Under the pieces are notes generated by a model. It was not told the origin of the DNA, did not search any database, and was given only the letters and a program-made list of their open reading frames with translations. 52,540 nt of DNA from Pseudomonadota bacterium (GTDB lineage Bacteria > Pseudomonadota > Gammaproteobacteria > Steroidobacterales > Steroidobacteraceae). The stretch covers positions 1 to 52,540 of the forward strand of contig JAFEDS010000018.1 in NCBI GenBank assembly GCA_018241505.1, read 5' to 3'. Shown piece by piece: positions 1 to 52,540 of this stretch (its first letter is position 1; each line of letters opens with the position of its first letter). The position numbers were made by a program, and so were the translations under genes.

Positions 1-2004
1 CGGAGGCCCGCCTGCGCCGCGCCGGAGACGCAGGGCATGATCGTGCGCACCAAGAGCGACAAGGCCCTCAAGGGCCAGCAGTCGGTGATGGAGTGCGTGC
101 TCAATAATCACCCGGTCGATTGCCCCATCTGCGACCAGGGCGGTGAGTGTGAATTGCAGGACCTCGCGGTGGGATTTGGTCGTGACCTGTCGCGCTACCA
201 CGAGCGTAAACGCTCGGTGCAGGATGAGAACCTCGGACCCCTGATCGCAACGGACATGACTCGTTGCATCCAATGCACGCGCTGCGTTCGCTTTACGCAG
301 GAGATCGCCGGGTACCAGGAGCTCGGCATGATCGGTCGCGGCGAGAACGTGAAGGTACGCACGTACATCGAGCAGACCGTGCATCACGAGATGTCCGGCA
401 ACGTCATCGACCTGTGCCCGGTGGGCGCACTCGTCTCCAAGCCATATCGTTTCAGCGCGCGCGCCTGGGAAATGATGTCGCATCCGTTGGTTTCGCCGCA
501 CGACGGCGTGGGGACCAACCTGTTTGGCCACGTTCTGCGCGGCAAGATCATGCGCGTGATTCCTCGTGAGAACGAGACGATCAACGAGACCTGGATTCCC
601 GATCGCGACCGCTTCAGCTACGAGGGCGTCTACAGCCCGGACCGGATCCAGAAGCCGATGGTCCGTAAGGGTTCCGAGTGGGTCGAGACCGATTGGGAAA
701 CTGCGCTGACGAAGGTGGTCGAAGGTCTCAAGTCGCGTGCTTCGGACCTCGGCGTGTTGGCCAGCAGCACGAGCACGCTCGAAGAGTTGTACCTGTTGGG
801 ACGGCTCGCGCGTGGCTTGGGCAGCAACAACATCGATCATCGCCTGCGCCAACGCGACTTCAGCGACCAGGCCGCCGACCCGGTCTATCCGAATCTCGGC
901 ATGAGCATCGCCAATGTGGATTCTCTCAATGGCCTGCTCCTGGTCGGCGCGAATCTGCGCCGCGAAGTGCCGATCCTCGCGCACCGCGTGCGCAAGGCCG
1001 CGTTGAAGGGCGCGAAAGTCATTTCGATGATGCCGGTGGCCACGGAGTATCTGTTCCCCGTTGCGGTGAGCATTCAGTCGGGACCCGCCCAGCAGGTGGG
1101 CGACCTGGCGGCCATCCTGTCCGTTGCCGCAGAGAGCGCCGGCAAGACAGTTCCGGAGCATCTGTCCTCCGCCGTACAACAGGCCAAGGTCGGCGATCAG
1201 CATCGGGCAGCCGCGGCCGCGTTGGTGGCCGGCGAGAAGAGGGCGGTGTGGCTGGGAGCCCTGGCGGTGCGCCATCCAGCTTATGCCGACTTGCGCGCTC
1301 TCGCCGCCGCTATTGCGGAAGTCACAGGCGCCTCGTTCGGAGTGTTGGCCGAGGGCGGAAACGCCGCGGGCGCATTCCTCGCCGGTGCCGTACCCCATCG
1401 CGAAGCGGGCGGTAAGGCGGCGGCCAACACCGGTCTGAACGCACTGGAGATGGTCCAGAAGACGTTGAAGGCCTATGTATTGTTTGGTGGTGTCGAGCCG
1501 TGGGCTGATTCCGTGGGTGCGGATGCCGCGCGCAACATCGGGGGCGCCGAGTTTGTTGTTGCCGTCACTCCGTTTGCGAACGATCAGCTTCGCGCGATTG
1601 CACACGTGCTTTTGCCCATGGGTACGTATGTAGAAACTTCCGGTACGTACGTGAACCTCGAAGGCAACTGGCAGAGCCATGCCGGTGCTGCTCAGCCGTT
1701 CGCTGAATCGCGCCCGGGCTGGAAGATCCTGCGTGTTCTCGGCACGCTGGCCAATATCAGCGGCTTTGAATATCAATCGTCCGAGGATGTCCGCGAAGAG
1801 CTGCGCAAACTGTGCACTGAGTCCGGCGCCACTGCTGCGGCGAGCACCGGGGCGATCAACTACAAGGGCACTCATCGGGCGACGAAGGTCACGGCCGGCG
1901 CGGACGTGCTCGACGTGTCCATGTACCACATCGATGCTCTCGTGCGTCGGGCGCCTTCTTTGCAGAAGACGCGCGAAGGCCGCACGTTGGCCGTTACTTA
2001 CTGA
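1..2004 (+). CDS. nuoG: NADH-quinone oxidoreductase subunit G, 5' truncated
   Basis: Peripheral-arm subunit of respiratory complex I, carrying Fe-S clusters that pass electrons from NADH toward quinone. The reading frame is open from base 1; an in-frame ATG at 37 is internal, because residues before it ([10 protein letters not shown]) match the end of the N-terminal 2Fe-2S ferredoxin domain. Visible next are the His/Cys cluster site [14 protein letters not shown], a 4Fe-4S motif CIQCTRC, and a molybdopterin-oxidoreductase-like domain that is non-catalytic in this family. About 100 N-terminal residues probably lie upstream of the window. The stop is TGA at 2002; nuoH starts 17 bases later. It heads the visible part of the nuo operon, with nuoA-F presumably upstream. 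Confidence 0.96.
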
Positions 2005-2021
2005 CACAGGATCTGGTTCGC

Positions 2022-3092
2022 GTGCTGCAAACTATTACAGATGCCTGGAACGCACTGTCGCCCTACGGCCAACACACCGTGTGGACGACTGTCTGGACCA
2101 TTGCTATCACCATCGTCCTCATCCTGTCCGTAGCCCTTACGACACTGTGGGAGCGAAAGGTCATCGGTTGGATGCAGTTGCGCCGCGGCCCGAACCGCGT
2201 GCGCATACTGGGTTTGCTCCCTGGGTGGGGTCAGCCGTTCGCGGACGTCGTGAAGCTGCTCACCAAGGAAGTGATCATTCCCACCAATGCCAACAAGGTG
2301 TTGTTCAACTTCGCGCCCATGATCGCCTTGATCCCGGCGTTCGCGGCCTGGGCCGTCATCCCATTGTCACCGACGGTCGTTGTGTCAAAGGCGAACGCCG
2401 GCCTGTTGTACCTGTTGTCGCTATCCTCGATGGGCGTCTATGGAGTCATCATCGCGGGCTGGGCCTCCAACTCGAAGTACGCCTTCCTCGGAGCGATGCG
2501 CTCCGCCGCACAGATGGTGGCCTACGAAATCGCGATGGGATTTGCGCTCGTCGGCGTGATCATTGCTTCGCAGAGCCTGAATATCGGCGATATCGTCGAG
2601 CGTCAACAGGGCGGCTTCCTCGCCTGGAACTGGTTCTGGCTGTTCCCGCTGGTCGTGGTGTACTTCATTTCCGGCGTCGCCGAGACCAACCGCGCCCCAT
2701 TCGATGTGGCGGAAGGTGAGTCGGAGATCGTTGCCGGTTTTCACGTGGAATATTCCGGAATCGCGTTTGCGCTGTTCTTCCTGGCTGAATACGCGAACAT
2801 GATCCTGATCTCGACCCTCACGGCCGTGTTCTTCTTTGGCGGCTGGCTCTCGCCGGTAGCCGGGTACGGCGCCTTGGGCGACTCCTGGATCGGGCAACCG
2901 GGAATCTGGTGGCTCGGCATCAAGACCTTCCTTGTGTTGTTCTTCTTTCTGTGGTTCCGCGCCACTTTCCCCCGCTACCGCTATGACCAGATCATGCGCT
3001 TGGGTTGGAAGGCGCTGATTCCGGTCACCATTGTCTGGATTGGTGTGGAAATGGTGCTGGCCTGGTACAAGGTCGGCCCTTGGGCGCATTGA
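2022..3092 (+). CDS. nuoH: NADH-quinone oxidoreductase subunit H
   Basis: Membrane subunit at the junction of the peripheral and membrane arms of complex I, forming much of the quinone chamber. The 356-residue product has the family length and about eight hydrophobic segments. Conserved stretches are visible: [16 protein letters not shown] near the N-terminus, [21 protein letters not shown] in the quinone-site loop, and [15 protein letters not shown] near the C-terminus. The start is GTG at 2022, the first start after nuoG and in the position expected from homologues. It lies between nuoG and nuoI with short gaps, so it is surely cotranscribed. Confidence 0.97.
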
Positions 3093-3107
3093 CAAAGGCT
3101 TCCGCTA

Positions 3108-3584
3108 ATGGCTGTTCTCAAAACTTTTCTGCTGACCGAGCTCCTCAAAGGGATGATGGTGACGGGGCGCAATTTCTTTTTGCCCAAGTACACACTCAAC
3201 TATCCCGAGGAAAAGACCCCGCAGTCACCTCGCTTCCGTGGCCTGCATGCCCAGCGCCGCTACCCGAACGGCCAGGAGCGCTGCATCGCCTGCAAGTTGT
3301 GCGAAGCCGTGTGTCCGGCGGTGTGCATCACCATCGACTCGGAAGTCGCGCCCGATGGCACGCGCCGCACGAGCCGTTATGACATCGATCTGTTCAAGTG
3401 CATTTACTGCGGCTTCTGCGAGGAAGCGTGCCCCGTGGATGCGATCGTGCTCACCCGGATCCACGAGTACCACATGGAGCACCGCGGCGAGAACATCATG
3501 AGCAAGGACAAGCTGCTGGCCGTGGGCGAGCGCTACGAAGCCATGATTGCAACCGATAAAGCGGCCGACGCGCCGTACCGCTGA
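3108..3584 (+). CDS. nuoI: NADH-quinone oxidoreductase subunit I
   Basis: Ferredoxin-like subunit that holds two 4Fe-4S clusters (N6a and N6b) and relays electrons to the final cluster near the quinone site. The 158-residue protein shows both CxxCxxCxxxCP motifs: C59/C62/C65/C69 in [12 protein letters not shown] and C98/C101/C104/C108 in [12 protein letters not shown]. An amphipathic N-terminus (residues 1-25) docks it on the membrane arm. Length and order in the operon (between nuoH and nuoJ) are typical. The start ATG at 3108 lies 15 bases after the nuoH stop. Confidence 0.97.
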
Positions 3585-3596
3585 GCACATGCGCAT

Positions 3597-4199
3597 ATGT
3601 TAGTAGAGATTTTGTTTTATATCTTCGGGACCTTCCTGGTCCTGGCCGCGCTGGGCGTGATCACCTCACGCAACCCGGTGTTTTCGGCGTTGTCGCTCGT
3701 CGTCTGCTTCATCACTTCCGCGGCCATCTGGCTGCTGATTGAAGCGGAGTTTCTCGCGGTCGTCCTCGTGCTCGTGTATGTCGGCGCGGTGATGGTCTTG
3801 TTCCTGTTCGTGGTCATGATGCTCGATATCAATATCGAGGAGCTGCGCAAGGGCTTCACGCGCTATGCCTGGCTCGGTTGGATCACCGCCCTGGCGGTCA
3901 TCGTCGAGATCGTCGGCGTAGTCTGGGTCCGCGGCCTCGGTATCGATGTCTCCAAGTCGCCGACTCCAACAGCTCCTGACTACAGCAACACCCTCGAGCT
4001 CGGCCAGGTGATGTACACCAAGTACGCCTATCCGTTTGAGCTGGCTGCGGTACTGCTGTTGGTGGCGATTGTCGCGGCCATCACGTTGACGCTGCGGCGG
4101 CGTCCGGGGCTCAAGGTCCAGGACATCGGCAAGCAGGTCGCCGTCAATGCCAAGGACCGCGTGCGCGTGGTCAAGATGGAGTCGGAGAAGCGCTCATGA
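3597..4199 (+). CDS. nuoJ: NADH-quinone oxidoreductase subunit J
   Basis: Small membrane subunit of complex I (200 residues) contributing to the proton channel next to NuoK and NuoA. Five hydrophobic helices are visible; the third contains the characteristic [20 protein letters not shown] stretch. The C-terminal tail of about 30 residues after the last helix is basic and hydrophilic. The start ATG at 3597 is the first after nuoI. Its stop TGA overlaps the ATG of nuoK by four bases (ATGA at 4196), which suggests translational coupling. Confidence 0.96.
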
Positions 4200-4501
4200 T
4201 CACGCTGTCTCAGCTACTCACCCTGTCCGCCATCCTGTTTGCCTTGTCGGTGGCGGGCATCTTCCTGAACCGCAAGAACGTCATTCTGCTGTTGATGTGC
4301 GTCGAGCTGCTGCTGCTGGCCGCGAACTTCAACTTCATTGCCTTCTCACGCTACCTGGGCGACATCCATGGCCAGGTGTTCGTGTTCTTCGTGCTGACCG
4401 TGGCGGCGGCCGAATCGGCGATCGGGCTGGCCATTCTCGTGGTGCTGTTCCGCGAGCGTCGCAGCATCAATGTTGAAGATATGAATACGCTGCGAGGCTG
4501 A
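4196..4501 (+). CDS. nuoK: NADH-quinone oxidoreductase subunit K
   Basis: Three-helix membrane subunit of complex I, 101 residues, exactly the usual length. Acidic residues inside the helices that take part in proton translocation are visible: E in [16 protein letters not shown] and E in [14 protein letters not shown]. It begins inside the nuoJ stop (ATGA) and is followed by nuoL after seven bases. Nothing unusual is seen. Confidence 0.97.
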
Positions 4502-4508
4502 TGCGAGC

Positions 4509-6701
4509 ATGAATCTGACCCAATTAGTCCTGATTCCCCTGCTGCCGCTCATCGGCGCCATCCTCGCCGGATTGCTCGGGCGCGTCATCGGTCGTGTCGG
4601 CGCACACACGGTGACCATCCTCGCGGTGGCGATTTCCTGCGCCCTGTCGTTCCATGTACTGAAGCAGATCTATCTCGACGGCGTGCCGGCGTTTGACGGG
4701 CCTGTGTATAGCTGGCTGGTGAGCGACGGCGTCAAGTTCGACGTCGGCTTCCTCATCGACCGCCTGAGCGCAATGATGATGGTCGTGGTGACGTTCGTGT
4801 CGCTTTGCGTGCACGTCTACACCATCGGCTACATGAGCGATGACCCGGGCTACCAGCGGTTCTTCAGCTACATCTCGCTGTTCACTTTCTCCATGCTCAT
4901 GCTCGTCATGTCGAACAACTTCATGCAGTTGTTTTTCGGCTGGGAAGCGGTCGGCGTGGTGTCGTACCTGCTGATCGGTTTCTGGTACACGCGGCCGAGT
5001 GCCATTTTCGCGAACTTCAAGGCCTTCCTGGTCAACCGCGTGGGCGACTTCGGGTTCGTGCTCGGCATTGCCGGTGTCTTCTACTTCACCAACTCAATCA
5101 GCTACGCCGATGCGTTCGCGGCGGCGCCGAAGATCGCGGCCGCCATGTTGCCGCTGACTTCAAATACCAGCGTGCATGCCATGACGCTGATCTGCATCTG
5201 CCTGTTCATTGGCGCGATGGGTAAGTCGGCGCAAGTTCCGTTGCATGTCTGGCTGCCGGATTCAATGGAAGGTCCCACCCCGATTTCCGCGCTGATCCAT
5301 GCGGCCACCATGGTGACCGCGGGTATCTTCATGGTCTCGCGCATGTCGCCGCTGTTCGAACAGTCCGATGCGGCACTGTCGTTTGTGCTGGTGATTGGTG
5401 CGACCACTGCGTTCTTCATGGGCCTGCTCGGTATCGTGAACAACGACATCAAGCGGGTCATTGCGTACTCGACGCTTTCGCAGTTGGGATACATGGTGAC
5501 GGCGCTCGGTGTATCAGCCTACAGCGCGGGCATGTTCCACCTGATGACCCATGCGTTCTTCAAGGCGCTGCTGTTCCTGGCCGCGGGCTCGGTGATCATT
5601 GGCATGCATCATGAGCAGGACATGCGCAAGATGGGCGGGTTGGCCAAGTACATGCCCATCACGGCGATCACCAGTTGGATCGGGTCGCTGGCACTGATAG
5701 GCACGCCGTTCTTCGCCGGGTTCTATTCGAAGGACACCATCATCGAGGCCGTTGGAGAGTCGCATCGGTGGGGCGCCACCTACGCCTATTGGTGTGTGCT
5801 GGCCGGTGTGTTTGTGACCGCGCTGTACTCGTTCCGGTTGGTGTTCATGACCTTCCATGGACCGGAGCGATTCCGGCAGGTGGAGGCAGGGCACGGCCAT
5901 GAGACGGCGGTTACGCCCGCGGCGCCCGCCGTGTCGGCGGCCGCCGGCGTTCATGCTTCACACGGCGCGGATTCGCACGCCGCCGCCGATGCCCACGGCG
6001 CCCACGCCCACGACGCGCACACCCCGGCTGCCGCGGCGCATGCCCACGGCGCCCACGACGCGCACGCGCCTGCCGCCCATGCTCACGATGACCACGCGCA
6101 CGATGACCACGGCCATCACGGCCCCGTCGAGCCGCACGAGAGCCCCCTCGTGGTCACCGGTCCTCTCATCGCGCTAGCCATCCCGTCGCTGCTCATCGGC
6201 TTCCTGACCGTCGGCCCCGTCCTCTTTGGGGGCTACTTCGGCGACTCGATTCGCGTGCTCGAGCAGAACGACGTAGTGGCCGAGTTGGGCAAAGACTTCC
6301 AGAGCCCCACACAGATGGCGTTGCATGCATTCGCCGGCGCGCCTTTCTGGCTGGCCGCTGCCGGTGTGTTCTTCGCGTGGCTGTTCTTCCTGAAGAAGCC
6401 CGAGTGGGCGGATACCTGGGCGCGCACCCTTGCGCCCATCCGCAACCTGTTGCTCAACAAGTACTACTTCGACTGGTTCAACGAAAAGATCCTCGCGACC
6501 TTGGCCCGCGGTCTCGGCTTCACGCTGTGGAAGGCTGGCGATCAGGTGCTGATTGATGGTGCCCTGGTCAATGGGTCCGCGGCGACGGTGAGTTGGTTCG
6601 GAAGTATCGTGCGGCGTGTGCAGAGCGGTTATCTGTACTCGTACGCGTTTTGGATGGTCATCGGCCTTGCAGTGATGCTTGGCTGGTTCCTCGTGCGGTA
6701 G
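4509..6701 (+). CDS. nuoL: NADH-quinone oxidoreductase subunit L with His-rich insert
   Basis: Distal antiporter-like proton-pumping subunit of complex I, homologous to Mrp antiporters. It spans many transmembrane helices, with the conserved signature QLFFGWEAVGVVSYLLIGFW near residue 140, the HAATMVTAGIFM stretch and the lysine-containing DIKRVIAYSTLSQLGYM helix. The C-terminus ends in the lateral helix and final anchor. At 730 residues it is longer than the roughly 610-680 usual, because of an insert at residues about 460-542 rich in His, Ala and Asp, placed in a loop between two helices. The flanking helices are intact, so the protein should still pump. The start ATG at 4509 is seven bases after nuoK. 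Confidence 0.97.
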   Translation: MNLTQLVLIPLLPLIGAILAGLLGRVIGRVGAHTVTILAVAISCALSFHVLKQIYLDGVPAFDGPVYSWLVSDGVKFDVGFLIDRLSAMMMVVVTFVSLCVHVYTIGYMSDDPGYQRFFSYISLFTFSMLMLVMSNNFMQLFFGWEAVGVVSYLLIGFWYTRPSAIFANFKAFLVNRVGDFGFVLGIAGVFYFTNSISYADAFAAAPKIAAAMLPLTSNTSVHAMTLICICLFIGAMGKSAQVPLHVWLPDSMEGPTPISALIHAATMVTAGIFMVSRMSPLFEQSDAALSFVLVIGATTAFFMGLLGIVNNDIKRVIAYSTLSQLGYMVTALGVSAYSAGMFHLMTHAFFKALLFLAAGSVIIGMHHEQDMRKMGGLAKYMPITAITSWIGSLALIGTPFFAGFYSKDTIIEAVGESHRWGATYAYWCVLAGVFVTALYSFRLVFMTFHGPERFRQVEAGHGHETAVTPAAPAVSAAAGVHASHGADSHAAADAHGAHAHDAHTPAAAAHAHGAHDAHAPAAHAHDDHAHDDHGHHGPVEPHESPLVVTGPLIALAIPSLLIGFLTVGPVLFGGYFGDSIRVLEQNDVVAELGKDFQSPTQMALHAFAGAPFWLAAAGVFFAWLFFLKKPEWADTWARTLAPIRNLLLNKYYFDWFNEKILATLARGLGFTLWKAGDQVLIDGALVNGSAATVSWFGSIVRRVQSGYLYSYAFWMVIGLAVMLGWFLVR
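5888..6143 (+). repeat. Low-complexity His/Ala/Asp-rich coding insert in nuoL
   Basis: This stretch encodes about 80 residues with roughly 20 histidines, mostly as AH, DAH and DDH units (for example AHAHDDHAHDDHGHH). The DNA is made of imperfect short repeats such as gcccacggc and gacgcgcac, so it probably grew by slippage. It sits in a hydrophilic loop before the helix starting at PLVVTGPLIALAIPSLL. Metal binding is possible from composition, but this is inference. Confidence 0.85.
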
Positions 6702-6720
6702 TCAACACGGCGGTTATTGA

Positions 6721-8232
6721 ATGTTTCCTTACCTGTCAGTTCTGATCTGGCTACCCATCGCAGCGGGCATCGTCGTGCTCTTGCTCGGCGATAAAAACGT
6801 CGGTGCGGGACGCTGGCTGGCGCTAGCCGCCTCCATCGCGACCTTGATCGTTTCGCTGCCGCTGATGCTGCACTTCAATTCCGGCACGGCCGACTTCCAG
6901 TTCACGGAGAAGTTGGAGTGGATCACCCGTTTCCACTCCTTCTACGCGCTCGGTGTCGATGGCATCGCCATGCCGCTCGTGGTGTTGACGGCGTTCATCA
7001 CCATTCCGGTGATCATCGCGGCCTGGACCGTCATTGAGGCGCGGCCCGCGCAGTACTACGCAGCCTTCCTGATCATGGAGGGCCTCATGATCGGGGTGTT
7101 CTCCGCGACGGACGCGCTGCTGTTCTACTTCTTCTGGGAAGCCATGTTGATCCCGATGTTCCTCATCATCGGCATCTGGGGTGGCCCACGCCGCGTGTAC
7201 GCGACGATCAAGTTCTTTCTGTACACGTTCCTCGGCTCCGTGTTCATGCTGGTCGCGCTGATCTACATGTATGTGAAGGCCGGCGACTACTCGATTGCCA
7301 AGTTCCAGTCCTTGCCGCTGACGCTCATTGAACAGCGCTACATTTTCATCGCGTTCTTCCTCGCGTTCGCCGTGAAGGTACCGATGTTTCCGGTACACAC
7401 GTGGTTGCCTGACGCACACGTCGAAGCGCCGACCGGCGGCTCTGTCATTCTGGCAGCCATCATGCTGAAGATGGGCGGGTACGGATTCCTCCGCTTCAAC
7501 CTGCCGATCACACCGGACGCCAGCCGCGAGCTCGATCTCTTCATCATTGCTCTGTCGCTGATCGCCGTTGTTTACATCGGCTTCGTAGCACTCGTGCAGC
7601 AGGACATGAAGAAGCTCATTGCTTACTCATCCATCGCACACATGGGTTTCGTGACCCTGGGCGCGTTCATCGTCTACCAGATCGTCCGGAACACTGGAGG
7701 CCTGCAGGGCGCAGGCATGGGCATGGATGGTGCGATGGTGCAGATGATTTCGCACGGGCTCGTGTCAGGAGCGCTGTTCCTTTGCGTCGGCGTGCTCTAC
7801 GACCGGGTGCATAGCCGCCAGATCTCGGACTATGGCGGTGTCATCAACAAGATGCCGATATTCGCGGCCTTCATGGTGTTGTTCGCGCTGGCGAACACCG
7901 GGTTGCCGGGCACGTCCGGGTTCGTCGGTGAGTTCCTGGTCATCATCGCCAGCTTCAAGGCCAGCTTCTGGTACTCGCTGCTGGCGGCGATAACCCTGAT
8001 TCTCGGCGCGGCCTACACGCTGTGGCTGGTGAAGAGAGTGATATTCGGGCCCGTGGCCAACGCCAAGGTGGAACACCTGACGGACCTGAATGGGCGGGAG
8101 TTCGGAGTCCTGGCGGCGCTGGCGGTGGCCGTACTGCTGGTCGGGTGCTGGCCCGCGCCGTTGTTGAAAGTCATGCAGCCGACCATCCATCACCTGGTGG
8201 ACCAGGCGGTTGCCAGCAAGATTCCAGTCTAA
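6721..8232 (+). CDS. nuoM: NADH-quinone oxidoreductase subunit M
   Basis: Second antiporter-like proton-pumping subunit of complex I, 503 residues and about 14 helices. Typical motifs are visible: the glutamate-bearing FFWEAMLIPMFLIIGIWGG, the helix-breaking segment PVHTWLPDAHVEAPTGGSVI, and DMKKLIAYSSIAHMGFV with its essential lysine. The start ATG at 6721 follows nuoL by 19 bases. It is cotranscribed with nuoL and nuoN, the usual order. Confidence 0.97.
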   Translation: MFPYLSVLIWLPIAAGIVVLLLGDKNVGAGRWLALAASIATLIVSLPLMLHFNSGTADFQFTEKLEWITRFHSFYALGVDGIAMPLVVLTAFITIPVIIAAWTVIEARPAQYYAAFLIMEGLMIGVFSATDALLFYFFWEAMLIPMFLIIGIWGGPRRVYATIKFFLYTFLGSVFMLVALIYMYVKAGDYSIAKFQSLPLTLIEQRYIFIAFFLAFAVKVPMFPVHTWLPDAHVEAPTGGSVILAAIMLKMGGYGFLRFNLPITPDASRELDLFIIALSLIAVVYIGFVALVQQDMKKLIAYSSIAHMGFVTLGAFIVYQIVRNTGGLQGAGMGMDGAMVQMISHGLVSGALFLCVGVLYDRVHSRQISDYGGVINKMPIFAAFMVLFALANTGLPGTSGFVGEFLVIIASFKASFWYSLLAAITLILGAAYTLWLVKRVIFGPVANAKVEHLTDLNGREFGVLAALAVAVLLVGCWPAPLLKVMQPTIHHLVDQAVASKIPV

Positions 8233-8253
8233 AAAGCGGAAAACCGGTTCAAC

Positions 8254-9693
8254 ATGACGACAATGACCTGGAACAGTCTGGCGCCTGCGATCTCGGAGAT
8301 CTACCTGGTTGCGGCCATCTGCCTCATATTGCTGGTGGATGCGTTTGCCGGGCAGACCCGTCGCAGTCTGACACCCACGTTGACGCTGATCGTACTGGCC
8401 GTCGGTGCCGCCCTCACGGTTGCATACGCCAATGTCGACCATCGCACCGTCTTGTTTGACGGTATGTACGTGGCCGATGGCCTTGCTTACACGTTGAAAC
8501 TCTTCGGCTACTTGTTCGTGGCGTTCGGGCTTCTGTACTCGCGCGACTACCTCGAAGAGAGAGGTATCCTGCGAGGCGAATATTACGTACTCGCTTTGAC
8601 AGCACTGTTGGGTATCTTCGTGCTGGTCTCCGCCGGAAGCATGTTGACTGTCTACATCGGCGTCGAGCTGCTTGCACTGTCGGTCTACGCCATGACGGCG
8701 TTTGATCGCGACTCCGGTGTCGCTGCCGAGTCGGCGATGAAGTATTTCGTGCTGGGCGCCATCGGCTCCGGTGCGCTGTTGTACGGCATGTCCATGATCT
8801 ACGGCATGACCGGTACCTTGGATCTCGATGTGATTGCACAACGGCTGCAAGGTACCCCCAACCTCGGAGTCACCATTGGCCTCGTGTTCGTGGTTGTCGC
8901 AGTGGCGTTTAAATTGGGCGCTGTTCCGTTCCACATGTGGCTGCCCGATGTCTACCAGGGCGCTCCGACCAGCGTCACGCTGTTCATTGGTACGGCTCCA
9001 AAGATTGCGTACTTCGCGCTGACCCTGCGCTTGCTTGCACATGGTTTGGGGGGAGTAGTGGTGGAGTGGTCGCAGATGCTGGGCGCGCTTGCTGTACTGA
9101 CGCTAGTGGTCGGCAACGTGGTTGCAATCGTGCAGACCAACCTGAAGCGGATGCTCGCTTACTCCACGATTTCGAACGTAGGCTTCATCGTGTTGGGCTT
9201 CACTGCCGGTACACCCGATGGCTACACTGCGGCTTTGTACTACACGCTGATCTACATCCTGGTTGCTCTCGGGTCCTTCGGTGTGATCCTGATTGCCAGC
9301 CGTAAGGGCTTCGAAGCAGACCATCTCGATCACTACAAGGGCCTATACAAGCGCGATCCGATGCTGGCCCTGGCCATGATGATGCTGATGTTCTCCACCG
9401 CTGGTGTGCCGCCGTTCGTGGGTTTCTGGGCAAAGCTGCGGATTTTCCAGGCGCTGTGGGAGACGAACCACTTCTGGCTCGTGGTGATCTCGGCAGCCAT
9501 GTCGGTAGTGGGCGCGTTCTACTACCTTCGCGTGATCAAGCTGATGTACTTCGATGCGCCGCCGGCTGTTTATCCGCCACCGCAGCACTCGGCGGGCGTT
9601 CGCGCCGCGCTGGGGCTCAATGCGCTGGCGGTGCTGGTGCTGGGGGTGTTGCCGGCTCCACTATTGGATCTGTGCGCGCGGTTAATTCACTGA
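8254..9693 (+). CDS. nuoN: NADH-quinone oxidoreductase subunit N
   Basis: Third antiporter-like proton-pumping subunit and usual last gene of the nuo operon, 479 residues. Conserved stretches include VYIGVELLALSVYAM, FHMWLPDVYQGAPT and NLKRMLAYSTISNVGFI. The start ATG at 8254 is 21 bases after nuoM. The 3' end overlaps the opposite-strand FecR-like gene by 77 bases, so the two transcripts converge. No small DUF2818 gene, sometimes found after nuoN, is seen here. Confidence 0.97.
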   Translation: MTTMTWNSLAPAISEIYLVAAICLILLVDAFAGQTRRSLTPTLTLIVLAVGAALTVAYANVDHRTVLFDGMYVADGLAYTLKLFGYLFVAFGLLYSRDYLEERGILRGEYYVLALTALLGIFVLVSAGSMLTVYIGVELLALSVYAMTAFDRDSGVAAESAMKYFVLGAIGSGALLYGMSMIYGMTGTLDLDVIAQRLQGTPNLGVTIGLVFVVVAVAFKLGAVPFHMWLPDVYQGAPTSVTLFIGTAPKIAYFALTLRLLAHGLGGVVVEWSQMLGALAVLTLVVGNVVAIVQTNLKRMLAYSTISNVGFIVLGFTAGTPDGYTAALYYTLIYILVALGSFGVILIASRKGFEADHLDHYKGLYKRDPMLALAMMMLMFSTAGVPPFVGFWAKLRIFQALWETNHFWLVVISAAMSVVGAFYYLRVIKLMYFDAPPAVYPPPQHSAGVRAALGLNALAVLVLGVLPAPLLDLCARLIH

Positions 9694-10198
9694 CGATCTG
9701 GGTGCTCCACAGTTCGAGCTCGGTGGGATCAAACTTCTCTTTTTCCATCAGGTCGATGGATTGATTGACCATCGACATCTCGCCACCCACGAGGTCATCG
9801 GGCTCGCTGTATCGAGAGGGATAGGCCTTCACGGCTCTCACGTGTCCATAGAGCACTTCCGCCTGCTCGCCGATTTTCTTTGACGACACCAACGCCCGAA
9901 ACGCCGTGTCGCCGTCCACGGTGAGAATCAACAGCCCGGTCCGAATGATCAGCGGTTTGTCCCGCTCGGGCGCCTTGACGAATACCTCGCCGTTGCCTTG
10001 AAGCCGGATCTCGCGGTTTTCGGGGAACCCATTTGCTGCGACAGCCTGGGTGCCGTTCAGCAGGAAAATCCGCGTGCCATCGGCAAACAGCACTGCGCGT
10101 GGCTCGGGTTCGCCACAGGCGGACAGCAGGGCAGCCGCGATAACCAGGAGGCTCTTGTGGATACGCCAGGAGGCGCGAGATACGTGCACCCGGATCAC
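9617..10198 (-). CDS. FecR-like domain lipoprotein
   Basis: Probable periplasmic lipoprotein with a FecR-type domain. The 193-residue product has a signal ending in the lipobox LLSAC (Cys28). A FecR-like segment follows, running from VLFADGTRIFLLNGT through REIRLQGNGEVFVKA to VLYGHVRAVKAY. FecR proteins normally transduce signals to ECF sigma factors, but the cytoplasmic anti-sigma domain is missing and no sigma factor gene is nearby, so that role is unproven. The C-terminal tail is Pro/Ala-rich and overlaps nuoN by 77 bases. The start is GTG at 10198, overlapping the upstream gene's stop (GTGA), which implies coupling with the membrane protein at 10195-10701. Confidence 0.7.
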   Translation of the reverse strand: MIRVHVSRASWRIHKSLLVIAAALLSACGEPEPRAVLFADGTRIFLLNGTQAVAANGFPENREIRLQGNGEVFVKAPERDKPLIIRTGLLILTVDGDTAFRALVSSKKIGEQAEVLYGHVRAVKAYPSRYSEPDDLVGGEMSMVNQSIDLMEKEKFDPTELELWSTQIVSELTARTDPIVEPATPPAPAPPAH

Positions 10199-10701
10199 TT
10201 TTTGGACGACACCGGATCGAACAGCGACCGCAGGCTCACCGCTGAATCACCCGCAATCCCGATCATCCAGAACACGATTCCTGACGAGCCACCCCACAGC
10301 AGCACACCGAGCACCGTCATGGCACCGAATGGCTGAACATGATCGGGCAGTGGCGCAAGCGCATACAGCAACACGGTCGGCAACGAGCAAGCGGTTCCGC
10401 CAGTGATATACATGTACCACTCACGAACGCCCCGGCGGTCGAAGTACGCGACGAGAGGGACGCCGAACAGCACGGTAGACGCGTACGAGAGCACGAGGCC
10501 TATTGGCATGAGGGACGGCTCAGCCAGAAAGATTGCAGGGTAGAAACCAGCCAGCAAGGGGGTCAGGGCGAAAGCCGTAAACAGGCGCTTCCAGTCCAAC
10601 GGCTCCGTCGCCAGAGGCGGGGACGTCTGCGGAAGTTCAGCGCGGTCCCCGGATTCGGGTCCGTTTGGGGGTACGTTGGCTGTTTGAGCTCCGCGCGTCA
10701 T
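10195..10701 (-). CDS. Small integral membrane protein, unknown function
   Basis: Unrecognised 168-residue protein. The first 35 residues are hydrophilic and Pro-rich. About four hydrophobic segments follow: LFTAFALTPLLAGFYPAIFL, GLVLSYASTVLFGVPLVAYF, GGTACSLPTVLLYALAPL and AMTVLGVLLWGGSSGIVFWM. The start ATG at 10701 is the first of the frame. It overlaps the FecR-like lipoprotein start by four bases, and the MFS gene ends 52 bases upstream on the same strand, so the three may be cotranscribed. I cannot assign a function. Confidence 0.7.
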   Translation of the reverse strand: MTRGAQTANVPPNGPESGDRAELPQTSPPLATEPLDWKRLFTAFALTPLLAGFYPAIFLAEPSLMPIGLVLSYASTVLFGVPLVAYFDRRGVREWYMYITGGTACSLPTVLLYALAPLPDHVQPFGAMTVLGVLLWGGSSGIVFWMIGIAGDSAVSLRSLFDPVSSKK

Positions 10702-10753
10702 GGCAACACGCTATATCTGGTTGATTGTTTGCACAACAACGGAACATCGCAAA

Positions 10754-12022
10754 TTATCCCGGTTGAGGCACAAGTCCGGTTTTATTGCCTCGGCCTGCGA
10801 ACAAAACCCCAATCGCCGTGATGAGGCACAGGCCGCCGGCCAGAAGAAAAGCGTGGTCGTAGCTGCCTTCCGCAGTGCGGATGTACCCGGCGACGGAAGC
10901 GGCCAGGGCGGCGCCGATTTGGTGCGCCGCCATAATCCAGCCGAACACCAGCCCGGTCTTTTCCGCCCCGAACGCCTGGCGAGCCAACGCCACCGTCGGC
11001 GGCACGGTCGCAATCCAATCCAGCCCGTAGAACACCGCGAAAATCGACAGCCCGTGTCCCTCCGAAATGAACCCGAAGGGCAGATAGAGCAGTGAGAGGC
11101 CGCGTAGTCCGTAGTAGGTGAACAGGAGCAGCCGATTGTCGAAGCGATCGGAGAGCCAGCCGGATCCGGTGGTACCCACGAGGTCGAAAATACCCATGAC
11201 GGCCAGGAGGCTGGCTGCCTGGACCTCCGGCATCCCATGGTCCATGCATGCGGGAACCAGGTGAGTTCCAATCAACCCGTTGGTACTCGCGCCGCAAATG
11301 AAGAAGCTCCCGGCGAGAATCCAGAACTCTTTGCTGCGGCTGGCGCTGTTCAATGCCGAGATGGCGGCCACGAATGGGTTTTGCACCGCTGCGGCGGCAA
11401 CCGGAACATTCTCAGGTTGACCTAACGGCAACAGCCCCTTCTCGGCTGGCCGGTCGCGCATCAGCAATAGTGCAAGCGGTGCCACCAGCAGCGCCAATGT
11501 CGCCATGGTGATGACCGACGCTCTCCAACCGTGGTCGACTATCAACTTCGCGAGAAACGGCAGAAATACGAGCTGTCCTGTGGCTGCGCTGGCTGTAAGC
11601 ATTCCAAGAGCTAGTCCGCGATGCGCGTAGAACCAGCGCTGAACTACTGTGGCGCCGAGGACGATTGCAATGATCCCAGTTCCAACACCGACGACAACTC
11701 CCCATAGCGCGAAAAGATGCCAAGGAAGTTTGATTGTCACAGTAGCCAACGTGCCGAGCCCGACCAGGATCGCGGACGCCGACATGACCCGCCTGGGCCC
11801 ATAGCGATTGATGAACCCCGCAGCGAAGGGCCCAATCAGCCCGTACAGCAGGATGTTGAGCGAGATGGCCATTGAGATGGTCGTACGCGACCAGCCGAAT
11901 TCCTTCTCCAACGGGACGATGAGGATGCTGGGGGTTGCGCGCGTGGCGGCAGACACCAGCAGGCAAACGAAGGTCACGCCCAGGATGATCCAGGCGTAGT
12001 GCAGCTTGTTTCTCGGATTCAT
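10754..12022 (-). CDS. MFS transporter
   Basis: Major facilitator superfamily permease, 422 residues with 12 predicted helices. The N-terminal half carries a GFINRYGPRRVMSAS loop between helices 2 and 3, matching MFS motif A, and a second-half counterpart GWLSDRFDNRLLL. The EKEFGWSRTTISMAISLNIL segment resembles the oxalate/formate and monocarboxylate-type antiporters, so a carboxylate is a plausible substrate; this is inference. The start ATG at 12022 is well placed before the first helix (YAWIILGVTFVCLLVSA). It stands 180 bases from pqqE on the same strand and may be separate from the pqq operon. Confidence 0.88.
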   Translation of the reverse strand: MNPRNKLHYAWIILGVTFVCLLVSAATRATPSILIVPLEKEFGWSRTTISMAISLNILLYGLIGPFAAGFINRYGPRRVMSASAILVGLGTLATVTIKLPWHLFALWGVVVGVGTGIIAIVLGATVVQRWFYAHRGLALGMLTASAATGQLVFLPFLAKLIVDHGWRASVITMATLALLVAPLALLLMRDRPAEKGLLPLGQPENVPVAAAAVQNPFVAAISALNSASRSKEFWILAGSFFICGASTNGLIGTHLVPACMDHGMPEVQAASLLAVMGIFDLVGTTGSGWLSDRFDNRLLLFTYYGLRGLSLLYLPFGFISEGHGLSIFAVFYGLDWIATVPPTVALARQAFGAEKTGLVFGWIMAAHQIGAALAASVAGYIRTAEGSYDHAFLLAGGLCLITAIGVLFAGRGNKTGLVPQPG

Positions 12023-12201
12023 TGCGGAATTTTAGGCGTCCTGGACCGCCGGCGAGTGCCGCGAATCCTGCAATTCCGGACGGGGAACAGCCTATCGAAA
12101 GGGGGAGCCACGGTATGGAGGCCACGCGGCGACCGCGGCGACGCGGGTGCGGCTATCCGCCGGCGCAACCGCCTGCACGCGCCCGACGCTTGCGCGGCGC
12201 T

Positions 12202-13329
12202 TCAGCCCGACAGGGCGCGCGAGTTCTTCCGGTCGCGGAAAATTAGCGGCTGCTCAACCACCTTCGCCGGCGCTTCAGGGGTGCTCGCCCTTTCCACCAT
12301 CTCCGTGACCAGGTGATGGTGCGGCGACAAGTCGCAAACGGGGTCCGCGTTGTCGGGGTCCCCTGTCAGCAGGTACGCCTGGCAGCGGCAGCCACCAAAG
12401 TCCTTCGCCTTCTCGGGGCAACTGCGGCAAGGTTCCTTCATCCAGCTATCGCCGCGATAGTGGTTGAAGCCGGGCGACTCACGCCAGATCCACTCAACCG
12501 AGGCGTCTTTGACGTTGGGAAAGCTGAGTCCGGGAAGCGTTTTGGCGGCATGGCAGGGAAGCGCTGTGCCGTCCGGCGTCACCGTCAGAAAAACCGATCC
12601 CAGGCCGTTCATACAGGGCTTCGGCCGGCGCTCAAAGTAGTCAGGCACTACAAACAGAACGCGCATCTTGTTTCCAACACGCTCGCGGAAGCGGTTGGTG
12701 ACTTCCTCGGCACGGCGCATTTGCTCCCGGCTCGGCAGCAGCCGCTCGCGGTTGTGCCAGGCCCAGCCGTAGTACTGGGTGTTGGCCAGCTCCACGTATT
12801 CGGCGCCCATCGACTCCGCCATGCCCAGGATATCCTGCACATGGTCGATGTTGAGACGATGCAGGACCACGTTGAGTACCATTGGGTACTCGTACTGCTT
12901 GATGAGAGCGGCCACTTTCGACTTCAGCTCGAAGGTACGGGTGCTACTGAGGAAGTCGTTGACCTCGCGGGTGCTGTCCTGGAACGACAGTTGAATGTGG
13001 TCGAGGCCGGCCTGTTTCAGGGCGTGGATGCGGGTTTCGGTGAGGCCGACGCCGGAGGTGATGAGGTTGGTGTAGTAGCCGAGGGTGTGCGCCTCGCCAA
13101 CAATTACCTCGAGGTCGTCGCGTGTGAGCGGCTCACCCCCGGACAGGCCTAGTTGGACCGCACCGAGCTCACGGCCTTGCCGCAACACTCGGAGCCAGTC
13201 GGCGGTGGACAATTCCTGCTCTGTTTTCGCGAAGTCGGTCGGGTTGTAGCAGAACACGCAGTGCAGGGGACACGTGTAGGTCAGCTCGCAGAGCAGCCAC
13301 AAGGGCGGCCCCGGGTTGCTCACGCTCAC
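12202..13329 (-). CDS. pqqE: PQQ biosynthesis radical SAM enzyme PqqE
   Basis: Radical SAM enzyme that forms the carbon-carbon bond between Glu and Tyr side chains of PqqA, the first step of PQQ formation, working with the chaperone PqqD. The 375-residue protein has the CxxxCxxC cluster site at C20/C24/C27 (CPLHCVFC), the LSGGEPL glycine motif, and a C-terminal SPASM region with many cysteines (CRSCPEK, GGCRCQAYL, VCDLSPHH). The start is ATG at 13329, overlapping the pqqD stop by four bases. It is the last gene of pqqABCDE. Confidence 0.97.
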   Translation of the reverse strand: MSVSNPGPPLWLLCELTYTCPLHCVFCYNPTDFAKTEQELSTADWLRVLRQGRELGAVQLGLSGGEPLTRDDLEVIVGEAHTLGYYTNLITSGVGLTETRIHALKQAGLDHIQLSFQDSTREVNDFLSSTRTFELKSKVAALIKQYEYPMVLNVVLHRLNIDHVQDILGMAESMGAEYVELANTQYYGWAWHNRERLLPSREQMRRAEEVTNRFRERVGNKMRVLFVVPDYFERRPKPCMNGLGSVFLTVTPDGTALPCHAAKTLPGLSFPNVKDASVEWIWRESPGFNHYRGDSWMKEPCRSCPEKAKDFGGCRCQAYLLTGDPDNADPVCDLSPHHHLVTEMVERASTPEAPAKVVEQPLIFRDRKNSRALSG

Positions 13330-13598
13330 GACCGAATCTCCAGCCAGCGCTTTTCCAACGCCATGGTCACAAACGCCTGCACATCCCTGTCGAGCCCAGT
13401 AGTAACAAAGGTGCTTTCGAGGTCACTGACAATATCGGCAATCGTCCGCACCCCATCGCAGCGCTTCATGATCTCGCCCGCGCTGCCGTTCAGCTTGACC
13501 ATGCCTTCCGGATATAACAACACGTGCGCCTGCTGCGCGGGCTCCCACTGCATCCTGAACCCACGTCCCAAAGCCGGCTTGGAATCGGCGGCGATCAT
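13326..13598 (-). CDS. pqqD: PQQ biosynthesis peptide chaperone PqqD
   Basis: Small RiPP recognition protein (90 residues) that binds the PqqA peptide and presents it to PqqE. The family pattern is visible: [23 protein letters not shown], then [20 protein letters not shown] and a C-terminal [15 protein letters not shown]. It is a separate gene rather than fused to PqqC or PqqE. It overlaps both pqqC (upstream) and pqqE (downstream) by four bases, so translation of the three is probably coupled. Confidence 0.95.
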
Positions 13599-14335
13599 CG
13601 CTCGCCTCGCGGCGAGGGGGTAGCGGCGGACTGCGGGTCAACGCCGTACCGCAATGCCATTGCATCGTTCATCTGCCACAATACATCCAGTTTGAACTGC
13701 AGGATCTCCAGGGCGCGCTCCTGCGCAGCGCGAGTGTTGGAGAAATAGTCGAGCGTGACCGCGAGCCCGAATTCGACATCGCGGCGTGCCAGACTCACCC
13801 GGCTCTGAAAATAGTGCAGACCGGCCGAATCGATCCACGGGTAGTGTTCCGGCCAGTTCGCCAGCCGCTGCTTGTGAATCTCCGGTGCAAACAGCTCCGT
13901 CAAGGAGGCGCAGGCAGACTCCTGCCACGGCGAGCGACGCGCGAAATTGACATAGGCATCGACTGCGAACCGCACGCCCGGTGCGACATCGACGAGGCTT
14001 TCAACGTGCTCGCGAGTCAGGCCCGTGGCTTCCGCCAGCTTGATCCACGACTCGATGCCGCCCGGATCGTCACCATAACCGTCGTGATCGAGGATCCGCT
14101 GCACCCACGAGCGGCGTACGGCGCGGTCGTTGCAATTGGCCAGAATCGCCGCATCCTTGATGGGAATGTTGATCTGATAATAAAACCGATTCGCCACCCA
14201 GCCGCGGATCTGCGGCACCGTGGCGCGGCCTGAATTCAACATCACGTTGAACGGATGGTAGATGTGATACGCACGGCCCTTCTCCCGCAGCCGTTGCTCA
14301 AACTCCTCGCGACCCCACGGGGCGGACTCGGTCAC
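13595..14335 (-). CDS. pqqC: Pyrroloquinoline-quinone synthase PqqC
   Basis: Cofactor-free oxidase that performs the final ring closure and eight-electron oxidation producing PQQ. The product is 246 residues from the GTG at 14335, which overlaps the pqqB stop as GTGA; an ATG at 14359 would extend it into pqqB and is less likely. The family opening [20 protein letters not shown], the [10 protein letters not shown] segment, [15 protein letters not shown] and the [18 protein letters not shown] loop are all present. It belongs to the TenA/PqqC all-helical fold. Confidence 0.96.
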
Positions 14336-15252
14336 AGCTCGATCTCCATTCCATCCCACGCCACCTCGACGCCGCGGCGTGCCAGCTCGCGCGCCTGCTC
14401 CGAGTCCTCATCGAGGATGGGATTGGTATTGTTGATGTGTATCAGGACCTCGAGGGTGTCGTGCGGCAGCTTGGCCAACCACTCGAGCATGCCGCCCGGC
14501 CCGCTTTGGGGCAGGTGGCCGATGTCGCGTGCATGCTTCTTCGAAGCACCCAGCCGGATCATTTCATCGTCCGTCCAGAATGTACCGTCGACCATCACGC
14601 AGGCGGCTGATTGCATCGCCTGCCAGACCCGTTCATCCATCGCACCGAGCCCGGGTGCGTATACCGCTGAGCGTCCTGACACGTCATCCGTGATCACCAG
14701 CGCCAGGTTGTCACCCGGAACCGGCTTGTCCCGATTTGGCGAGTAGGGCGCGGGTTTGCCAGGGACCGCAATGGCGCGCCAACTCACACCGCTCACGCCG
14801 CTGATGGCAAACGGGCTGCCGGCGAGATCGATGCGTTGCCGCTCAACTCCACAGAAGTGCCCGAGCACATTCAGGATCGGATTACCGCAGGTCAGGTCGG
14901 CGTAGGTACTGTCGGTGCACCAGATCGGCCAGGGACGCGTTGCCTCGCGCAACATGTACAGGCCTGTTGTATGGTCAACCTGGCCATCCACCAACACAAT
15001 CCCGGTAATGGCGCAATCGCGCAGCGAGCGGCCAGGTTGAAAAGCCGGGTTGGCCTGCATTTGTGCCGTGATGTCGGGCGACACGTTGATCAGCGCCCAA
15101 CCGGCGGCATCGCTGCCGCGCACGGCAATCGAGGACTGGGTGCGGGGCCTGGCGCGCACGGTCCCGTTGCGCAGACCGGCGCAGTTACGGCAGTTGCAGT
15201 TCCACTGCGGAAAACCGCCGCCCGCGGCGGACCCCAGCACTCTGATTTTCAT
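14332..15252 (-). CDS. pqqB: PQQ biosynthesis protein PqqB
   Basis: Metallo-beta-lactamase-fold protein of PQQ synthesis (306 residues); it is thought to hydroxylate the cross-linked Glu-Tyr dipeptide. The signature start [20 protein letters not shown] and the CNCRNC cysteine site (residues 19-24) are clear, followed by [10 protein letters not shown] and the C-terminal [15 protein letters not shown]. The start ATG at 15252 is unambiguous. It lies 87 bases after pqqA on the same strand with a hairpin between them, and overlaps pqqC. Confidence 0.97.
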
Positions 15253-15283
15253 AGCGTCAACGGCCGGGGAAGAGGGGAATGAG

Positions 15284-15310
15284 ACGCCGCCCGCTGACGC
15301 GGGGCGACGC
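15284..15310 (-). promoter_or_regulatory. GC-rich hairpin between pqqA and pqqB
   Basis: On the - strand the transcript can fold GCGTCGCCCCGC against GCGGGCGGCGT with a four-base loop and one bulge. No T tract follows, so it is not a classic terminator. A hairpin between pqqA and pqqB would fit the need for excess PqqA peptide by slowing or processing the transcript; that role is inferred from position. Confidence 0.45.
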
Positions 15311-15339
15311 CATTCGATCTAGTCTCGAACGATGGTCAA

Positions 15340-15414
15340 TCAGCGATTGCTGATGTACATCGTGATTTCCATGCCATAACGCATGTCGACGGCTTCTGGG
15401 GTTTCCCACTTCAT
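15340..15414 (-). CDS. pqqA: PQQ precursor peptide PqqA
   Basis: A 24-residue peptide that supplies the Glu and Tyr carbons of PQQ. It begins MKWETPEAVDMRYGMEI and ends TMYISNR. The conserved Glu16 and Tyr20 in the ExxxY motif, cross-linked by PqqE, are both present. An AGGAG ribosome site lies eight bases before the ATG at 15414. It opens the pqqABCDE operon and is divergent from the sensor kinase gene starting at 15576. Confidence 0.95.
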   Translation of the reverse strand: MKWETPEAVDMRYGMEITMYISNR

Positions 15415-15512
15415 GCTGCAATCTCCTGAAAGGATGTGTGGCCAAAATCGATCGTCCCCCTGATCATCCGCGCCCCGTGCCCGCGCCCATAGGGGATGTT
15501 CTTGAATCGGGC

Positions 15513-15529
15513 CTCATGATTTTCATGAG
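15513..15529. promoter_or_regulatory. Palindrome in the pqqA / sensor kinase divergent region
   Basis: CTCATGA-TTT-TCATGAG is a perfect seven-base inverted repeat with a three-base centre. It lies 99 bases upstream of pqqA and 47 bases upstream of the chosen kinase start. It is a candidate operator for the neighbouring NarL-type regulator or another dimeric factor. Binding is inferred; only the symmetry is seen. Confidence 0.45.
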
Positions 15530-15575
15530 CGTGGGCGCAGCCCCTGGGCCCGACCGGGGCGGTACACTCACCCGC

Positions 15576-16922
15576 ATGAAACTGCGCACCCGGCTGAACT
15601 CGATTGTGGCGGGCCTGACAGCGACGTTCGTCATTGTCCTGATCGCGGCCGAGATCAACGACACCCGTTCGTCGGTGAACGAGGAAATCGAGGCCGCCAA
15701 CCGGGTCGGCGCCCAGCTCCTGGGACGCCTGGCGGCCATTTACTCCCGGGAAGGCGACGCGGATACGGTCCGTCAGTTCCTGGTCCAGCTCGGGCATGTA
15801 CGGGCGAATGACCTGGTTCTGCGTGCGCCCAACGGGGAGGTGCTGTACCGGTCGCCGGGCGCGACCTACAAAGCGGGCCGGGAGGCGCCGGCGTGGTTTG
15901 TAAGGCTCCTGGAGCCATCCATTGCGATCAGAACGTTCGGTCTCAGGGGCGGCGTCCAGCTCGCCGTCACGGCGAACGCCTCCCGGGCGATCCTGGACGC
16001 CTGGGATAATTTTAAGAAGCTGTTTGCGATCGGCGCCGTGATGCTGGTGCTGGTGAACGGCCTGGTTTTCTGGCTCGTCAACCAGGCGCTTGCTCCATTT
16101 CCGGTCATTGTGACGGGCCTGAAGCGCCTGGAAGAAGGCGACCTGGCCTTCCGGTTACCGGTGCTTGCAGGATTCGAGGCACACAGCATCGGGTCGGCGT
16201 TCAACCGCATGGCCCAGGCCGTGCAAGACAAGGTGCAGGCCGAGCGCAAGGCAATTGAAGCGGAGACGCGACTGGAGGAAGGGCGGGAGCTGGCGGCTCT
16301 CGTGGAGCAGCGCATCGAGGAAGAGCGGCGCTTGATTGCGCATGAGCTGCACGATGAATTCGGTCAATCGGTGACGGCCATCCGCTCGCTCGCGATGGCG
16401 ATCGTGACGCAGGCACCCAACCCGGCCACGGGGGATACGGCGAAGTTGATTGCGGATGAAGCGGGGCGCTTGTATGACGCCATGCATGGCTTGATTCCCC
16501 GCCTGGTGCCGCTGTCTCTCGACACGCTGGGGCTGGCGGACACGCTGGAAAATCTCGTGCGCGACTGGCAGCGCCGTTATCCTGACGTGCAGTTGTCAGC
16601 GCACAATGAGGTATCCGAGGTGTTAGGTCCGACGGTTACTTTGACAATCTACCGGGTCGCGCAGGAGGGTTTGATCAATGCGCTGCGCCATGCACAGCCG
16701 ACCCGGGTGGAGATCGCCCTGAGCAGCGACCACGAGCAAATCACTCTCACCGTGACGGATGATGGCGTGGGGCTCCCCAAGGACTGGTCGCGCCCCGGAC
16801 ATTTTGGTTTGCGCGGTCTCGCTGATCGCGTGGAGCATCTGGGCGGGCGGTTTACTGTTGGCAATCATGCGCCGCAGGGGGCGCGTTTGACCGCCAGGAT
16901 TCCCTTGATGGCGGAAGCATGA
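15576..16922 (+). CDS. MoxY-like NarL-family sensor histidine kinase
   Basis: Membrane sensor kinase of 448 residues from the ATG at 15576; an earlier ATG at 15438 adds a Pro/Gly-rich stretch with no signal character. Order: TM1 (about 8-28), a periplasmic region that resembles the LapD/MoxY N-terminal domain, TM2 (LFAIGAVMLVLVNGLVFWLV), HAMP, a HisKA_3 box with phospho-acceptor His259 in HELHDEFGQ, and an HATPase domain with DDGVGLP and GLRGLADRV. The four-base overlap with the response regulator makes an obvious pair. Being divergent from pqqA, it probably controls pqq or quinoprotein genes, like MoxXY; this is inferred from context. Confidence 0.88.
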   Translation: MKLRTRLNSIVAGLTATFVIVLIAAEINDTRSSVNEEIEAANRVGAQLLGRLAAIYSREGDADTVRQFLVQLGHVRANDLVLRAPNGEVLYRSPGATYKAGREAPAWFVRLLEPSIAIRTFGLRGGVQLAVTANASRAILDAWDNFKKLFAIGAVMLVLVNGLVFWLVNQALAPFPVIVTGLKRLEEGDLAFRLPVLAGFEAHSIGSAFNRMAQAVQDKVQAERKAIEAETRLEEGRELAALVEQRIEEERRLIAHELHDEFGQSVTAIRSLAMAIVTQAPNPATGDTAKLIADEAGRLYDAMHGLIPRLVPLSLDTLGLADTLENLVRDWQRRYPDVQLSAHNEVSEVLGPTVTLTIYRVAQEGLINALRHAQPTRVEIALSSDHEQITLTVTDDGVGLPKDWSRPGHFGLRGLADRVEHLGGRFTVGNHAPQGARLTARIPLMAEA

Positions 16923-17554
16923 TCAAAGTCCTGCTCGCCGACGATCATGCGGTGGTGCGCACCGGCTTCCGGTTGCTGCTGCAGTCGCAATCCGACATCA
17001 GTGTCGTCGCCGAGGCTCACTCAGGCGAGACTGCCTGCCAGATGTATGCCGACTGGCTGCCGGATGTTGTAGTCATGGACCTGGGGATGCCGGGGATGGG
17101 CGGGCTCGAAGCCATTCGCCGTATCCGCGCCCGCAATCCGGCGGCCCGTGTGCTGGCACTGTCGGCGCACGATGACCCCATGCATGCACGCCGGGCCCTG
17201 CGTGAAGGTGCGTTGGGGTTTCTCTCCAAGCGCACGGCTCCGGAGGTGCTGATTGAAGCGATTTCGGCGCTCGCCGCGGGCCGGCGCTACATTGATCCGG
17301 GGCTCGCGCAAAAGTTGGCGCTGGCGGAAATTGAAGGCGCGGCGCGCTCACCCATCGAGCAGTTGTCCGAGCGGGAGTTTGAGGTGTTTATCCGCCTGGC
17401 CGGTGGGGCCACCGTACAGAAGATTGCGGATGACCTGAAGCTGTCGGCTTCGACCATCGGCACGCATCTCTACAACATCAAACAGAAGCTCGCCGTGGTC
17501 AACCAGTCCGAGCTCACGCTGTTGGCCATAAGACACGGACTGATCGAGGCCTGA
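16919..17554 (+). CDS. NarL/LuxR-type response regulator (MoxX-like)
   Basis: Two-component response regulator, 211 residues. The receiver domain (1-120) has acidic residues ADDH, the phospho-acceptor Asp54 in MDLGMPGMGG, and the conserved lysine in FLSKR. A LuxR-type HTH (about 145-205) shows LSEREFEVFIRLAGG and IADDLKLSASTIGTHLYNIKQKL. Its ATG overlaps the kinase stop (ATGA). The cognate kinase is immediately upstream. It converges with the MxaD-like gene, leaving only three bases between stops. Confidence 0.95.
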   Translation: MIKVLLADDHAVVRTGFRLLLQSQSDISVVAEAHSGETACQMYADWLPDVVVMDLGMPGMGGLEAIRRIRARNPAARVLALSAHDDPMHARRALREGALGFLSKRTAPEVLIEAISALAAGRRYIDPGLAQKLALAEIEGAARSPIEQLSEREFEVFIRLAGGATVQKIADDLKLSASTIGTHLYNIKQKLAVVNQSELTLLAIRHGLIEA

Positions 17555-17557
17555 CGG

Positions 17558-18088
17558 TTATTTGCTGAACATCTTCTTCAGGTTATCCAGGCCGCCCTGG
17601 TACACGCTGTTGATCAACTCGAGGGCCGCTGCGTCGTTTTCACCTTCCGGTGGCGTGTCCGAGGTGCTCTTACGCTTGAAGTTGCCCACCCAGGTAACAT
17701 GCGACCCGCCGTTGGGACCGGGCGTTACCGTGATGTGCGAAACGTAGTCGCGCAGCGGCAGTGGCGATTCGATGATGCGGTATTTGTAGGTGTGTTTCGC
17801 GTCGTCGAAGGCCAGCAGCTCTTCGGTAAATGACGGACCGTCCTTGACGGTCAGCTTGCGCACCGCACCCACCTTGTTGTTCTCGCCCTTCTGGATCTCG
17901 TCAGCGGCGAAGCCGGGGTGCCACTTGTTGAGTGAATCGAAGTCCTTCACCGCATTCCAGACCGTATCGACCGGGGCGGTGACATTGACGGATTTGACGA
18001 CTTTGAGGGTCTTGGGCGCGTCGGCGAATGCCGCGCTGCCCGCCAGCGCCACGACCCATGAAGCAACGGCTGCGACTGCTATTTTCAC
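17558..18088 (-). CDS. mxaD: MxaD-like periplasmic SRPBCC protein
   Basis: Exported START/SRPBCC-fold protein (176 residues). MxaD of methylotrophs is periplasmic and aids electron transfer between methanol dehydrogenase and cytochrome c. Pattern matches to that family include SVNVTAPVDTVWNAVKDF, KWHPGFA, LTVKDG, ITVTPGPNGG and a C-terminal INSVYQGGLDNLKKMF. The start is taken at GTG 18088, preceded by an AGGGGG ribosome site and giving a clean signal peptide ending AFA-DA; an upstream ATG at 18133 would place 15 residues before the signal. It follows the DUF1684 gene on the same strand. Its presence beside pqq and mxa genes supports a quinoprotein role. Confidence 0.78.
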   Translation of the reverse strand: MKIAVAAVASWVVALAGSAAFADAPKTLKVVKSVNVTAPVDTVWNAVKDFDSLNKWHPGFAADEIQKGENNKVGAVRKLTVKDGPSFTEELLAFDDAKHTYKYRIIESPLPLRDYVSHITVTPGPNGGSHVTWVGNFKRKSTSDTPPEGENDAAALELINSVYQGGLDNLKKMFSK

Positions 18089-18129
18089 GGTGGTCCCCCT
18101 GCGGTTGACTGGCCCGAATATAACGTAAA

Positions 18130-19062
18130 TCAAACGCCGCCGTGCCCATTCCCGTAGGCTTTTTCGCCGGCCTCGATCCGCACCGTCAGTTTGTTCTGTT
18201 CTGGTGGCAGTGGGCAGGTGGCGAAATTGTTGAACGCGCAGGGCGGATTGTAGGCCTGGTTGAAATCCACCCGCACAGTGCCCCGGGAAGGCAGGGGCGT
18301 GTGGAGGAATCGCCCGCCACCGTAGGAGCCCTTACCGTTGGTGCGGTCGCCGAACATGACAAACAATGTTTGATCACTCGGGCTTTCCAGTACCGCATCC
18401 AGCCGGTATTGCTGGCCGTCCTTGCTGAACACCAGCGCGCCCGGACAATCCATCTCCTGCTCGAGACCCAGTATGTTGATGATTGTGATGTGGCGGTGCG
18501 GTTCGTAGGGCTCGAAGCGTGCATCGAACACCCAGTCGGTGAGCACTGGAAAGTAGTTGATCGGCACAAAGTCCCGGCGCCGTGCGCTGGCGACATCCCG
18601 AACCCGGACGCCGACTTTTCCCGAGCGCTCGATAATGAAGAAACGTAAAGGCCCGCTGGACACGACGGTCGGCTCGCCCTGGCTGTCCATCACCATATCG
18701 ATGCGCGAGACCGGCTGGCCGCCGTGCGTGATGCGGCTGCCGCGATTGGCTGTGAAGTGCACACCGCTCTCGTCCCACCTGAACGTCCCTGCCTCGGGGG
18801 CGAGCGCGGGATGGTCCAGCACGAGGCGGTTGCCGCGGGCCCGGCCGAAGGTATTGTCGCCCTTCTCCAGCCAGAACAGGCCAACTAAAGTCAGCCAGCC
18901 CGTGTCGCTGGTCAGTTCGGCAACGCGAGCGGACCGCCATTGGTCGACGGCTTGCTGTTCGGCGGCGGCATCCACGGGAAAGCGCGTTCCGGCGGCCGGC
19001 TCCGTGGCGGCGGCTCCCGCGGCCACCATCAACGCGCCCACGAACGCTGCGATTCTGGTCAT
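18130..19062 (-). CDS. DUF1684 family exported protein
   Basis: Protein of 310 residues with a signal peptide (MTRIAAFVGALMVAAGAAA). The DUF1684 pattern is visible: W..R..ELTSDTGWLTLVGLFWLEKGDNTFG near residue 50, YFPVLTDWVFDARFEPYEP in the middle, and the C-terminal VDFNQAYNPPCAFNNFATCP. The family has no settled biochemical function that I can state. The frame is open far upstream but the true start is ATG 19062, with an AGGG site seven bases before it; the rest lies under the M20 gene. It is divergent from that peptidase with a 42-base gap and lies 41 bases before the mxaD-like gene. Confidence 0.87.
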   Translation of the reverse strand: MTRIAAFVGALMVAAGAAATEPAAGTRFPVDAAAEQQAVDQWRSARVAELTSDTGWLTLVGLFWLEKGDNTFGRARGNRLVLDHPALAPEAGTFRWDESGVHFTANRGSRITHGGQPVSRIDMVMDSQGEPTVVSSGPLRFFIIERSGKVGVRVRDVASARRRDFVPINYFPVLTDWVFDARFEPYEPHRHITIINILGLEQEMDCPGALVFSKDGQQYRLDAVLESPSDQTLFVMFGDRTNGKGSYGGGRFLHTPLPSRGTVRVDFNQAYNPPCAFNNFATCPLPPEQNKLTVRIEAGEKAYGNGHGGV

Positions 19063-19104
19063 ACTATTGCCCTGCAATAAAAGCATGTCCAGGGGGATGA
19101 TTGC

Positions 19105-20526
19105 ATGTATCGACGTCCTTTTGTATCGGCCGCGGGCGCATTGCTGCTGGCCGGGGCCTGTCATGCCGATACGGATGCGGGCTCCAATGCATTGGCTCAC
19201 GATATCTTCAAGGAGCTGATTGAGATCAACACGACCGAGTCGGTGGGCAGCGTGACCACTGCGTCGGAAGCGATGGCGAAGCGCCTGCGGGCGGCGGGGT
19301 TTTCCGACAGCGATATCCAGATTGTCGGCGACAACCCACGCAAGAAAAACCTCGTAGTGCGCCTGCACGGCTCGGGCAAGCACAAACCTGTGCTGTTGAT
19401 CGGCCATCTGGACGTGGTTGAGGCACGGCGGGAGGACTGGACCACCGATCCCTTCAAGTTCGTGGAAAAGGATGGCCGCTTCTATGGCCGCGGTACCCAG
19501 GACATGAAGAATGGCGATGCCATCATGGTGTCGACCCTGATTCGGCTGAAGAAGGAGGGTTTCGAGCCCTCTCGGGATATCATCCTGGCCCTGACCGCGG
19601 ATGAGGAAAGCGGCGATTCGAACGGTGTGGAGTGGTTGTTGAAGAACCGCCGCGACCTCGTCGATGCGCAATTCGTTATCAACCACGATGGCGACTCCAT
19701 TACCTCCGAACACGGCAAGCCGCTGTACTTCGAAATGGACGGCACCGAGAAGGTGTATGCGGACTACCTGCTCACGGCGACCAATCCCGGTGGCCACAGC
19801 TCGCTGCCCGTGCCCGACAATGCGATCTATCACATCACGGGGGCGCTCGACCGCCTGGCCCACTACGAGTTTCCTTTTGAGCTCAACAGCGTCACGCGCG
19901 CCTACTACGAACGTCAGGCGACGCTCGAGAGTGGGCAGCGGGCCGCCGACATGAAGGCGATACTCCAGACTCCGCCGGATCCCAAGGCAGTGGCACGCCT
20001 GTCCCAGGATACAGTCGACCATTCACTGATGCGCACAACTTGTGTTGCTACACGGTTGCAGGGCGGGCATGCCAACAACGCACTGCCACAGCGTGCCACT
20101 GCCAATGTAAACTGCCGCATATTTCCGGGGCATTCGCCGGAGGAAATTCGACACGCTCTCATCGAAGTGTTTGCGGATCCGGCCATCAAGGTACAGTCCT
20201 ATGATGCGAAGGGTGTTGTGGTTGACAAAGCGTCCGACAAGCGAGGCTATCCACCCCCTCCGTTGATTCCAGAAGTGATGAAACCGCTCGATACGCTCGT
20301 TGCGCAAATGTGGCCGGGTCTGAAGGTCATTCCCGCCATGTCGGCGGGTGCGTCCGACGGTGTTTATACGAGCGCCGCGGGGCTGCCAACCTATGGCATC
20401 GCGGGCATTGCAATAGACAAAGACAACATCCGGGCCCACGGACAGGATGAAAACATCGGCATTGAATCGTTCGACAAGGGCAACGAGTTCTTCTACCGCT
20501 ATATGAAGTTGATGACATCCCATTGA
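19105..20526 (+). CDS. M20-family metallopeptidase, exported
   Basis: Zinc-dependent exopeptidase/amidohydrolase of the M20/M28 clan, 473 residues, with an N-terminal signal peptide ending near AGACHA. Metal-site motifs are all present: His101 and Asp103 in LLIGHLDVV, Asp133 in GRGTQDMKNG, the Glu167/Glu168 pair in ADEESGD, an Asp in INHDGDS, and His445 in RAHGQDENIG. The central dimerisation domain starts at the GGHSSLP stretch. Its location indicates secretion to the periplasm and use of peptides or N-acyl amino acids, but the substrate is unknown. Its stop overlaps the region in which the next gene starts. Confidence 0.92.
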   Translation: MYRRPFVSAAGALLLAGACHADTDAGSNALAHDIFKELIEINTTESVGSVTTASEAMAKRLRAAGFSDSDIQIVGDNPRKKNLVVRLHGSGKHKPVLLIGHLDVVEARREDWTTDPFKFVEKDGRFYGRGTQDMKNGDAIMVSTLIRLKKEGFEPSRDIILALTADEESGDSNGVEWLLKNRRDLVDAQFVINHDGDSITSEHGKPLYFEMDGTEKVYADYLLTATNPGGHSSLPVPDNAIYHITGALDRLAHYEFPFELNSVTRAYYERQATLESGQRAADMKAILQTPPDPKAVARLSQDTVDHSLMRTTCVATRLQGGHANNALPQRATANVNCRIFPGHSPEEIRHALIEVFADPAIKVQSYDAKGVVVDKASDKRGYPPPPLIPEVMKPLDTLVAQMWPGLKVIPAMSAGASDGVYTSAAGLPTYGIAGIAIDKDNIRAHGQDENIGIESFDKGNEFFYRYMKLMTSH

Positions 20527-20534
20527 GTGCCGCG

Positions 20535-21107
20535 ATGCCGGTTGAAGCGGCCACCCGTCCCAGGGACAGGCCGCTTCAATACCACTCGCGCGAGGATCTC
20601 CTGAGGCGCTTCGCCGCGGCTCTCGCGGACGGCGACGGTGTGTCGGGAGCCCACTGCATCCACGAGTTGTGGATGCGGGGGGAATGGCCGGACCGGATCG
20701 AGCGGGCGCTGGAGAGCCTGTGGAAGCACGCCTCGAAGTCCGTTCCCGACTGGCTACCGATGCGGTACGTGGACTGGCTACCGGTGGCTTATGAGGTGGC
20801 GGCGGGCTTCCAGGCAGCGTTCTCGGGGCGAACGAACATCTATCTGGTGTTATTGGATTACAGCGACAGCCGCGCCGATCCACACGGTGTGTATGTCGGA
20901 ATGAGTCACTACAGCCCGGCGGATCGCTTTGACCAGCACAAGGCGGGGATCCGCGCATCCGGGAGTGTGCTCAAGCGGGGCCTGGAGGTTCTGACGGGAC
21001 CCACACTGCATCTGCAATACATTTCGCGGGGCGAGGCGGCGCGGATCGAAGCGCAGTTGGCTGAAGCCCTGAGCGCGGCCGGACTGTTTGTGCAAGGAGG
21101 TCATTAG
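20535..21107 (+). CDS. GIY-YIG-like domain protein, unknown function
   Basis: 190-residue protein from ATG 20535; a TTG at 20523 overlapping the peptidase stop is an alternative. In 194-residue numbering the N-terminal half (1-100) is helical-looking and unrecognised. The C-terminal half fits a GIY-YIG nuclease-type pattern: NIYLVLL (106), HGVYVGMS (121), an Arg at 135 followed by His139 in RFDQHKAG, and a Glu in [10 protein letters not shown] near 177. The match is from motif spacing only, and the domain is not clearly catalytic. It directly follows the M20 gene and may be cotranscribed. Confidence 0.6.
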
Positions 21108-21183
21108 GAGTAATTGGGGCAATGCGTCAACTGTGGGGCGTTGCACAGAATTATGTCTGCAGGGTGGGCGCATAATCGGGCCC

Positions 21184-22581
21184 ATGCAAGACAAGGGTCC
21201 GCAAGACGAGGGACGGCTGGTGTCTGAGCTGGCGTCACGCGTTGGCACACTGGGCGTTGAGCTCGCGGATGTGGCCGGCAACCTCGACGAGGTGACACAG
21301 CGAGTCACCAACCAAGCGGGGCAGTTCAAGGAGCTGCAACGGGCCGCGGATACCATGGTGGCTGGAAACCGCGAAATCGATCGTGCTGCCAAGGAGGCGC
21401 AGCAGGCTGCCTCCACGGCCGGCACCGAAATTGCCGAATCCCGCACTCTCATTGTCGGGGCCGTACAGCACATTGCCGACTTGAGCGGTGCAGTGGGTCA
21501 CATCGAGGAACGACTCGGCTCTTTCAGCGCACTGCTGCGGCAGATCGGCGGTGTGGCGACCGCCATTGAGCGGATTGCCAAGCAGACTCGACTATTGTCC
21601 TTGAATGCGGGCATCGAGGCGGCGCGTGCGGGTGAGGCCGGGCGCGGCTTTGCGGTCGTTGCCGGTGAGGTGAAGAGCCTCGCGGAAGAGACACGCACCG
21701 CGACGGATCGGATCGGCGAGATTGTGCGATCCCTCGGCGGCCAGATCGAAGGGCTGATCAACGAGAGCAACGAAGCAACCAAACATGCGGGCCATGCCGG
21801 CGCCGGCGCCGAGAAGGTGCAGGGTGTCATCATCCGCGCGGACGATGCATTCAACACGGTCGGCCGGGAGATCGATGCGATCGCGCAGTCGGCGACCGAT
21901 AACCTGCGTGCGTGCGATGCGGCGCTCACCCAGTTGGGCGATCTGGCCGGCGGCGTGGAGCATTCATCGAGCAACCTCAAAAGTGCCGATCAGCGCATAG
22001 AGGGCCTGCTGGCACTCAGTGAAACGTTGATTGCTTTTATTGCCGAAAGCGGGGTCGAAACCGCCGACACGCCCCTGATACGGCTGGGTGTCGATACGGC
22101 TGCCCGGATCTCGGCTGAGTTTGCAGGCGCGGTCGAGCGTGGCGAGATCACGATGGCGCGGCTGTTCGATGAGCGTTACCGGGAGATTCCCGGTACCAAT
22201 CCGAAGCAGTTCATGACCGACTACGTGCAGTTCACGGACCGGGTGCTGCCACCCATCCAGGATCCGGTGCAGAAGGCGGATCCGCGCATCGTGTTTGCGG
22301 TTGCGTGGGCAAAGGGCGGGTTCCTGCCGACGCACAATCCCAACTACTGCAAGCCCCAGGGCAAGGATCCGGCCTGGAATGCGGCCAATTGCCGCAACCG
22401 GCGGCTGTTCAATGACCGCGCCGTGCAGAAGGTCGGCGCCAATACCAAGGCGTTCCTGTTGCAGACCTACCGCCGCGACATGGGCGGTGGCAAGTTTGTG
22501 TTAATGAAGGATCTGTCCGCGCCTATTTTGGTGAATGGACGGCACTGGGGAGCCTTCCGGATCGGCTTCCGCCACGCCTGA
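21184..22581 (+). CDS. Soluble methyl-accepting chemotaxis protein
   Basis: Chemoreceptor-type signalling protein of 465 residues with no transmembrane segment. The hairpin-tip signature is intact around residues 132-175: [20 protein letters not shown], then [17 protein letters not shown], flanked by long heptad-like coils. The final 130 residues form a separate globular domain containing [24 protein letters not shown], which I do not recognise; similar C-terminal tails occur on other cytoplasmic receptors. The start ATG at 21184 is preferred to an upstream GTG/TTG. Its 3' end overlaps mxaL on the other strand by 59 bases. No other che genes are in the window. Confidence 0.88.
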
Positions 22582-23650
22582 GCGACACGGGCGAGAAGCG
22601 CGCGGCGAGCAACACCAGCGCCAGCAGCGCGGGAATCCAGTAAAGGTCGGTGCGTGCCTGCTCGCGGCGCGCAAACCTCTTATCCAACATCGCGCGCGCA
22701 ATCGTTTCCGGGCTGTTCAGGTGCAGGTAGCCAAATCCAACCTGGTGCGCCACCTCCTGCAGATGCGGTTCGCGCAATGAGGACAGGTGCTCGGCACCGC
22801 GGATCTTCGAGTTCTGGATGATGTCGCCGGGCTGCATGACTTCATCCGCGCGCCAGAATCCCACCCGATTGCCATCGTCGTCCGTCTTCGGAATCGGGCG
22901 CGGCACGTAGCCGCCCGCACCGACCAGCCAGCCGCGGACCTGGCCCGCCTTCAGGTCATCGAACATCGGCAGTATATTGGTCGGGTCGAGGGGCGGCGCT
23001 TCCTGCCCATCGGTGACGAAGATGACGTTGGGGTTGGTTCCAAGTTGCTTCGCGGCCCGCATCGACCAGTAAACGCCTTTGGTGATTTCACTGGCGTTTT
23101 CCCAGCGCATGCTGCCGTCGACCTTGGCGAGCGAGCTCAGAAGATCACCGTAGTTCTCGCAGACCTCCACGGGCGCGAGCAGAATCAAAGTGCGGTAACC
23201 CGCGAATGCGCCCCAACCAACTTTCGAGCCGCACGGTAACTCACGCAGCGCACGCCTTGCCGCGTCCCGCGCGAATTGAAGGCGACTGACTGGGGTGTTC
23301 CCCACATCGTAGTCTTCGACGTCCATGCTTTGCGTGATGTCGAAGATGACGAGACTTTCGTAGGTGTCGTGTTTCAGGGGGATAGGGGGGACAAAGAGGG
23401 CGACCAGCAACAACAGTAACGCCAGGAGAATGGCGCGGCCGTCGGCGTCTAGGGCGCTTCGGGCCCAGGTTAGAGGGGCTGATTGGACGCGGCTGGCGTA
23501 CGGCCGCGCGCTTCCGTTGGTGCCTGCAAGGCCCTCGGGGTTGCTGGCGGCGGGCGCCTCCGGTTGGCCTCCGGCGTTGCGTGCGGCGGGCACCCCCGTT
23601 TCGGCTGCGGCCGTCGCGTTGTTCGATATTTCGGCGCCGGGGGCGTTCAC
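22523..23650 (-). CDS. mxaL: MxaL-like VWA-domain membrane protein
   Basis: Von Willebrand A-domain protein of the mxa maturation set; in methylotrophs mxaACKL are needed to insert calcium into methanol dehydrogenase. The 375-residue product has an Ala/Gly/Pro-rich N-terminus of about 70 residues, a TM helix ([17 protein letters not shown]), a VWA domain with a MIDAS motif DITQS ([15 protein letters not shown]) and a C-terminal helix ([17 protein letters not shown]). The start is GTG at 23650, overlapping the mxaK stop (GTGA). It is last in the mxaRSACKL block. The extra N-terminal stretch could be cytoplasmic and disordered. Confidence 0.82.
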
Positions 23651-24201
23651 GGCAAGTCGATCTTGGCGCCCTGGACGGTGCTCATGGCATGTTCAGAATG
23701 CACCGGCGCCTGGTTGCGTTGGAGGATCGGGTCGTCGTACTCAGGTGACAGCCACAGCGCCCGTTCCAGGTTGTATCGCGCGTCCCAATCGCCTGGGTTA
23801 CTGCGCAAAGCATCGCGGTAACTTTGCTTTGCCAGCTCAATGAGCGGCAACGCGCGCTGTGCTTCTCCCGGGCCATTCTTCAGCGCCTCCCGCATGTTGA
23901 GGTTGCCCAGGTCGTAGAGAGCCGGAAGCCTCACGTCGTCAGGTGCGTCCAGCAGAGCCTTGTAGGCCTTCAATGCGGCGTTGAATTTCCCGGCCCTGGC
24001 CAGACTGAGTGCCTGAGCCAGTTGAGCCTGAGGCACGGGCGAATCGACCGTGCTGTTGGCGGTCGTCGCACCCTTGCCGGCGATGGCAATCGCCGCATTG
24101 ATGCGTTGAGCATAGTTGAGCTGCACGGCGTACCAGGTGGCCACCGCGCCGAACAAAGACGCTGCGATCCCAAAAGACAGGTGAACTGTACGGCGCCTCA
24201 T
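23647..24201 (-). CDS. mxaK: MxaK-like membrane-anchored protein
   Basis: 184-residue protein with one N-terminal TM helix (LSFGIAASLFGAVATWYAVQL) and a TPR-like periplasmic part (QALSLARAGKFNAALKAYKAL; ALYDLGNLNMREAL; YRDALRSNPGDWDARYNLERAL). This matches MxaK by order and by its LGN..R.AL and NPGDWDARYNLERAL patterns. The start is ATG 24201, overlapping the mxaC stop (ATGA). Its position between two VWA proteins is the same as in methylotroph mxa operons. Confidence 0.8.
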   Translation of the reverse strand: MRRRTVHLSFGIAASLFGAVATWYAVQLNYAQRINAAIAIAGKGATTANSTVDSPVPQAQLAQALSLARAGKFNAALKAYKALLDAPDDVRLPALYDLGNLNMREALKNGPGEAQRALPLIELAKQSYRDALRSNPGDWDARYNLERALWLSPEYDDPILQRNQAPVHSEHAMSTVQGAKIDLP

Positions 24202-25211
24202 GTCCAACTCCTGAGCGCAAGCGAACGGCCCAACAGAAGCAGCAAACAACAGATCGCCGCCGCGGCCAGGAAGCGGCGGCTGTAGTCCTGGCGCGGGACT
24301 TCCTCGAGGAAGTCGAGCGGAAAATTCTGCTGCCGGCCGACGTCGGCCACCGCTTTCTGCAAGTCTTCCGGCACCTCGGCCTGATAGGCCCGGTAGGGTG
24401 TGCGCAGCGACTGGAAGAACCTGTGCAGTGCCATTTCCGGGGCGTTAGTGCGGTCAGGCTCGCTGTTGTCCAGTGTTGGCGCGTTGTAGGAGCGCAGGTA
24501 GATCCAATACAACGCAATCCGATTGCGTGCCAGGCCGGCCAGCACCTTTTGTTTGGTCGCCTCGTCGAGATAGGCACCGCCGTCCGACACGAGCAGGATG
24601 ATGCGGCTGCCGGAGTAGGCCCGCCGATCGAATTCGGCAATCGCAGCCAGCAGCGCACGACCGACTTCCGTGTTGGCCAGGCCACGGCCGATGTCGGCCG
24701 CGGCGATCCCGGCTTGTACCACCGCGTCATGCTGCGTGAATGAGACGACCGACAGCGGCTTCGTGCTGAAGAACATCAAAGCGAACCGGTCATCCGGCCG
24801 CTCAGCCACAAACTTCGCGAGCAGATCTCGGGCTACTTTGGCTTTCGGTTGGCCGCGAGCCAGGTGGTGAATCAGCAGGCTGCGATCGATCTTGCGCCAG
24901 TCGCTGGGGAGCATGTGATCGTCCATGCTGCGGCTTCTATCCATGAGGACGAGAATTTCTGCTCCGCGGCCCACTCGCGCCACCTGCGTTTGTGGCTTGC
25001 CGAGTCCGGCCAACGCGATGACAGTCGTGAAGATCGCAACTGCGGCGAGGATCCGCCACAGCCAGCCCGCTATTTGGCCCAAGGGGTCTTTAGGTAGCCA
25101 TGGAGCGTATGAAAACGGCAGGGTGTCGCGGCGCCGGCGCAGCAGAGGCAATATCGCCAGTGGTAAAAGTAGCAGCGCCCAGGGGTGGGCGAAGTCGAAG
25201 CTCGTAATCAC
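24198..25211 (-). CDS. mxaC: MxaC-like VWA-domain membrane protein
   Basis: 337-residue BatA/MxaC-type protein. It begins with the typical FAHPWALLLLPLAILPLLRRRR, has a second TM helix (ILAAVAIFTTVIALAGLG), a VWA domain with the MIDAS motif DRSRS (LVLMDRSRSMDD) and ILLVSDGGAYLD, and a last TM helix (FLAAAAICCLLLLLG). It probably acts in the membrane with MxaR, MxaA, MxaK and MxaL in metal loading of a PQQ dehydrogenase; this is inferred from the family. The start is GTG 25211, overlapping mxaA's stop by four bases. Confidence 0.83.
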   Translation of the reverse strand: MITSFDFAHPWALLLLPLAILPLLRRRRDTLPFSYAPWLPKDPLGQIAGWLWRILAAVAIFTTVIALAGLGKPQTQVARVGRGAEILVLMDRSRSMDDHMLPSDWRKIDRSLLIHHLARGQPKAKVARDLLAKFVAERPDDRFALMFFSTKPLSVVSFTQHDAVVQAGIAAADIGRGLANTEVGRALLAAIAEFDRRAYSGSRIILLVSDGGAYLDEATKQKVLAGLARNRIALYWIYLRSYNAPTLDNSEPDRTNAPEMALHRFFQSLRTPYRAYQAEVPEDLQKAVADVGRQQNFPLDFLEEVPRQDYSRRFLAAAAICCLLLLLGRSLALRSWT

Positions 25212-26188
25212 CGCTCGTGCTGCTTTTCTATGCGGCGGAGAGTGGCCGCCAGGCCGCTGAGTGCCAGGGGTTCGGTGGCGCCGCCCCCAAAGAATCGCAG
25301 GTTGGACTGGCTGTAGAACTCCTCAATGGCGCCGCGTTGTGACTCGAAGTGTGGCGCTTGTTTGAACAGCGCCGGCAGCGTGCTCGTTTGTAGCGCGCGG
25401 CCGGCGGTCCGGTCGAAGGCGCGGTGAAGCGCCAACCAGGCGTCAGCATTGTCCTCGCCGATCTGGCGTATTTCTCGCTGCGCCCGTGCAAACGGTTGGT
25501 TTCTTGCTGCTCGCACAGACCGAATCAACCACCACGTGAACCAGGCTGCGACGATGACTGCAAATGCGGTCAGCCATGCCTCCAACTCGCGCCTGAGTGT
25601 CGATGTCGGCAGCATTGGCGCGGGGTGGTCGGCCCGCAACTCCTGCAGGCCGCCTTTGGCGAATACCGCGTGCGGCGTCAGTGGGGTGACGCTGACGGGC
25701 CACACGGGCACCTTGAGCACACCGCCGGTCTTCGACCTGAGGGTTACTTCTGGAAGGTTCACTGTCACCAACGCTTGTGGTGCGTTGACTAGCTGGTATT
25801 GCATGACTAACCAGCGGCGGTTGTCATCTGAACGCTGAATCGTCGATGTACGGCGTGAGAACCAGAGGCTTGCGCGCTCCAGCGGGGGCAGTCCTTCGGG
25901 TTGAAAGCTCTGATCCAGGAGTACCCGTTGGGTGAGAGTGTCGCCGAGCACGTAGCCGAAGGGACGGGGTTGATCGACTGCGGGGGTCGTGTCGGAGCCG
26001 GGAGCCGCGCCCGTTTGGGCTGGCGCTACGCCGCGCGCGACCGTGGGCGCTGCCCGTGGTTCAACACCACTTGCGGGCTGTGCCCCGCACACGCGCATCT
26101 GACCACTCGTGAGCAGCATCAACTCGATAACGACCGCGAACGAAGCGGTCGCGCGTCGACTGTTGTCGCTCCATTGAAGAAACCTCAC
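25208..26188 (-). CDS. mxaA: MxaA-like protein
   Basis: 326-residue exported and membrane-anchored protein. The N-terminus carries a signal-like segment, then a Pro/Ala-rich linker, and the family signature PRPFGYVLGDTLTQRVLLDQ around residue 75. A TM helix (WLTAFAVIVAAWFTWWLI) splits it from a C-terminal soluble part containing DAWLALHRAFDRTAGRALQ. This layout agrees with MxaA, required with MxaC, MxaK and MxaL for calcium incorporation into methanol dehydrogenase. The start is GTG 26188, overlapping mxaS (GTGA). Weakly conserved as a family, so the call leans on order and the FGYxxGD motif. Confidence 0.78.
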   Translation of the reverse strand: MRFLQWSDNSRRATASFAVVIELMLLTSGQMRVCGAQPASGVEPRAAPTVARGVAPAQTGAAPGSDTTPAVDQPRPFGYVLGDTLTQRVLLDQSFQPEGLPPLERASLWFSRRTSTIQRSDDNRRWLVMQYQLVNAPQALVTVNLPEVTLRSKTGGVLKVPVWPVSVTPLTPHAVFAKGGLQELRADHPAPMLPTSTLRRELEAWLTAFAVIVAAWFTWWLIRSVRAARNQPFARAQREIRQIGEDNADAWLALHRAFDRTAGRALQTSTLPALFKQAPHFESQRGAIEEFYSQSNLRFFGGGATEPLALSGLAATLRRIEKQHER

Positions 26189-27039
26189 GCAGCGACCTCA
26201 AAGAAATATTGAGACATCGCCTCACTATCGAATCGGTCAGTCACGTAGAACGGTCGCATGGCCCGCATTGCGAACAACTGATCCAACTCAGCCCGGCGAA
26301 CCGCAGCAGCCTGCACCCATCGCTCGCGCATGCGTGCCCGCATCCACAATGTGCGCTGCGCACCCGACTCCACATCCCGAAGCTGGGCCAACCCATCGTG
26401 CGCCGGTGGGCGGATCTCCGCAGTGTCCCAGACGACGACGGGTACCACGAAGGACTGAGACAGTGAATCCAGGGCAATGTTCAATCCAGCCAATGGCCAG
26501 TGAAAGTCCGAAACCAGGAACACCAGCCCCTTGCGCCCCGCAAGGTGTTGAATCGCATCGACGAGACCGGTCACATCTCCGCCAGTTCCGCCGGTGCTGC
26601 GCAGCAGAGCTGCCATCGTTTCGCCCATGCCGCGGCTGACCATCGCGGGTACGAAGAGGTCGGTTCGTTCACTAGAGTCGAACGCCAACATACCGAGCGC
26701 GTCGCCTACCTTGAATGTGCTTTGCCCCAATGCCTCGACAAACTCAGCGGCGACATCCAACTTGCTGCGACGGGATCCGAAGCTCATGGAGGTGGAAACA
26801 TCCACCACTACGTGCACTGCGATGCTGGCTTGTTGGCGATTCACGCGTACCAACCATTCTTGTTGGATATTGCGCAAGCTCGCGCGCAAATCGAGGCGGC
26901 GCGGGTCGGGGCGGTCATACAGGCGCATGTGCGACACAAATTCCTGTCCGGCCCCCAGGCTCGATCCACGATGTGAGCCCGGGCGCCAGCCACCGATCCT
27001 TTGGGGCAGTCGATAGTGAAACTCGCGGTGCTCGCTCAT
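26185..27039 (-). CDS. mxaS: MxaS-like DUF58 protein
   Basis: DUF58/VWA-like protein of 284 residues. The opening FHYRLPQRIGGWRPGSHRG and the DFVSH-type segment (GQEFVSHMRLYDRPDPRRLD) are typical of DUF58 proteins paired with MoxR ATPases. A MIDAS-like motif DVSTS is seen in VVVDVSTSMSFG. It overlaps mxaR by one base (TAATG), indicating coupled translation and fixing the start at ATG 27039. It probably links the AAA+ MoxR ATPase to the membrane VWA proteins downstream. Confidence 0.85.
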   Translation of the reverse strand: MSEHREFHYRLPQRIGGWRPGSHRGSSLGAGQEFVSHMRLYDRPDPRRLDLRASLRNIQQEWLVRVNRQQASIAVHVVVDVSTSMSFGSRRSKLDVAAEFVEALGQSTFKVGDALGMLAFDSSERTDLFVPAMVSRGMGETMAALLRSTGGTGGDVTGLVDAIQHLAGRKGLVFLVSDFHWPLAGLNIALDSLSQSFVVPVVVWDTAEIRPPAHDGLAQLRDVESGAQRTLWMRARMRERWVQAAAVRRAELDQLFAMRAMRPFYVTDRFDSEAMSQYFFEVAA

Positions 27040-28058
27040 TAGCGTGGCGTGGGAACCTTTTCGAGTAGCTGCGAAATCAGCTCATCCGCGATTTGAGCGC
27101 GCCGCAATTCGTAGACGGGTGTGAAAAATATGCGGTGTCCGAGGGCGGGTTGAGCCATCGCGCGGATGTCATCGGGCGTCAAATAGTCCCTCCCGGACAG
27201 CCACGCAACAACCCGTGCGGCGCGCGTGAGAGACATCATTCCGCGCGGACTCGCTCCGGCTAGAATCAACTTTTCCATATCGACGCCTTCCAGTCGTACT
27301 CCTACGCGCTGAGGAGCATGCGTTGCATCCCACAGGTCCAACACGTATCGCTCGAGTGCTTCGCTGGTTCGCACGGAACGCTGAATGGCTGCCCCTACCT
27401 GATTCAACGACGGCCAGTCCAGAATGTCCGGCGCCACCCGCTCGAGCAACTGATCCACATCATGAAATGCCGGATCGAAGACCAGTTGCCGGCGGATTTC
27501 GGGTTCCGTCGGCGTGGGCATCCGCAGCTCGAGCATGAATCGATCGCGAGCGGCCGAAGCAAGCTCGAAGGTCTCTTCCTTTTCGACGCGATTGCGATCG
27601 GCGAACACCGTCATGTGCGGAAACCGATGTTCGCGATTGAACGCGGATACGGTTCGCTCCGCCATTGCGCGTAGCAGAAGGGATTGCACCTGCGGACGCG
27701 CGCGATTGATCTCGTTGAAGAAAAAGGTAACGAGGCGTTCGCCGTGGCGAAGCAAAGGTCCAGGTTCGATTCGCGGCTTACCCTCTGCATCTACGTATGT
27801 GTGATAGACGAGATCGCCGGGCATCAAGTCCACTGTGCCCTCGACACGCTCAAAATCACCACCGATGGTACGGGCGAATGCACGGAGGATCGTGGTCTTT
27901 CCCACGCCGACATCGCCCTCGAGCAGCACGTGACCGCGCGCAAATAGCGCCACGTTGATGAGCCTGATTGTAGGCTGCTGACCGACGACGGCTTTGGTTA
28001 CTTCCTCTTCCACGCGTAGTGCGCGGGCCCGCCAATCTTCCAATTGCGCTTCTGTCAT
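27039..28058 (-). CDS. mxaR: MoxR-family AAA+ ATPase (MxaR)
   Basis: AAA+ ATPase of 339 residues, first gene of the block. The Walker A motif GDVGVGKTT is at 48-56. The Walker B-equivalent FFFNEINRA (112-120) has Asn where MoxR proteins usually have Asp. The ARDRFMLEL segment and the C-terminal lid (LAGASPRGMMSLTRAARVVAW) follow. MoxR ATPases act as chaperones for metal or cofactor insertion together with VWA proteins. The start ATG 28058 has an unassigned 100-base upstream gap with a strong inverted repeat. The order mxaR-S-A-C-K-L is as in methylotroph operons. Confidence 0.9.
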   Translation of the reverse strand: MTEAQLEDWRARALRVEEEVTKAVVGQQPTIRLINVALFARGHVLLEGDVGVGKTTILRAFARTIGGDFERVEGTVDLMPGDLVYHTYVDAEGKPRIEPGPLLRHGERLVTFFFNEINRARPQVQSLLLRAMAERTVSAFNREHRFPHMTVFADRNRVEKEETFELASAARDRFMLELRMPTPTEPEIRRQLVFDPAFHDVDQLLERVAPDILDWPSLNQVGAAIQRSVRTSEALERYVLDLWDATHAPQRVGVRLEGVDMEKLILAGASPRGMMSLTRAARVVAWLSGRDYLTPDDIRAMAQPALGHRIFFTPVYELRRAQIADELISQLLEKVPTPR

Positions 28059-28106
28059 GGACAGATTCTACGCCGGGGCGCCGTGGGTCGTCGTCGCCAT
28101 TCCGTG

Positions 28107-28136
28107 ACAAACGCGTGCGGGTGTGCACGCGTTTGT
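28107..28136. repeat. 12-base perfect inverted repeat upstream of mxaR
   Basis: ACAAACGCGTGC (28107-28118) and GCACGCGTTTGT (28125-28136) are perfect reverse complements with a six-base loop. The element lies 49-78 bases upstream of mxaR and just downstream of the DUF748 gene stop. No T tract follows on either strand. It could be a terminator for DUF748 or an operator for the mxa block; sequence alone does not decide. Confidence 0.6.
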
Positions 28137-28159
28137 GTGCCGTTGATGGATCAGTTGCT

Positions 28160-31100
28160 CTACTTCAGAGCCAACTCGACGCGCACTTTGTCCTTCTCCG
28201 CCGGGCCCTTGGGCGCGCTCCCAATAACGAACACGCGGGAGGGGTCAATGTCAGTACCGAGGAGCAGGACGTCCTGAATTGCGCGGGCGCGGTGCTTCCC
28301 GAGTATTTCCAGCTCGTTGTCCGGCACCGGTGACTTTTGCAACAGCGCGCTTTCGAGCTGGGCATTCGCAGCGGCGTAATCTGGAGGAGGCTCATCCTTT
28401 TTCTTTCCAGCACTTTCGATCGCCTGAGCGACATCAGGTAGCGGAGTGCTTTTGCCGAGGTCGGATCGGTACAGTGCAACGAGCAAGTGATAGCGCTGTG
28501 TAGGATCGCTGAGCTCGGGGTCGGATGGTGGGGGCGCGTCCATGATTCCTGATAGCTGTGAGCGGGGCGCGTCCTGCATGCCCGGGGGAAGCGCGCCGGC
28601 AATAGCAATGGAGCCGGTGCTTGCCGATCCGCCCTCAGTCGCGGAGGCGCCAGCGCTCGCGGATCCGCCCGCAGTCGCGGAGGCGCTGTTGGTATTGGCG
28701 CTCTTGCCACGCTTGCGGCCAGCCGACTTGTCCTGACTCAGCGCCAGCAGCCGCGCGTTCAAGTGCGCCGCGGCGAGCCCCGGGCGGTCCACGTCTGGTG
28801 AGAACGTCACCGGGACGTCGAGCTCCAGCTTATCCTTCTCCTTCAGTGCCTTCACCAGCGCCACGAGTTTGTCGTGCTCCGAGGCGTCGAGTACCGCGCT
28901 GCCGGGATGGAAGTCAATGTAGTTCATCTGCTCGCCACCACCGAACAAGTGGCCGAGCATGGCAAAGGGCGCCGTGGCGATCTTGGTCAGGAGGTTGAGT
29001 ACGGCTTTCCAGATGATCGGTCCGATCTTGAACTGGGGGTCATCGAGACTGCCGGTGACCGGGAGGTCGATATCAATGACACCGTTGCGGTCCTTGAGAA
29101 GCGCGACCGCGATTTTCAGGGGCAAGTGGACGGCGTCAGGGCTTTCAACCCGCTCGCCCAATTCCAGTTGATCGATAACAAATTTATGGGCGGCAGTCAG
29201 GTTGCGATTTTCAATTTTGTAGTCGATATCAACGGACAGTTTGCCTTTCTCAATTTTGTAACCGGCAAAGTGACCGGAATACGGGGTGGCGCTGGTGAGC
29301 TCCACACCCTTGAAGTTCATTTTGATGTCGCTGTAGGTCGTCGCCGCGAGGGGGTTGGTTTCGCCCCAGATATGGACGGGAGCATAGCGGTCCACCTTGC
29401 CCTTCAATTCGACCTTCGCCCGCGATTGCGGGCTGGACGAGAGACCCAGGATGGAGCCGTTGAGAGTTTGGATACCGACAGCAAAGTGAGGTTGAATCCA
29501 CAGGTCGGCGTAGTTCGCCGAGCCGTCCACGATATTGATGGCGTCAACGGCTATGGCCATCGAGTCATTCTTCGCCGGCGCTTCGGCGGGAGTTGATTTG
29601 TTGCCGTGGCGTTTGGAATGTTTGTGAGTAGGGCCGGCCGCGTTGCCTGCAGCCGCCGATGAGCCGCCCGCGGCCGATGCGTCGGCGGGCGGTGAAGGTG
29701 CGTTGCTGATGGATATCGCCGCCTGAGCGGCGGCAGAGTCCGGGCTGCCGGACGACACATTCGCCACGGCATCCACGACGCCAGCGCCCTTTGTCGACGC
29801 TGCTGTCTTGGCTCCGCCTGGCCCACTCAATACCCTGCTGACGTTGACTGTGCGATCAGACTCGATGATCACGCGAGCGTAGGGCGCGCGGGCGGTGACG
29901 TTTTTGATATGGAGGCTGGCGGGTTTCGCGGGCGTGGTCGCAGGCATCTGAAAGTCGATGCCCGTGACCTTCAAGTCATCAAATTTGATGAAGTCCCGCT
30001 TCAACTCATTGTCGACGGTCCGCAGTTTCGTGACATTGACTTCGCCGCCCACGTTCATGCGGCCATCGCCGGCGCGTTCGATGTTGAGTTTGGTTGAGAG
30101 CAGGGCGCTGCGCAGGGTCATCGCGGTTTGGCGGGCGATGTACGGCTGGAGGACCGTGAGGTCGAGATTCGTGAGATTCGTTTCGGCCTTCACGCCGGTG
30201 AAATCGGGAGTGAGGTCGGCCTTGGCTTCGAGCTTGCCGCCGCGGTTGATCCTCGTGGACATCACAACAGCGACCGGTGTCGCGTGGGATGTCGTAAAGC
30301 CGGTCACGTGGATACTGAGGTCGTCGAGAACCACCGGGACGGCGGGTGTGATCTGGCGGTCCTCGGCGGCAATTTTGAGGTTGTCGAGGGCAATGTCGGG
30401 GACGGAGACGACCCAGGGTGAGGCAGCATCCGGTCTGGCGCCGGCGGCCCCGCCTGTCGCCGCGCCATCGCTAGGCGCAGCAGGCGCAGTGCTCGACGGT
30501 GTGCCACCAGCGCCCGCGCCTCCGGCAGGCCCCGCACCCGCTGCGGCCCCGGCCCCCGCGGCAGCCCCACCGGTCCCCGCGGCAGCCCCGCCGGCCCCCG
30601 CGCCAGCCCCACCCCCCACCAACTCCATCAAATTAACCGCGGCACCGCCAGCCCCGGGCGCCCAGGCGCGCACCTCGGCGCCAGTGACCCGCACCCCTCC
30701 AACATCAACCGTCTTCTTTGCGACATCCGCGCGCGTCTCGTTGACTTCGAGGCGCGCGAGTTTGATGTAGTCGTTGGTGGCGCCCTTGGGGCGCACGCCG
30801 AGATCGGTGATGGTGACATTGTGCACGGTGACGCCGAGGCCGACAGGCGAAGTGGCCGCGCTGAAGTCGTAATCGCCGGCAATGGAGATGACACCCGATG
30901 GCAATTCAAACTGCACGCTGTCGCGCACGTAGTTCCAGATTGTCTTCGCCTGCAAGCTCCCCACCTCGAACTTGCCGCGCGAGGCGAGGGGATTGGTGGT
31001 CAGCGAACCCGACCAGTTGAATTGCTCGCCGGCCTCCGAAGCGCCGGTCAACGCATAGGTGCCGCCTTCCTTACCGACCGTGGCGAAGTTGCGCAGCTCA

Positions 31101-31639
31101 AAGGCGATAGGTTTGATTTCGGTGCGGAAGGCGCTGGGGTGGGCGAGGTCTTCGAATGCAACATTGCCCCCGGTCACGCTGAAACGTTGGATGAACAGCC
31201 GCGCGGGTTTGGCATTGGGCGGCTCCGGCTTCGCGTCCGGCGCGGGCGGCAGGGCCAGCTCACTGAAATTCAGGGTGCCATCGGGTTTGATGAGTAGCCG
31301 CGCAAACGGTTGCTCCAGCACAATGGTCTGGAAGTCCGGCCCGAGGCGCCACACGCTGGCAATGGTGAGGTCCACCAGCAGATGCTGGAATGCCAACATC
31401 GGCTTGCCGTCGGCATCGGGCAGGGAGAAATCCCGAACGTCCAGCCGCAACGTGTAGGGATTGAACCGGATGTCGCCGATGGCGACTTCGCGGTGATAAT
31501 TCTTCGTGACGAAGTCGCGCACGCCCGAGCGCAGCAGGCGTGGAGCGACGTAGAACCCAAGGACCGTATACAGCAGTAGTAGGACGAGCGCCGGCAGCGC
31601 GACCCAAAGCAGTAAACGGCGAATGCGGACCTTGACCAT
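28160..31639 (-). CDS. DUF748 / AsmA-like large envelope protein
   Basis: 1159-residue protein with an N-terminal membrane anchor (LLLWVALPALVLLLLYTVLG) and an AsmA/DUF748 body starting VRDFVTKNYHREVAIGDIRF and NPYTLRLDVRDFSLPDADG. A Gly/Ala-rich stretch at about 338-402 interrupts the fold, and a second Ser/Ala/Gly-rich tandem repeat lies in the C-terminal third. The C-terminal segment (LEILGKHRARAIQDVLL...RVFVIGSA) resembles that of other DUF748 proteins. Such proteins act in the periplasm in outer-membrane maintenance and may carry lipids. The start is ATG 31639 rather than GTG 31648. It follows the MarR gene by 21 bases and is probably cotranscribed. Confidence 0.85.
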   Translation of the reverse strand: MVKVRIRRLLLWVALPALVLLLLYTVLGFYVAPRLLRSGVRDFVTKNYHREVAIGDIRFNPYTLRLDVRDFSLPDADGKPMLAFQHLLVDLTIASVWRLGPDFQTIVLEQPFARLLIKPDGTLNFSELALPPAPDAKPEPPNAKPARLFIQRFSVTGGNVAFEDLAHPSAFRTEIKPIAFELRNFATVGKEGGTYALTGASEAGEQFNWSGSLTTNPLASRGKFEVGSLQAKTIWNYVRDSVQFELPSGVISIAGDYDFSAATSPVGLGVTVHNVTITDLGVRPKGATNDYIKLARLEVNETRADVAKKTVDVGGVRVTGAEVRAWAPGAGGAAVNLMELVGGGAGAGAGGAAAGTGGAAAGAGAAAGAGPAGGAGAGGTPSSTAPAAPSDGAATGGAAGARPDAASPWVVSVPDIALDNLKIAAEDRQITPAVPVVLDDLSIHVTGFTTSHATPVAVVMSTRINRGGKLEAKADLTPDFTGVKAETNLTNLDLTVLQPYIARQTAMTLRSALLSTKLNIERAGDGRMNVGGEVNVTKLRTVDNELKRDFIKFDDLKVTGIDFQMPATTPAKPASLHIKNVTARAPYARVIIESDRTVNVSRVLSGPGGAKTAASTKGAGVVDAVANVSSGSPDSAAAQAAISISNAPSPPADASAAGGSSAAAGNAAGPTHKHSKRHGNKSTPAEAPAKNDSMAIAVDAINIVDGSANYADLWIQPHFAVGIQTLNGSILGLSSSPQSRAKVELKGKVDRYAPVHIWGETNPLAATTYSDIKMNFKGVELTSATPYSGHFAGYKIEKGKLSVDIDYKIENRNLTAAHKFVIDQLELGERVESPDAVHLPLKIAVALLKDRNGVIDIDLPVTGSLDDPQFKIGPIIWKAVLNLLTKIATAPFAMLGHLFGGGEQMNYIDFHPGSAVLDASEHDKLVALVKALKEKDKLELDVPVTFSPDVDRPGLAAAHLNARLLALSQDKSAGRKRGKSANTNSASATAGGSASAGASATEGGSASTGSIAIAGALPPGMQDAPRSQLSGIMDAPPPSDPELSDPTQRYHLLVALYRSDLGKSTPLPDVAQAIESAGKKKDEPPPDYAAANAQLESALLQKSPVPDNELEILGKHRARAIQDVLLLGTDIDPSRVFVIGSAPKGPAEKDKVRVELALK

Positions 31640-31660
31640 GGTCCGCACACTTTATGCCAC

Positions 31661-32197
31661 TCAGGCCAGTCCGAGGAACTCCTCGAACCGATCCAGCGCC
31701 CCATTGAATGCGCGCAGCTCTTCCTGTCCGAGGCATGCGAGGAGGGCGCGTTCGCGCTCGAGTGCGAGGGGCACGAGCTCCGTGTACATCGCTCGGCCGG
31801 ATTTCGTCAGGCGCAGCTCCATCTCGCGACGATCGTCGGCATTGGAGGTTCGCTCAATCAGTTCGCGCTTCACCAGGTTGGCGATAGCCCGGCTCACCCG
31901 GGTCTTGTGCATGCGAGTGGTGTCGGCAATGTGCTGCGCAGTGCAGCTCCACATCGGTCCCACGGTCGCGATGACCCGCCATTCGGGGATCTCGAGGCCG
32001 AATTTCTGCTTGTAGACCTCTGCGAGGTGATTGCTGACCCCTTCGGCCAGGCGATTGAGCCGAAAAGGGGTGAAATGGGTCAAAACCAGCGCCGATTCGT
32101 TGGCCGGGGTCCGGGCGGTGAGCTCATCGGCAAAAATCTCCTTCCGAACGCTCAAGGCGTTGGCTCCATCGAACAGGGTCTCGGGTCGGGCGGACAC
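31661..32197 (-). CDS. MarR-family transcriptional regulator
   Basis: 178-residue winged-helix regulator. The DNA-binding part shows GLEIPEWRVIATVG, ADTTRMHKTRVSRAIANL as recognition helix, and the wing RTSNADDRREMELRLTKSG. The start is GTG 32197 with AAGGAG five bases upstream; an upstream TTG at 32227 is rejected. It is divergent from hmgA-fahA and a palindrome lies in the gap, so it probably represses homogentisate genes like HmgR-type regulators, although HmgR proteins of pseudomonads belong to another family. The ligand is unknown. It is likely cotranscribed with the DUF748 gene. Confidence 0.88.
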   Translation of the reverse strand: MSARPETLFDGANALSVRKEIFADELTARTPANESALVLTHFTPFRLNRLAEGVSNHLAEVYKQKFGLEIPEWRVIATVGPMWSCTAQHIADTTRMHKTRVSRAIANLVKRELIERTSNADDRREMELRLTKSGRAMYTELVPLALERERALLACLGQEELRAFNGALDRFEEFLGLA

Positions 32198-32214
32198 TAT
32201 CGTCTCCTTAAAAG

Positions 32215-32228
32215 GTTGCGCACGCAAC
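32215..32228. promoter_or_regulatory. Probable MarR operator in hmgA divergent region
   Basis: GTTGCG-CA-CGCAAC is a perfect six-base inverted repeat with a two-base centre, lying 18 bases from the MarR start and 10 from the hmgA start. MarR proteins usually bind such compact palindromes in divergent promoters. Next to it is a tandem ATGTGCG repeat (32231-32244) that covers the first hmgA ATG. Function is inferred. Confidence 0.6.
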
Positions 32229-32237
32229 TAATGTGCG

Positions 32238-33593
32238 ATGTGCGAAAATGCTTTTATGCGTAAAGCTCACGAGATCCCGGCCCCCGGTGCGGGAAACGGC
32301 TCTCTCACCTATCAAAACGGATTTGCGAATGAATTTGGGACAGAGGTCCTTGAAGGAGCTTTGCCCCGCGGTCGCAATTCGCCGCAACGTTGTCCTTACG
32401 GGCTGTATGCGGAACAGTTTTCCGGCACGGCCTTTACCGCTCCCCGTCAGTCGAACCGGCGGAGCTGGTTATATCGAATTCGGCCAGCCGCGGTTCACGG
32501 CGAGTTTCGCCGCCGGGATGATGGATATCTGACGAGCCGTTTCGACGCGGTCGATCCATCCCCCAACCAGTTACGTTGGAGTCCGATTCCGATTCCCACG
32601 GAGCCCACTGATTTCGTGGAGGGGCTGCGTACCGCCGCGGGAAATGGCTCCCCCGAACAGCAAACCGGGTGCGCTATCCACTGGTATGTCGCCAACCGTT
32701 CAATGAGCGGCCGATTTTTCTACAGTGCCGATGGCGAGCTGCTCATTGTTCCGCAGCTCGGACGGCTTCGCCTGGCGACGGAGCTCGGGATTGTCGAGAT
32801 CGAGCCCCAACAGATTGCCGTCATACCGCGCGGTCTGCGATTTCGTGTCGAGCTCCTCGATGCGCAGGCACGCGGTTATATCTGCGAGAACTTCGGCGCG
32901 CCGTTCCGGCTGCCGGACCTGGGGCCGATCGGCTCAAACGGCCTCGCCAATCCGCGCGATTTTGAAACACCGGTGGCGTGGTACGAGGACCAGGCGGGCG
33001 ATTTCGAGCTCGTGGCGAAGTTCATGGGGCACCTTTGGTCCGCACGGATCGATCACTCGCCGCTCGATGTGGTGGCCTGGCACGGGAACCATGCGCCGTA
33101 CCGTTACGACCTGCGCCGGTTCAACACCATCGGGTCCATCAGCTATGACCATCCGGACCCATCGATTTTCCTGGTGCTGCAATCGCTCAGCGACACGCCG
33201 GGCGTGGACAGCATCGACTTTGTGATCTTTCCGCCGCGCTGGCTGGTCGCGCAGGACACATTCCGGCCCCCGTGGTTCCACCGCAATGTCGCGAGTGAGT
33301 TCATGGGGTTGATCACGGGTGTCTACGATGCCAAGGCGGACGGATTCAGTCCGGGCGGTGCCTCTCTACACAACTGCATGAGTGGGCACGGGCCGGATGC
33401 GGCCACGTTCGAAAAGGCAAGCCGCGCCGATGTTTCGCAGCCTCAACACATCATTGACACGATGGCCTTCATGTTTGAAACACGGACGGTCATCCGGCCA
33501 ACACGGTTCGCGCTGGAGTCGCCGCAGTTGCAGCGCGACTATGCCCAGTGTTGGCGGGACCTGCGCAGTCATTTCACGCCGGGGCGAAAATGA
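32238..33593 (+). CDS. hmgA: Homogentisate 1,2-dioxygenase
   Basis: Cytoplasmic ring-cleaving iron dioxygenase of tyrosine and phenylalanine breakdown, converting homogentisate to maleylacetoacetate. The 451-residue protein has the family opening [28 protein letters not shown] and all Fe ligands: His348 and Glu354 in FHRNVASEF, and His384 in CMSGHGPD, with the same spacing (36 residues) as the known enzyme. The ATG at 32238 is chosen; ATG 32256 is possible and no ribosome site decides it. It overlaps fahA by four bases. No maleylacetoacetate isomerase gene follows in the window. Confidence 0.97.
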
Positions 33594-34924
33594 GCGCTCG
33601 CAACGCCACACATGACCCGTCTCTGCGAAGTTGGGTGGAGTCGGCCAATCAACCCGACAGCGACTTCCCCATCCAAAACCTGCCGTTCGCAGTATTCAGG
33701 CGCGCGGCTAGCGCTGAACCCTTTCGCGGTGGAGTCGCGATCGGTGACCAGATCCTCGACCTGGCCGCGCTCCACGAAGCGCGCGTGCTAAGAGCGGGCG
33801 CGGCCGGGGAGGCCGCGCCTGCGTTGGCGGCCGAAGCGCTCGCGGCCTGCAGCCGATCCACACTCAACAGTTTCATGGCGCTCGGCACCGATGCCTGGTC
33901 AGCCCTGCGCGCCGAACTGTCACGCTTGCTGAGTGTCACCGGCACGGCGGCTCAACACGCGCTGGTCCCGCAGTCTGCCGCTGAATATTCAGTCCCGGCC
34001 AGAATCGGTGATTACACGGATTTCTACGCATCCATCCATCACGCAACCGCGGTGGGTGCCTTGTTCCGCCCCGATAACCCGCTGCTGCCCAACTATAAAT
34101 GGGTGCCGATCGGCTACCACGGCCGCTCGTCCTCGATTCGCATCTCCGGCCAGGAGTTTCGGCGCCCGCGCGGCCAGATCAAGCCCTCCGGCACCGAGGA
34201 CCCACAACTCCTGCCCACGCGCCGGCTCGACTACGAGCTGGAAGTGGGTGTGTTCATTGGAACCGGAAACGCGCTCGGCGCGCCGATCGGCATCGACGAC
34301 GCGGAACGCAACGTGTTTGGTTTGTGCCTGTTGAACGACTGGTCGGCGCGGGATGTGCAGGCGTGGGAATACCAGCCTCTCGGGCCCTTCCTGGCAAAGA
34401 ACTTTGCCACCACGATTTCACCGTGGATCGTCACTCTCGAGGCCTTGGCGCCTTACCGTACGGCCTGGACGCGCTCCGCGGGCGATCCGCAGCCGCTGGC
34501 GTACCTGGATTCACCGCGCCTGCGGCAGTCCGGTGGTCTCGACATGCAACTCGAGGCGGCCATCGAGACGCAGCAGATGCGCGCCGCCGGCCAGGCGCCG
34601 CAGCGCCTGTCCCGTTCCAACTTCAAGCATTCATACTGGAGCATTGCACAGCTCGTGGCTCATCACACTGTCAATGGATGCAACCTGGAGCCGGGCGATC
34701 TGCTCGGCAGCGGCACGCAATCGGGTCCGACCCCGCAAGAGGCGGGCTCATTGCTGGAACTGACGGTGGGCGGCAAACAGCCGCTCACGCTCGAATCGGG
34801 CGAAACACGAACGTTTCTGGCCGATGGCGACCGGCTCATTCTGAAGGGCTGGTGCGAAAAGGCGGGACATCCCCGAATCGGTTTCGGGGAGGTATCGGGC
34901 ACGGTGCTGCCATCCGGCAGCTAG
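33590..34924 (+). CDS. fahA: Fumarylacetoacetase
   Basis: Final enzyme of homogentisate degradation: hydrolyses fumarylacetoacetate to fumarate and acetoacetate. The 444-residue product has [12 protein letters not shown] in the substrate site, [13 protein letters not shown], the metal-binding [11 protein letters not shown] (two Glu) and the Asp-containing [19 protein letters not shown]. The start ATG 33590 overlaps the hmgA stop (ATGA); the longer frame from 33548 runs into hmgA and is rejected. A strong hairpin covers its stop codon. Confidence 0.96.
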
Positions 34925-34933
34925 CCCGTGCCC
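34897..34933. terminator. Nested hairpin at the fahA end
   Basis: GGGCACGG (34897-34904) pairs with CCGTGCCC (34926-34933), and inside it GCTGCC (34906-34911) pairs with GGCAGC (34916-34921). It spans the fahA stop and ends six bases before the convergent DUF3443 stop. No T tract is present, so it may be a bidirectional or rho-related 3' end signal. Confidence 0.5.
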
Positions 34934-34939
34934 CCAACC

Positions 34940-36214
34940 TCAGAACGCGAAGAACGGCCCCATACCTGCCGACGTGTTCCTGTTTTCGATCACAACAATG
35001 ACTGTCTTGCCATAATAGAAGGGCAGACCCCAGTCGAAGGCATCGCTACCGTTGATGGTGCCACCGGTGCCGTCACCGAATGGCGTGCTGTCGCCCCCGA
35101 GTCCGCTCGTTGCGGCAATGATGGGCTTGCCGCTCTGGAACAGGCCGTCGGCATTGGTCACCGTGAACGCCACGTTCTTGGAGGCGTTGTTGATCGGGTT
35201 AACCATGGTCGCGGACAGTGACTGATCCGACTGCGGGCACCAGAAAGACTTGTTGACCGGGCAACTCGTCAGGTTGCTGTCGGGGAAAAAATAGCCGTTG
35301 GAGCCGCTGTCAATGAACGCCGTGTGTAAGGTGGTGGTATTGAATTTGGTCGCCAGGTAACCGCGGCTGTCCAGATTGAACACCGTGGCACTGCCGAGCC
35401 CGTTGTTGCTCTGGGTACCCACGCCAAAAATCAACGAGCCGGTGACGGAAGCGGTGCCGGCAACGGCCACCGACGGCAACTGGATGATCACCCCGTTGTT
35501 GTCGGTTGGAAAAGCGGCGACCGGGTTGGACACCTGCAGGTTTTCTTCCCGTATGGCTTGGGCGCAAGTGCTCACTGTCGGACAATTATAGTAGGTGCCA
35601 TTGTTCGGATCCGAACTGCAGCTCGGTCCGCAATCGGAAATAAACGGAGCGACTCCGAGAATGCCATTGGCGCCGAAGGTCTTCACGCCGTTTTCGAGCG
35701 TCGGGTTGCCGGAGCTGCCCGTGCAGGTGCTGGGCACTGTGTACGTGGTGTCGCCAATGACCTGGACAAACTGGTTGGGCGCGCTCTCACCGCCGATCTT
35801 CACATCGGCCTGACGAACTGAGCCCCAGCTCGAGCCATCCACAAAGCGGGTGCATTCGGCAATCCCGTTCGATCCCGAGGAAGCGCTGGCGAGTGGCAGC
35901 GTGATTGTCAGTACCTCCTGGAGGATCCGTAATCCGGATGAGCCCGTGTCAACCTGGATGTGGTCGATGGTCTGACAGTTGGACGTGCTGCCCGGGGAGC
36001 AGATGGTCACGGTTGTGTAGGCGGTGTTGATTGCCGGTGTGCTCGAAGTAGCGACCGGAGTCGGACCCGAGTCGACAACAATGGACTGCACGTTCGAACC
36101 CGTCGGGGGTGTCGTGCCGCCGCCGCCGCCACCGCCGGCGAGGCCGCCACCGCCGCCTCCGCATCCCGCGACGCACAGCAGTCCAATCGAGGCAGCAAAT
36201 AAGATCGCGCGCAC
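34940..36214 (-). CDS. DUF3443 family exported protein, pepsin-like motifs
   Basis: 424-residue lipoprotein-like protein: signal ILFAASIGLLCVAGC followed by a Gly-only linker. The start is GTG 36214, with AGGGAG ten bases upstream and 13 bases after the DUF2844 stop; a longer frame would overlap that gene. Two motifs typical of aspartic proteases appear, QVDTGSSGLRIL in the first half and AFIDSGSNGYFF in the second, which suggests a two-lobed pepsin-like fold. Many paired cysteines fit an extracellular location. Activity is not known. It pairs with DUF2844. Confidence 0.82.
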   Translation of the reverse strand: MRAILFAASIGLLCVAGCGGGGGGLAGGGGGGGTTPPTGSNVQSIVVDSGPTPVATSSTPAINTAYTTVTICSPGSTSNCQTIDHIQVDTGSSGLRILQEVLTITLPLASASSGSNGIAECTRFVDGSSWGSVRQADVKIGGESAPNQFVQVIGDTTYTVPSTCTGSSGNPTLENGVKTFGANGILGVAPFISDCGPSCSSDPNNGTYYNCPTVSTCAQAIREENLQVSNPVAAFPTDNNGVIIQLPSVAVAGTASVTGSLIFGVGTQSNNGLGSATVFNLDSRGYLATKFNTTTLHTAFIDSGSNGYFFPDSNLTSCPVNKSFWCPQSDQSLSATMVNPINNASKNVAFTVTNADGLFQSGKPIIAATSGLGGDSTPFGDGTGGTINGSDAFDWGLPFYYGKTVIVVIENRNTSAGMGPFFAF

Positions 36215-36227
36215 TGGGGGCGTCTCC

Positions 36228-36707
36228 CTAATTGTTGAGATCGGCAAAAGAGAAATTGGCGGGCAGCAGCGACGGGACATAGGCGATTCCATGGAACGCG
36301 CGCATGTGACCGTGGGAGCTCACCACGAGATCGTTGCCCTGAATGTTCAGGTGCCGGCGACCTACCTGGGGAGAGCTGGCATTCGCATTGTATTCGGGGA
36401 AATATCTCCCCAGCGTCTGAACGAAATCCGGCAGCAGGGGACCGTCCCAGGTCACCGCAAACACTTTGCCGGAGGGAGCGATGTACTCGCGCACGGTGGT
36501 TCCCGTCGCGGCGTCCATCACATGCACGGTGTAGCCGGCCACCACGGTGGTGCGTAGCTGGGCTTTCAATTTGACGCGATCGTTCTCGACGGTGGTGGCA
36601 TCTTCACCGAGGGTGGCGAACGCCGGGAGGCAGGCAACCTGACTCACCAGCACACCCGCCACCAGGCAACCCAAGACTCGCTTCGCGTTGCGGCTGGCAG
36701 ATTTCAC
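36228..36707 (-). CDS. DUF2844 family exported protein
   Basis: 159-residue protein with a signal peptide (LGCLVAGVLVSQVACLPAFA). The DUF2844 core is visible as ATLGEDATTVENDR, VHVMDAATGTTVREYIAPSGKVFAVTWDGPLLPDF and LGRYFPEY. These proteins commonly precede DUF3443 proteins, as here with a 13-base gap, so the two are probably one secreted unit. No function is known. The start ATG 36707 is clear. Confidence 0.85.
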   Translation of the reverse strand: MKSASRNAKRVLGCLVAGVLVSQVACLPAFATLGEDATTVENDRVKLKAQLRTTVVAGYTVHVMDAATGTTVREYIAPSGKVFAVTWDGPLLPDFVQTLGRYFPEYNANASSPQVGRRHLNIQGNDLVVSSHGHMRAFHGIAYVPSLLPANFSFADLNN

Positions 36708-36877
36708 TGCAGTGCATCCTTTTTGTAACCAATGCTGTGGAGATAGGCTATTTGGGTTGTGCGGTCAACCGGCACAGTCGCCAGTCTGCACCGCGCCATC
36801 CACGCCAAACGAGCGATCAGTCGCTGTTTTTGCCATTGAGTTCACAAATCGCATGTGTCAGCCGCGGGATGGCGCCC

Positions 36878-36912
36878 AAAACAAAGCCGGCGACCCCGCA
36901 GGGCCGCCGGCT
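36878..36912 (-). terminator. Rho-independent terminator after the Spy-like gene
   Basis: AGCCGGCG (36885-36892) pairs with CGCCGGCT (36905-36912). On the - strand the stem is followed by TTTGTTTTG (from 36885 down to 36877). It lies about 60 bases past the Spy-like stop and before DUF2844. Confidence 0.75.
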
Positions 36913-36971
36913 CAGGGCTCCCGAAATTCAGCCAATTCCGGAGCTTCGGTTGCGGTCGATACCGGCGGCGT

Positions 36972-37523
36972 TCAGTTGCTGCCGGTGCCGCCGGCAGTGG
37001 CGGCTCCATGCTGCTGCTGCCAGGCGGCACGGCGCGCCTCGAACTTGCTCTTCATGTCCGCGAGCACCTGGGGCAGTTTGGCCTTCTGATCGGGCGTCAG
37101 CACGTTGTAGATCTGACTCTGCAACTCCACCTGGTTCTGCAGGCGGGCGGCCGCGGCTGCCTTCGCGTTCTGCAGGGCGGTGGCGTAGTTGGGGTCGCCC
37201 GGGTTCGCCAGCGTCATCATGTCGACGCCGGCCGTGCCGGCCGCCGCCTGGTGCTGGGCGCGCGCGTTGCTCATGATGCTCTTGATGGAAGCTTGCTGGT
37301 CGGCCGTCAGGTTGAGTTGGCGCGTGGCGCGCAACATGACACCAACCAACATGCCGCCGCCGCGGTGGCCGTGATGCCAGTGTTTGCCGGCCGGCGCGCC
37401 TGCGTTGCCGGCGGTGGTGGCGGAGACGGAAGTGTTTGTGGTGCTCACTGCAGCCACCGCCGCGCCGGCACCCACAGTCGCGGTCGCGATCAACAGCAAG
37501 CCCAATGTCCTGTTCAACTTCAT
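36972..37523 (-). CDS. Spy/CpxP-like periplasmic LTxxQ protein
   Basis: 183-residue exported protein of the Spy/CpxP family, periplasmic chaperone or stress sensors. Signal peptide residues 1-30 (LGLLLIATATVGAGAAVAA). Two LTxxQ motifs are seen: LNLTADQQASIKSIM and VLTPDQKAKLPQVLADM. A His-rich stretch KHWHHGHRGGG sits before the first helix and could bind metal. The start is ATG 37523 with a GAGG site nine bases upstream. A terminator follows. Confidence 0.82.
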   Translation of the reverse strand: MKLNRTLGLLLIATATVGAGAAVAAVSTTNTSVSATTAGNAGAPAGKHWHHGHRGGGMLVGVMLRATRQLNLTADQQASIKSIMSNARAQHQAAAGTAGVDMMTLANPGDPNYATALQNAKAAAAARLQNQVELQSQIYNVLTPDQKAKLPQVLADMKSKFEARRAAWQQQHGAATAGGTGSN

Positions 37524-37629
37524 GACTTCATTCCTCAACTGTTGTAGAGCAATTGTTACCTATCGTTAATGCGATCGGTGACGTTCGTAACACGCTATAT
37601 AAAGCGTTTTGCGACTACAACGGTTGACG

Positions 37630-37653
37630 AAAAAAAGTGCCGGGCCGGCCCGG
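37630..37653 (-). terminator. Rho-independent terminator after the 37660 gene
   Basis: CCGGGCCGGCCCGG (37640-37653) is a perfect palindrome that folds on the - strand, followed by CAC and seven T (37636-37630). It lies 6 bases after the stop of the gene at 37660. Confidence 0.8.
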
Positions 37654-37659
37654 TAGTCA

Positions 37660-38214
37660 TTACTCGGGAGTGAGAATCCTCCACGCCTGGGAGGGATGCA
37701 CGACCGCCCACCAGATGGCACCGAGGCCCATCGGTACATCGGGCGGCACGCCTTCATCGGTCTTCACCGAGACCGTCTGCGATTCCTGCACTTCGGTGAT
37801 CTGCTTTTCACTCGGCAGGGGCTCCTTCAGCTCCTGCTCCGGAACGACGCTGCGGACGTCCGGGGCGGTCAGATTCAGCTTTTTGCCTTTCGCCTGGGCG
37901 CCGTTTTTGGCGGCGGCCGTTCCCGCCTTGCTGCCGGCGGGCGCCTTGGAGGCGTCCACGCAATGGCCGGTTAACTTAAAGCACACCGGCTCGGATTTGC
38001 TGTCAACGCCTGAGGTCGAGCTTGAGCTCCCGCCGGAATCGGCGGCCGCAGGGGGGGGTTGTGTGGCGGCGCTCTGGGAAGCCGCCGGGGGCGCATCCCG
38101 GCTCTGCGCGAAGGCGAGCGGGGCTGCGGCCACCAGCAGCGCAGCAAGGCCTCCAGCCTGCGCTGCAGTCAACCATCTTTGGACCGCGCCGATGTGTGTT
38201 GTTCTGGTGTTCAC
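37660..38214 (-). CDS. Exported protein, unknown function
   Basis: Unrecognised protein, about 184 residues from GTG 38214 (start uncertain; no clear ribosome site and upstream ATGs exist). It carries a signal peptide (AGGLAALLVAAAPLAFAQS), then an Ala/Pro/Ser-rich region of low complexity, one VCFKLTGHCV pair of cysteines, and a C-terminal segment SEKQITEVQESQTVSVKTDEG followed by GLGAIWWAVVHPSQAWRIL. The Ser/Gly stretch suggests a flexible periplasmic linker. A strong terminator follows. Nothing about function can be said. Confidence 0.6.
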   Translation of the reverse strand: MNTRTTHIGAVQRWLTAAQAGGLAALLVAAAPLAFAQSRDAPPAASQSAATQPPPAAADSGGSSSSTSGVDSKSEPVCFKLTGHCVDASKAPAGSKAGTAAAKNGAQAKGKKLNLTAPDVRSVVPEQELKEPLPSEKQITEVQESQTVSVKTDEGVPPDVPMGLGAIWWAVVHPSQAWRILTPE

Positions 38215-38433
38215 TTTGTATCTGCCGTAACGCGCCACCCGGGGGGCACTGTCCGAGGCTACTACGCCCCGCATAGCTTGCACAGCAATCGCCATACCCA
38301 TTTCCAGGTGCCTATTTAGCGACATCGGTCGCGATCCATAGGGTATAGGGCCGCTTTGTAACGTCCCTGAAACCGACTTGCGATATTTCATTCACGTCGA
38401 AATCTCGTAGCCACAGCTCATTCAGGAACCCCT

Positions 38434-39075
38434 ATGCAAAGCTTTTGGCAGGCTCTTCATACTCAACGTTGGGACGATCATCGCTACTACCACCACAGCC
38501 GCATAAACCAGTCGCTGCACCTGCTGAGCGCCATGAGTTTCGTCTGTGCCTATTTCCTGATGTTCACCAACCCCGTGGCCGCCGCGCTCCTGGCCTGGCT
38601 GGTCTCCATGACGAGCCGGCAGGCGGGGCATTTCTTTTTCGAGCCCAAGGGCTATGACGAGGTGAACCAGGCCACCCACGACCACAAGGAAGACATCAAG
38701 GTCGGTTACAACCTGCGCCGTAAGGTTGTCCTGATGGCGATCTGGGCGGCCGTGCCGGCGATCCTGTGGATCGACCCGACCCTGTTCCGGTTATTCCCGG
38801 ATGCCACCAGCAGCGACTTCGTGCAGCACCTGGGCCAGGTGTGGCTCGCCGTGGGACTGGGCGGACTCGTGTTCCGCACCGTCCACCTGTTCTTCATCAA
38901 GGATGTGCAGACCGGCCTGGTGTGGACCACCAAGATCATCACCGACCCGTTCCACGACATCAAACTTTATTATAAAGCGCCGCTGGCCCTGTTGCGGGGG
39001 GAGTGGATTGACCCGAACCATGCCCGCCACGGCTCCAGCGAGCTCGCAGAATCTCTCTCAACACGCGACGCCTGA
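38434..39075 (+). CDS. Mpo1-like (DUF962-related) membrane protein
   Basis: 213-residue membrane protein. The spacing of conserved residues resembles the Mpo1/YGL010w family of Fe(II)-dependent 2-hydroxy fatty acid dioxygenases: YYHHSRINQSLHLLS (His20, His21, His29) and RQAGHFFFEPKG (His66, Glu70). Three to four hydrophobic segments are visible. The C-terminal half (LRRKVVLMAIWAAV; GLVFRTVHLFFIKDVQ; DPFHDIKLYYKAPLALLRGEW) is not in the yeast protein. ATG 38434 has an AGGA site seven bases upstream. It overlaps the convergent aminotransferase by 116 bases. Lipid oxidation is inferred. Confidence 0.6.
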   Translation: MQSFWQALHTQRWDDHRYYHHSRINQSLHLLSAMSFVCAYFLMFTNPVAAALLAWLVSMTSRQAGHFFFEPKGYDEVNQATHDHKEDIKVGYNLRRKVVLMAIWAAVPAILWIDPTLFRLFPDATSSDFVQHLGQVWLAVGLGGLVFRTVHLFFIKDVQTGLVWTTKIITDPFHDIKLYYKAPLALLRGEWIDPNHARHGSSELAESLSTRDA

Positions 39076-40681
39076 TGGCCTTGTTGGTGAGTGCTGCATC
39101 GCTCCACCACCAACCGTCCGTGGCCATCTTCGCAGCCGCCGCCAGGACCCTGGCGGCGACTGCCTCAAAGTCGGCATCCGTGTAGTCGATGGGGAAGATG
39201 AGACGGCCCGTACCCACCCAACTCAGCGCCAGGCCTTCGGCGCGCAGATAATATTGAAACATCCAGTTGTAGCGCGACGGCTGCAGATAGCTGATGGTCC
39301 AGACCGAGGACAGGTTGCTCAGGTGCACCGGGAAACCTGCCGCCTTCAGCTTCTCATTGAGCTGGCGCGCTCGCCCGTTCCAACGTTCGTCCAGGCCAGC
39401 ATATTTCGCCTGAATCGCCGGAGTGGCGAGCCGTTGCAGGAATTCATACATCGCGCCCATCACATACGGATGGGAGTTGAAGGTCCCGCGGGCGAAGCAG
39501 ATGTCGGCCGGGCGATCGTCGCGGAAACGCTTCATCAGCTCGTGCTTGCCGCAAACCACCCCGACCGGAAAGCCGCCACCCAGTGTTTTGCCGTACGTGA
39601 CCATGTCCGCGCGTACGCCGAAGTACTCCTGGGCACCACTGGGGGCGAGCCGGAAGCCGAGAAACACCTCGTCGAATATCAACACGATGTTTCTTTCGGT
39701 ACAGGCGGCGCGCAGTTTCTGCAACCACTGTGTGTAGGCCGCGCGGTCGAATGCAGCGGAGCGGGCGCTGTCCACCAGCGCGGAGTCGCCCGGTGCATTC
39801 TTGTTCGGGTGCAGTGCCTGAAGTGGATTCACGAGCACACACGCAATGTCGCGACGAGTGCGCAACACCTTCAGGGCAGCCTCGTCCATGTCCTTCAACG
39901 TGTAGGTTTCATGAGCCGTCTGAGGGTTGCCCACGCCCGGTTGCACATCACCCCACCATCCGTGGTAAGCGCCGCAAAAGCGCACGAGATTCTTGCGCTT
40001 TGTGTGATAGCGCGCGAGACGCACAGCCTGCATCACGGCTTCCGTGCCCGACATGTGGAAGGACACCTCATCGAGTCCGGAAATCTCTTTCAAGCGCTCG
40101 ACATTGTAGGCGACGACGGGGTGCACGGAGCCCAGCACCGGGCCCAGGTCCTTGACGCGCTCCGCACCGCGCGCCATGCAGTCCTTATAGAAGTCATAGC
40201 CGAAGACGTTGACCCCGTACGAGCCGGTCAAATCATACAGTTGGTTGCCGTCGAGATCGGTAACCAGTGGCCCGGACGACGATTCCAACACGGAGCCGAG
40301 CTTGAAGTGCTTGCGGACCAGGGAGCTGAATTGAAACGGCACCCGGTAGCGCGACGTGAACTGCATGTCGGACACGCCGGTCTGAATGCCCGCTGTCGCC
40401 GCCGCGGTCTTCGCAAACCGCTGTGCAAACAACGCCGCCAGCCGCATGAATCCTTCGCGGCGCCTGGTGGCAATCTCCGCGGGCGCGGCGTCGGAATTGA
40501 AGAACTCGGACTCGCCGTATTCGTAGAAAGGGACCAAGGCGGCGAAGCGGCGCGACCAGCGCGAATGGCCCGCGAGCGAACGATGTTTGGCGCGCGAAAG
40601 CTGCAGCCGGATCTGCACCTTGCGCGCCACATACAACAGTACCGCCGCGCCCACGATGTAAAGAACGAATGTTGAGCTCAA
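38960..40681 (-). CDS. Membrane-anchored class III aminotransferase
   Basis: 573-residue PLP enzyme related to glutamate-1-semialdehyde aminomutase. An N-terminal TM helix (residues 4-19, TFVLYIVGAAVLLYVA) anchors it, and about 100 residues precede the core. PLP-site motifs are clear: SGTEAVMQAVRLAR (211), FDEVFLGFR (336), and Lys365 in VTYGKTLGGGFPVGVV. The hemL enzymes of tetrapyrrole synthesis are soluble and about 430 residues, so this is a different function. It is divergent from psd with a 55-base gap. Lipid or polyketide-amine metabolism is possible. The start ATG 40681 is the first in frame. Confidence 0.85.
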   Translation of the reverse strand: MSSTFVLYIVGAAVLLYVARKVQIRLQLSRAKHRSLAGHSRWSRRFAALVPFYEYGESEFFNSDAAPAEIATRRREGFMRLAALFAQRFAKTAAATAGIQTGVSDMQFTSRYRVPFQFSSLVRKHFKLGSVLESSSGPLVTDLDGNQLYDLTGSYGVNVFGYDFYKDCMARGAERVKDLGPVLGSVHPVVAYNVERLKEISGLDEVSFHMSGTEAVMQAVRLARYHTKRKNLVRFCGAYHGWWGDVQPGVGNPQTAHETYTLKDMDEAALKVLRTRRDIACVLVNPLQALHPNKNAPGDSALVDSARSAAFDRAAYTQWLQKLRAACTERNIVLIFDEVFLGFRLAPSGAQEYFGVRADMVTYGKTLGGGFPVGVVCGKHELMKRFRDDRPADICFARGTFNSHPYVMGAMYEFLQRLATPAIQAKYAGLDERWNGRARQLNEKLKAAGFPVHLSNLSSVWTISYLQPSRYNWMFQYYLRAEGLALSWVGTGRLIFPIDYTDADFEAVAARVLAAAAKMATDGWWWSDAALTNKAIRRRVLREILRARWSRGGHGSGQSTPPATGPAALYNKV

Positions 40682-40736
40682 GAGTGCCTCCAGGCATTAC
40701 CGCGCGGCCACACTATTGCAGTTGAGTGACGATTCC

Positions 40737-41615
40737 ATGACGGTCCGTACTTTGATTTCCCAGCTCGCCGGGCAGGAAAATATCAACTTCCTGCTCACCA
40801 ATCGCGTCCCACGCCGCTGGCTCACCCTGTTCGTGGGGCGGCTCAGCAAGGTGCGCAATCCCCTGGTCCGCGAAACCAGCATTGCCATCTGGAAGCTGTT
40901 TTCGGACCTCGACCTGAGCGAGGCCCGCAAGAGCCGCTTTGACAGCTTGCACGACTGCTTTACACGCGAGCTGAAGGAGGGCGCCCGCACCGTCGATCCG
41001 GATCCCAACGTGCTGACGAGCCCCTGCGACGGGATCATCGGCGCTTGCGGCCCGGTCACCGACGGCATGGTCCTTCAGGCGAAGGGTTTTCCGTACCCCG
41101 TGGTCGATCTCGTCGGCGATCCGGCTCTCGCCGAACGCTATCGCAACGGTACGTACGTGACGCTTCGGTTGACTTCCAGCATGTATCACCGGTTCCACGC
41201 GCCGGCCGATCTGTGTGTTGAGAAGGTTACTTACATTTCGGGTGACACCTGGAACGTGAATCCCATTGCGCTGAAACGGATCGAGCGGCTGTTTTGCAAG
41301 AACGAACGCGCTGCCATCGAATGCCGGCTGGAACGCACCGGGGAGTTGCTCACGTTGGTACCGGTAGCGGCCATCCTCGTGGCCAGCATTCGCTTGCGGT
41401 TTGTGGATGTGACATTTCATCTGAAATATCAGGGGCCGAACCGCATCGACTGCCACGCTCGGGTTGCCAGGGGCGCGGAAATGGGCTGGTTTGAGCACGG
41501 CTCCACCATCATTGTGTTTGCCCCGCCCGGGATGACACTGTGTGACCGATGGAAAACCGGTGACACCATTCGGATGGGGCAGCCGTTGCTGAATCTGTGC
41601 ACTGGGCACCCGTGA
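40737..41615 (+). CDS. psd: Phosphatidylserine decarboxylase-like proenzyme
   Basis: 292-residue phosphatidylserine decarboxylase: makes phosphatidylethanolamine from phosphatidylserine with a pyruvoyl cofactor formed by self-cleavage at Ser in a GST motif. Visible are CDGIIGACGPV, LRLTSSMYHRFHAPADL with the active His, and WFEHGSTIIVFAP with the cleavage GST (usual LGST changed to HGST). The start ATG 40737 is preferred over TTG 40716. It is divergent from the membrane aminotransferase. It may be a housekeeping copy or a paralogue for another aminophospholipid. Confidence 0.92.
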   Translation: MTVRTLISQLAGQENINFLLTNRVPRRWLTLFVGRLSKVRNPLVRETSIAIWKLFSDLDLSEARKSRFDSLHDCFTRELKEGARTVDPDPNVLTSPCDGIIGACGPVTDGMVLQAKGFPYPVVDLVGDPALAERYRNGTYVTLRLTSSMYHRFHAPADLCVEKVTYISGDTWNVNPIALKRIERLFCKNERAAIECRLERTGELLTLVPVAAILVASIRLRFVDVTFHLKYQGPNRIDCHARVARGAEMGWFEHGSTIIVFAPPGMTLCDRWKTGDTIRMGQPLLNLCTGHP

Positions 41616-41702
41616 TGGGTGGCACAACTTGCGGGAATGTCATTCGGCCCCCCCAGCGCGGGTAGTAGTATCACGCTGCTATATCACACAGATAAAAGTG
41701 AG

Positions 41703-44700
41703 ATGTGGGGCCCACGAAAGATACTCCGTCAGCTCGCGATCGCCGCTGCCCTGTTTGCAGCGGTTTCGGCGTCTCATTCCGCTGAGCGCTGGGCTGGGCT
41801 GGCGGATACGGTCTTTCAGCACCTCGTCCGCGACAACGAGCTGCCCAACGCTGCGATTCCCACATCCGCGACCCAGGACGGTGAGGGCTTTTTGTGGATT
41901 GGTTCACAGAATGGCCTCGCCCGTTGGGACGGTTACCACTTTCGTATCTACAGGGCCGACCCCGGAACGGAAGGGGCGCTCCCCGACAACTTCATTCAGA
42001 CCCTGCTGACGGACTCTCGCGGGGTTCTTTGGATTGGGACCACCTCGGGTGGGCTTGCACGTTACGACCGCGAGCATGAACGGTTCGTGGTCTATCCCGT
42101 AGGTCCAAAAGGGTTGAGCCACGTAAGCGTTCGATCGATCGCCGATGACGGCAATGGTGGCGTTTGGGTCGCCACGGAGGCCGGGCTCGACCATGTCATG
42201 GCTGACTCGAATGTCATCGAGCACCTTCGGCACTCCGACAGCGATCCTTCCAGTCTTCCGGATAACCGGGTCCGCGGGTTGATGCGGGATCGTCACGGCA
42301 CACTCTGGGTCGGAACGGCAACGGCGCTGGTCAGGCTGGACAAAGGATCGAAACATTTCGAGCGCGTCGCGCTTCCGGCCCCGCCGGGCATCGTGCCTTC
42401 GCCCTGGAGCTTTCTCGAGGATAGCGCCGGGCGTATCTGGGTGGGCACCATCCGTCAAGGTGCATATGTTGTTGACTCCCACGCCGCCGGCGCGCGCGCG
42501 GTGGAGGAAAGCGATGCGACTCACTCAACTTTGCAGAACGAAGGCGTGTCGTCCATTGTCGAGGTTGTGCCTGGACAGATCTGGCTGGGCACCCTGGGGC
42601 AGGGCATCGTCGCCGTCGATGTTGCCACTGCGCAAACGCGCCGGATCCGCCGGGACCTGACACAGCCCGCGAGCCTTCCCGATGACAGCATCCAGGGCAT
42701 GTTCAAGGACCGCTCGGGCCTGATCTGGATTTGCAGCGATCGCAGCATCAGCCGTCACGATCCCTCGCACCCGGGCGTTGTCACGGTGTTTGGTGCATCG
42801 AGTCGTTCCGACGGCATTTCCGACTCCGATGTCGACGCCATACTTCCCATGTCGGACGGCAAGGTCTGGCTGGGCCTGGGAAGCAAGGGCATCGATGTCA
42901 TCGATCCGGCGGCCGGGCGCGTTGCGGCCCTGCGCCCCGATCCGCTGCGGCCGGACACCGCGCTGCCTAAGGACTACATCAACGCGTTCGCCGCATCCGA
43001 CGACAGCGATGTGTATGTTGGTACTGAGCTGGGGTTGTATCGAGTCGATCGGGCCGCGCACGGCGCGACCCGAGTCAGGATTCCGCAGCGCGATCCCACC
43101 GCCCAGGTGTGGGCGCTCCTGCTGGACAAGAATGTTCTGTGGGTCGGCGGGTTCGACGGCTTGTGGGCCGTGCAGCTCGACGGCGCAAAATCCCCTCTCA
43201 GTCACGCCGAAGCGGTCAGTGGGCTCACGGATCAGCGCATCACCACCATTGCACGCGGCGATGGCAACTCTTTGTGGATCGGCACCAAGCACGGTCTCAA
43301 CCGGCTCGATCTGGCCACCCGCGCCATTGAGCATATTCTGCCCGAGCGTGCCAATCCAACGGCCCTGGCGGCGGGTTACATCACCTCGTTGCTGACAGAT
43401 ACTCGCGGCCGCCTGTGGATTGCCACCTTCGGTGGTGGAGTCAACATCCTGGAGTCGCGGGGTGCCGACGGCAAGCCACGCTTCACGCGTCTCGGTCTCG
43501 CCCAGGGTCTCAACAACGACAATGCCGACAAGCTGTTGGAGGATTCAAAGCACAACATCTGGGTGGCCACCGATGATGGCCTGGCGATCATCAATGAATC
43601 GACCCTGGCGATCCGAACCCTGCGCCGCGCGGAAGGCCTGCCCATCTCCAGCTTTTGGGTGGGCTCGGGAGCGAAGACCGCACAGGGTGAGATGCTGTTT
43701 GGGGGTGCGGGAGGACTCATTGTTGTAAGACCCAGCCAGTTGACGCGTTGGAACTATCAACCTCCGGTTGTCGTAACCGAGGCGCGAATTGGCGGCAGGA
43801 GCGCCCCGTATCCTCTGCAGATTCGGCCGAGTGCCAACAGCATTGCAGTGGAGTTTTCAGCGCTCGACTACTCGGCACCGGAGCGCAACCACTATGCCTA
43901 CCGGCTCGACGGTTTCGATTCGTCGTGGATCGATACTGAGGCCTCGCATAGGGTTGCTGCCTACACGAATCTGCCGCCCGGCGATTTCACGCTGCGGCTA
44001 CGCGGCTCCAACCGTGACGGCGTGTGGTCCGAGGCCACCGTCAGCCTGCCGATTCGCGTTCTGCCGGATTGGTACCAGACACTGACATTCCGGATTGTCG
44101 TTGCGCTTCTGGCGCTGGCGTGCGTTGCTGCTGTGGTTCAGGGGCGCACCGTGTACTTGCGCCGCAATCAGCGCGATCTCGAGCGGCAGGTGGTGGAACG
44201 AACGGCGGAGTTGCGCGAGAGCCAGCGGCAGCTCGAGCAGATCGCCTATGAGGACACACTGACCGCGCTTCCCAACCGGCGCATGTTCACCGAGGAGTTC
44301 CGTGAGCTGCTCATGCTGGCGCGACTGCAACACCAGCGCTTCGCGTTGTTGTTGATCGATCTCGACCGCTTCAAACAGATCAACGACTCTCGCGGCCACG
44401 ATGCCGGCGATGCCCTGTTGATTGAGGCGGCGATCCGTCTGCAGGCGGCGGTCCGCAAGTCCGATTGTGTGGCGCGGCTGGGAGGCGACGAATTCGGCGT
44501 GCTCGTGTCGCAGAACCCCGCGGCCACGGACATTGAAATGATTTGTCATCGCATCATTGAGAGCTTCGTGATGCCGGTGCCCACCAACGGTGGGGAAATG
44601 AAGAGCAGCGCCAGTATCGGCGTCGCCGTGTACCCCGATCATGGCGCGACGTTGGACAGTCTCTACAAGTCCGCCGACCTGGCCCTCTACGAGGCCAAGC

Positions 44701-44789
44701 GGGCGGGCGGAAACATGTGGCGGTGGTACAAGGCGCAATCGCAGGCGGCCACCGGCAGTGCCCCGACCAGCAGCATGCGCGTACTATAG
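41703..44789 (+). CDS. Beta-propeller sensor diguanylate cyclase
   Basis: 1028-residue membrane sensor with a c-di-GMP synthase output. Signal peptide 1-25; about 12 two-component propeller repeats (typical LWIGT..GL units such as VLWIGTTSGGLARYD) from 45 to 690; a Y_Y_Y domain near 720-780; a TM helix (IVVALLALACVAAVVQG, about 795); a short coil; and a GGDEF domain with intact GGDEF at 927-931. An inhibitory I-site RxxD (RKSD, 918-921) lies five residues before it, so product inhibition is expected. The start ATG 41703 gives the signal peptide. The ligand of the propeller is unknown. Confidence 0.93.
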   Translation: MWGPRKILRQLAIAAALFAAVSASHSAERWAGLADTVFQHLVRDNELPNAAIPTSATQDGEGFLWIGSQNGLARWDGYHFRIYRADPGTEGALPDNFIQTLLTDSRGVLWIGTTSGGLARYDREHERFVVYPVGPKGLSHVSVRSIADDGNGGVWVATEAGLDHVMADSNVIEHLRHSDSDPSSLPDNRVRGLMRDRHGTLWVGTATALVRLDKGSKHFERVALPAPPGIVPSPWSFLEDSAGRIWVGTIRQGAYVVDSHAAGARAVEESDATHSTLQNEGVSSIVEVVPGQIWLGTLGQGIVAVDVATAQTRRIRRDLTQPASLPDDSIQGMFKDRSGLIWICSDRSISRHDPSHPGVVTVFGASSRSDGISDSDVDAILPMSDGKVWLGLGSKGIDVIDPAAGRVAALRPDPLRPDTALPKDYINAFAASDDSDVYVGTELGLYRVDRAAHGATRVRIPQRDPTAQVWALLLDKNVLWVGGFDGLWAVQLDGAKSPLSHAEAVSGLTDQRITTIARGDGNSLWIGTKHGLNRLDLATRAIEHILPERANPTALAAGYITSLLTDTRGRLWIATFGGGVNILESRGADGKPRFTRLGLAQGLNNDNADKLLEDSKHNIWVATDDGLAIINESTLAIRTLRRAEGLPISSFWVGSGAKTAQGEMLFGGAGGLIVVRPSQLTRWNYQPPVVVTEARIGGRSAPYPLQIRPSANSIAVEFSALDYSAPERNHYAYRLDGFDSSWIDTEASHRVAAYTNLPPGDFTLRLRGSNRDGVWSEATVSLPIRVLPDWYQTLTFRIVVALLALACVAAVVQGRTVYLRRNQRDLERQVVERTAELRESQRQLEQIAYEDTLTALPNRRMFTEEFRELLMLARLQHQRFALLLIDLDRFKQINDSRGHDAGDALLIEAAIRLQAAVRKSDCVARLGGDEFGVLVSQNPAATDIEMICHRIIESFVMPVPTNGGEMKSSASIGVAVYPDHGATLDSLYKSADLALYEAKRAGGNMWRWYKAQSQAATGSAPTSSMRVL

Positions 44790-44820
44790 TTTATTGGCGC
44801 GCACTGTCCGCGCCGAGCCC
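44789..44820. repeat. Hairpin repeat copy 1, after rdgC
   Basis: Copy 1 of a flanking repeat: TTATTGGCGCG..CCGCGCCGAGCCC. The stem GGCGCG (44796-44801) / CGCGCC (44809-44814) has a seven-base loop. It fills the whole gap between the convergent GGDEF gene and rdgC. It resembles copy 2 at 45761-45793. Confidence 0.6.
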
Positions 44821-45741
44821 TCACGCAGCGGCGGCGCGTGGCTCCTGCGCTTCATTCCCCAACGCCGCCACCAGGTCATCAATCAACTTCGCCAGCTCGC
44901 CGGCCATCACCGTGAAGTCGATGTCGAACTGCTCCGCCTCGCCCAGCTCTTCCGCGCCCTGCGTGGGGTCGTTCGACATTTCCAGAAACTCCAGACGCTT
45001 GATCTGCAGTTTCTCGTTCAGCACAAACGCTATGCGGTCGTTCCAGGTGAGGCCCAGGCGGGTGGGGTACATGCCCGCCGCCATGTGAGTCTGGATCTCC
45101 TTTCCGTCCAGCGGATGGTGCGCATAGCGGATGGCGGCCTTGCTCTGATTGGCCGCCTTGAGCTCCAGGTCCTGGTCGATGCTCAGCCGCAAGGGCGCTT
45201 CACCGAGCTTCAACCACACGCCCATGGACATCTGGGGTGACCGCTCGGTCTCAATGAAAAGAACCGCCAGGTTCCCCAACGTATCGCGCAACACTTCAAT
45301 CAGCTCTTCCGCCTTCGCGGCGCCCGCGGCATCGACCACGAGCCAGCCGTGGACCGGATCAATCCACGCTCGCGTAACTCGTCGGCGCGTCAGTGCCTTG
45401 GCACGCAATTCTTCGGTGACTCGCATCTTCAGATCGCGCATCTGGCGGCGCCCGACCGGAAAGCCGTTCTCCTGCGCGAGCGCTTCGGCCCGCTCCAGCG
45501 TGACCTGGCGGATGATCGAAGCCGGCAGTAGCTTCTGGTTGACACCGAGCGCAATCAGGTGTTGCTGATTGACGGTGTGTACCAGTTGCCCCGTGCTGGA
45601 GGGCGCGACCCAGCCGCGACTGAGCATTTCAAACGGGCTGCAGGGCTGCAGCGTGCGCGTAGCGAGCTTTTCTTCGAGCTCGGCGGCGGAGACAGACCAG
45701 TCGGCCGGCAGACGATAGACGACGAGATTCTTGAACCACAT
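44821..45741 (-). CDS. rdgC: Recombination-associated protein RdgC
   Basis: DNA-binding ring protein that limits RecA activity; 306 residues, near the E. coli length of 303. The start is ATG 45741, giving the family opening MWFKNLVVYRLPADWSV; a longer frame from 45777 is rejected. Other family marks: PFEMLSRGWVAPS, LLPASIIRQVTLERA, and GRRQMRDLKMRVTEELRAKA. No Shine-Dalgarno is obvious. It is flanked on both sides by copies of a hairpin repeat (44789 and 45761). Confidence 0.95.
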   Translation of the reverse strand: MWFKNLVVYRLPADWSVSAAELEEKLATRTLQPCSPFEMLSRGWVAPSSTGQLVHTVNQQHLIALGVNQKLLPASIIRQVTLERAEALAQENGFPVGRRQMRDLKMRVTEELRAKALTRRRVTRAWIDPVHGWLVVDAAGAAKAEELIEVLRDTLGNLAVLFIETERSPQMSMGVWLKLGEAPLRLSIDQDLELKAANQSKAAIRYAHHPLDGKEIQTHMAAGMYPTRLGLTWNDRIAFVLNEKLQIKRLEFLEMSNDPTQGAEELGEAEQFDIDFTVMAGELAKLIDDLVAALGNEAQEPRAAAA

Positions 45742-45760
45742 CTTGGGAAAGCGCCCTATC

Positions 45761-45793
45761 TTTAATTGGCGCGGCACTGGCCGCGCGGAGCCC
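45761..45793. repeat. Hairpin repeat copy 2, upstream of rdgC
   Basis: Copy 2 of the flanking repeat: TTTAATTGGCGCGG..GCGCGGAGCCC. The stem GCGCGGC (45769-45775) / GCCGCGC (45780-45786) has a four-base loop. It is 20 bases upstream of the rdgC start, so it may lie in the leader. The arms differ from copy 1 while pairing is preserved. Confidence 0.6.
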
Positions 45794-45810
45794 GAGCTTC
45801 GTTTACGCCA

Positions 45811-45830
45811 CCAAAAAGCGTGGTTTTTGG
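45811..45830. terminator. CCAAAAA / TTTTTGG inverted repeat
   Basis: CCAAAAA (45811-45817) and TTTTTGG (45824-45830) are perfect complements with a six-base loop. The position between rdgC (upstream region) and the DUF3096 stop fits a weak bidirectional terminator. The region 45742-45908 holds otherwise only repeat copy 2. Confidence 0.4.
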
Positions 45831-45908
45831 GGGCCGCCTAGGCTGGCTACGCTTCGATCGGCGCGGCATCGGGCCCGTGCCAATCAAAAAAGGGGCGCAG
45901 TATAGTGA

Positions 45909-46064
45909 TTAAATGAAGTGCTGCCCATGGTGAGAAAACAGGCCCAGCAATCCGATCAGAATCAAGTACAAAGCCACGATGTAGTTGAGTAGCCGCGGCA
46001 TCACGAGAATCAGGATGCCGGCGATCAGCGCAATGAGCGGGCCAACAGACAAGGTCATGGTCAT
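45909..46064 (-). CDS. Small DUF3096-like membrane protein
   Basis: 51-residue hydrophobic protein encoded from ATG 46064 to TAA 45909. Two TM helices are visible, LSVGPLIALIAGILILVMP and LLNYIVALYLILIGLLGLF, with a short HHGQH tail. The DUF3096 family has this length and the P-x-LLNYIVA pattern. GGAGG lies seven bases before the start. It is 16 bases after aruH on the same strand and may be cotranscribed. No function is known. Confidence 0.85.
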   Translation of the reverse strand: MTMTLSVGPLIALIAGILILVMPRLLNYIVALYLILIGLLGLFSHHGQHFI

Positions 46065-46080
46065 ACACAGTCCTCCGTTT

Positions 46081-47238
46081 TTAAAGTCGCGCGCAAAAGC
46101 GCCGGATGCGCTCGCAGCCCGAATCTAGCGAAACCTCATCCGTTGCGAAACAAATACGCACGAACCCCGCGGTTTCCAAGCCAAAAGCGGCGCCATCCAG
46201 CACGCTCACGTGCTCGGACTCATACAGTGCCCGCATGAACCCGTAGCCCGACAGCCCGCTCTCGCGCACGTCTACCAACATGAACATGCCGGCCTCAGGC
46301 ACGACGGCCCGAATTTTCGGGATGTCCTCGAGTCCGGCAACGAGCCGCGCGCGTCGCAAGTCGCAGTAGTCGCGAATCCGCCGTTCGGCCTCAGGTGCGA
46401 TCGCCAGGGCGGTGACCGCGGCTTCCTGCACAAAGCCGGGCGCACCGAAGAGCATGCACATCACGAGGCTTTCCGCGTGATTCGCCACGTCGCGCGGGCC
46501 GACGAGCCACCCGGATCGCCAGCCTGTCATGGCGTGCGACTTGGAGAGACTGCCCAACGTGATGACTCGCTCAGGCATCCGCGCCGCGAGACCCGGCACG
46601 TGGCCACCGGGCGCAAGGCCGGCATACACCTCATCTGAAATGAGCCACAGATCGTGCTTTTCGGCCAGACTGCCGATCGCCGCGAGCTCCTCTTCATGGA
46701 GTATCACGCCGCTCGGGTTGTTGGGTGTTGCCCACACGATTGCGCGAGTCCGCGCTGTGATCAGCGAGCCGAGCGCGGCGATGTCAGGTCGGAAGTTGCC
46801 GCGCGTCGGCGCGCGAATCATACTCGCGCCCGAGGCCTGCAAGGTTGCCGGGTACGTTGGATACATCGGATCGAACGAAATGATTTCGTCTCCCGATCCC
46901 GCGACCAGTAGCGACGCAACGAACAGCGCGTTCTGCGCTCCTGACAGATACACGACGTTATCGGTGGTAGCATTCTGTCCCGTCCTCTGTGAATGATACG
47001 CGGCAATTGCCTGCCTGACAGAACGTCGGCCTGCGGCCGGGCTGTAGTGAGTGTCACCCGCGCGCAACCGTTCGATGGCCTTCTCGACAACGGCCGGTGG
47101 CGTGTCTAGATCCGGATCGCCAACACTTAGAATAATTACGTCTTCGCCACGGTCGCGCGCGGCGCTGGCTTCGTAGTGTGTCAACCAGGCGTCGGCGCCT
47201 TCGCCAGTGATTCGTTGTACGAGGGGCGAGAACTTCAT
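46081..47238 (-). CDS. aruH: Arginine:pyruvate transaminase (AruH-like)
   Basis: Class I/II PLP aminotransferase of 385 residues. It resembles AruH, which transfers the amino group of L-arginine to pyruvate giving 5-guanidino-2-oxopentanoate. Motifs: ILSVGDPDLDTP, GDTHYSP, TPNNPSG, Asp202 in ISDEVYAGL, and the PLP Lys233 in SLSKSHAMTGW, with CMLFGAPGFVQ as in AruH. The start ATG 47238 is fixed by family length. It is divergent from the decarboxylase with 15 bases between starts. The pairing makes arginine more likely than another aminotransferase substrate. Confidence 0.85.
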   Translation of the reverse strand: MKFSPLVQRITGEGADAWLTHYEASAARDRGEDVIILSVGDPDLDTPPAVVEKAIERLRAGDTHYSPAAGRRSVRQAIAAYHSQRTGQNATTDNVVYLSGAQNALFVASLLVAGSGDEIISFDPMYPTYPATLQASGASMIRAPTRGNFRPDIAALGSLITARTRAIVWATPNNPSGVILHEEELAAIGSLAEKHDLWLISDEVYAGLAPGGHVPGLAARMPERVITLGSLSKSHAMTGWRSGWLVGPRDVANHAESLVMCMLFGAPGFVQEAAVTALAIAPEAERRIRDYCDLRRARLVAGLEDIPKIRAVVPEAGMFMLVDVRESGLSGYGFMRALYESEHVSVLDGAAFGLETAGFVRICFATDEVSLDSGCERIRRFCARL

Positions 47239-47253
47239 ATATTTGCGGCGGAC

Positions 47254-48855
47254 ATGAGTGACAAACCCCAGTCAATCGGACAATACATTGTCGCGCTGCT
47301 GGCAGCCAACGGCATTGATACGGTCTTTGGGATCCCGGGCGTGCACAACCTCGAGTTTTATCGTGGCCTGGCGACAACCGGCTTGCGGCACATACTCGTA
47401 CGCCATGAACAGAACGCCGGATTCGCAGCCGATGGTTTCGCGCGCGCCAGTGGCCGGCCCGCGGCCGCCTTCGTCATTTCGGGGCCGGGAGTCACGAATA
47501 TCCTGACCTCGGCCGCCCAGGCGAAAACCGACTCGGTTCCGATGCTGATCCTGGCGAGCACGCCGGTCGAATCCTCGCTGGCCAAGGGCTGGGGAGTGCT
47601 CCACGAGCTCGATGACCAGCGGCTGATGGCGGCTGGAGTGGTCGGGACGGCGCGTTCCGCGCGCTCCGCGCAGGATGCTCGCGATCACCTGCGCGAGGCA
47701 TTTGCGTCGTTCCAGCTCGGCCGGCAGCGGCCCGCGTATCTGGAAGTGCCGCTCGATCTGCTGGCCGAGCCAACTTCGTTGCGCGCGGAGCGCTTTGCCC
47801 AGGTAGGGGGCGGTCCGCAGCCTGCACAGGCGGTGGTTGAGCGTGCCGCGTCTTTACTATCTGCAGCCCGGAAACCGCTGATCGTTGCGGGTGGCGGCGC
47901 AAAGGCCGCGGGCGAAGCGGTGCGTAAGTTGGTTGAGGTCCTGGACGGCTACCTGGTTACCACGGTGGCCGGCAAGGGGTTGCTGCCGGAGAGTCACCCG
48001 GCCAACCTGGGTGCTTCGCTGCAGTTTCGCACGACCCAACAGTTGGTGGCCCGGGCCGACGTGGTGCTCGCGGTGGGCACCGAGCTTTCCGAAACGGACT
48101 TCTACTCCGGCGCGCGGCTCGAGATGACCGGGCGCCTCATCCGGATTGACATCGATTCGACCAAACTGGCGGATCACTATGCGGCGGATGTTGGAATCTG
48201 GGGAGACGCCGCGGCCAGTCTGAACGCGCTGCTCGAATGGCTGCCCGGTGCAGTGAAAGGCTGGCGCAGCGAGCTGGGACCCGCGGCCGTGCACAGAGCG
48301 CAGATAGAAGAGGGGCTCAACCCGGTATATCGCACATGCGCGCACCTGTTGAAGGCTTTGCGCGCTGCGCTTCCCGATGACGCGGCTGTATTCAGTGATA
48401 TGACGCAGGTGGCTTACCTCGGCAACTATGCGTTCGCTGCTGACAGACCTGGCACCTGGCTGCATCCATCGGGCTACGGCACATTGGGCTACGCTCTGCC
48501 CGCGGCCATCGGCGCGTTGATAGCTGAACCGAGCCGGCCCGTGGTCGCATTGGCGGGCGATTTTGGTTTCCAGTTCACCTCACAGGAGCTGGCCACCGCG
48601 GTGGAGCTGCAACTCAGTCTGCCCATTGTGGTCTGGAACAACAGCGCTCTGGGGCAGATTCGCGACGACATGGTAGCCGCGCACATCCCACCGACCGGGG
48701 TCATCGGCCGCAACCCGGATTTTCTCGCGTTGGCGCGCGCGTACGGTGCCCATGCGGAGCGTGCTCGCGGGCCGCAACAGCTCACGGCTGCCGTGCGCTC
48801 TGCGTTGCAGCGGCGCGGGCCTACTCTGTTGGAAGCGGTTGAATCAGACTTCTAA
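47254..48855 (+). CDS. aruI: 5-guanidino-2-oxopentanoate decarboxylase (AruI-like)
   Basis: Thiamine-diphosphate enzyme of 533 residues that would decarboxylate 2-ketoarginine to 4-guanidinobutanal. The start ATG 47254 gives IGQYIVALLAANGIDTVFGI; an earlier ATG lies inside aruH. Visible: GIPGVHNLEFYRGL, the catalytic Glu in RHEQNAGFAADGFARA, GVLHELDDQR, and a ThDP motif starting AGDFGFQFTSQELATAV and ending WNN. It belongs to the acetolactate synthase superfamily; the substrate is inferred from GVHNLEFYRGL and LHELDDQ patterns and the AruH neighbour. Its stop interlocks with the DUF3034 stop on the other strand. Confidence 0.85.
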   Translation: MSDKPQSIGQYIVALLAANGIDTVFGIPGVHNLEFYRGLATTGLRHILVRHEQNAGFAADGFARASGRPAAAFVISGPGVTNILTSAAQAKTDSVPMLILASTPVESSLAKGWGVLHELDDQRLMAAGVVGTARSARSAQDARDHLREAFASFQLGRQRPAYLEVPLDLLAEPTSLRAERFAQVGGGPQPAQAVVERAASLLSAARKPLIVAGGGAKAAGEAVRKLVEVLDGYLVTTVAGKGLLPESHPANLGASLQFRTTQQLVARADVVLAVGTELSETDFYSGARLEMTGRLIRIDIDSTKLADHYAADVGIWGDAAASLNALLEWLPGAVKGWRSELGPAAVHRAQIEEGLNPVYRTCAHLLKALRAALPDDAAVFSDMTQVAYLGNYAFAADRPGTWLHPSGYGTLGYALPAAIGALIAEPSRPVVALAGDFGFQFTSQELATAVELQLSLPIVVWNNSALGQIRDDMVAAHIPPTGVIGRNPDFLALARAYGAHAERARGPQQLTAAVRSALQRRGPTLLEAVESDF

Positions 48856-49712
48856 AGACTTCCCTGCAGCGCCACGTACCAGCCTTTCTGGCCGGCGTGC
48901 GTGGCGATATTTCCAACATCCACGTAAGCCGCCGTCAGCGACAGGTACTTGACAGGGAACCACGCCACAAACACATCCCTGGCGTCCTGTTCGCGGAACG
49001 CGCTGATCTTGTCCGGCTTCTGTCGATATTCGGCGCCCACAATCAGTGAATCGGTGATGAAGGTGGCCACGCTGGCTTCCCCGACGAAGCTGTAGTCGTT
49101 GTTGCGATCGCCCCCAAAACCCAGGATACCGAACTGGTTGGCGCGGGTCGCCCGGACGTTACCGTCAATGAGCCAGGTCCGGCCGAACGGACCGGCCAGA
49201 AAGACCTTGGTCAGTGCCAGATAGAAGTCGATTCCGTCGCCGCGGCGTGCGCCAATCAGTTGCGGAATGAAGTCATAGTCGCGGTTGTGCTTGTACTGCA
49301 GGCCGAGTGCGAGCTGCGGCCACAGCCGGTCCTGGTCATACACGGCATCGCCGTACACTCTCAACTTGGCTCCCGCCGTGTCCTGGCGGATCGATCTGCC
49401 GGGCGCCACATCGTCGAGGTCGAAGGTTTGCCGTGCATACGACAACTCGATCCGGTCGTGGATCCCGACGGCGACGCCACAGCTCATGAGCGAGAAATGC
49501 TGCGGCCTGACATAGGTACAGTCCGCGCTGCCGCCCACTTCGGAGTTGGTTTCCAGGCCGCTGATCAGCGCCCAGGGGTTCAGGCCGCCGCCACCACTAC
49601 CTTCGACCTGGGTGACGCCGCCTGTGGCCAGCAGGCGCTCGCTGTTGGCTTGCGCGCCTGCAGCAAAAGTGCAAATGACAACCAGCGCACACCATGACGT
49701 GGAATGGTTCAC
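48852..49712 (-). CDS. DUF3034 family outer-membrane-like protein
   Basis: 286-residue protein with a signal peptide (STSWCALVVICTFAAGAQA). The DUF3034 family signature is seen in LATGGVTQVEGSGGGGLNPWA followed by strands alternating aromatic and polar residues (RIELSYARQTFD, LALGLQYKHNRDYDF, DSLIVGAEYRQKPDKI), ending in VALQGSL. It is likely a beta-barrel. The start is GTG 49712 with an AAGGGA site; an ATG at 49748 lacks one. It is divergent from the truncated haemoglobin with 34 bases between starts. Confidence 0.85.
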   Translation of the reverse strand: MNHSTSWCALVVICTFAAGAQANSERLLATGGVTQVEGSGGGGLNPWALISGLETNSEVGGSADCTYVRPQHFSLMSCGVAVGIHDRIELSYARQTFDLDDVAPGRSIRQDTAGAKLRVYGDAVYDQDRLWPQLALGLQYKHNRDYDFIPQLIGARRGDGIDFYLALTKVFLAGPFGRTWLIDGNVRATRANQFGILGFGGDRNNDYSFVGEASVATFITDSLIVGAEYRQKPDKISAFREQDARDVFVAWFPVKYLSLTAAYVDVGNIATHAGQKGWYVALQGSL

Positions 49713-49746
49713 AGCGTCCCTTTCATCCGGCACGCAATACTTTGCC

Positions 49747-50166
49747 ATGCGTTTCAGTGGGACACTTCTGTATTTGCTTGTGGCACTGTTCATAACCGAA
49801 CCGTGCAGGGCGAGCTCGCTTTATGAGCGGATGGGCGGTGCAGCGAACGTGGCGGCGACCATCAATGACGTGGTCGATCATGCCGCCAGCGATCCCCGCA
49901 CGCGCCGATCGTTTGAGGACGTCAATCTCCAGCGCATCAAGTCATCGCTCGCCGTGTTGATCTGCGAGCTGAGCGGCGGCGGCTGCAAATATACCGAAGA
50001 CTCGATGCGTGACGTTCACGCCGGCCTGCGAATCACACAGGCGGAATTCTACAGTCTGGTACAGATCTATCGCGATGCACTGGTGCGGCACGGCATTCGC
50101 TTGCGCGAGCGCAACGAGCTGCTCGCCTTGCTGGCGCCGATGAAGCGGGACATCGTTGAGAAGTGA
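49747..50166 (+). CDS. Exported group 1 truncated haemoglobin
   Basis: 139-residue truncated haemoglobin with a signal peptide (SGTLLYLLVALFITEPCRA), so it works in the periplasm, which is unusual for the family. Visible: LYERMGG, the CD1 Phe56 in RRSFEDV, GGGCKYTEDSMRDVHAGLRIT with proximal His91. The B9-B10 pair, normally Phe-Tyr, is Val42-Val43 in TINDVVDHA, so oxygen or nitric oxide handling should differ. The start ATG 49747 gives the signal. The next gene overlaps its end. It probably works with the cupredoxin-like protein that follows. Confidence 0.88.
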   Translation: MRFSGTLLYLLVALFITEPCRASSLYERMGGAANVAATINDVVDHAASDPRTRRSFEDVNLQRIKSSLAVLICELSGGGCKYTEDSMRDVHAGLRITQAEFYSLVQIYRDALVRHGIRLRERNELLALLAPMKRDIVEK

Positions 50167-50782
50167 GGAGGCAGCACTGGTTGGGTTGCTCCTGGGTTGC
50201 GCCTGGCGCGTGGCCGGGGCGGTGGATCTTACCGTCAATGTAACTGACAACAGCGGGCGGCCGCTGCAAGACACCGTGGTGTACGCGGAACCGCTGGGGC
50301 AGCCGGCGCCCGCCGACACCGGAGTGCCGCGGGTCACCATCGATCAGGTCAACAAGCGGTTCGTACCGGCAGTGACCGTCATCCGCACGGGCACTGAAGT
50401 CAGCTTTCCGAACAGCGACAATTTCCGTCATTCCATTTACTCGTTCTCGCCGGCCAAGGCGTTCACCACCAAGCTGTATTCAGGGCGGCAGGCACCCCCG
50501 GTGGTGTTCGACAAGCCCGGGCTCGTGGTGCTCGGCTGCAATATTCACGACACCATGACAGCCTGGATTGTCGTGGTCGATACACCGTTCTTCACCAAGA
50601 GCCGGGCCGACGGAGTGGCCGTCATCAAGGATCTCGGCCCCGGTGACTACAAGTTGAGTGCCTGGTACCCCGCGCCCGCATTCAAACCCGTGGTGAGCCA
50701 GATTCACATTGAGGGCGAGTCACTGACGCGTCGAGTGCAGATTGACGTAGCGGCATCTTCTCTGAAACCAGCGGGGCAGTGA
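50156..50782 (+). CDS. Cupredoxin-like 'methylamine utilization' protein
   Basis: Exported protein of up to 208 residues with a plastocyanin-like copper site. In 208-residue numbering the ligands are His92 in NFRHSIYSFS, Cys128 and His131 in GCNIHDTM, and Met134, a type 1 copper pattern. Residues 25-60 and the C-terminal half (VAVIKDLGPGDYKLSAWYP) look like a small beta sandwich. The start is unsure: TTG 50156 overlaps the haemoglobin stop, while AGGAGG at 50166-50171 is five bases before CTG 50177. A short signal segment (LVGLLLGCAWRVAGA) follows in all cases. It overlaps the next gene by one base. Electron transfer or redox sensing is inferred. Confidence 0.85.
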   Translation: MRSEEAALVGLLLGCAWRVAGAVDLTVNVTDNSGRPLQDTVVYAEPLGQPAPADTGVPRVTIDQVNKRFVPAVTVIRTGTEVSFPNSDNFRHSIYSFSPAKAFTTKLYSGRQAPPVVFDKPGLVVLGCNIHDTMTAWIVVVDTPFFTKSRADGVAVIKDLGPGDYKLSAWYPAPAFKPVVSQIHIEGESLTRRVQIDVAASSLKPAGQ

Positions 50783-52540
50783 TGCGGATTTCCCGGCTGC
50801 GAACCCGCGTAATGGTGTTTCTTGTGGCCACGCTTTTGGTGGTTGAGCTGTGTTCATTTGCGCTCGTCAATGCATCGGGCTCGCGCAATGCCACAGCGAA
50901 GGTCGAAGGCGAGCTGGAGGTCGGGCAACGCGTGTTCGAGCGGTTGATGCACGAGAACGCCCAGGTCCTGAGTCAATCCGCGCGGATACTCACCGCTGAC
51001 GTTGCGTTTCGCGAAGCTGTGGCGAGCGGCGATCCCGCTGCGATTGCCGCCGCGCTCGCCAACCAGGAGCAGCAGATCGGCGCCGGGGCCCTGTTGTATG
51101 TGGACCTGGCGGGCAGGGTCGTTGCCGGCACATTGGAGCAGGGCCGGGTGCCGCGGGAATTTGAGTATCGCAAGCTGCTCGAGCGCGCCACCATTACAGG
51201 GGCGGCCACCAGCATCGAAGTAGTGGCTCGGCACGGCTGGCAACTCGTGGCGATCCCGATCCGGGCGTCCCCACAGAGTGGCTGGGTCGTGATCGGGGTC
51301 GCCGTGGATCGGGGATTTGCCCGTGACCTGCGGCAACTCACCGCGCTCGATGTTTCATTTTTTGCTGAAGGGCTGGGCGCGGGCGGGGAGGGATGGACGT
51401 CCGTGGCGTCGACCCTGGATGCGGGCGGCGACAACGAGCTGCGCCGGCAACTGCCCCTGCTGAGCATCCCGGATGGCACTCACATCGTCAGTATCCACGA
51501 CGCCGACACCCAAGCGCGGCTCATCTCCCTGACCACCACGGGGGGCAGGCGAATCGTCGCGGTGTTACACCGCCCGTTGTCAGCCGCTCTGTCCGCGTCT
51601 GACCGCACGCGCACGGATCTGATCCTGCTCGCGTTCCTCAGTCTCGTTGTTGCCGTCGTCGGCAGTGTCTGGATCACTTCCAACATGACCCAACCGCTCA
51701 ACTCTTTGGCGCACGCGGCCGCCCGGATGGCGGCCGGCGACTATTCCGCTGAGGTCGACGTGCAGCGCGCGGATGAGATCGGCTCACTGGCCAACAGTTT
51801 GGATCACATGCGCGAGGGCATAGCGGAACGTGAGAAGCGCCTTCTCACGCTCGCCTACCAGGATCAGCTCACAGGACTGGCCAACCGCGCCCAGTTCTCC
51901 GAACTGCTGTCCGCGGCCATTGCGGCAGCCCGGCCGGGAACCGACACGGTAGCCATTTTCGTGATGGATCTCGATAGATTCAAATACGTGAATGACACGC
52001 TGGGACATGGCGTAGGTGACCACGTTCTGCGTCAGGTTGCGGGCCGTCTCGTCAACGCGGTGCCTGCGTCCGGATGCGTTGCCCGTCTGGGAGGCGATGA
52101 ATTTGCGGTTCTGCTGACCGGAGTGGCCGCAACAACGGTGGTGGATTGCGCGAAGACCCTCCTGGCCGCACTGGAGAAGCCGGTGTTGTATGAAGGCCAG
52201 CCTTTGGACGTGGGTACCAGTGTGGGCATTGCGCGTTTTCCACAACATGGTCGTGATGCTCAGACCCTCGTACGCAATGCCGACGTCGCCATGTATGTCG
52301 CGAAGCGCAACAAAAGCGGCCTTGCAATCTACAACGCGTACTATGACTCGACTCAGCAGGAACACCTGTCGCTGTTGGGCGAGCTTCGCAGGGCCGTCGA
52401 GCACAATGAGCTGCAACTGGTGTACCAACCGAAGGTGTCGCTGGTCTCATCGAATGTCAGTGCCGCCGAGGCCCTCATCCGGTGGACGCATCCGCACAAG
52501 GGAACCATTCTGCCGGCGCACTTCATTCCGTTTGCCGAGC
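50782..52540 (+). CDS. Membrane GGDEF-EAL protein, 3' truncated
   Basis: c-di-GMP enzyme running off the window. From ATG 50782 (overlapping the previous stop, TGATG) it has TM1 (VMVFLVATLLVVELCSFALV), a periplasmic sensory domain of about 240 residues resembling a double Cache type, TM2 (LILLAFLSLVVAVVGSVWI), a HAMP segment (MTQPLNSLAHAAARMAAGDYS), a GGDEF domain with GGDEF at 437-441, and the start of an EAL domain (LQLVYQPKVSLV; EAL at 563-565). No RxxD I-site precedes GGDEF (VPASGCVARL). It is the last gene of the haemoglobin-cupredoxin operon, so it may read periplasmic redox state. Confidence 0.93.
   Translation, partial: MRISRLRTRVMVFLVATLLVVELCSFALVNASGSRNATAKVEGELEVGQRVFERLMHENAQVLSQSARILTADVAFREAVASGDPAAIAAALANQEQQIGAGALLYVDLAGRVVAGTLEQGRVPREFEYRKLLERATITGAATSIEVVARHGWQLVAIPIRASPQSGWVVIGVAVDRGFARDLRQLTALDVSFFAEGLGAGGEGWTSVASTLDAGGDNELRRQLPLLSIPDGTHIVSIHDADTQARLISLTTTGGRRIVAVLHRPLSAALSASDRTRTDLILLAFLSLVVAVVGSVWITSNMTQPLNSLAHAAARMAAGDYSAEVDVQRADEIGSLANSLDHMREGIAEREKRLLTLAYQDQLTGLANRAQFSELLSAAIAAARPGTDTVAIFVMDLDRFKYVNDTLGHGVGDHVLRQVAGRLVNAVPASGCVARLGGDEFAVLLTGVAATTVVDCAKTLLAALEKPVLYEGQPLDVGTSVGIARFPQHGRDAQTLVRNADVAMYVAKRNKSGLAIYNAYYDSTQQEHLSLLGELRRAVEHNELQLVYQPKVSLVSSNVSAAEALIRWTHPHKGTILPAHFIPFAE

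Follow-up and report, generated by a model that had tools for sequence, protein, structure and literature searches.

The window, by which we mean the whole analyzed stretch of 52,540 nucleotides (C9:1-52540), belongs to the genome of a bacterium related to Steroidobacter. Genes pqqA, B, C, D, and E are all present on its minus strand with open frames (Table 1), with 4-base overlaps at the B/C, C/D, and D/E junctions and pqqA 87 bases ahead of pqqB. PqqB, PqqD, and PqqE exceed the NCBIfam equivalog cut-offs, in agreement with the sequence-only reading, which had listed pqqABCDE. The gene between pqqB and pqqD is presumably pqqC, a name given by gene position, and we take the short upstream frame to be pqqA from an E-x3-Y pattern recognized by eye. 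The MoxY-like kinase/regulator pair noted between the pqq and mxa genes was also recovered, with a LapD_MoxY_N score for the kinase of 20.7 bits, below the cut-off of 25. The MxaD-like protein of that reading has a Polyketide_cyc2 domain and is 38–42% identical to the product directly preceding mxaR in ten Variovorax loci. Its gene lies 4.4 kb from mxaL and therefore outside the coupled mxa run. The run itself, mxaR-S-A-C-K-L, spans 28058 to 22523 with all six genes open and successive overlaps of 1, 4, 4, 4, and 4 bases, as expected from the canonical order and 1–4 base overlaps first reported. Assembly error was set aside as a cause of this layout, which genome G005 shares.

Table 1. Features of the PQQ and mxa region of the window.
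Feature	Position	Strand	Basis
pqqE, radical SAM PQQ biosynthesis protein	12202..13329	-	TIGR02109, 518.8 bits (cut-off 381)
pqqD, PqqA peptide chaperone	13326..13598	-	TIGR03859, 111 bits (cut-off 46)
pqqC (presumed)	13595..14335	-	between pqqB and pqqD, position kept in relatives
pqqB	14332..15252	-	TIGR02108, 384.7 bits (cut-off 245)
pqqA (presumed), 24-aa precursor, end EITMYISNR	15340..15414	-	ORF and sequence
MoxY-like sensor histidine kinase	15516..16922	+	HAMP, HisKA_3, HATPase_c; start as called
LuxR-type response regulator, kinase partner	16919..17554	+	Response_reg, GerE
MxaD-like SRPBCC protein	17558..18133, start uncertain	-	Polyketide_cyc2
mxaL, VWA-like, MIDAS-type DITQS	22523..23650	-	homology to MxaL of named loci
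mxaK, TPR-like protein	23647..24201	-	position and homology; weak TPR below cut-off
mxaC, VWA protein, MIDAS-type DRSRS	24198..25211	-	VWA_2
mxaA	25208..26188	-	homology
mxaS, DUF58/VWA protein, MIDAS-type DVSTS	26185..27039	-	DUF58, 78.2 bits
mxaR, MoxR-type AAA+ ATPase	27039..28058	-	AAA_3, AAA_lid_2

Profile searches name these proteins unevenly. The Pfam scan gave no family for MxaA and MxaL and only a sub-threshold TPR match for MxaK, and the NCBIfam scan gave no name above cut-off for MxaA, K, S, or L. The top PDB match of the mxaR product is 2r44. An AlphaFold model of MxaA (pLDDT 83, pTM 0.55) predicts an N-terminal hydrophobic helix followed by a beta-sandwich, a long helix, and a helical C-terminal part. 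For comparison, 80 named loci were used, which are the best 80 of at least 560 relatives ranked by similarity to the window MxaL (39–79% identity). All six mxa genes were found in 75 of these best 80 of at least 560, and in all 75 they stand on one strand in the order R-S-A-C-K-L, which is far beyond chance. Within the same best 80 of at least 560 loci, a MIDAS-type motif, read as the DxS/TxS motif only, is kept in MxaL (DxS/TxS, 80/80), MxaC (DxSxS, 77/77 aligned), and MxaS (DxSxS, 75/75 aligned). The window set has the coupled R-S-A-C-K-L genes of an Mxa set, including a MoxR ATPase and three VWA-type proteins, and its homologs include sets with physical linkage to a gene for methanol dehydrogenase.

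A whole-genome search with PF13360 and PF01011 gave zero matches inside C9:1-52540, and the nearest match on this contig (C9:130749-132668) lies more than 100 kb from mxaR. The earlier description of a set without a dehydrogenase thus holds within the window but misleads for the genome, where a missing dehydrogenase is ruled out by about a dozen PQQ dehydrogenases on contigs that include C6, C46, and C17. Among them is a xoxF-xoxG-xoxJ triad on C46 (L036), at least about 116 kb from the window set. An extra Asp two residues past the catalytic Asp (D-x-D) marks lanthanide-type enzymes, and the proposed metal-ligand check found it in the catalytic loop of the C46 XoxF (TPHDEWDYDG). Of the two genes adjoining xoxF, the XoxJ product exceeds the TIGR03871 cut-off and the XoxG cytochrome matches TIGR03874 below its cut-off. 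In the PDB, this XoxF best matches two XoxF chains, 6oc5 (930 bits) and 6dam (904), followed by 4tqo (687) and 4mae (669), which we take to be MxaF-type and XoxF2, respectively. The C46 enzyme is therefore probably an XoxF5-like lanthanide-type methanol dehydrogenase, with "5-like" drawn from the matches to 6oc5 and 6dam. Several other soluble PQQ dehydrogenases of the host also have D-x-D, and D-Y-A is absent from all 12 catalytic loops aligned from the host. The MxaI profile (PF02315) has no match in the host genome; by these two screens, the host does not belong to the MxaFI calcium system. A search of the host genome for Fae (PF08714) also gave no match, so that a Fae/H4MPT route is not indicated.

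The sequence-only reading had raised co-occurrence with xoxF across relatives as a check, and the two do co-occur. Among the genomes of the best 80 of at least 560 loci, XoxF is present in 76 of 79, and MxaI (the Ca-MDH small subunit), through which the calcium enzyme was screened, in three, all Methyloversatilis; 73 of the 76 XoxF-bearing genomes have no MxaI. With XoxF as the sole dehydrogenase probe, a close XoxF lies near the set in 44 of these best 80 of at least 560 loci, a count that drops matches below 60% identity (L165 and second matches in L154 and L170). The other 36 have no close XoxF in the local DNA, which in some is cut by contig ends. Among 33 genomes of such unlinked loci (from the best 80 of at least 560), 30 have XoxF elsewhere at 72–86% identity and three have none at E 1e-190. 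Again for the best 80 of at least 560 loci, D-x-D was read in 30/30 unlinked and 41/44 linked XoxF proteins, the other three extending beyond the DNA covered. In the class sample, which takes in the genomes of the window and of L110 (G356), an XoxF/MxaF-type enzyme occurs in 12 of 14 MxaL-bearing genomes versus 21 of 356 others (p 2.5e-12, ignoring shared ancestry). The remaining two MxaL-bearing genomes (G256 and G289) have no XoxF/MxaF at E 1e-180 in a search that scored up to three candidates in each genome. A broader MxaL profile was still negative in all 21 enzyme-bearing class genomes without MxaL, in nine genus members whose XoxF-like enzyme is more distant, and in G032, which has fragments of a close XoxF. 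XoxF does not imply the set, and strict dependence is counter-indicated. Within the genus, 54 of 58 genomes have XoxF-query-like proteins (E 1e-3), and four of 58 reach E 1e-78 or better with MxaC, all of which have XoxF at 84% identity or higher (p 1.2e-5, ignoring shared ancestry); this co-occurrence is not independent because these four genomes are also the largest in the list.

Phylogenies of the sets point in the same direction. A quick tree used 48 chosen rows, 30 of them from the 80 named loci (best 80 of at least 560). The careful tree (LG+G4 without mixture) omitted L265 because of its long branch, and the tool warned of meeting long branches. Both trees are unrooted, and the named loci were picked by MxaL similarity, so that tree position is enriched by design. 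In the four-protein tree, a strong branch (support 100/99 without L265) sets off the side of the window, which holds 15 XoxF-linked rows, 16 unlinked rows, and no MxaF-linked row, and takes in Sphaerotilus mobilis; all seven MxaF-linked sets are on the opposite side. The separation of XoxF- and MxaF-linked sets is not clean, since both trees place the XoxF-linked L270 with MxaF-linked sets, and the XoxF-linked L045 and L046 fall outside the window's side. Methyloversatilis thermotolerans and M. discipulorum each have one set beside xoxF (DFD) and a second beside mxaF (DYA), and in both genomes the XoxF-linked set is nearer to the window proteins. In M. thermotolerans, the XoxF-linked versus MxaF-linked identities to the window are 76 versus 58% for MxaR, 54 versus 39% for MxaS, 52 versus 38% for MxaC, and 46 versus 31% for MxaL.

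The closest parallels in layout are found in Variovorax. Ten of the best 80 of at least 560 loci, all from this genus (L112, L122, and eight others), have pqqBCDE, a kinase/regulator pair, mxaD, mxaRSACKL, and xoxFGJ within 17.4–20.6 kb. They share with the window the same genes, the mxaR-S-A-C-K-L order, and the same kind of kinase/regulator pair. However, xoxFGJ is adjacent in Variovorax and on another contig in the window genome, pqq and mxa are on opposite strands rather than the same one, and mxaD comes just before mxaR, whereas other genes separate mxaD from mxaL in the window. The MxaF-linked sets of Methyloversatilis (L259-L261) and class members (L262-L264) have homologous genes in the window's order, but their MxaR and MxaL are 49–58% and 31–39% identical to those of the window, their dehydrogenases have D-Y-A, and they lie on the opposite tree side. 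The nearest named isolate among the best 80 of at least 560 loci, Peristeroidobacter soli (L103), has a complete set that lacks a XoxF within 10 kb on either side and, as in the window genome, an unlinked XoxF (85%) elsewhere; unlike in the window, no pqq genes were found alongside. By its description in the accessible part of PMC4109929, a similar arrangement occurs in Methylophilaceae without mxaFJGI, in which mxaRSACKL is found at varied chromosomal places, and additional mxaRSACKL clusters are described at other chromosomal sites. Methylophilaceae are a different family with XoxF4-type enzymes, as described in part of PMC6028718. Unlinked sets in XoxF-only methylotrophs are already known from that part of the literature (PMC4109929), and together with the 36 unlinked loci among the best 80 of at least 560, this shows that the earlier statement that in known methylotrophs these maturation genes sit with the dehydrogenase does not hold generally.

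Several other roles for the set may be considered. The set may mature other PQQ alcohol dehydrogenases of the host (e.g., on C6, C46, and C17), instead of or besides XoxF. The dozen or so such enzymes, several of them soluble with D-x-D, and a distant PQQ dehydrogenase (31–33% identical to XoxF) found after mxaL in Paraburkholderia L154, L165, and L170 favor this idea, but two of these three loci also carry XoxF on the opposite side, and XoxF-like proteins are widespread in the genus whereas MxaC is confined to carriers of a close XoxF, which makes it improbable. The set might instead be left over from MxaFI, a calcium enzyme since lost, and be kept by inertia. This would fit the lack of an MxaI match in the host and has been proposed for mxa genes of XoxF-only Sphaerotilus in a 2026 paper (PMC13300288, available portion). 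Yet the six genes are open with short overlaps, their MIDAS-type motifs are conserved among the loci compared, the window's tree side includes S. mobilis and no MxaF-linked set, and in two Methyloversatilis genomes mxaF has a set of its own beside it. On the motifs, the MxaI screen, and the tree, a relic was set aside as very improbable.

A general envelope AAA+/VWA chaperone of Bat type, untied to PQQ enzymes, would share the MoxR-DUF58-VWA architecture; MxaC matches Bat/VWA models weakly, far below cut-off, and the MxaL profile weakly matches BatB (3ibs). The genome, however, has a separate Bat-type operon (about C1:404,393-412,000) whose corresponding proteins share 33, 29, and 27% identity with the window MxaR, S, and C, compared with 39–91% for XoxF-linked or sister Mxa sets, and the set co-occurs with XoxF. 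Bat identity, which the sequence-only reading had named as grounds for abandoning the Mxa assignment, was rejected on the C1 operon and these low identities, and has hardly any likelihood left. The set may also serve XoxF by an act other than metal insertion, such as membrane assembly, secretion, or cytochrome docking. The literature consulted yielded no experiment on XoxF, and a metal role is drawn from MxaFI work (PMC6028718) and from analogy with NorQ/NorD (PMC13036017), both as given in part of these sources. NorQ/NorD likewise pairs a MoxR-type ATPase with a VWA protein acting on a metalloenzyme, and since its client and partner set differ from those of Mxa, it is an analogy only. The motifs kept in three VWA proteins and the role in calcium insertion described for MxaACKL (PMC6028718, in part) favor a metal or cofactor step, so that a non-insertion role appears unlikely; it differs from the preferred reading in the act alone, and the two overlap in likelihood.

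The preferred reading is that the window holds a PQQ operon and an XoxF-associated MxaRSACKL set whose most likely client is the C46 XoxF5-like enzyme, and we consider this probable. Directly observed are the genes present and their order, the lanthanide-type motif of XoxF, the conserved MIDAS-type motifs, the place of the set in the trees, and its co-occurrence with XoxF; the C46 xoxFGJ genes and the presence of XoxF in nearly all set-bearing genomes examined lend good support to the earlier suggestion that the set may serve a distant XoxF-type enzyme. PQQ would be made by pqqABCDE, and the MxaR ATPase would act at the inner membrane together with MxaA, MxaK, and the three VWA proteins (MxaS, MxaC, and MxaL). 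This machine may hold or remodel apo-XoxF, allowing entry of metal and PQQ, and the MxaD-like protein may aid the meeting of the mature enzyme and its cytochrome. Control of the maturation set would fall to the kinase/regulator pair. In our estimate, the chance that the set acts by inserting metal or cofactor is a little less than even. Counting against XoxF as a client, a 2024 review states, in the portion available, that XoxF does not require mxaACKLD and mxaRSEH (PMC11845868), and the available text of a transposon study of M. extorquens XoxF1 names a MxaD homolog and not mxaRSACKL (PMC7391723). A more specific and tentative proposal, which we hold rather doubtful, is that the window set belongs to a dedicated lanthanide-enzyme branch of MxaRSACKL, an ATP-driven AAA+/VWA loader of lanthanide and/or PQQ into XoxF in hosts without MxaFI, optional and aiding loading under lanthanide scarcity. 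If true, its optional nature would explain the many XoxF-bearing genomes without the set.

These results bear on the open problem of how lanthanides reach their enzymes in the cell. Among the 79 genomes of the best 80 of at least 560 loci, a distinct group of mxaRSACKL sets goes with XoxF in 76, and mxaRSACKL in a genome is not proof of a calcium-type methanol dehydrogenase. This XoxF-associated group qualifies published views, as stated in the accessible parts of the sources, that the genes are unneeded for XoxF (PMC11845868) or are MxaFI remnants (PMC13300288). In Variovorax, the set and the enzyme are linked, and the question is therefore genetically tractable there.

The pqq and mxa genes of the window lie in two compact blocks (table below) without a local dehydrogenase, as the sequence-only reading had stated: with the genes mapped, PF13360 and PF01011 searches gave zero PQQ dehydrogenase matches within positions 1-52540. 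Overlaps are 4 bases each from pqqB to pqqE and 1-4 bases among the six mxa genes, and pqqA lies 87 bases ahead of pqqB. Four further genes between the blocks have no evident link to them and encode a DUF1684 protein, a peptidase (presumably M20-type), a small protein without a name, and a protein with a chemotaxis-signalling domain. Elsewhere, a small FecR-domain protein adjoins nuo genes (9617-10198). A MarR-type regulator adjoins two catabolic-type genes (31661-34924), which we take to be homogentisate-dioxygenase-like and fumarylacetoacetase-like; this region is unrelated to the pqq/mxa finding.

Positions of the pqq, mxa and xox features (window coordinates unless a contig is named)
Feature	Position	Strand	Remark
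pqqE, D, C, B, A	12202-15414	minus	
Sensor kinase and LuxR-type regulator	15516-17554	plus	between pqq and mxa genes
MxaD-like SRPBCC gene	17558-18133	minus	between pqq and mxa genes
mxaL, K, C, A, S, R	22523-28058	minus	
xoxF	C46:104,037-105,818		followed by c-type cytochrome (xoxG) and TIGR03871 binding protein (xoxJ)

The window lacks a dehydrogenase because the XoxF triad sits elsewhere in the genome (7.88 Mb, 46 contigs, 93.9% complete, 5.7% contaminated). The same profiles found about a dozen PQQ dehydrogenases outside the window, and the closest match on contig C9, whose first 52,540 bases form the window, is at 130749-132668. The XoxF encoded on contig C46 has the motif TPHDEWDYDG; among solved structures, the XoxF chains 6oc5 and 6dam match it best. 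The extra aspartate in this catalytic loop is a mark of lanthanide-type enzymes. This survey of enzymes and metal ligands supports the distant XoxF-type client proposed earlier. Since pqqE is 12 kb from a C9 end and xoxF 104 kb from a C46 end, at least about 116 kb separate them. Neither MxaI nor Fae had a match in this genome. Several further PQQ dehydrogenases (loci L029 and L031-L038, on C14, C7, C17, C31, C46, and C6) have D-x-D (DYD or DWD) at the aligned catalytic loop, and L032 (C17) has DYT; the genome may encode several lanthanide-type enzymes. The surroundings of xoxFGJ (L036, 4212-13277) include, downstream, genes for a glutamine-synthetase-like protein, an aldehyde dehydrogenase, and an iron alcohol dehydrogenase, which are kept in the genus genome G005 (L075) and absent after xoxJ in G078 (L073). 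Upstream lie a beta-propeller gene that resembles TIGR03866, with a score below cut-off, and a conserved ORF of 80 aa without a name.

Assignment of these proteins to the related Bat system was considered and rejected. A separate Bat-type MoxR-DUF58-VWA operon is present in the same genome (L099, approximately C1:404,393-412,000), and its counterparts share 33, 29, and 27% identity with the window MxaR, MxaS, and MxaC, far below the 76, 54, and 52% found for the XoxF-linked locus L123. The window proteins are thus Mxa.

A profile scan of genome contigs with a five-row MxaL alignment yielded at least 560 relatives, of which the best 80 are treated here as named loci; the nearest named isolate among these 80 is Peristeroidobacter soli (Steroidobacteraceae). 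All six mxa genes are present in 75 of the 80, in identical order in every case (75/75); L107, L162, L165, L173, and L178 are the loci where not all six were found. XoxF (at least 60% identity) is encoded at the locus in 44 of the 80. Ten loci, all from Variovorax, hold pqqBCDE, the kinase/regulator pair, mxaD, mxaRSACKL, and xoxFGJ within 17.4-20.6 kb, these spans being the DNA examined, with xoxF partly beyond. Two of the remaining 36 loci belong to G005 and G077, and 33 of the other 34 genomes were searched for XoxF: 30 encode it elsewhere (72-86% identity), and none was found in G083, G091, and G104. In G104 (Paraburkholderia ultramafica, L162), no XoxF was found in the genome at E 1e-190 and only mxaK and mxaL matched at the locus, as if XoxF and the rest of the set were lost together. 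D-x-D occurs in 30/30 unlinked and 41/44 linked XoxF genes, the motif of the other three lying outside the DNA examined. Three Paraburkholderia loci (L154, L165, and L170) have a distant PQQ dehydrogenase (31-33% identity to XoxF across 538 residues) directly after mxaL.

Among 58 genomes sampled from the genus, MxaC was found at E 1e-78 or better in four (the window's genome, G005, G077, and G078), and the matches in five others were no better than weak and Bat-like (E 1e-5 to 1e-3). All four carriers encode XoxF of at least 84% identity, the G077 copy being partial at a contig end. G032 (77% complete) has XoxF fragments, but neither MxaC nor MxaL was found. The G005 layout equals that of the window from an MFS gene to past the mxa genes. 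In G077, one contig carries pqq and the kinase/regulator pair, about 12 kb upstream of xoxF, and mxaRSACKL is on a different contig; in G044 and G057, from the same order, mxaRSACKL adjoins xoxF divergently. The pqq, mxa, and xox modules relocate yet remain in the same genomes. G005 also has a second XoxF copy (C31; L076, 9961-11817; 84-85% identical) with no adjoining xoxG or xoxJ match.

The association is asymmetric. The class sample comprised 370 genomes with a completeness of 90% or more: 14 gave a match to MxaL (E 1e-20), 33 to a XoxF/MxaF-type enzyme (E 1e-180), and 12 to both, own genome counted (Fisher p 2.5e-12, ancestry ignored). G256 and G289 are the exceptions among the 14, with no enzyme at E 1e-180. 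All 21 enzyme-bearing genomes without MxaL remained negative with a broader 12-row MxaL profile, as did nine genus genomes (loci L051-L059, L078-L080, and L082) that encode a more distant XoxF-like enzyme (55-59%). This enzyme has DYD in 6/9 by a simple pattern, which the other 3/9 did not match; in the four loci opened, genes for a binding protein and for a cytochrome with two CxxCH motifs come after it. The set thus tends to imply XoxF or MxaF, and XoxF does not imply the set.

The calcium-enzyme subunit MxaI is rare among genomes with these sets. A PF02315 search for it covered 79 set-bearing genomes, with 43 of the 44 linked loci among them, and matched in three, all Methyloversatilis (the third being G496). 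On the co-occurrence check proposed earlier, XoxF is present in 76/79, and by the combined searches occurs without MxaI in 73/79. M. thermotolerans and M. discipulorum have two sets each, one by xoxF (DFD) and the other by mxaF (DYA), and in both species the window proteins are nearer to the XoxF-linked set (in M. thermotolerans, 76 vs. 58% for MxaR, 54 vs. 39% for MxaS, 52 vs. 38% for MxaC, and 46 vs. 31% for MxaL). In an unrooted tree built on concatenated MxaR, MxaS, MxaC, and MxaL of 48 loci, the window's side (32 rows) has 15 rows linked to XoxF, 16 unlinked ones, and none linked to MxaF, and the opposite side (16 rows) has all seven MxaF-linked, six unlinked, and three XoxF-linked rows. 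A second unrooted tree, leaving out the long row L265, supports the split at 100/99 and clusters the seven MxaF-linked rows with three unlinked rows and the XoxF-linked L270, with a tool warning that long branches meet among distant rows. In the first tree, the set of L148, a MAG labelled Desulfovibrionaceae, falls with Variovorax, by misbinning of the contig or by transfer.

Passages in the literature describe calcium insertion into MxaFI as the role of MxaACKL (PMC6028718) and, for the NorQD system, metal insertion driven by MoxR ATPases together with VWA proteins (PMC13036017). The DxS/TxS of the MIDAS, a metal site, is kept in all aligned loci (MxaL 80/80, MxaC 77/77, and MxaS 75/75). The fold predicted for MxaA (pLDDT 83, pTM 0.55, 56 sequences) comprises a helix at the N-terminus, a beta-sandwich, a long, possibly membrane-spanning helix, and a helical C-terminal part. 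We infer a membrane machine that would open or hold apo-XoxF and so admit metal and PQQ. The MxaD-like gene of the window fits, because XoxF1 of M. extorquens is described as needing an MxaD homolog to function (PMC7391723).

A passage in PMC11845868 states that XoxF does not require mxaACKLD and mxaRSEH, and excerpts of PMC6414531 and PMC9291206 report that mxa accessory genes or proteins drop where XoxF rises in M. extorquens and Methylocella silvestris. Both organisms possess MxaFI and therefore may not represent XoxF-only lineages. Neither unlinked sets nor sets without mxaFJGI are new, since the relevant passages of PMC4109929 describe both, in Methylophilaceae. Passages retrieved from open-licence papers do not describe a group of mxa sets associated with XoxF, which is weak evidence of absence. 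The window locus is of a known kind and falls in a variant group linked with XoxF; it is of use for testing whether the mxa machine serves lanthanide enzymes.
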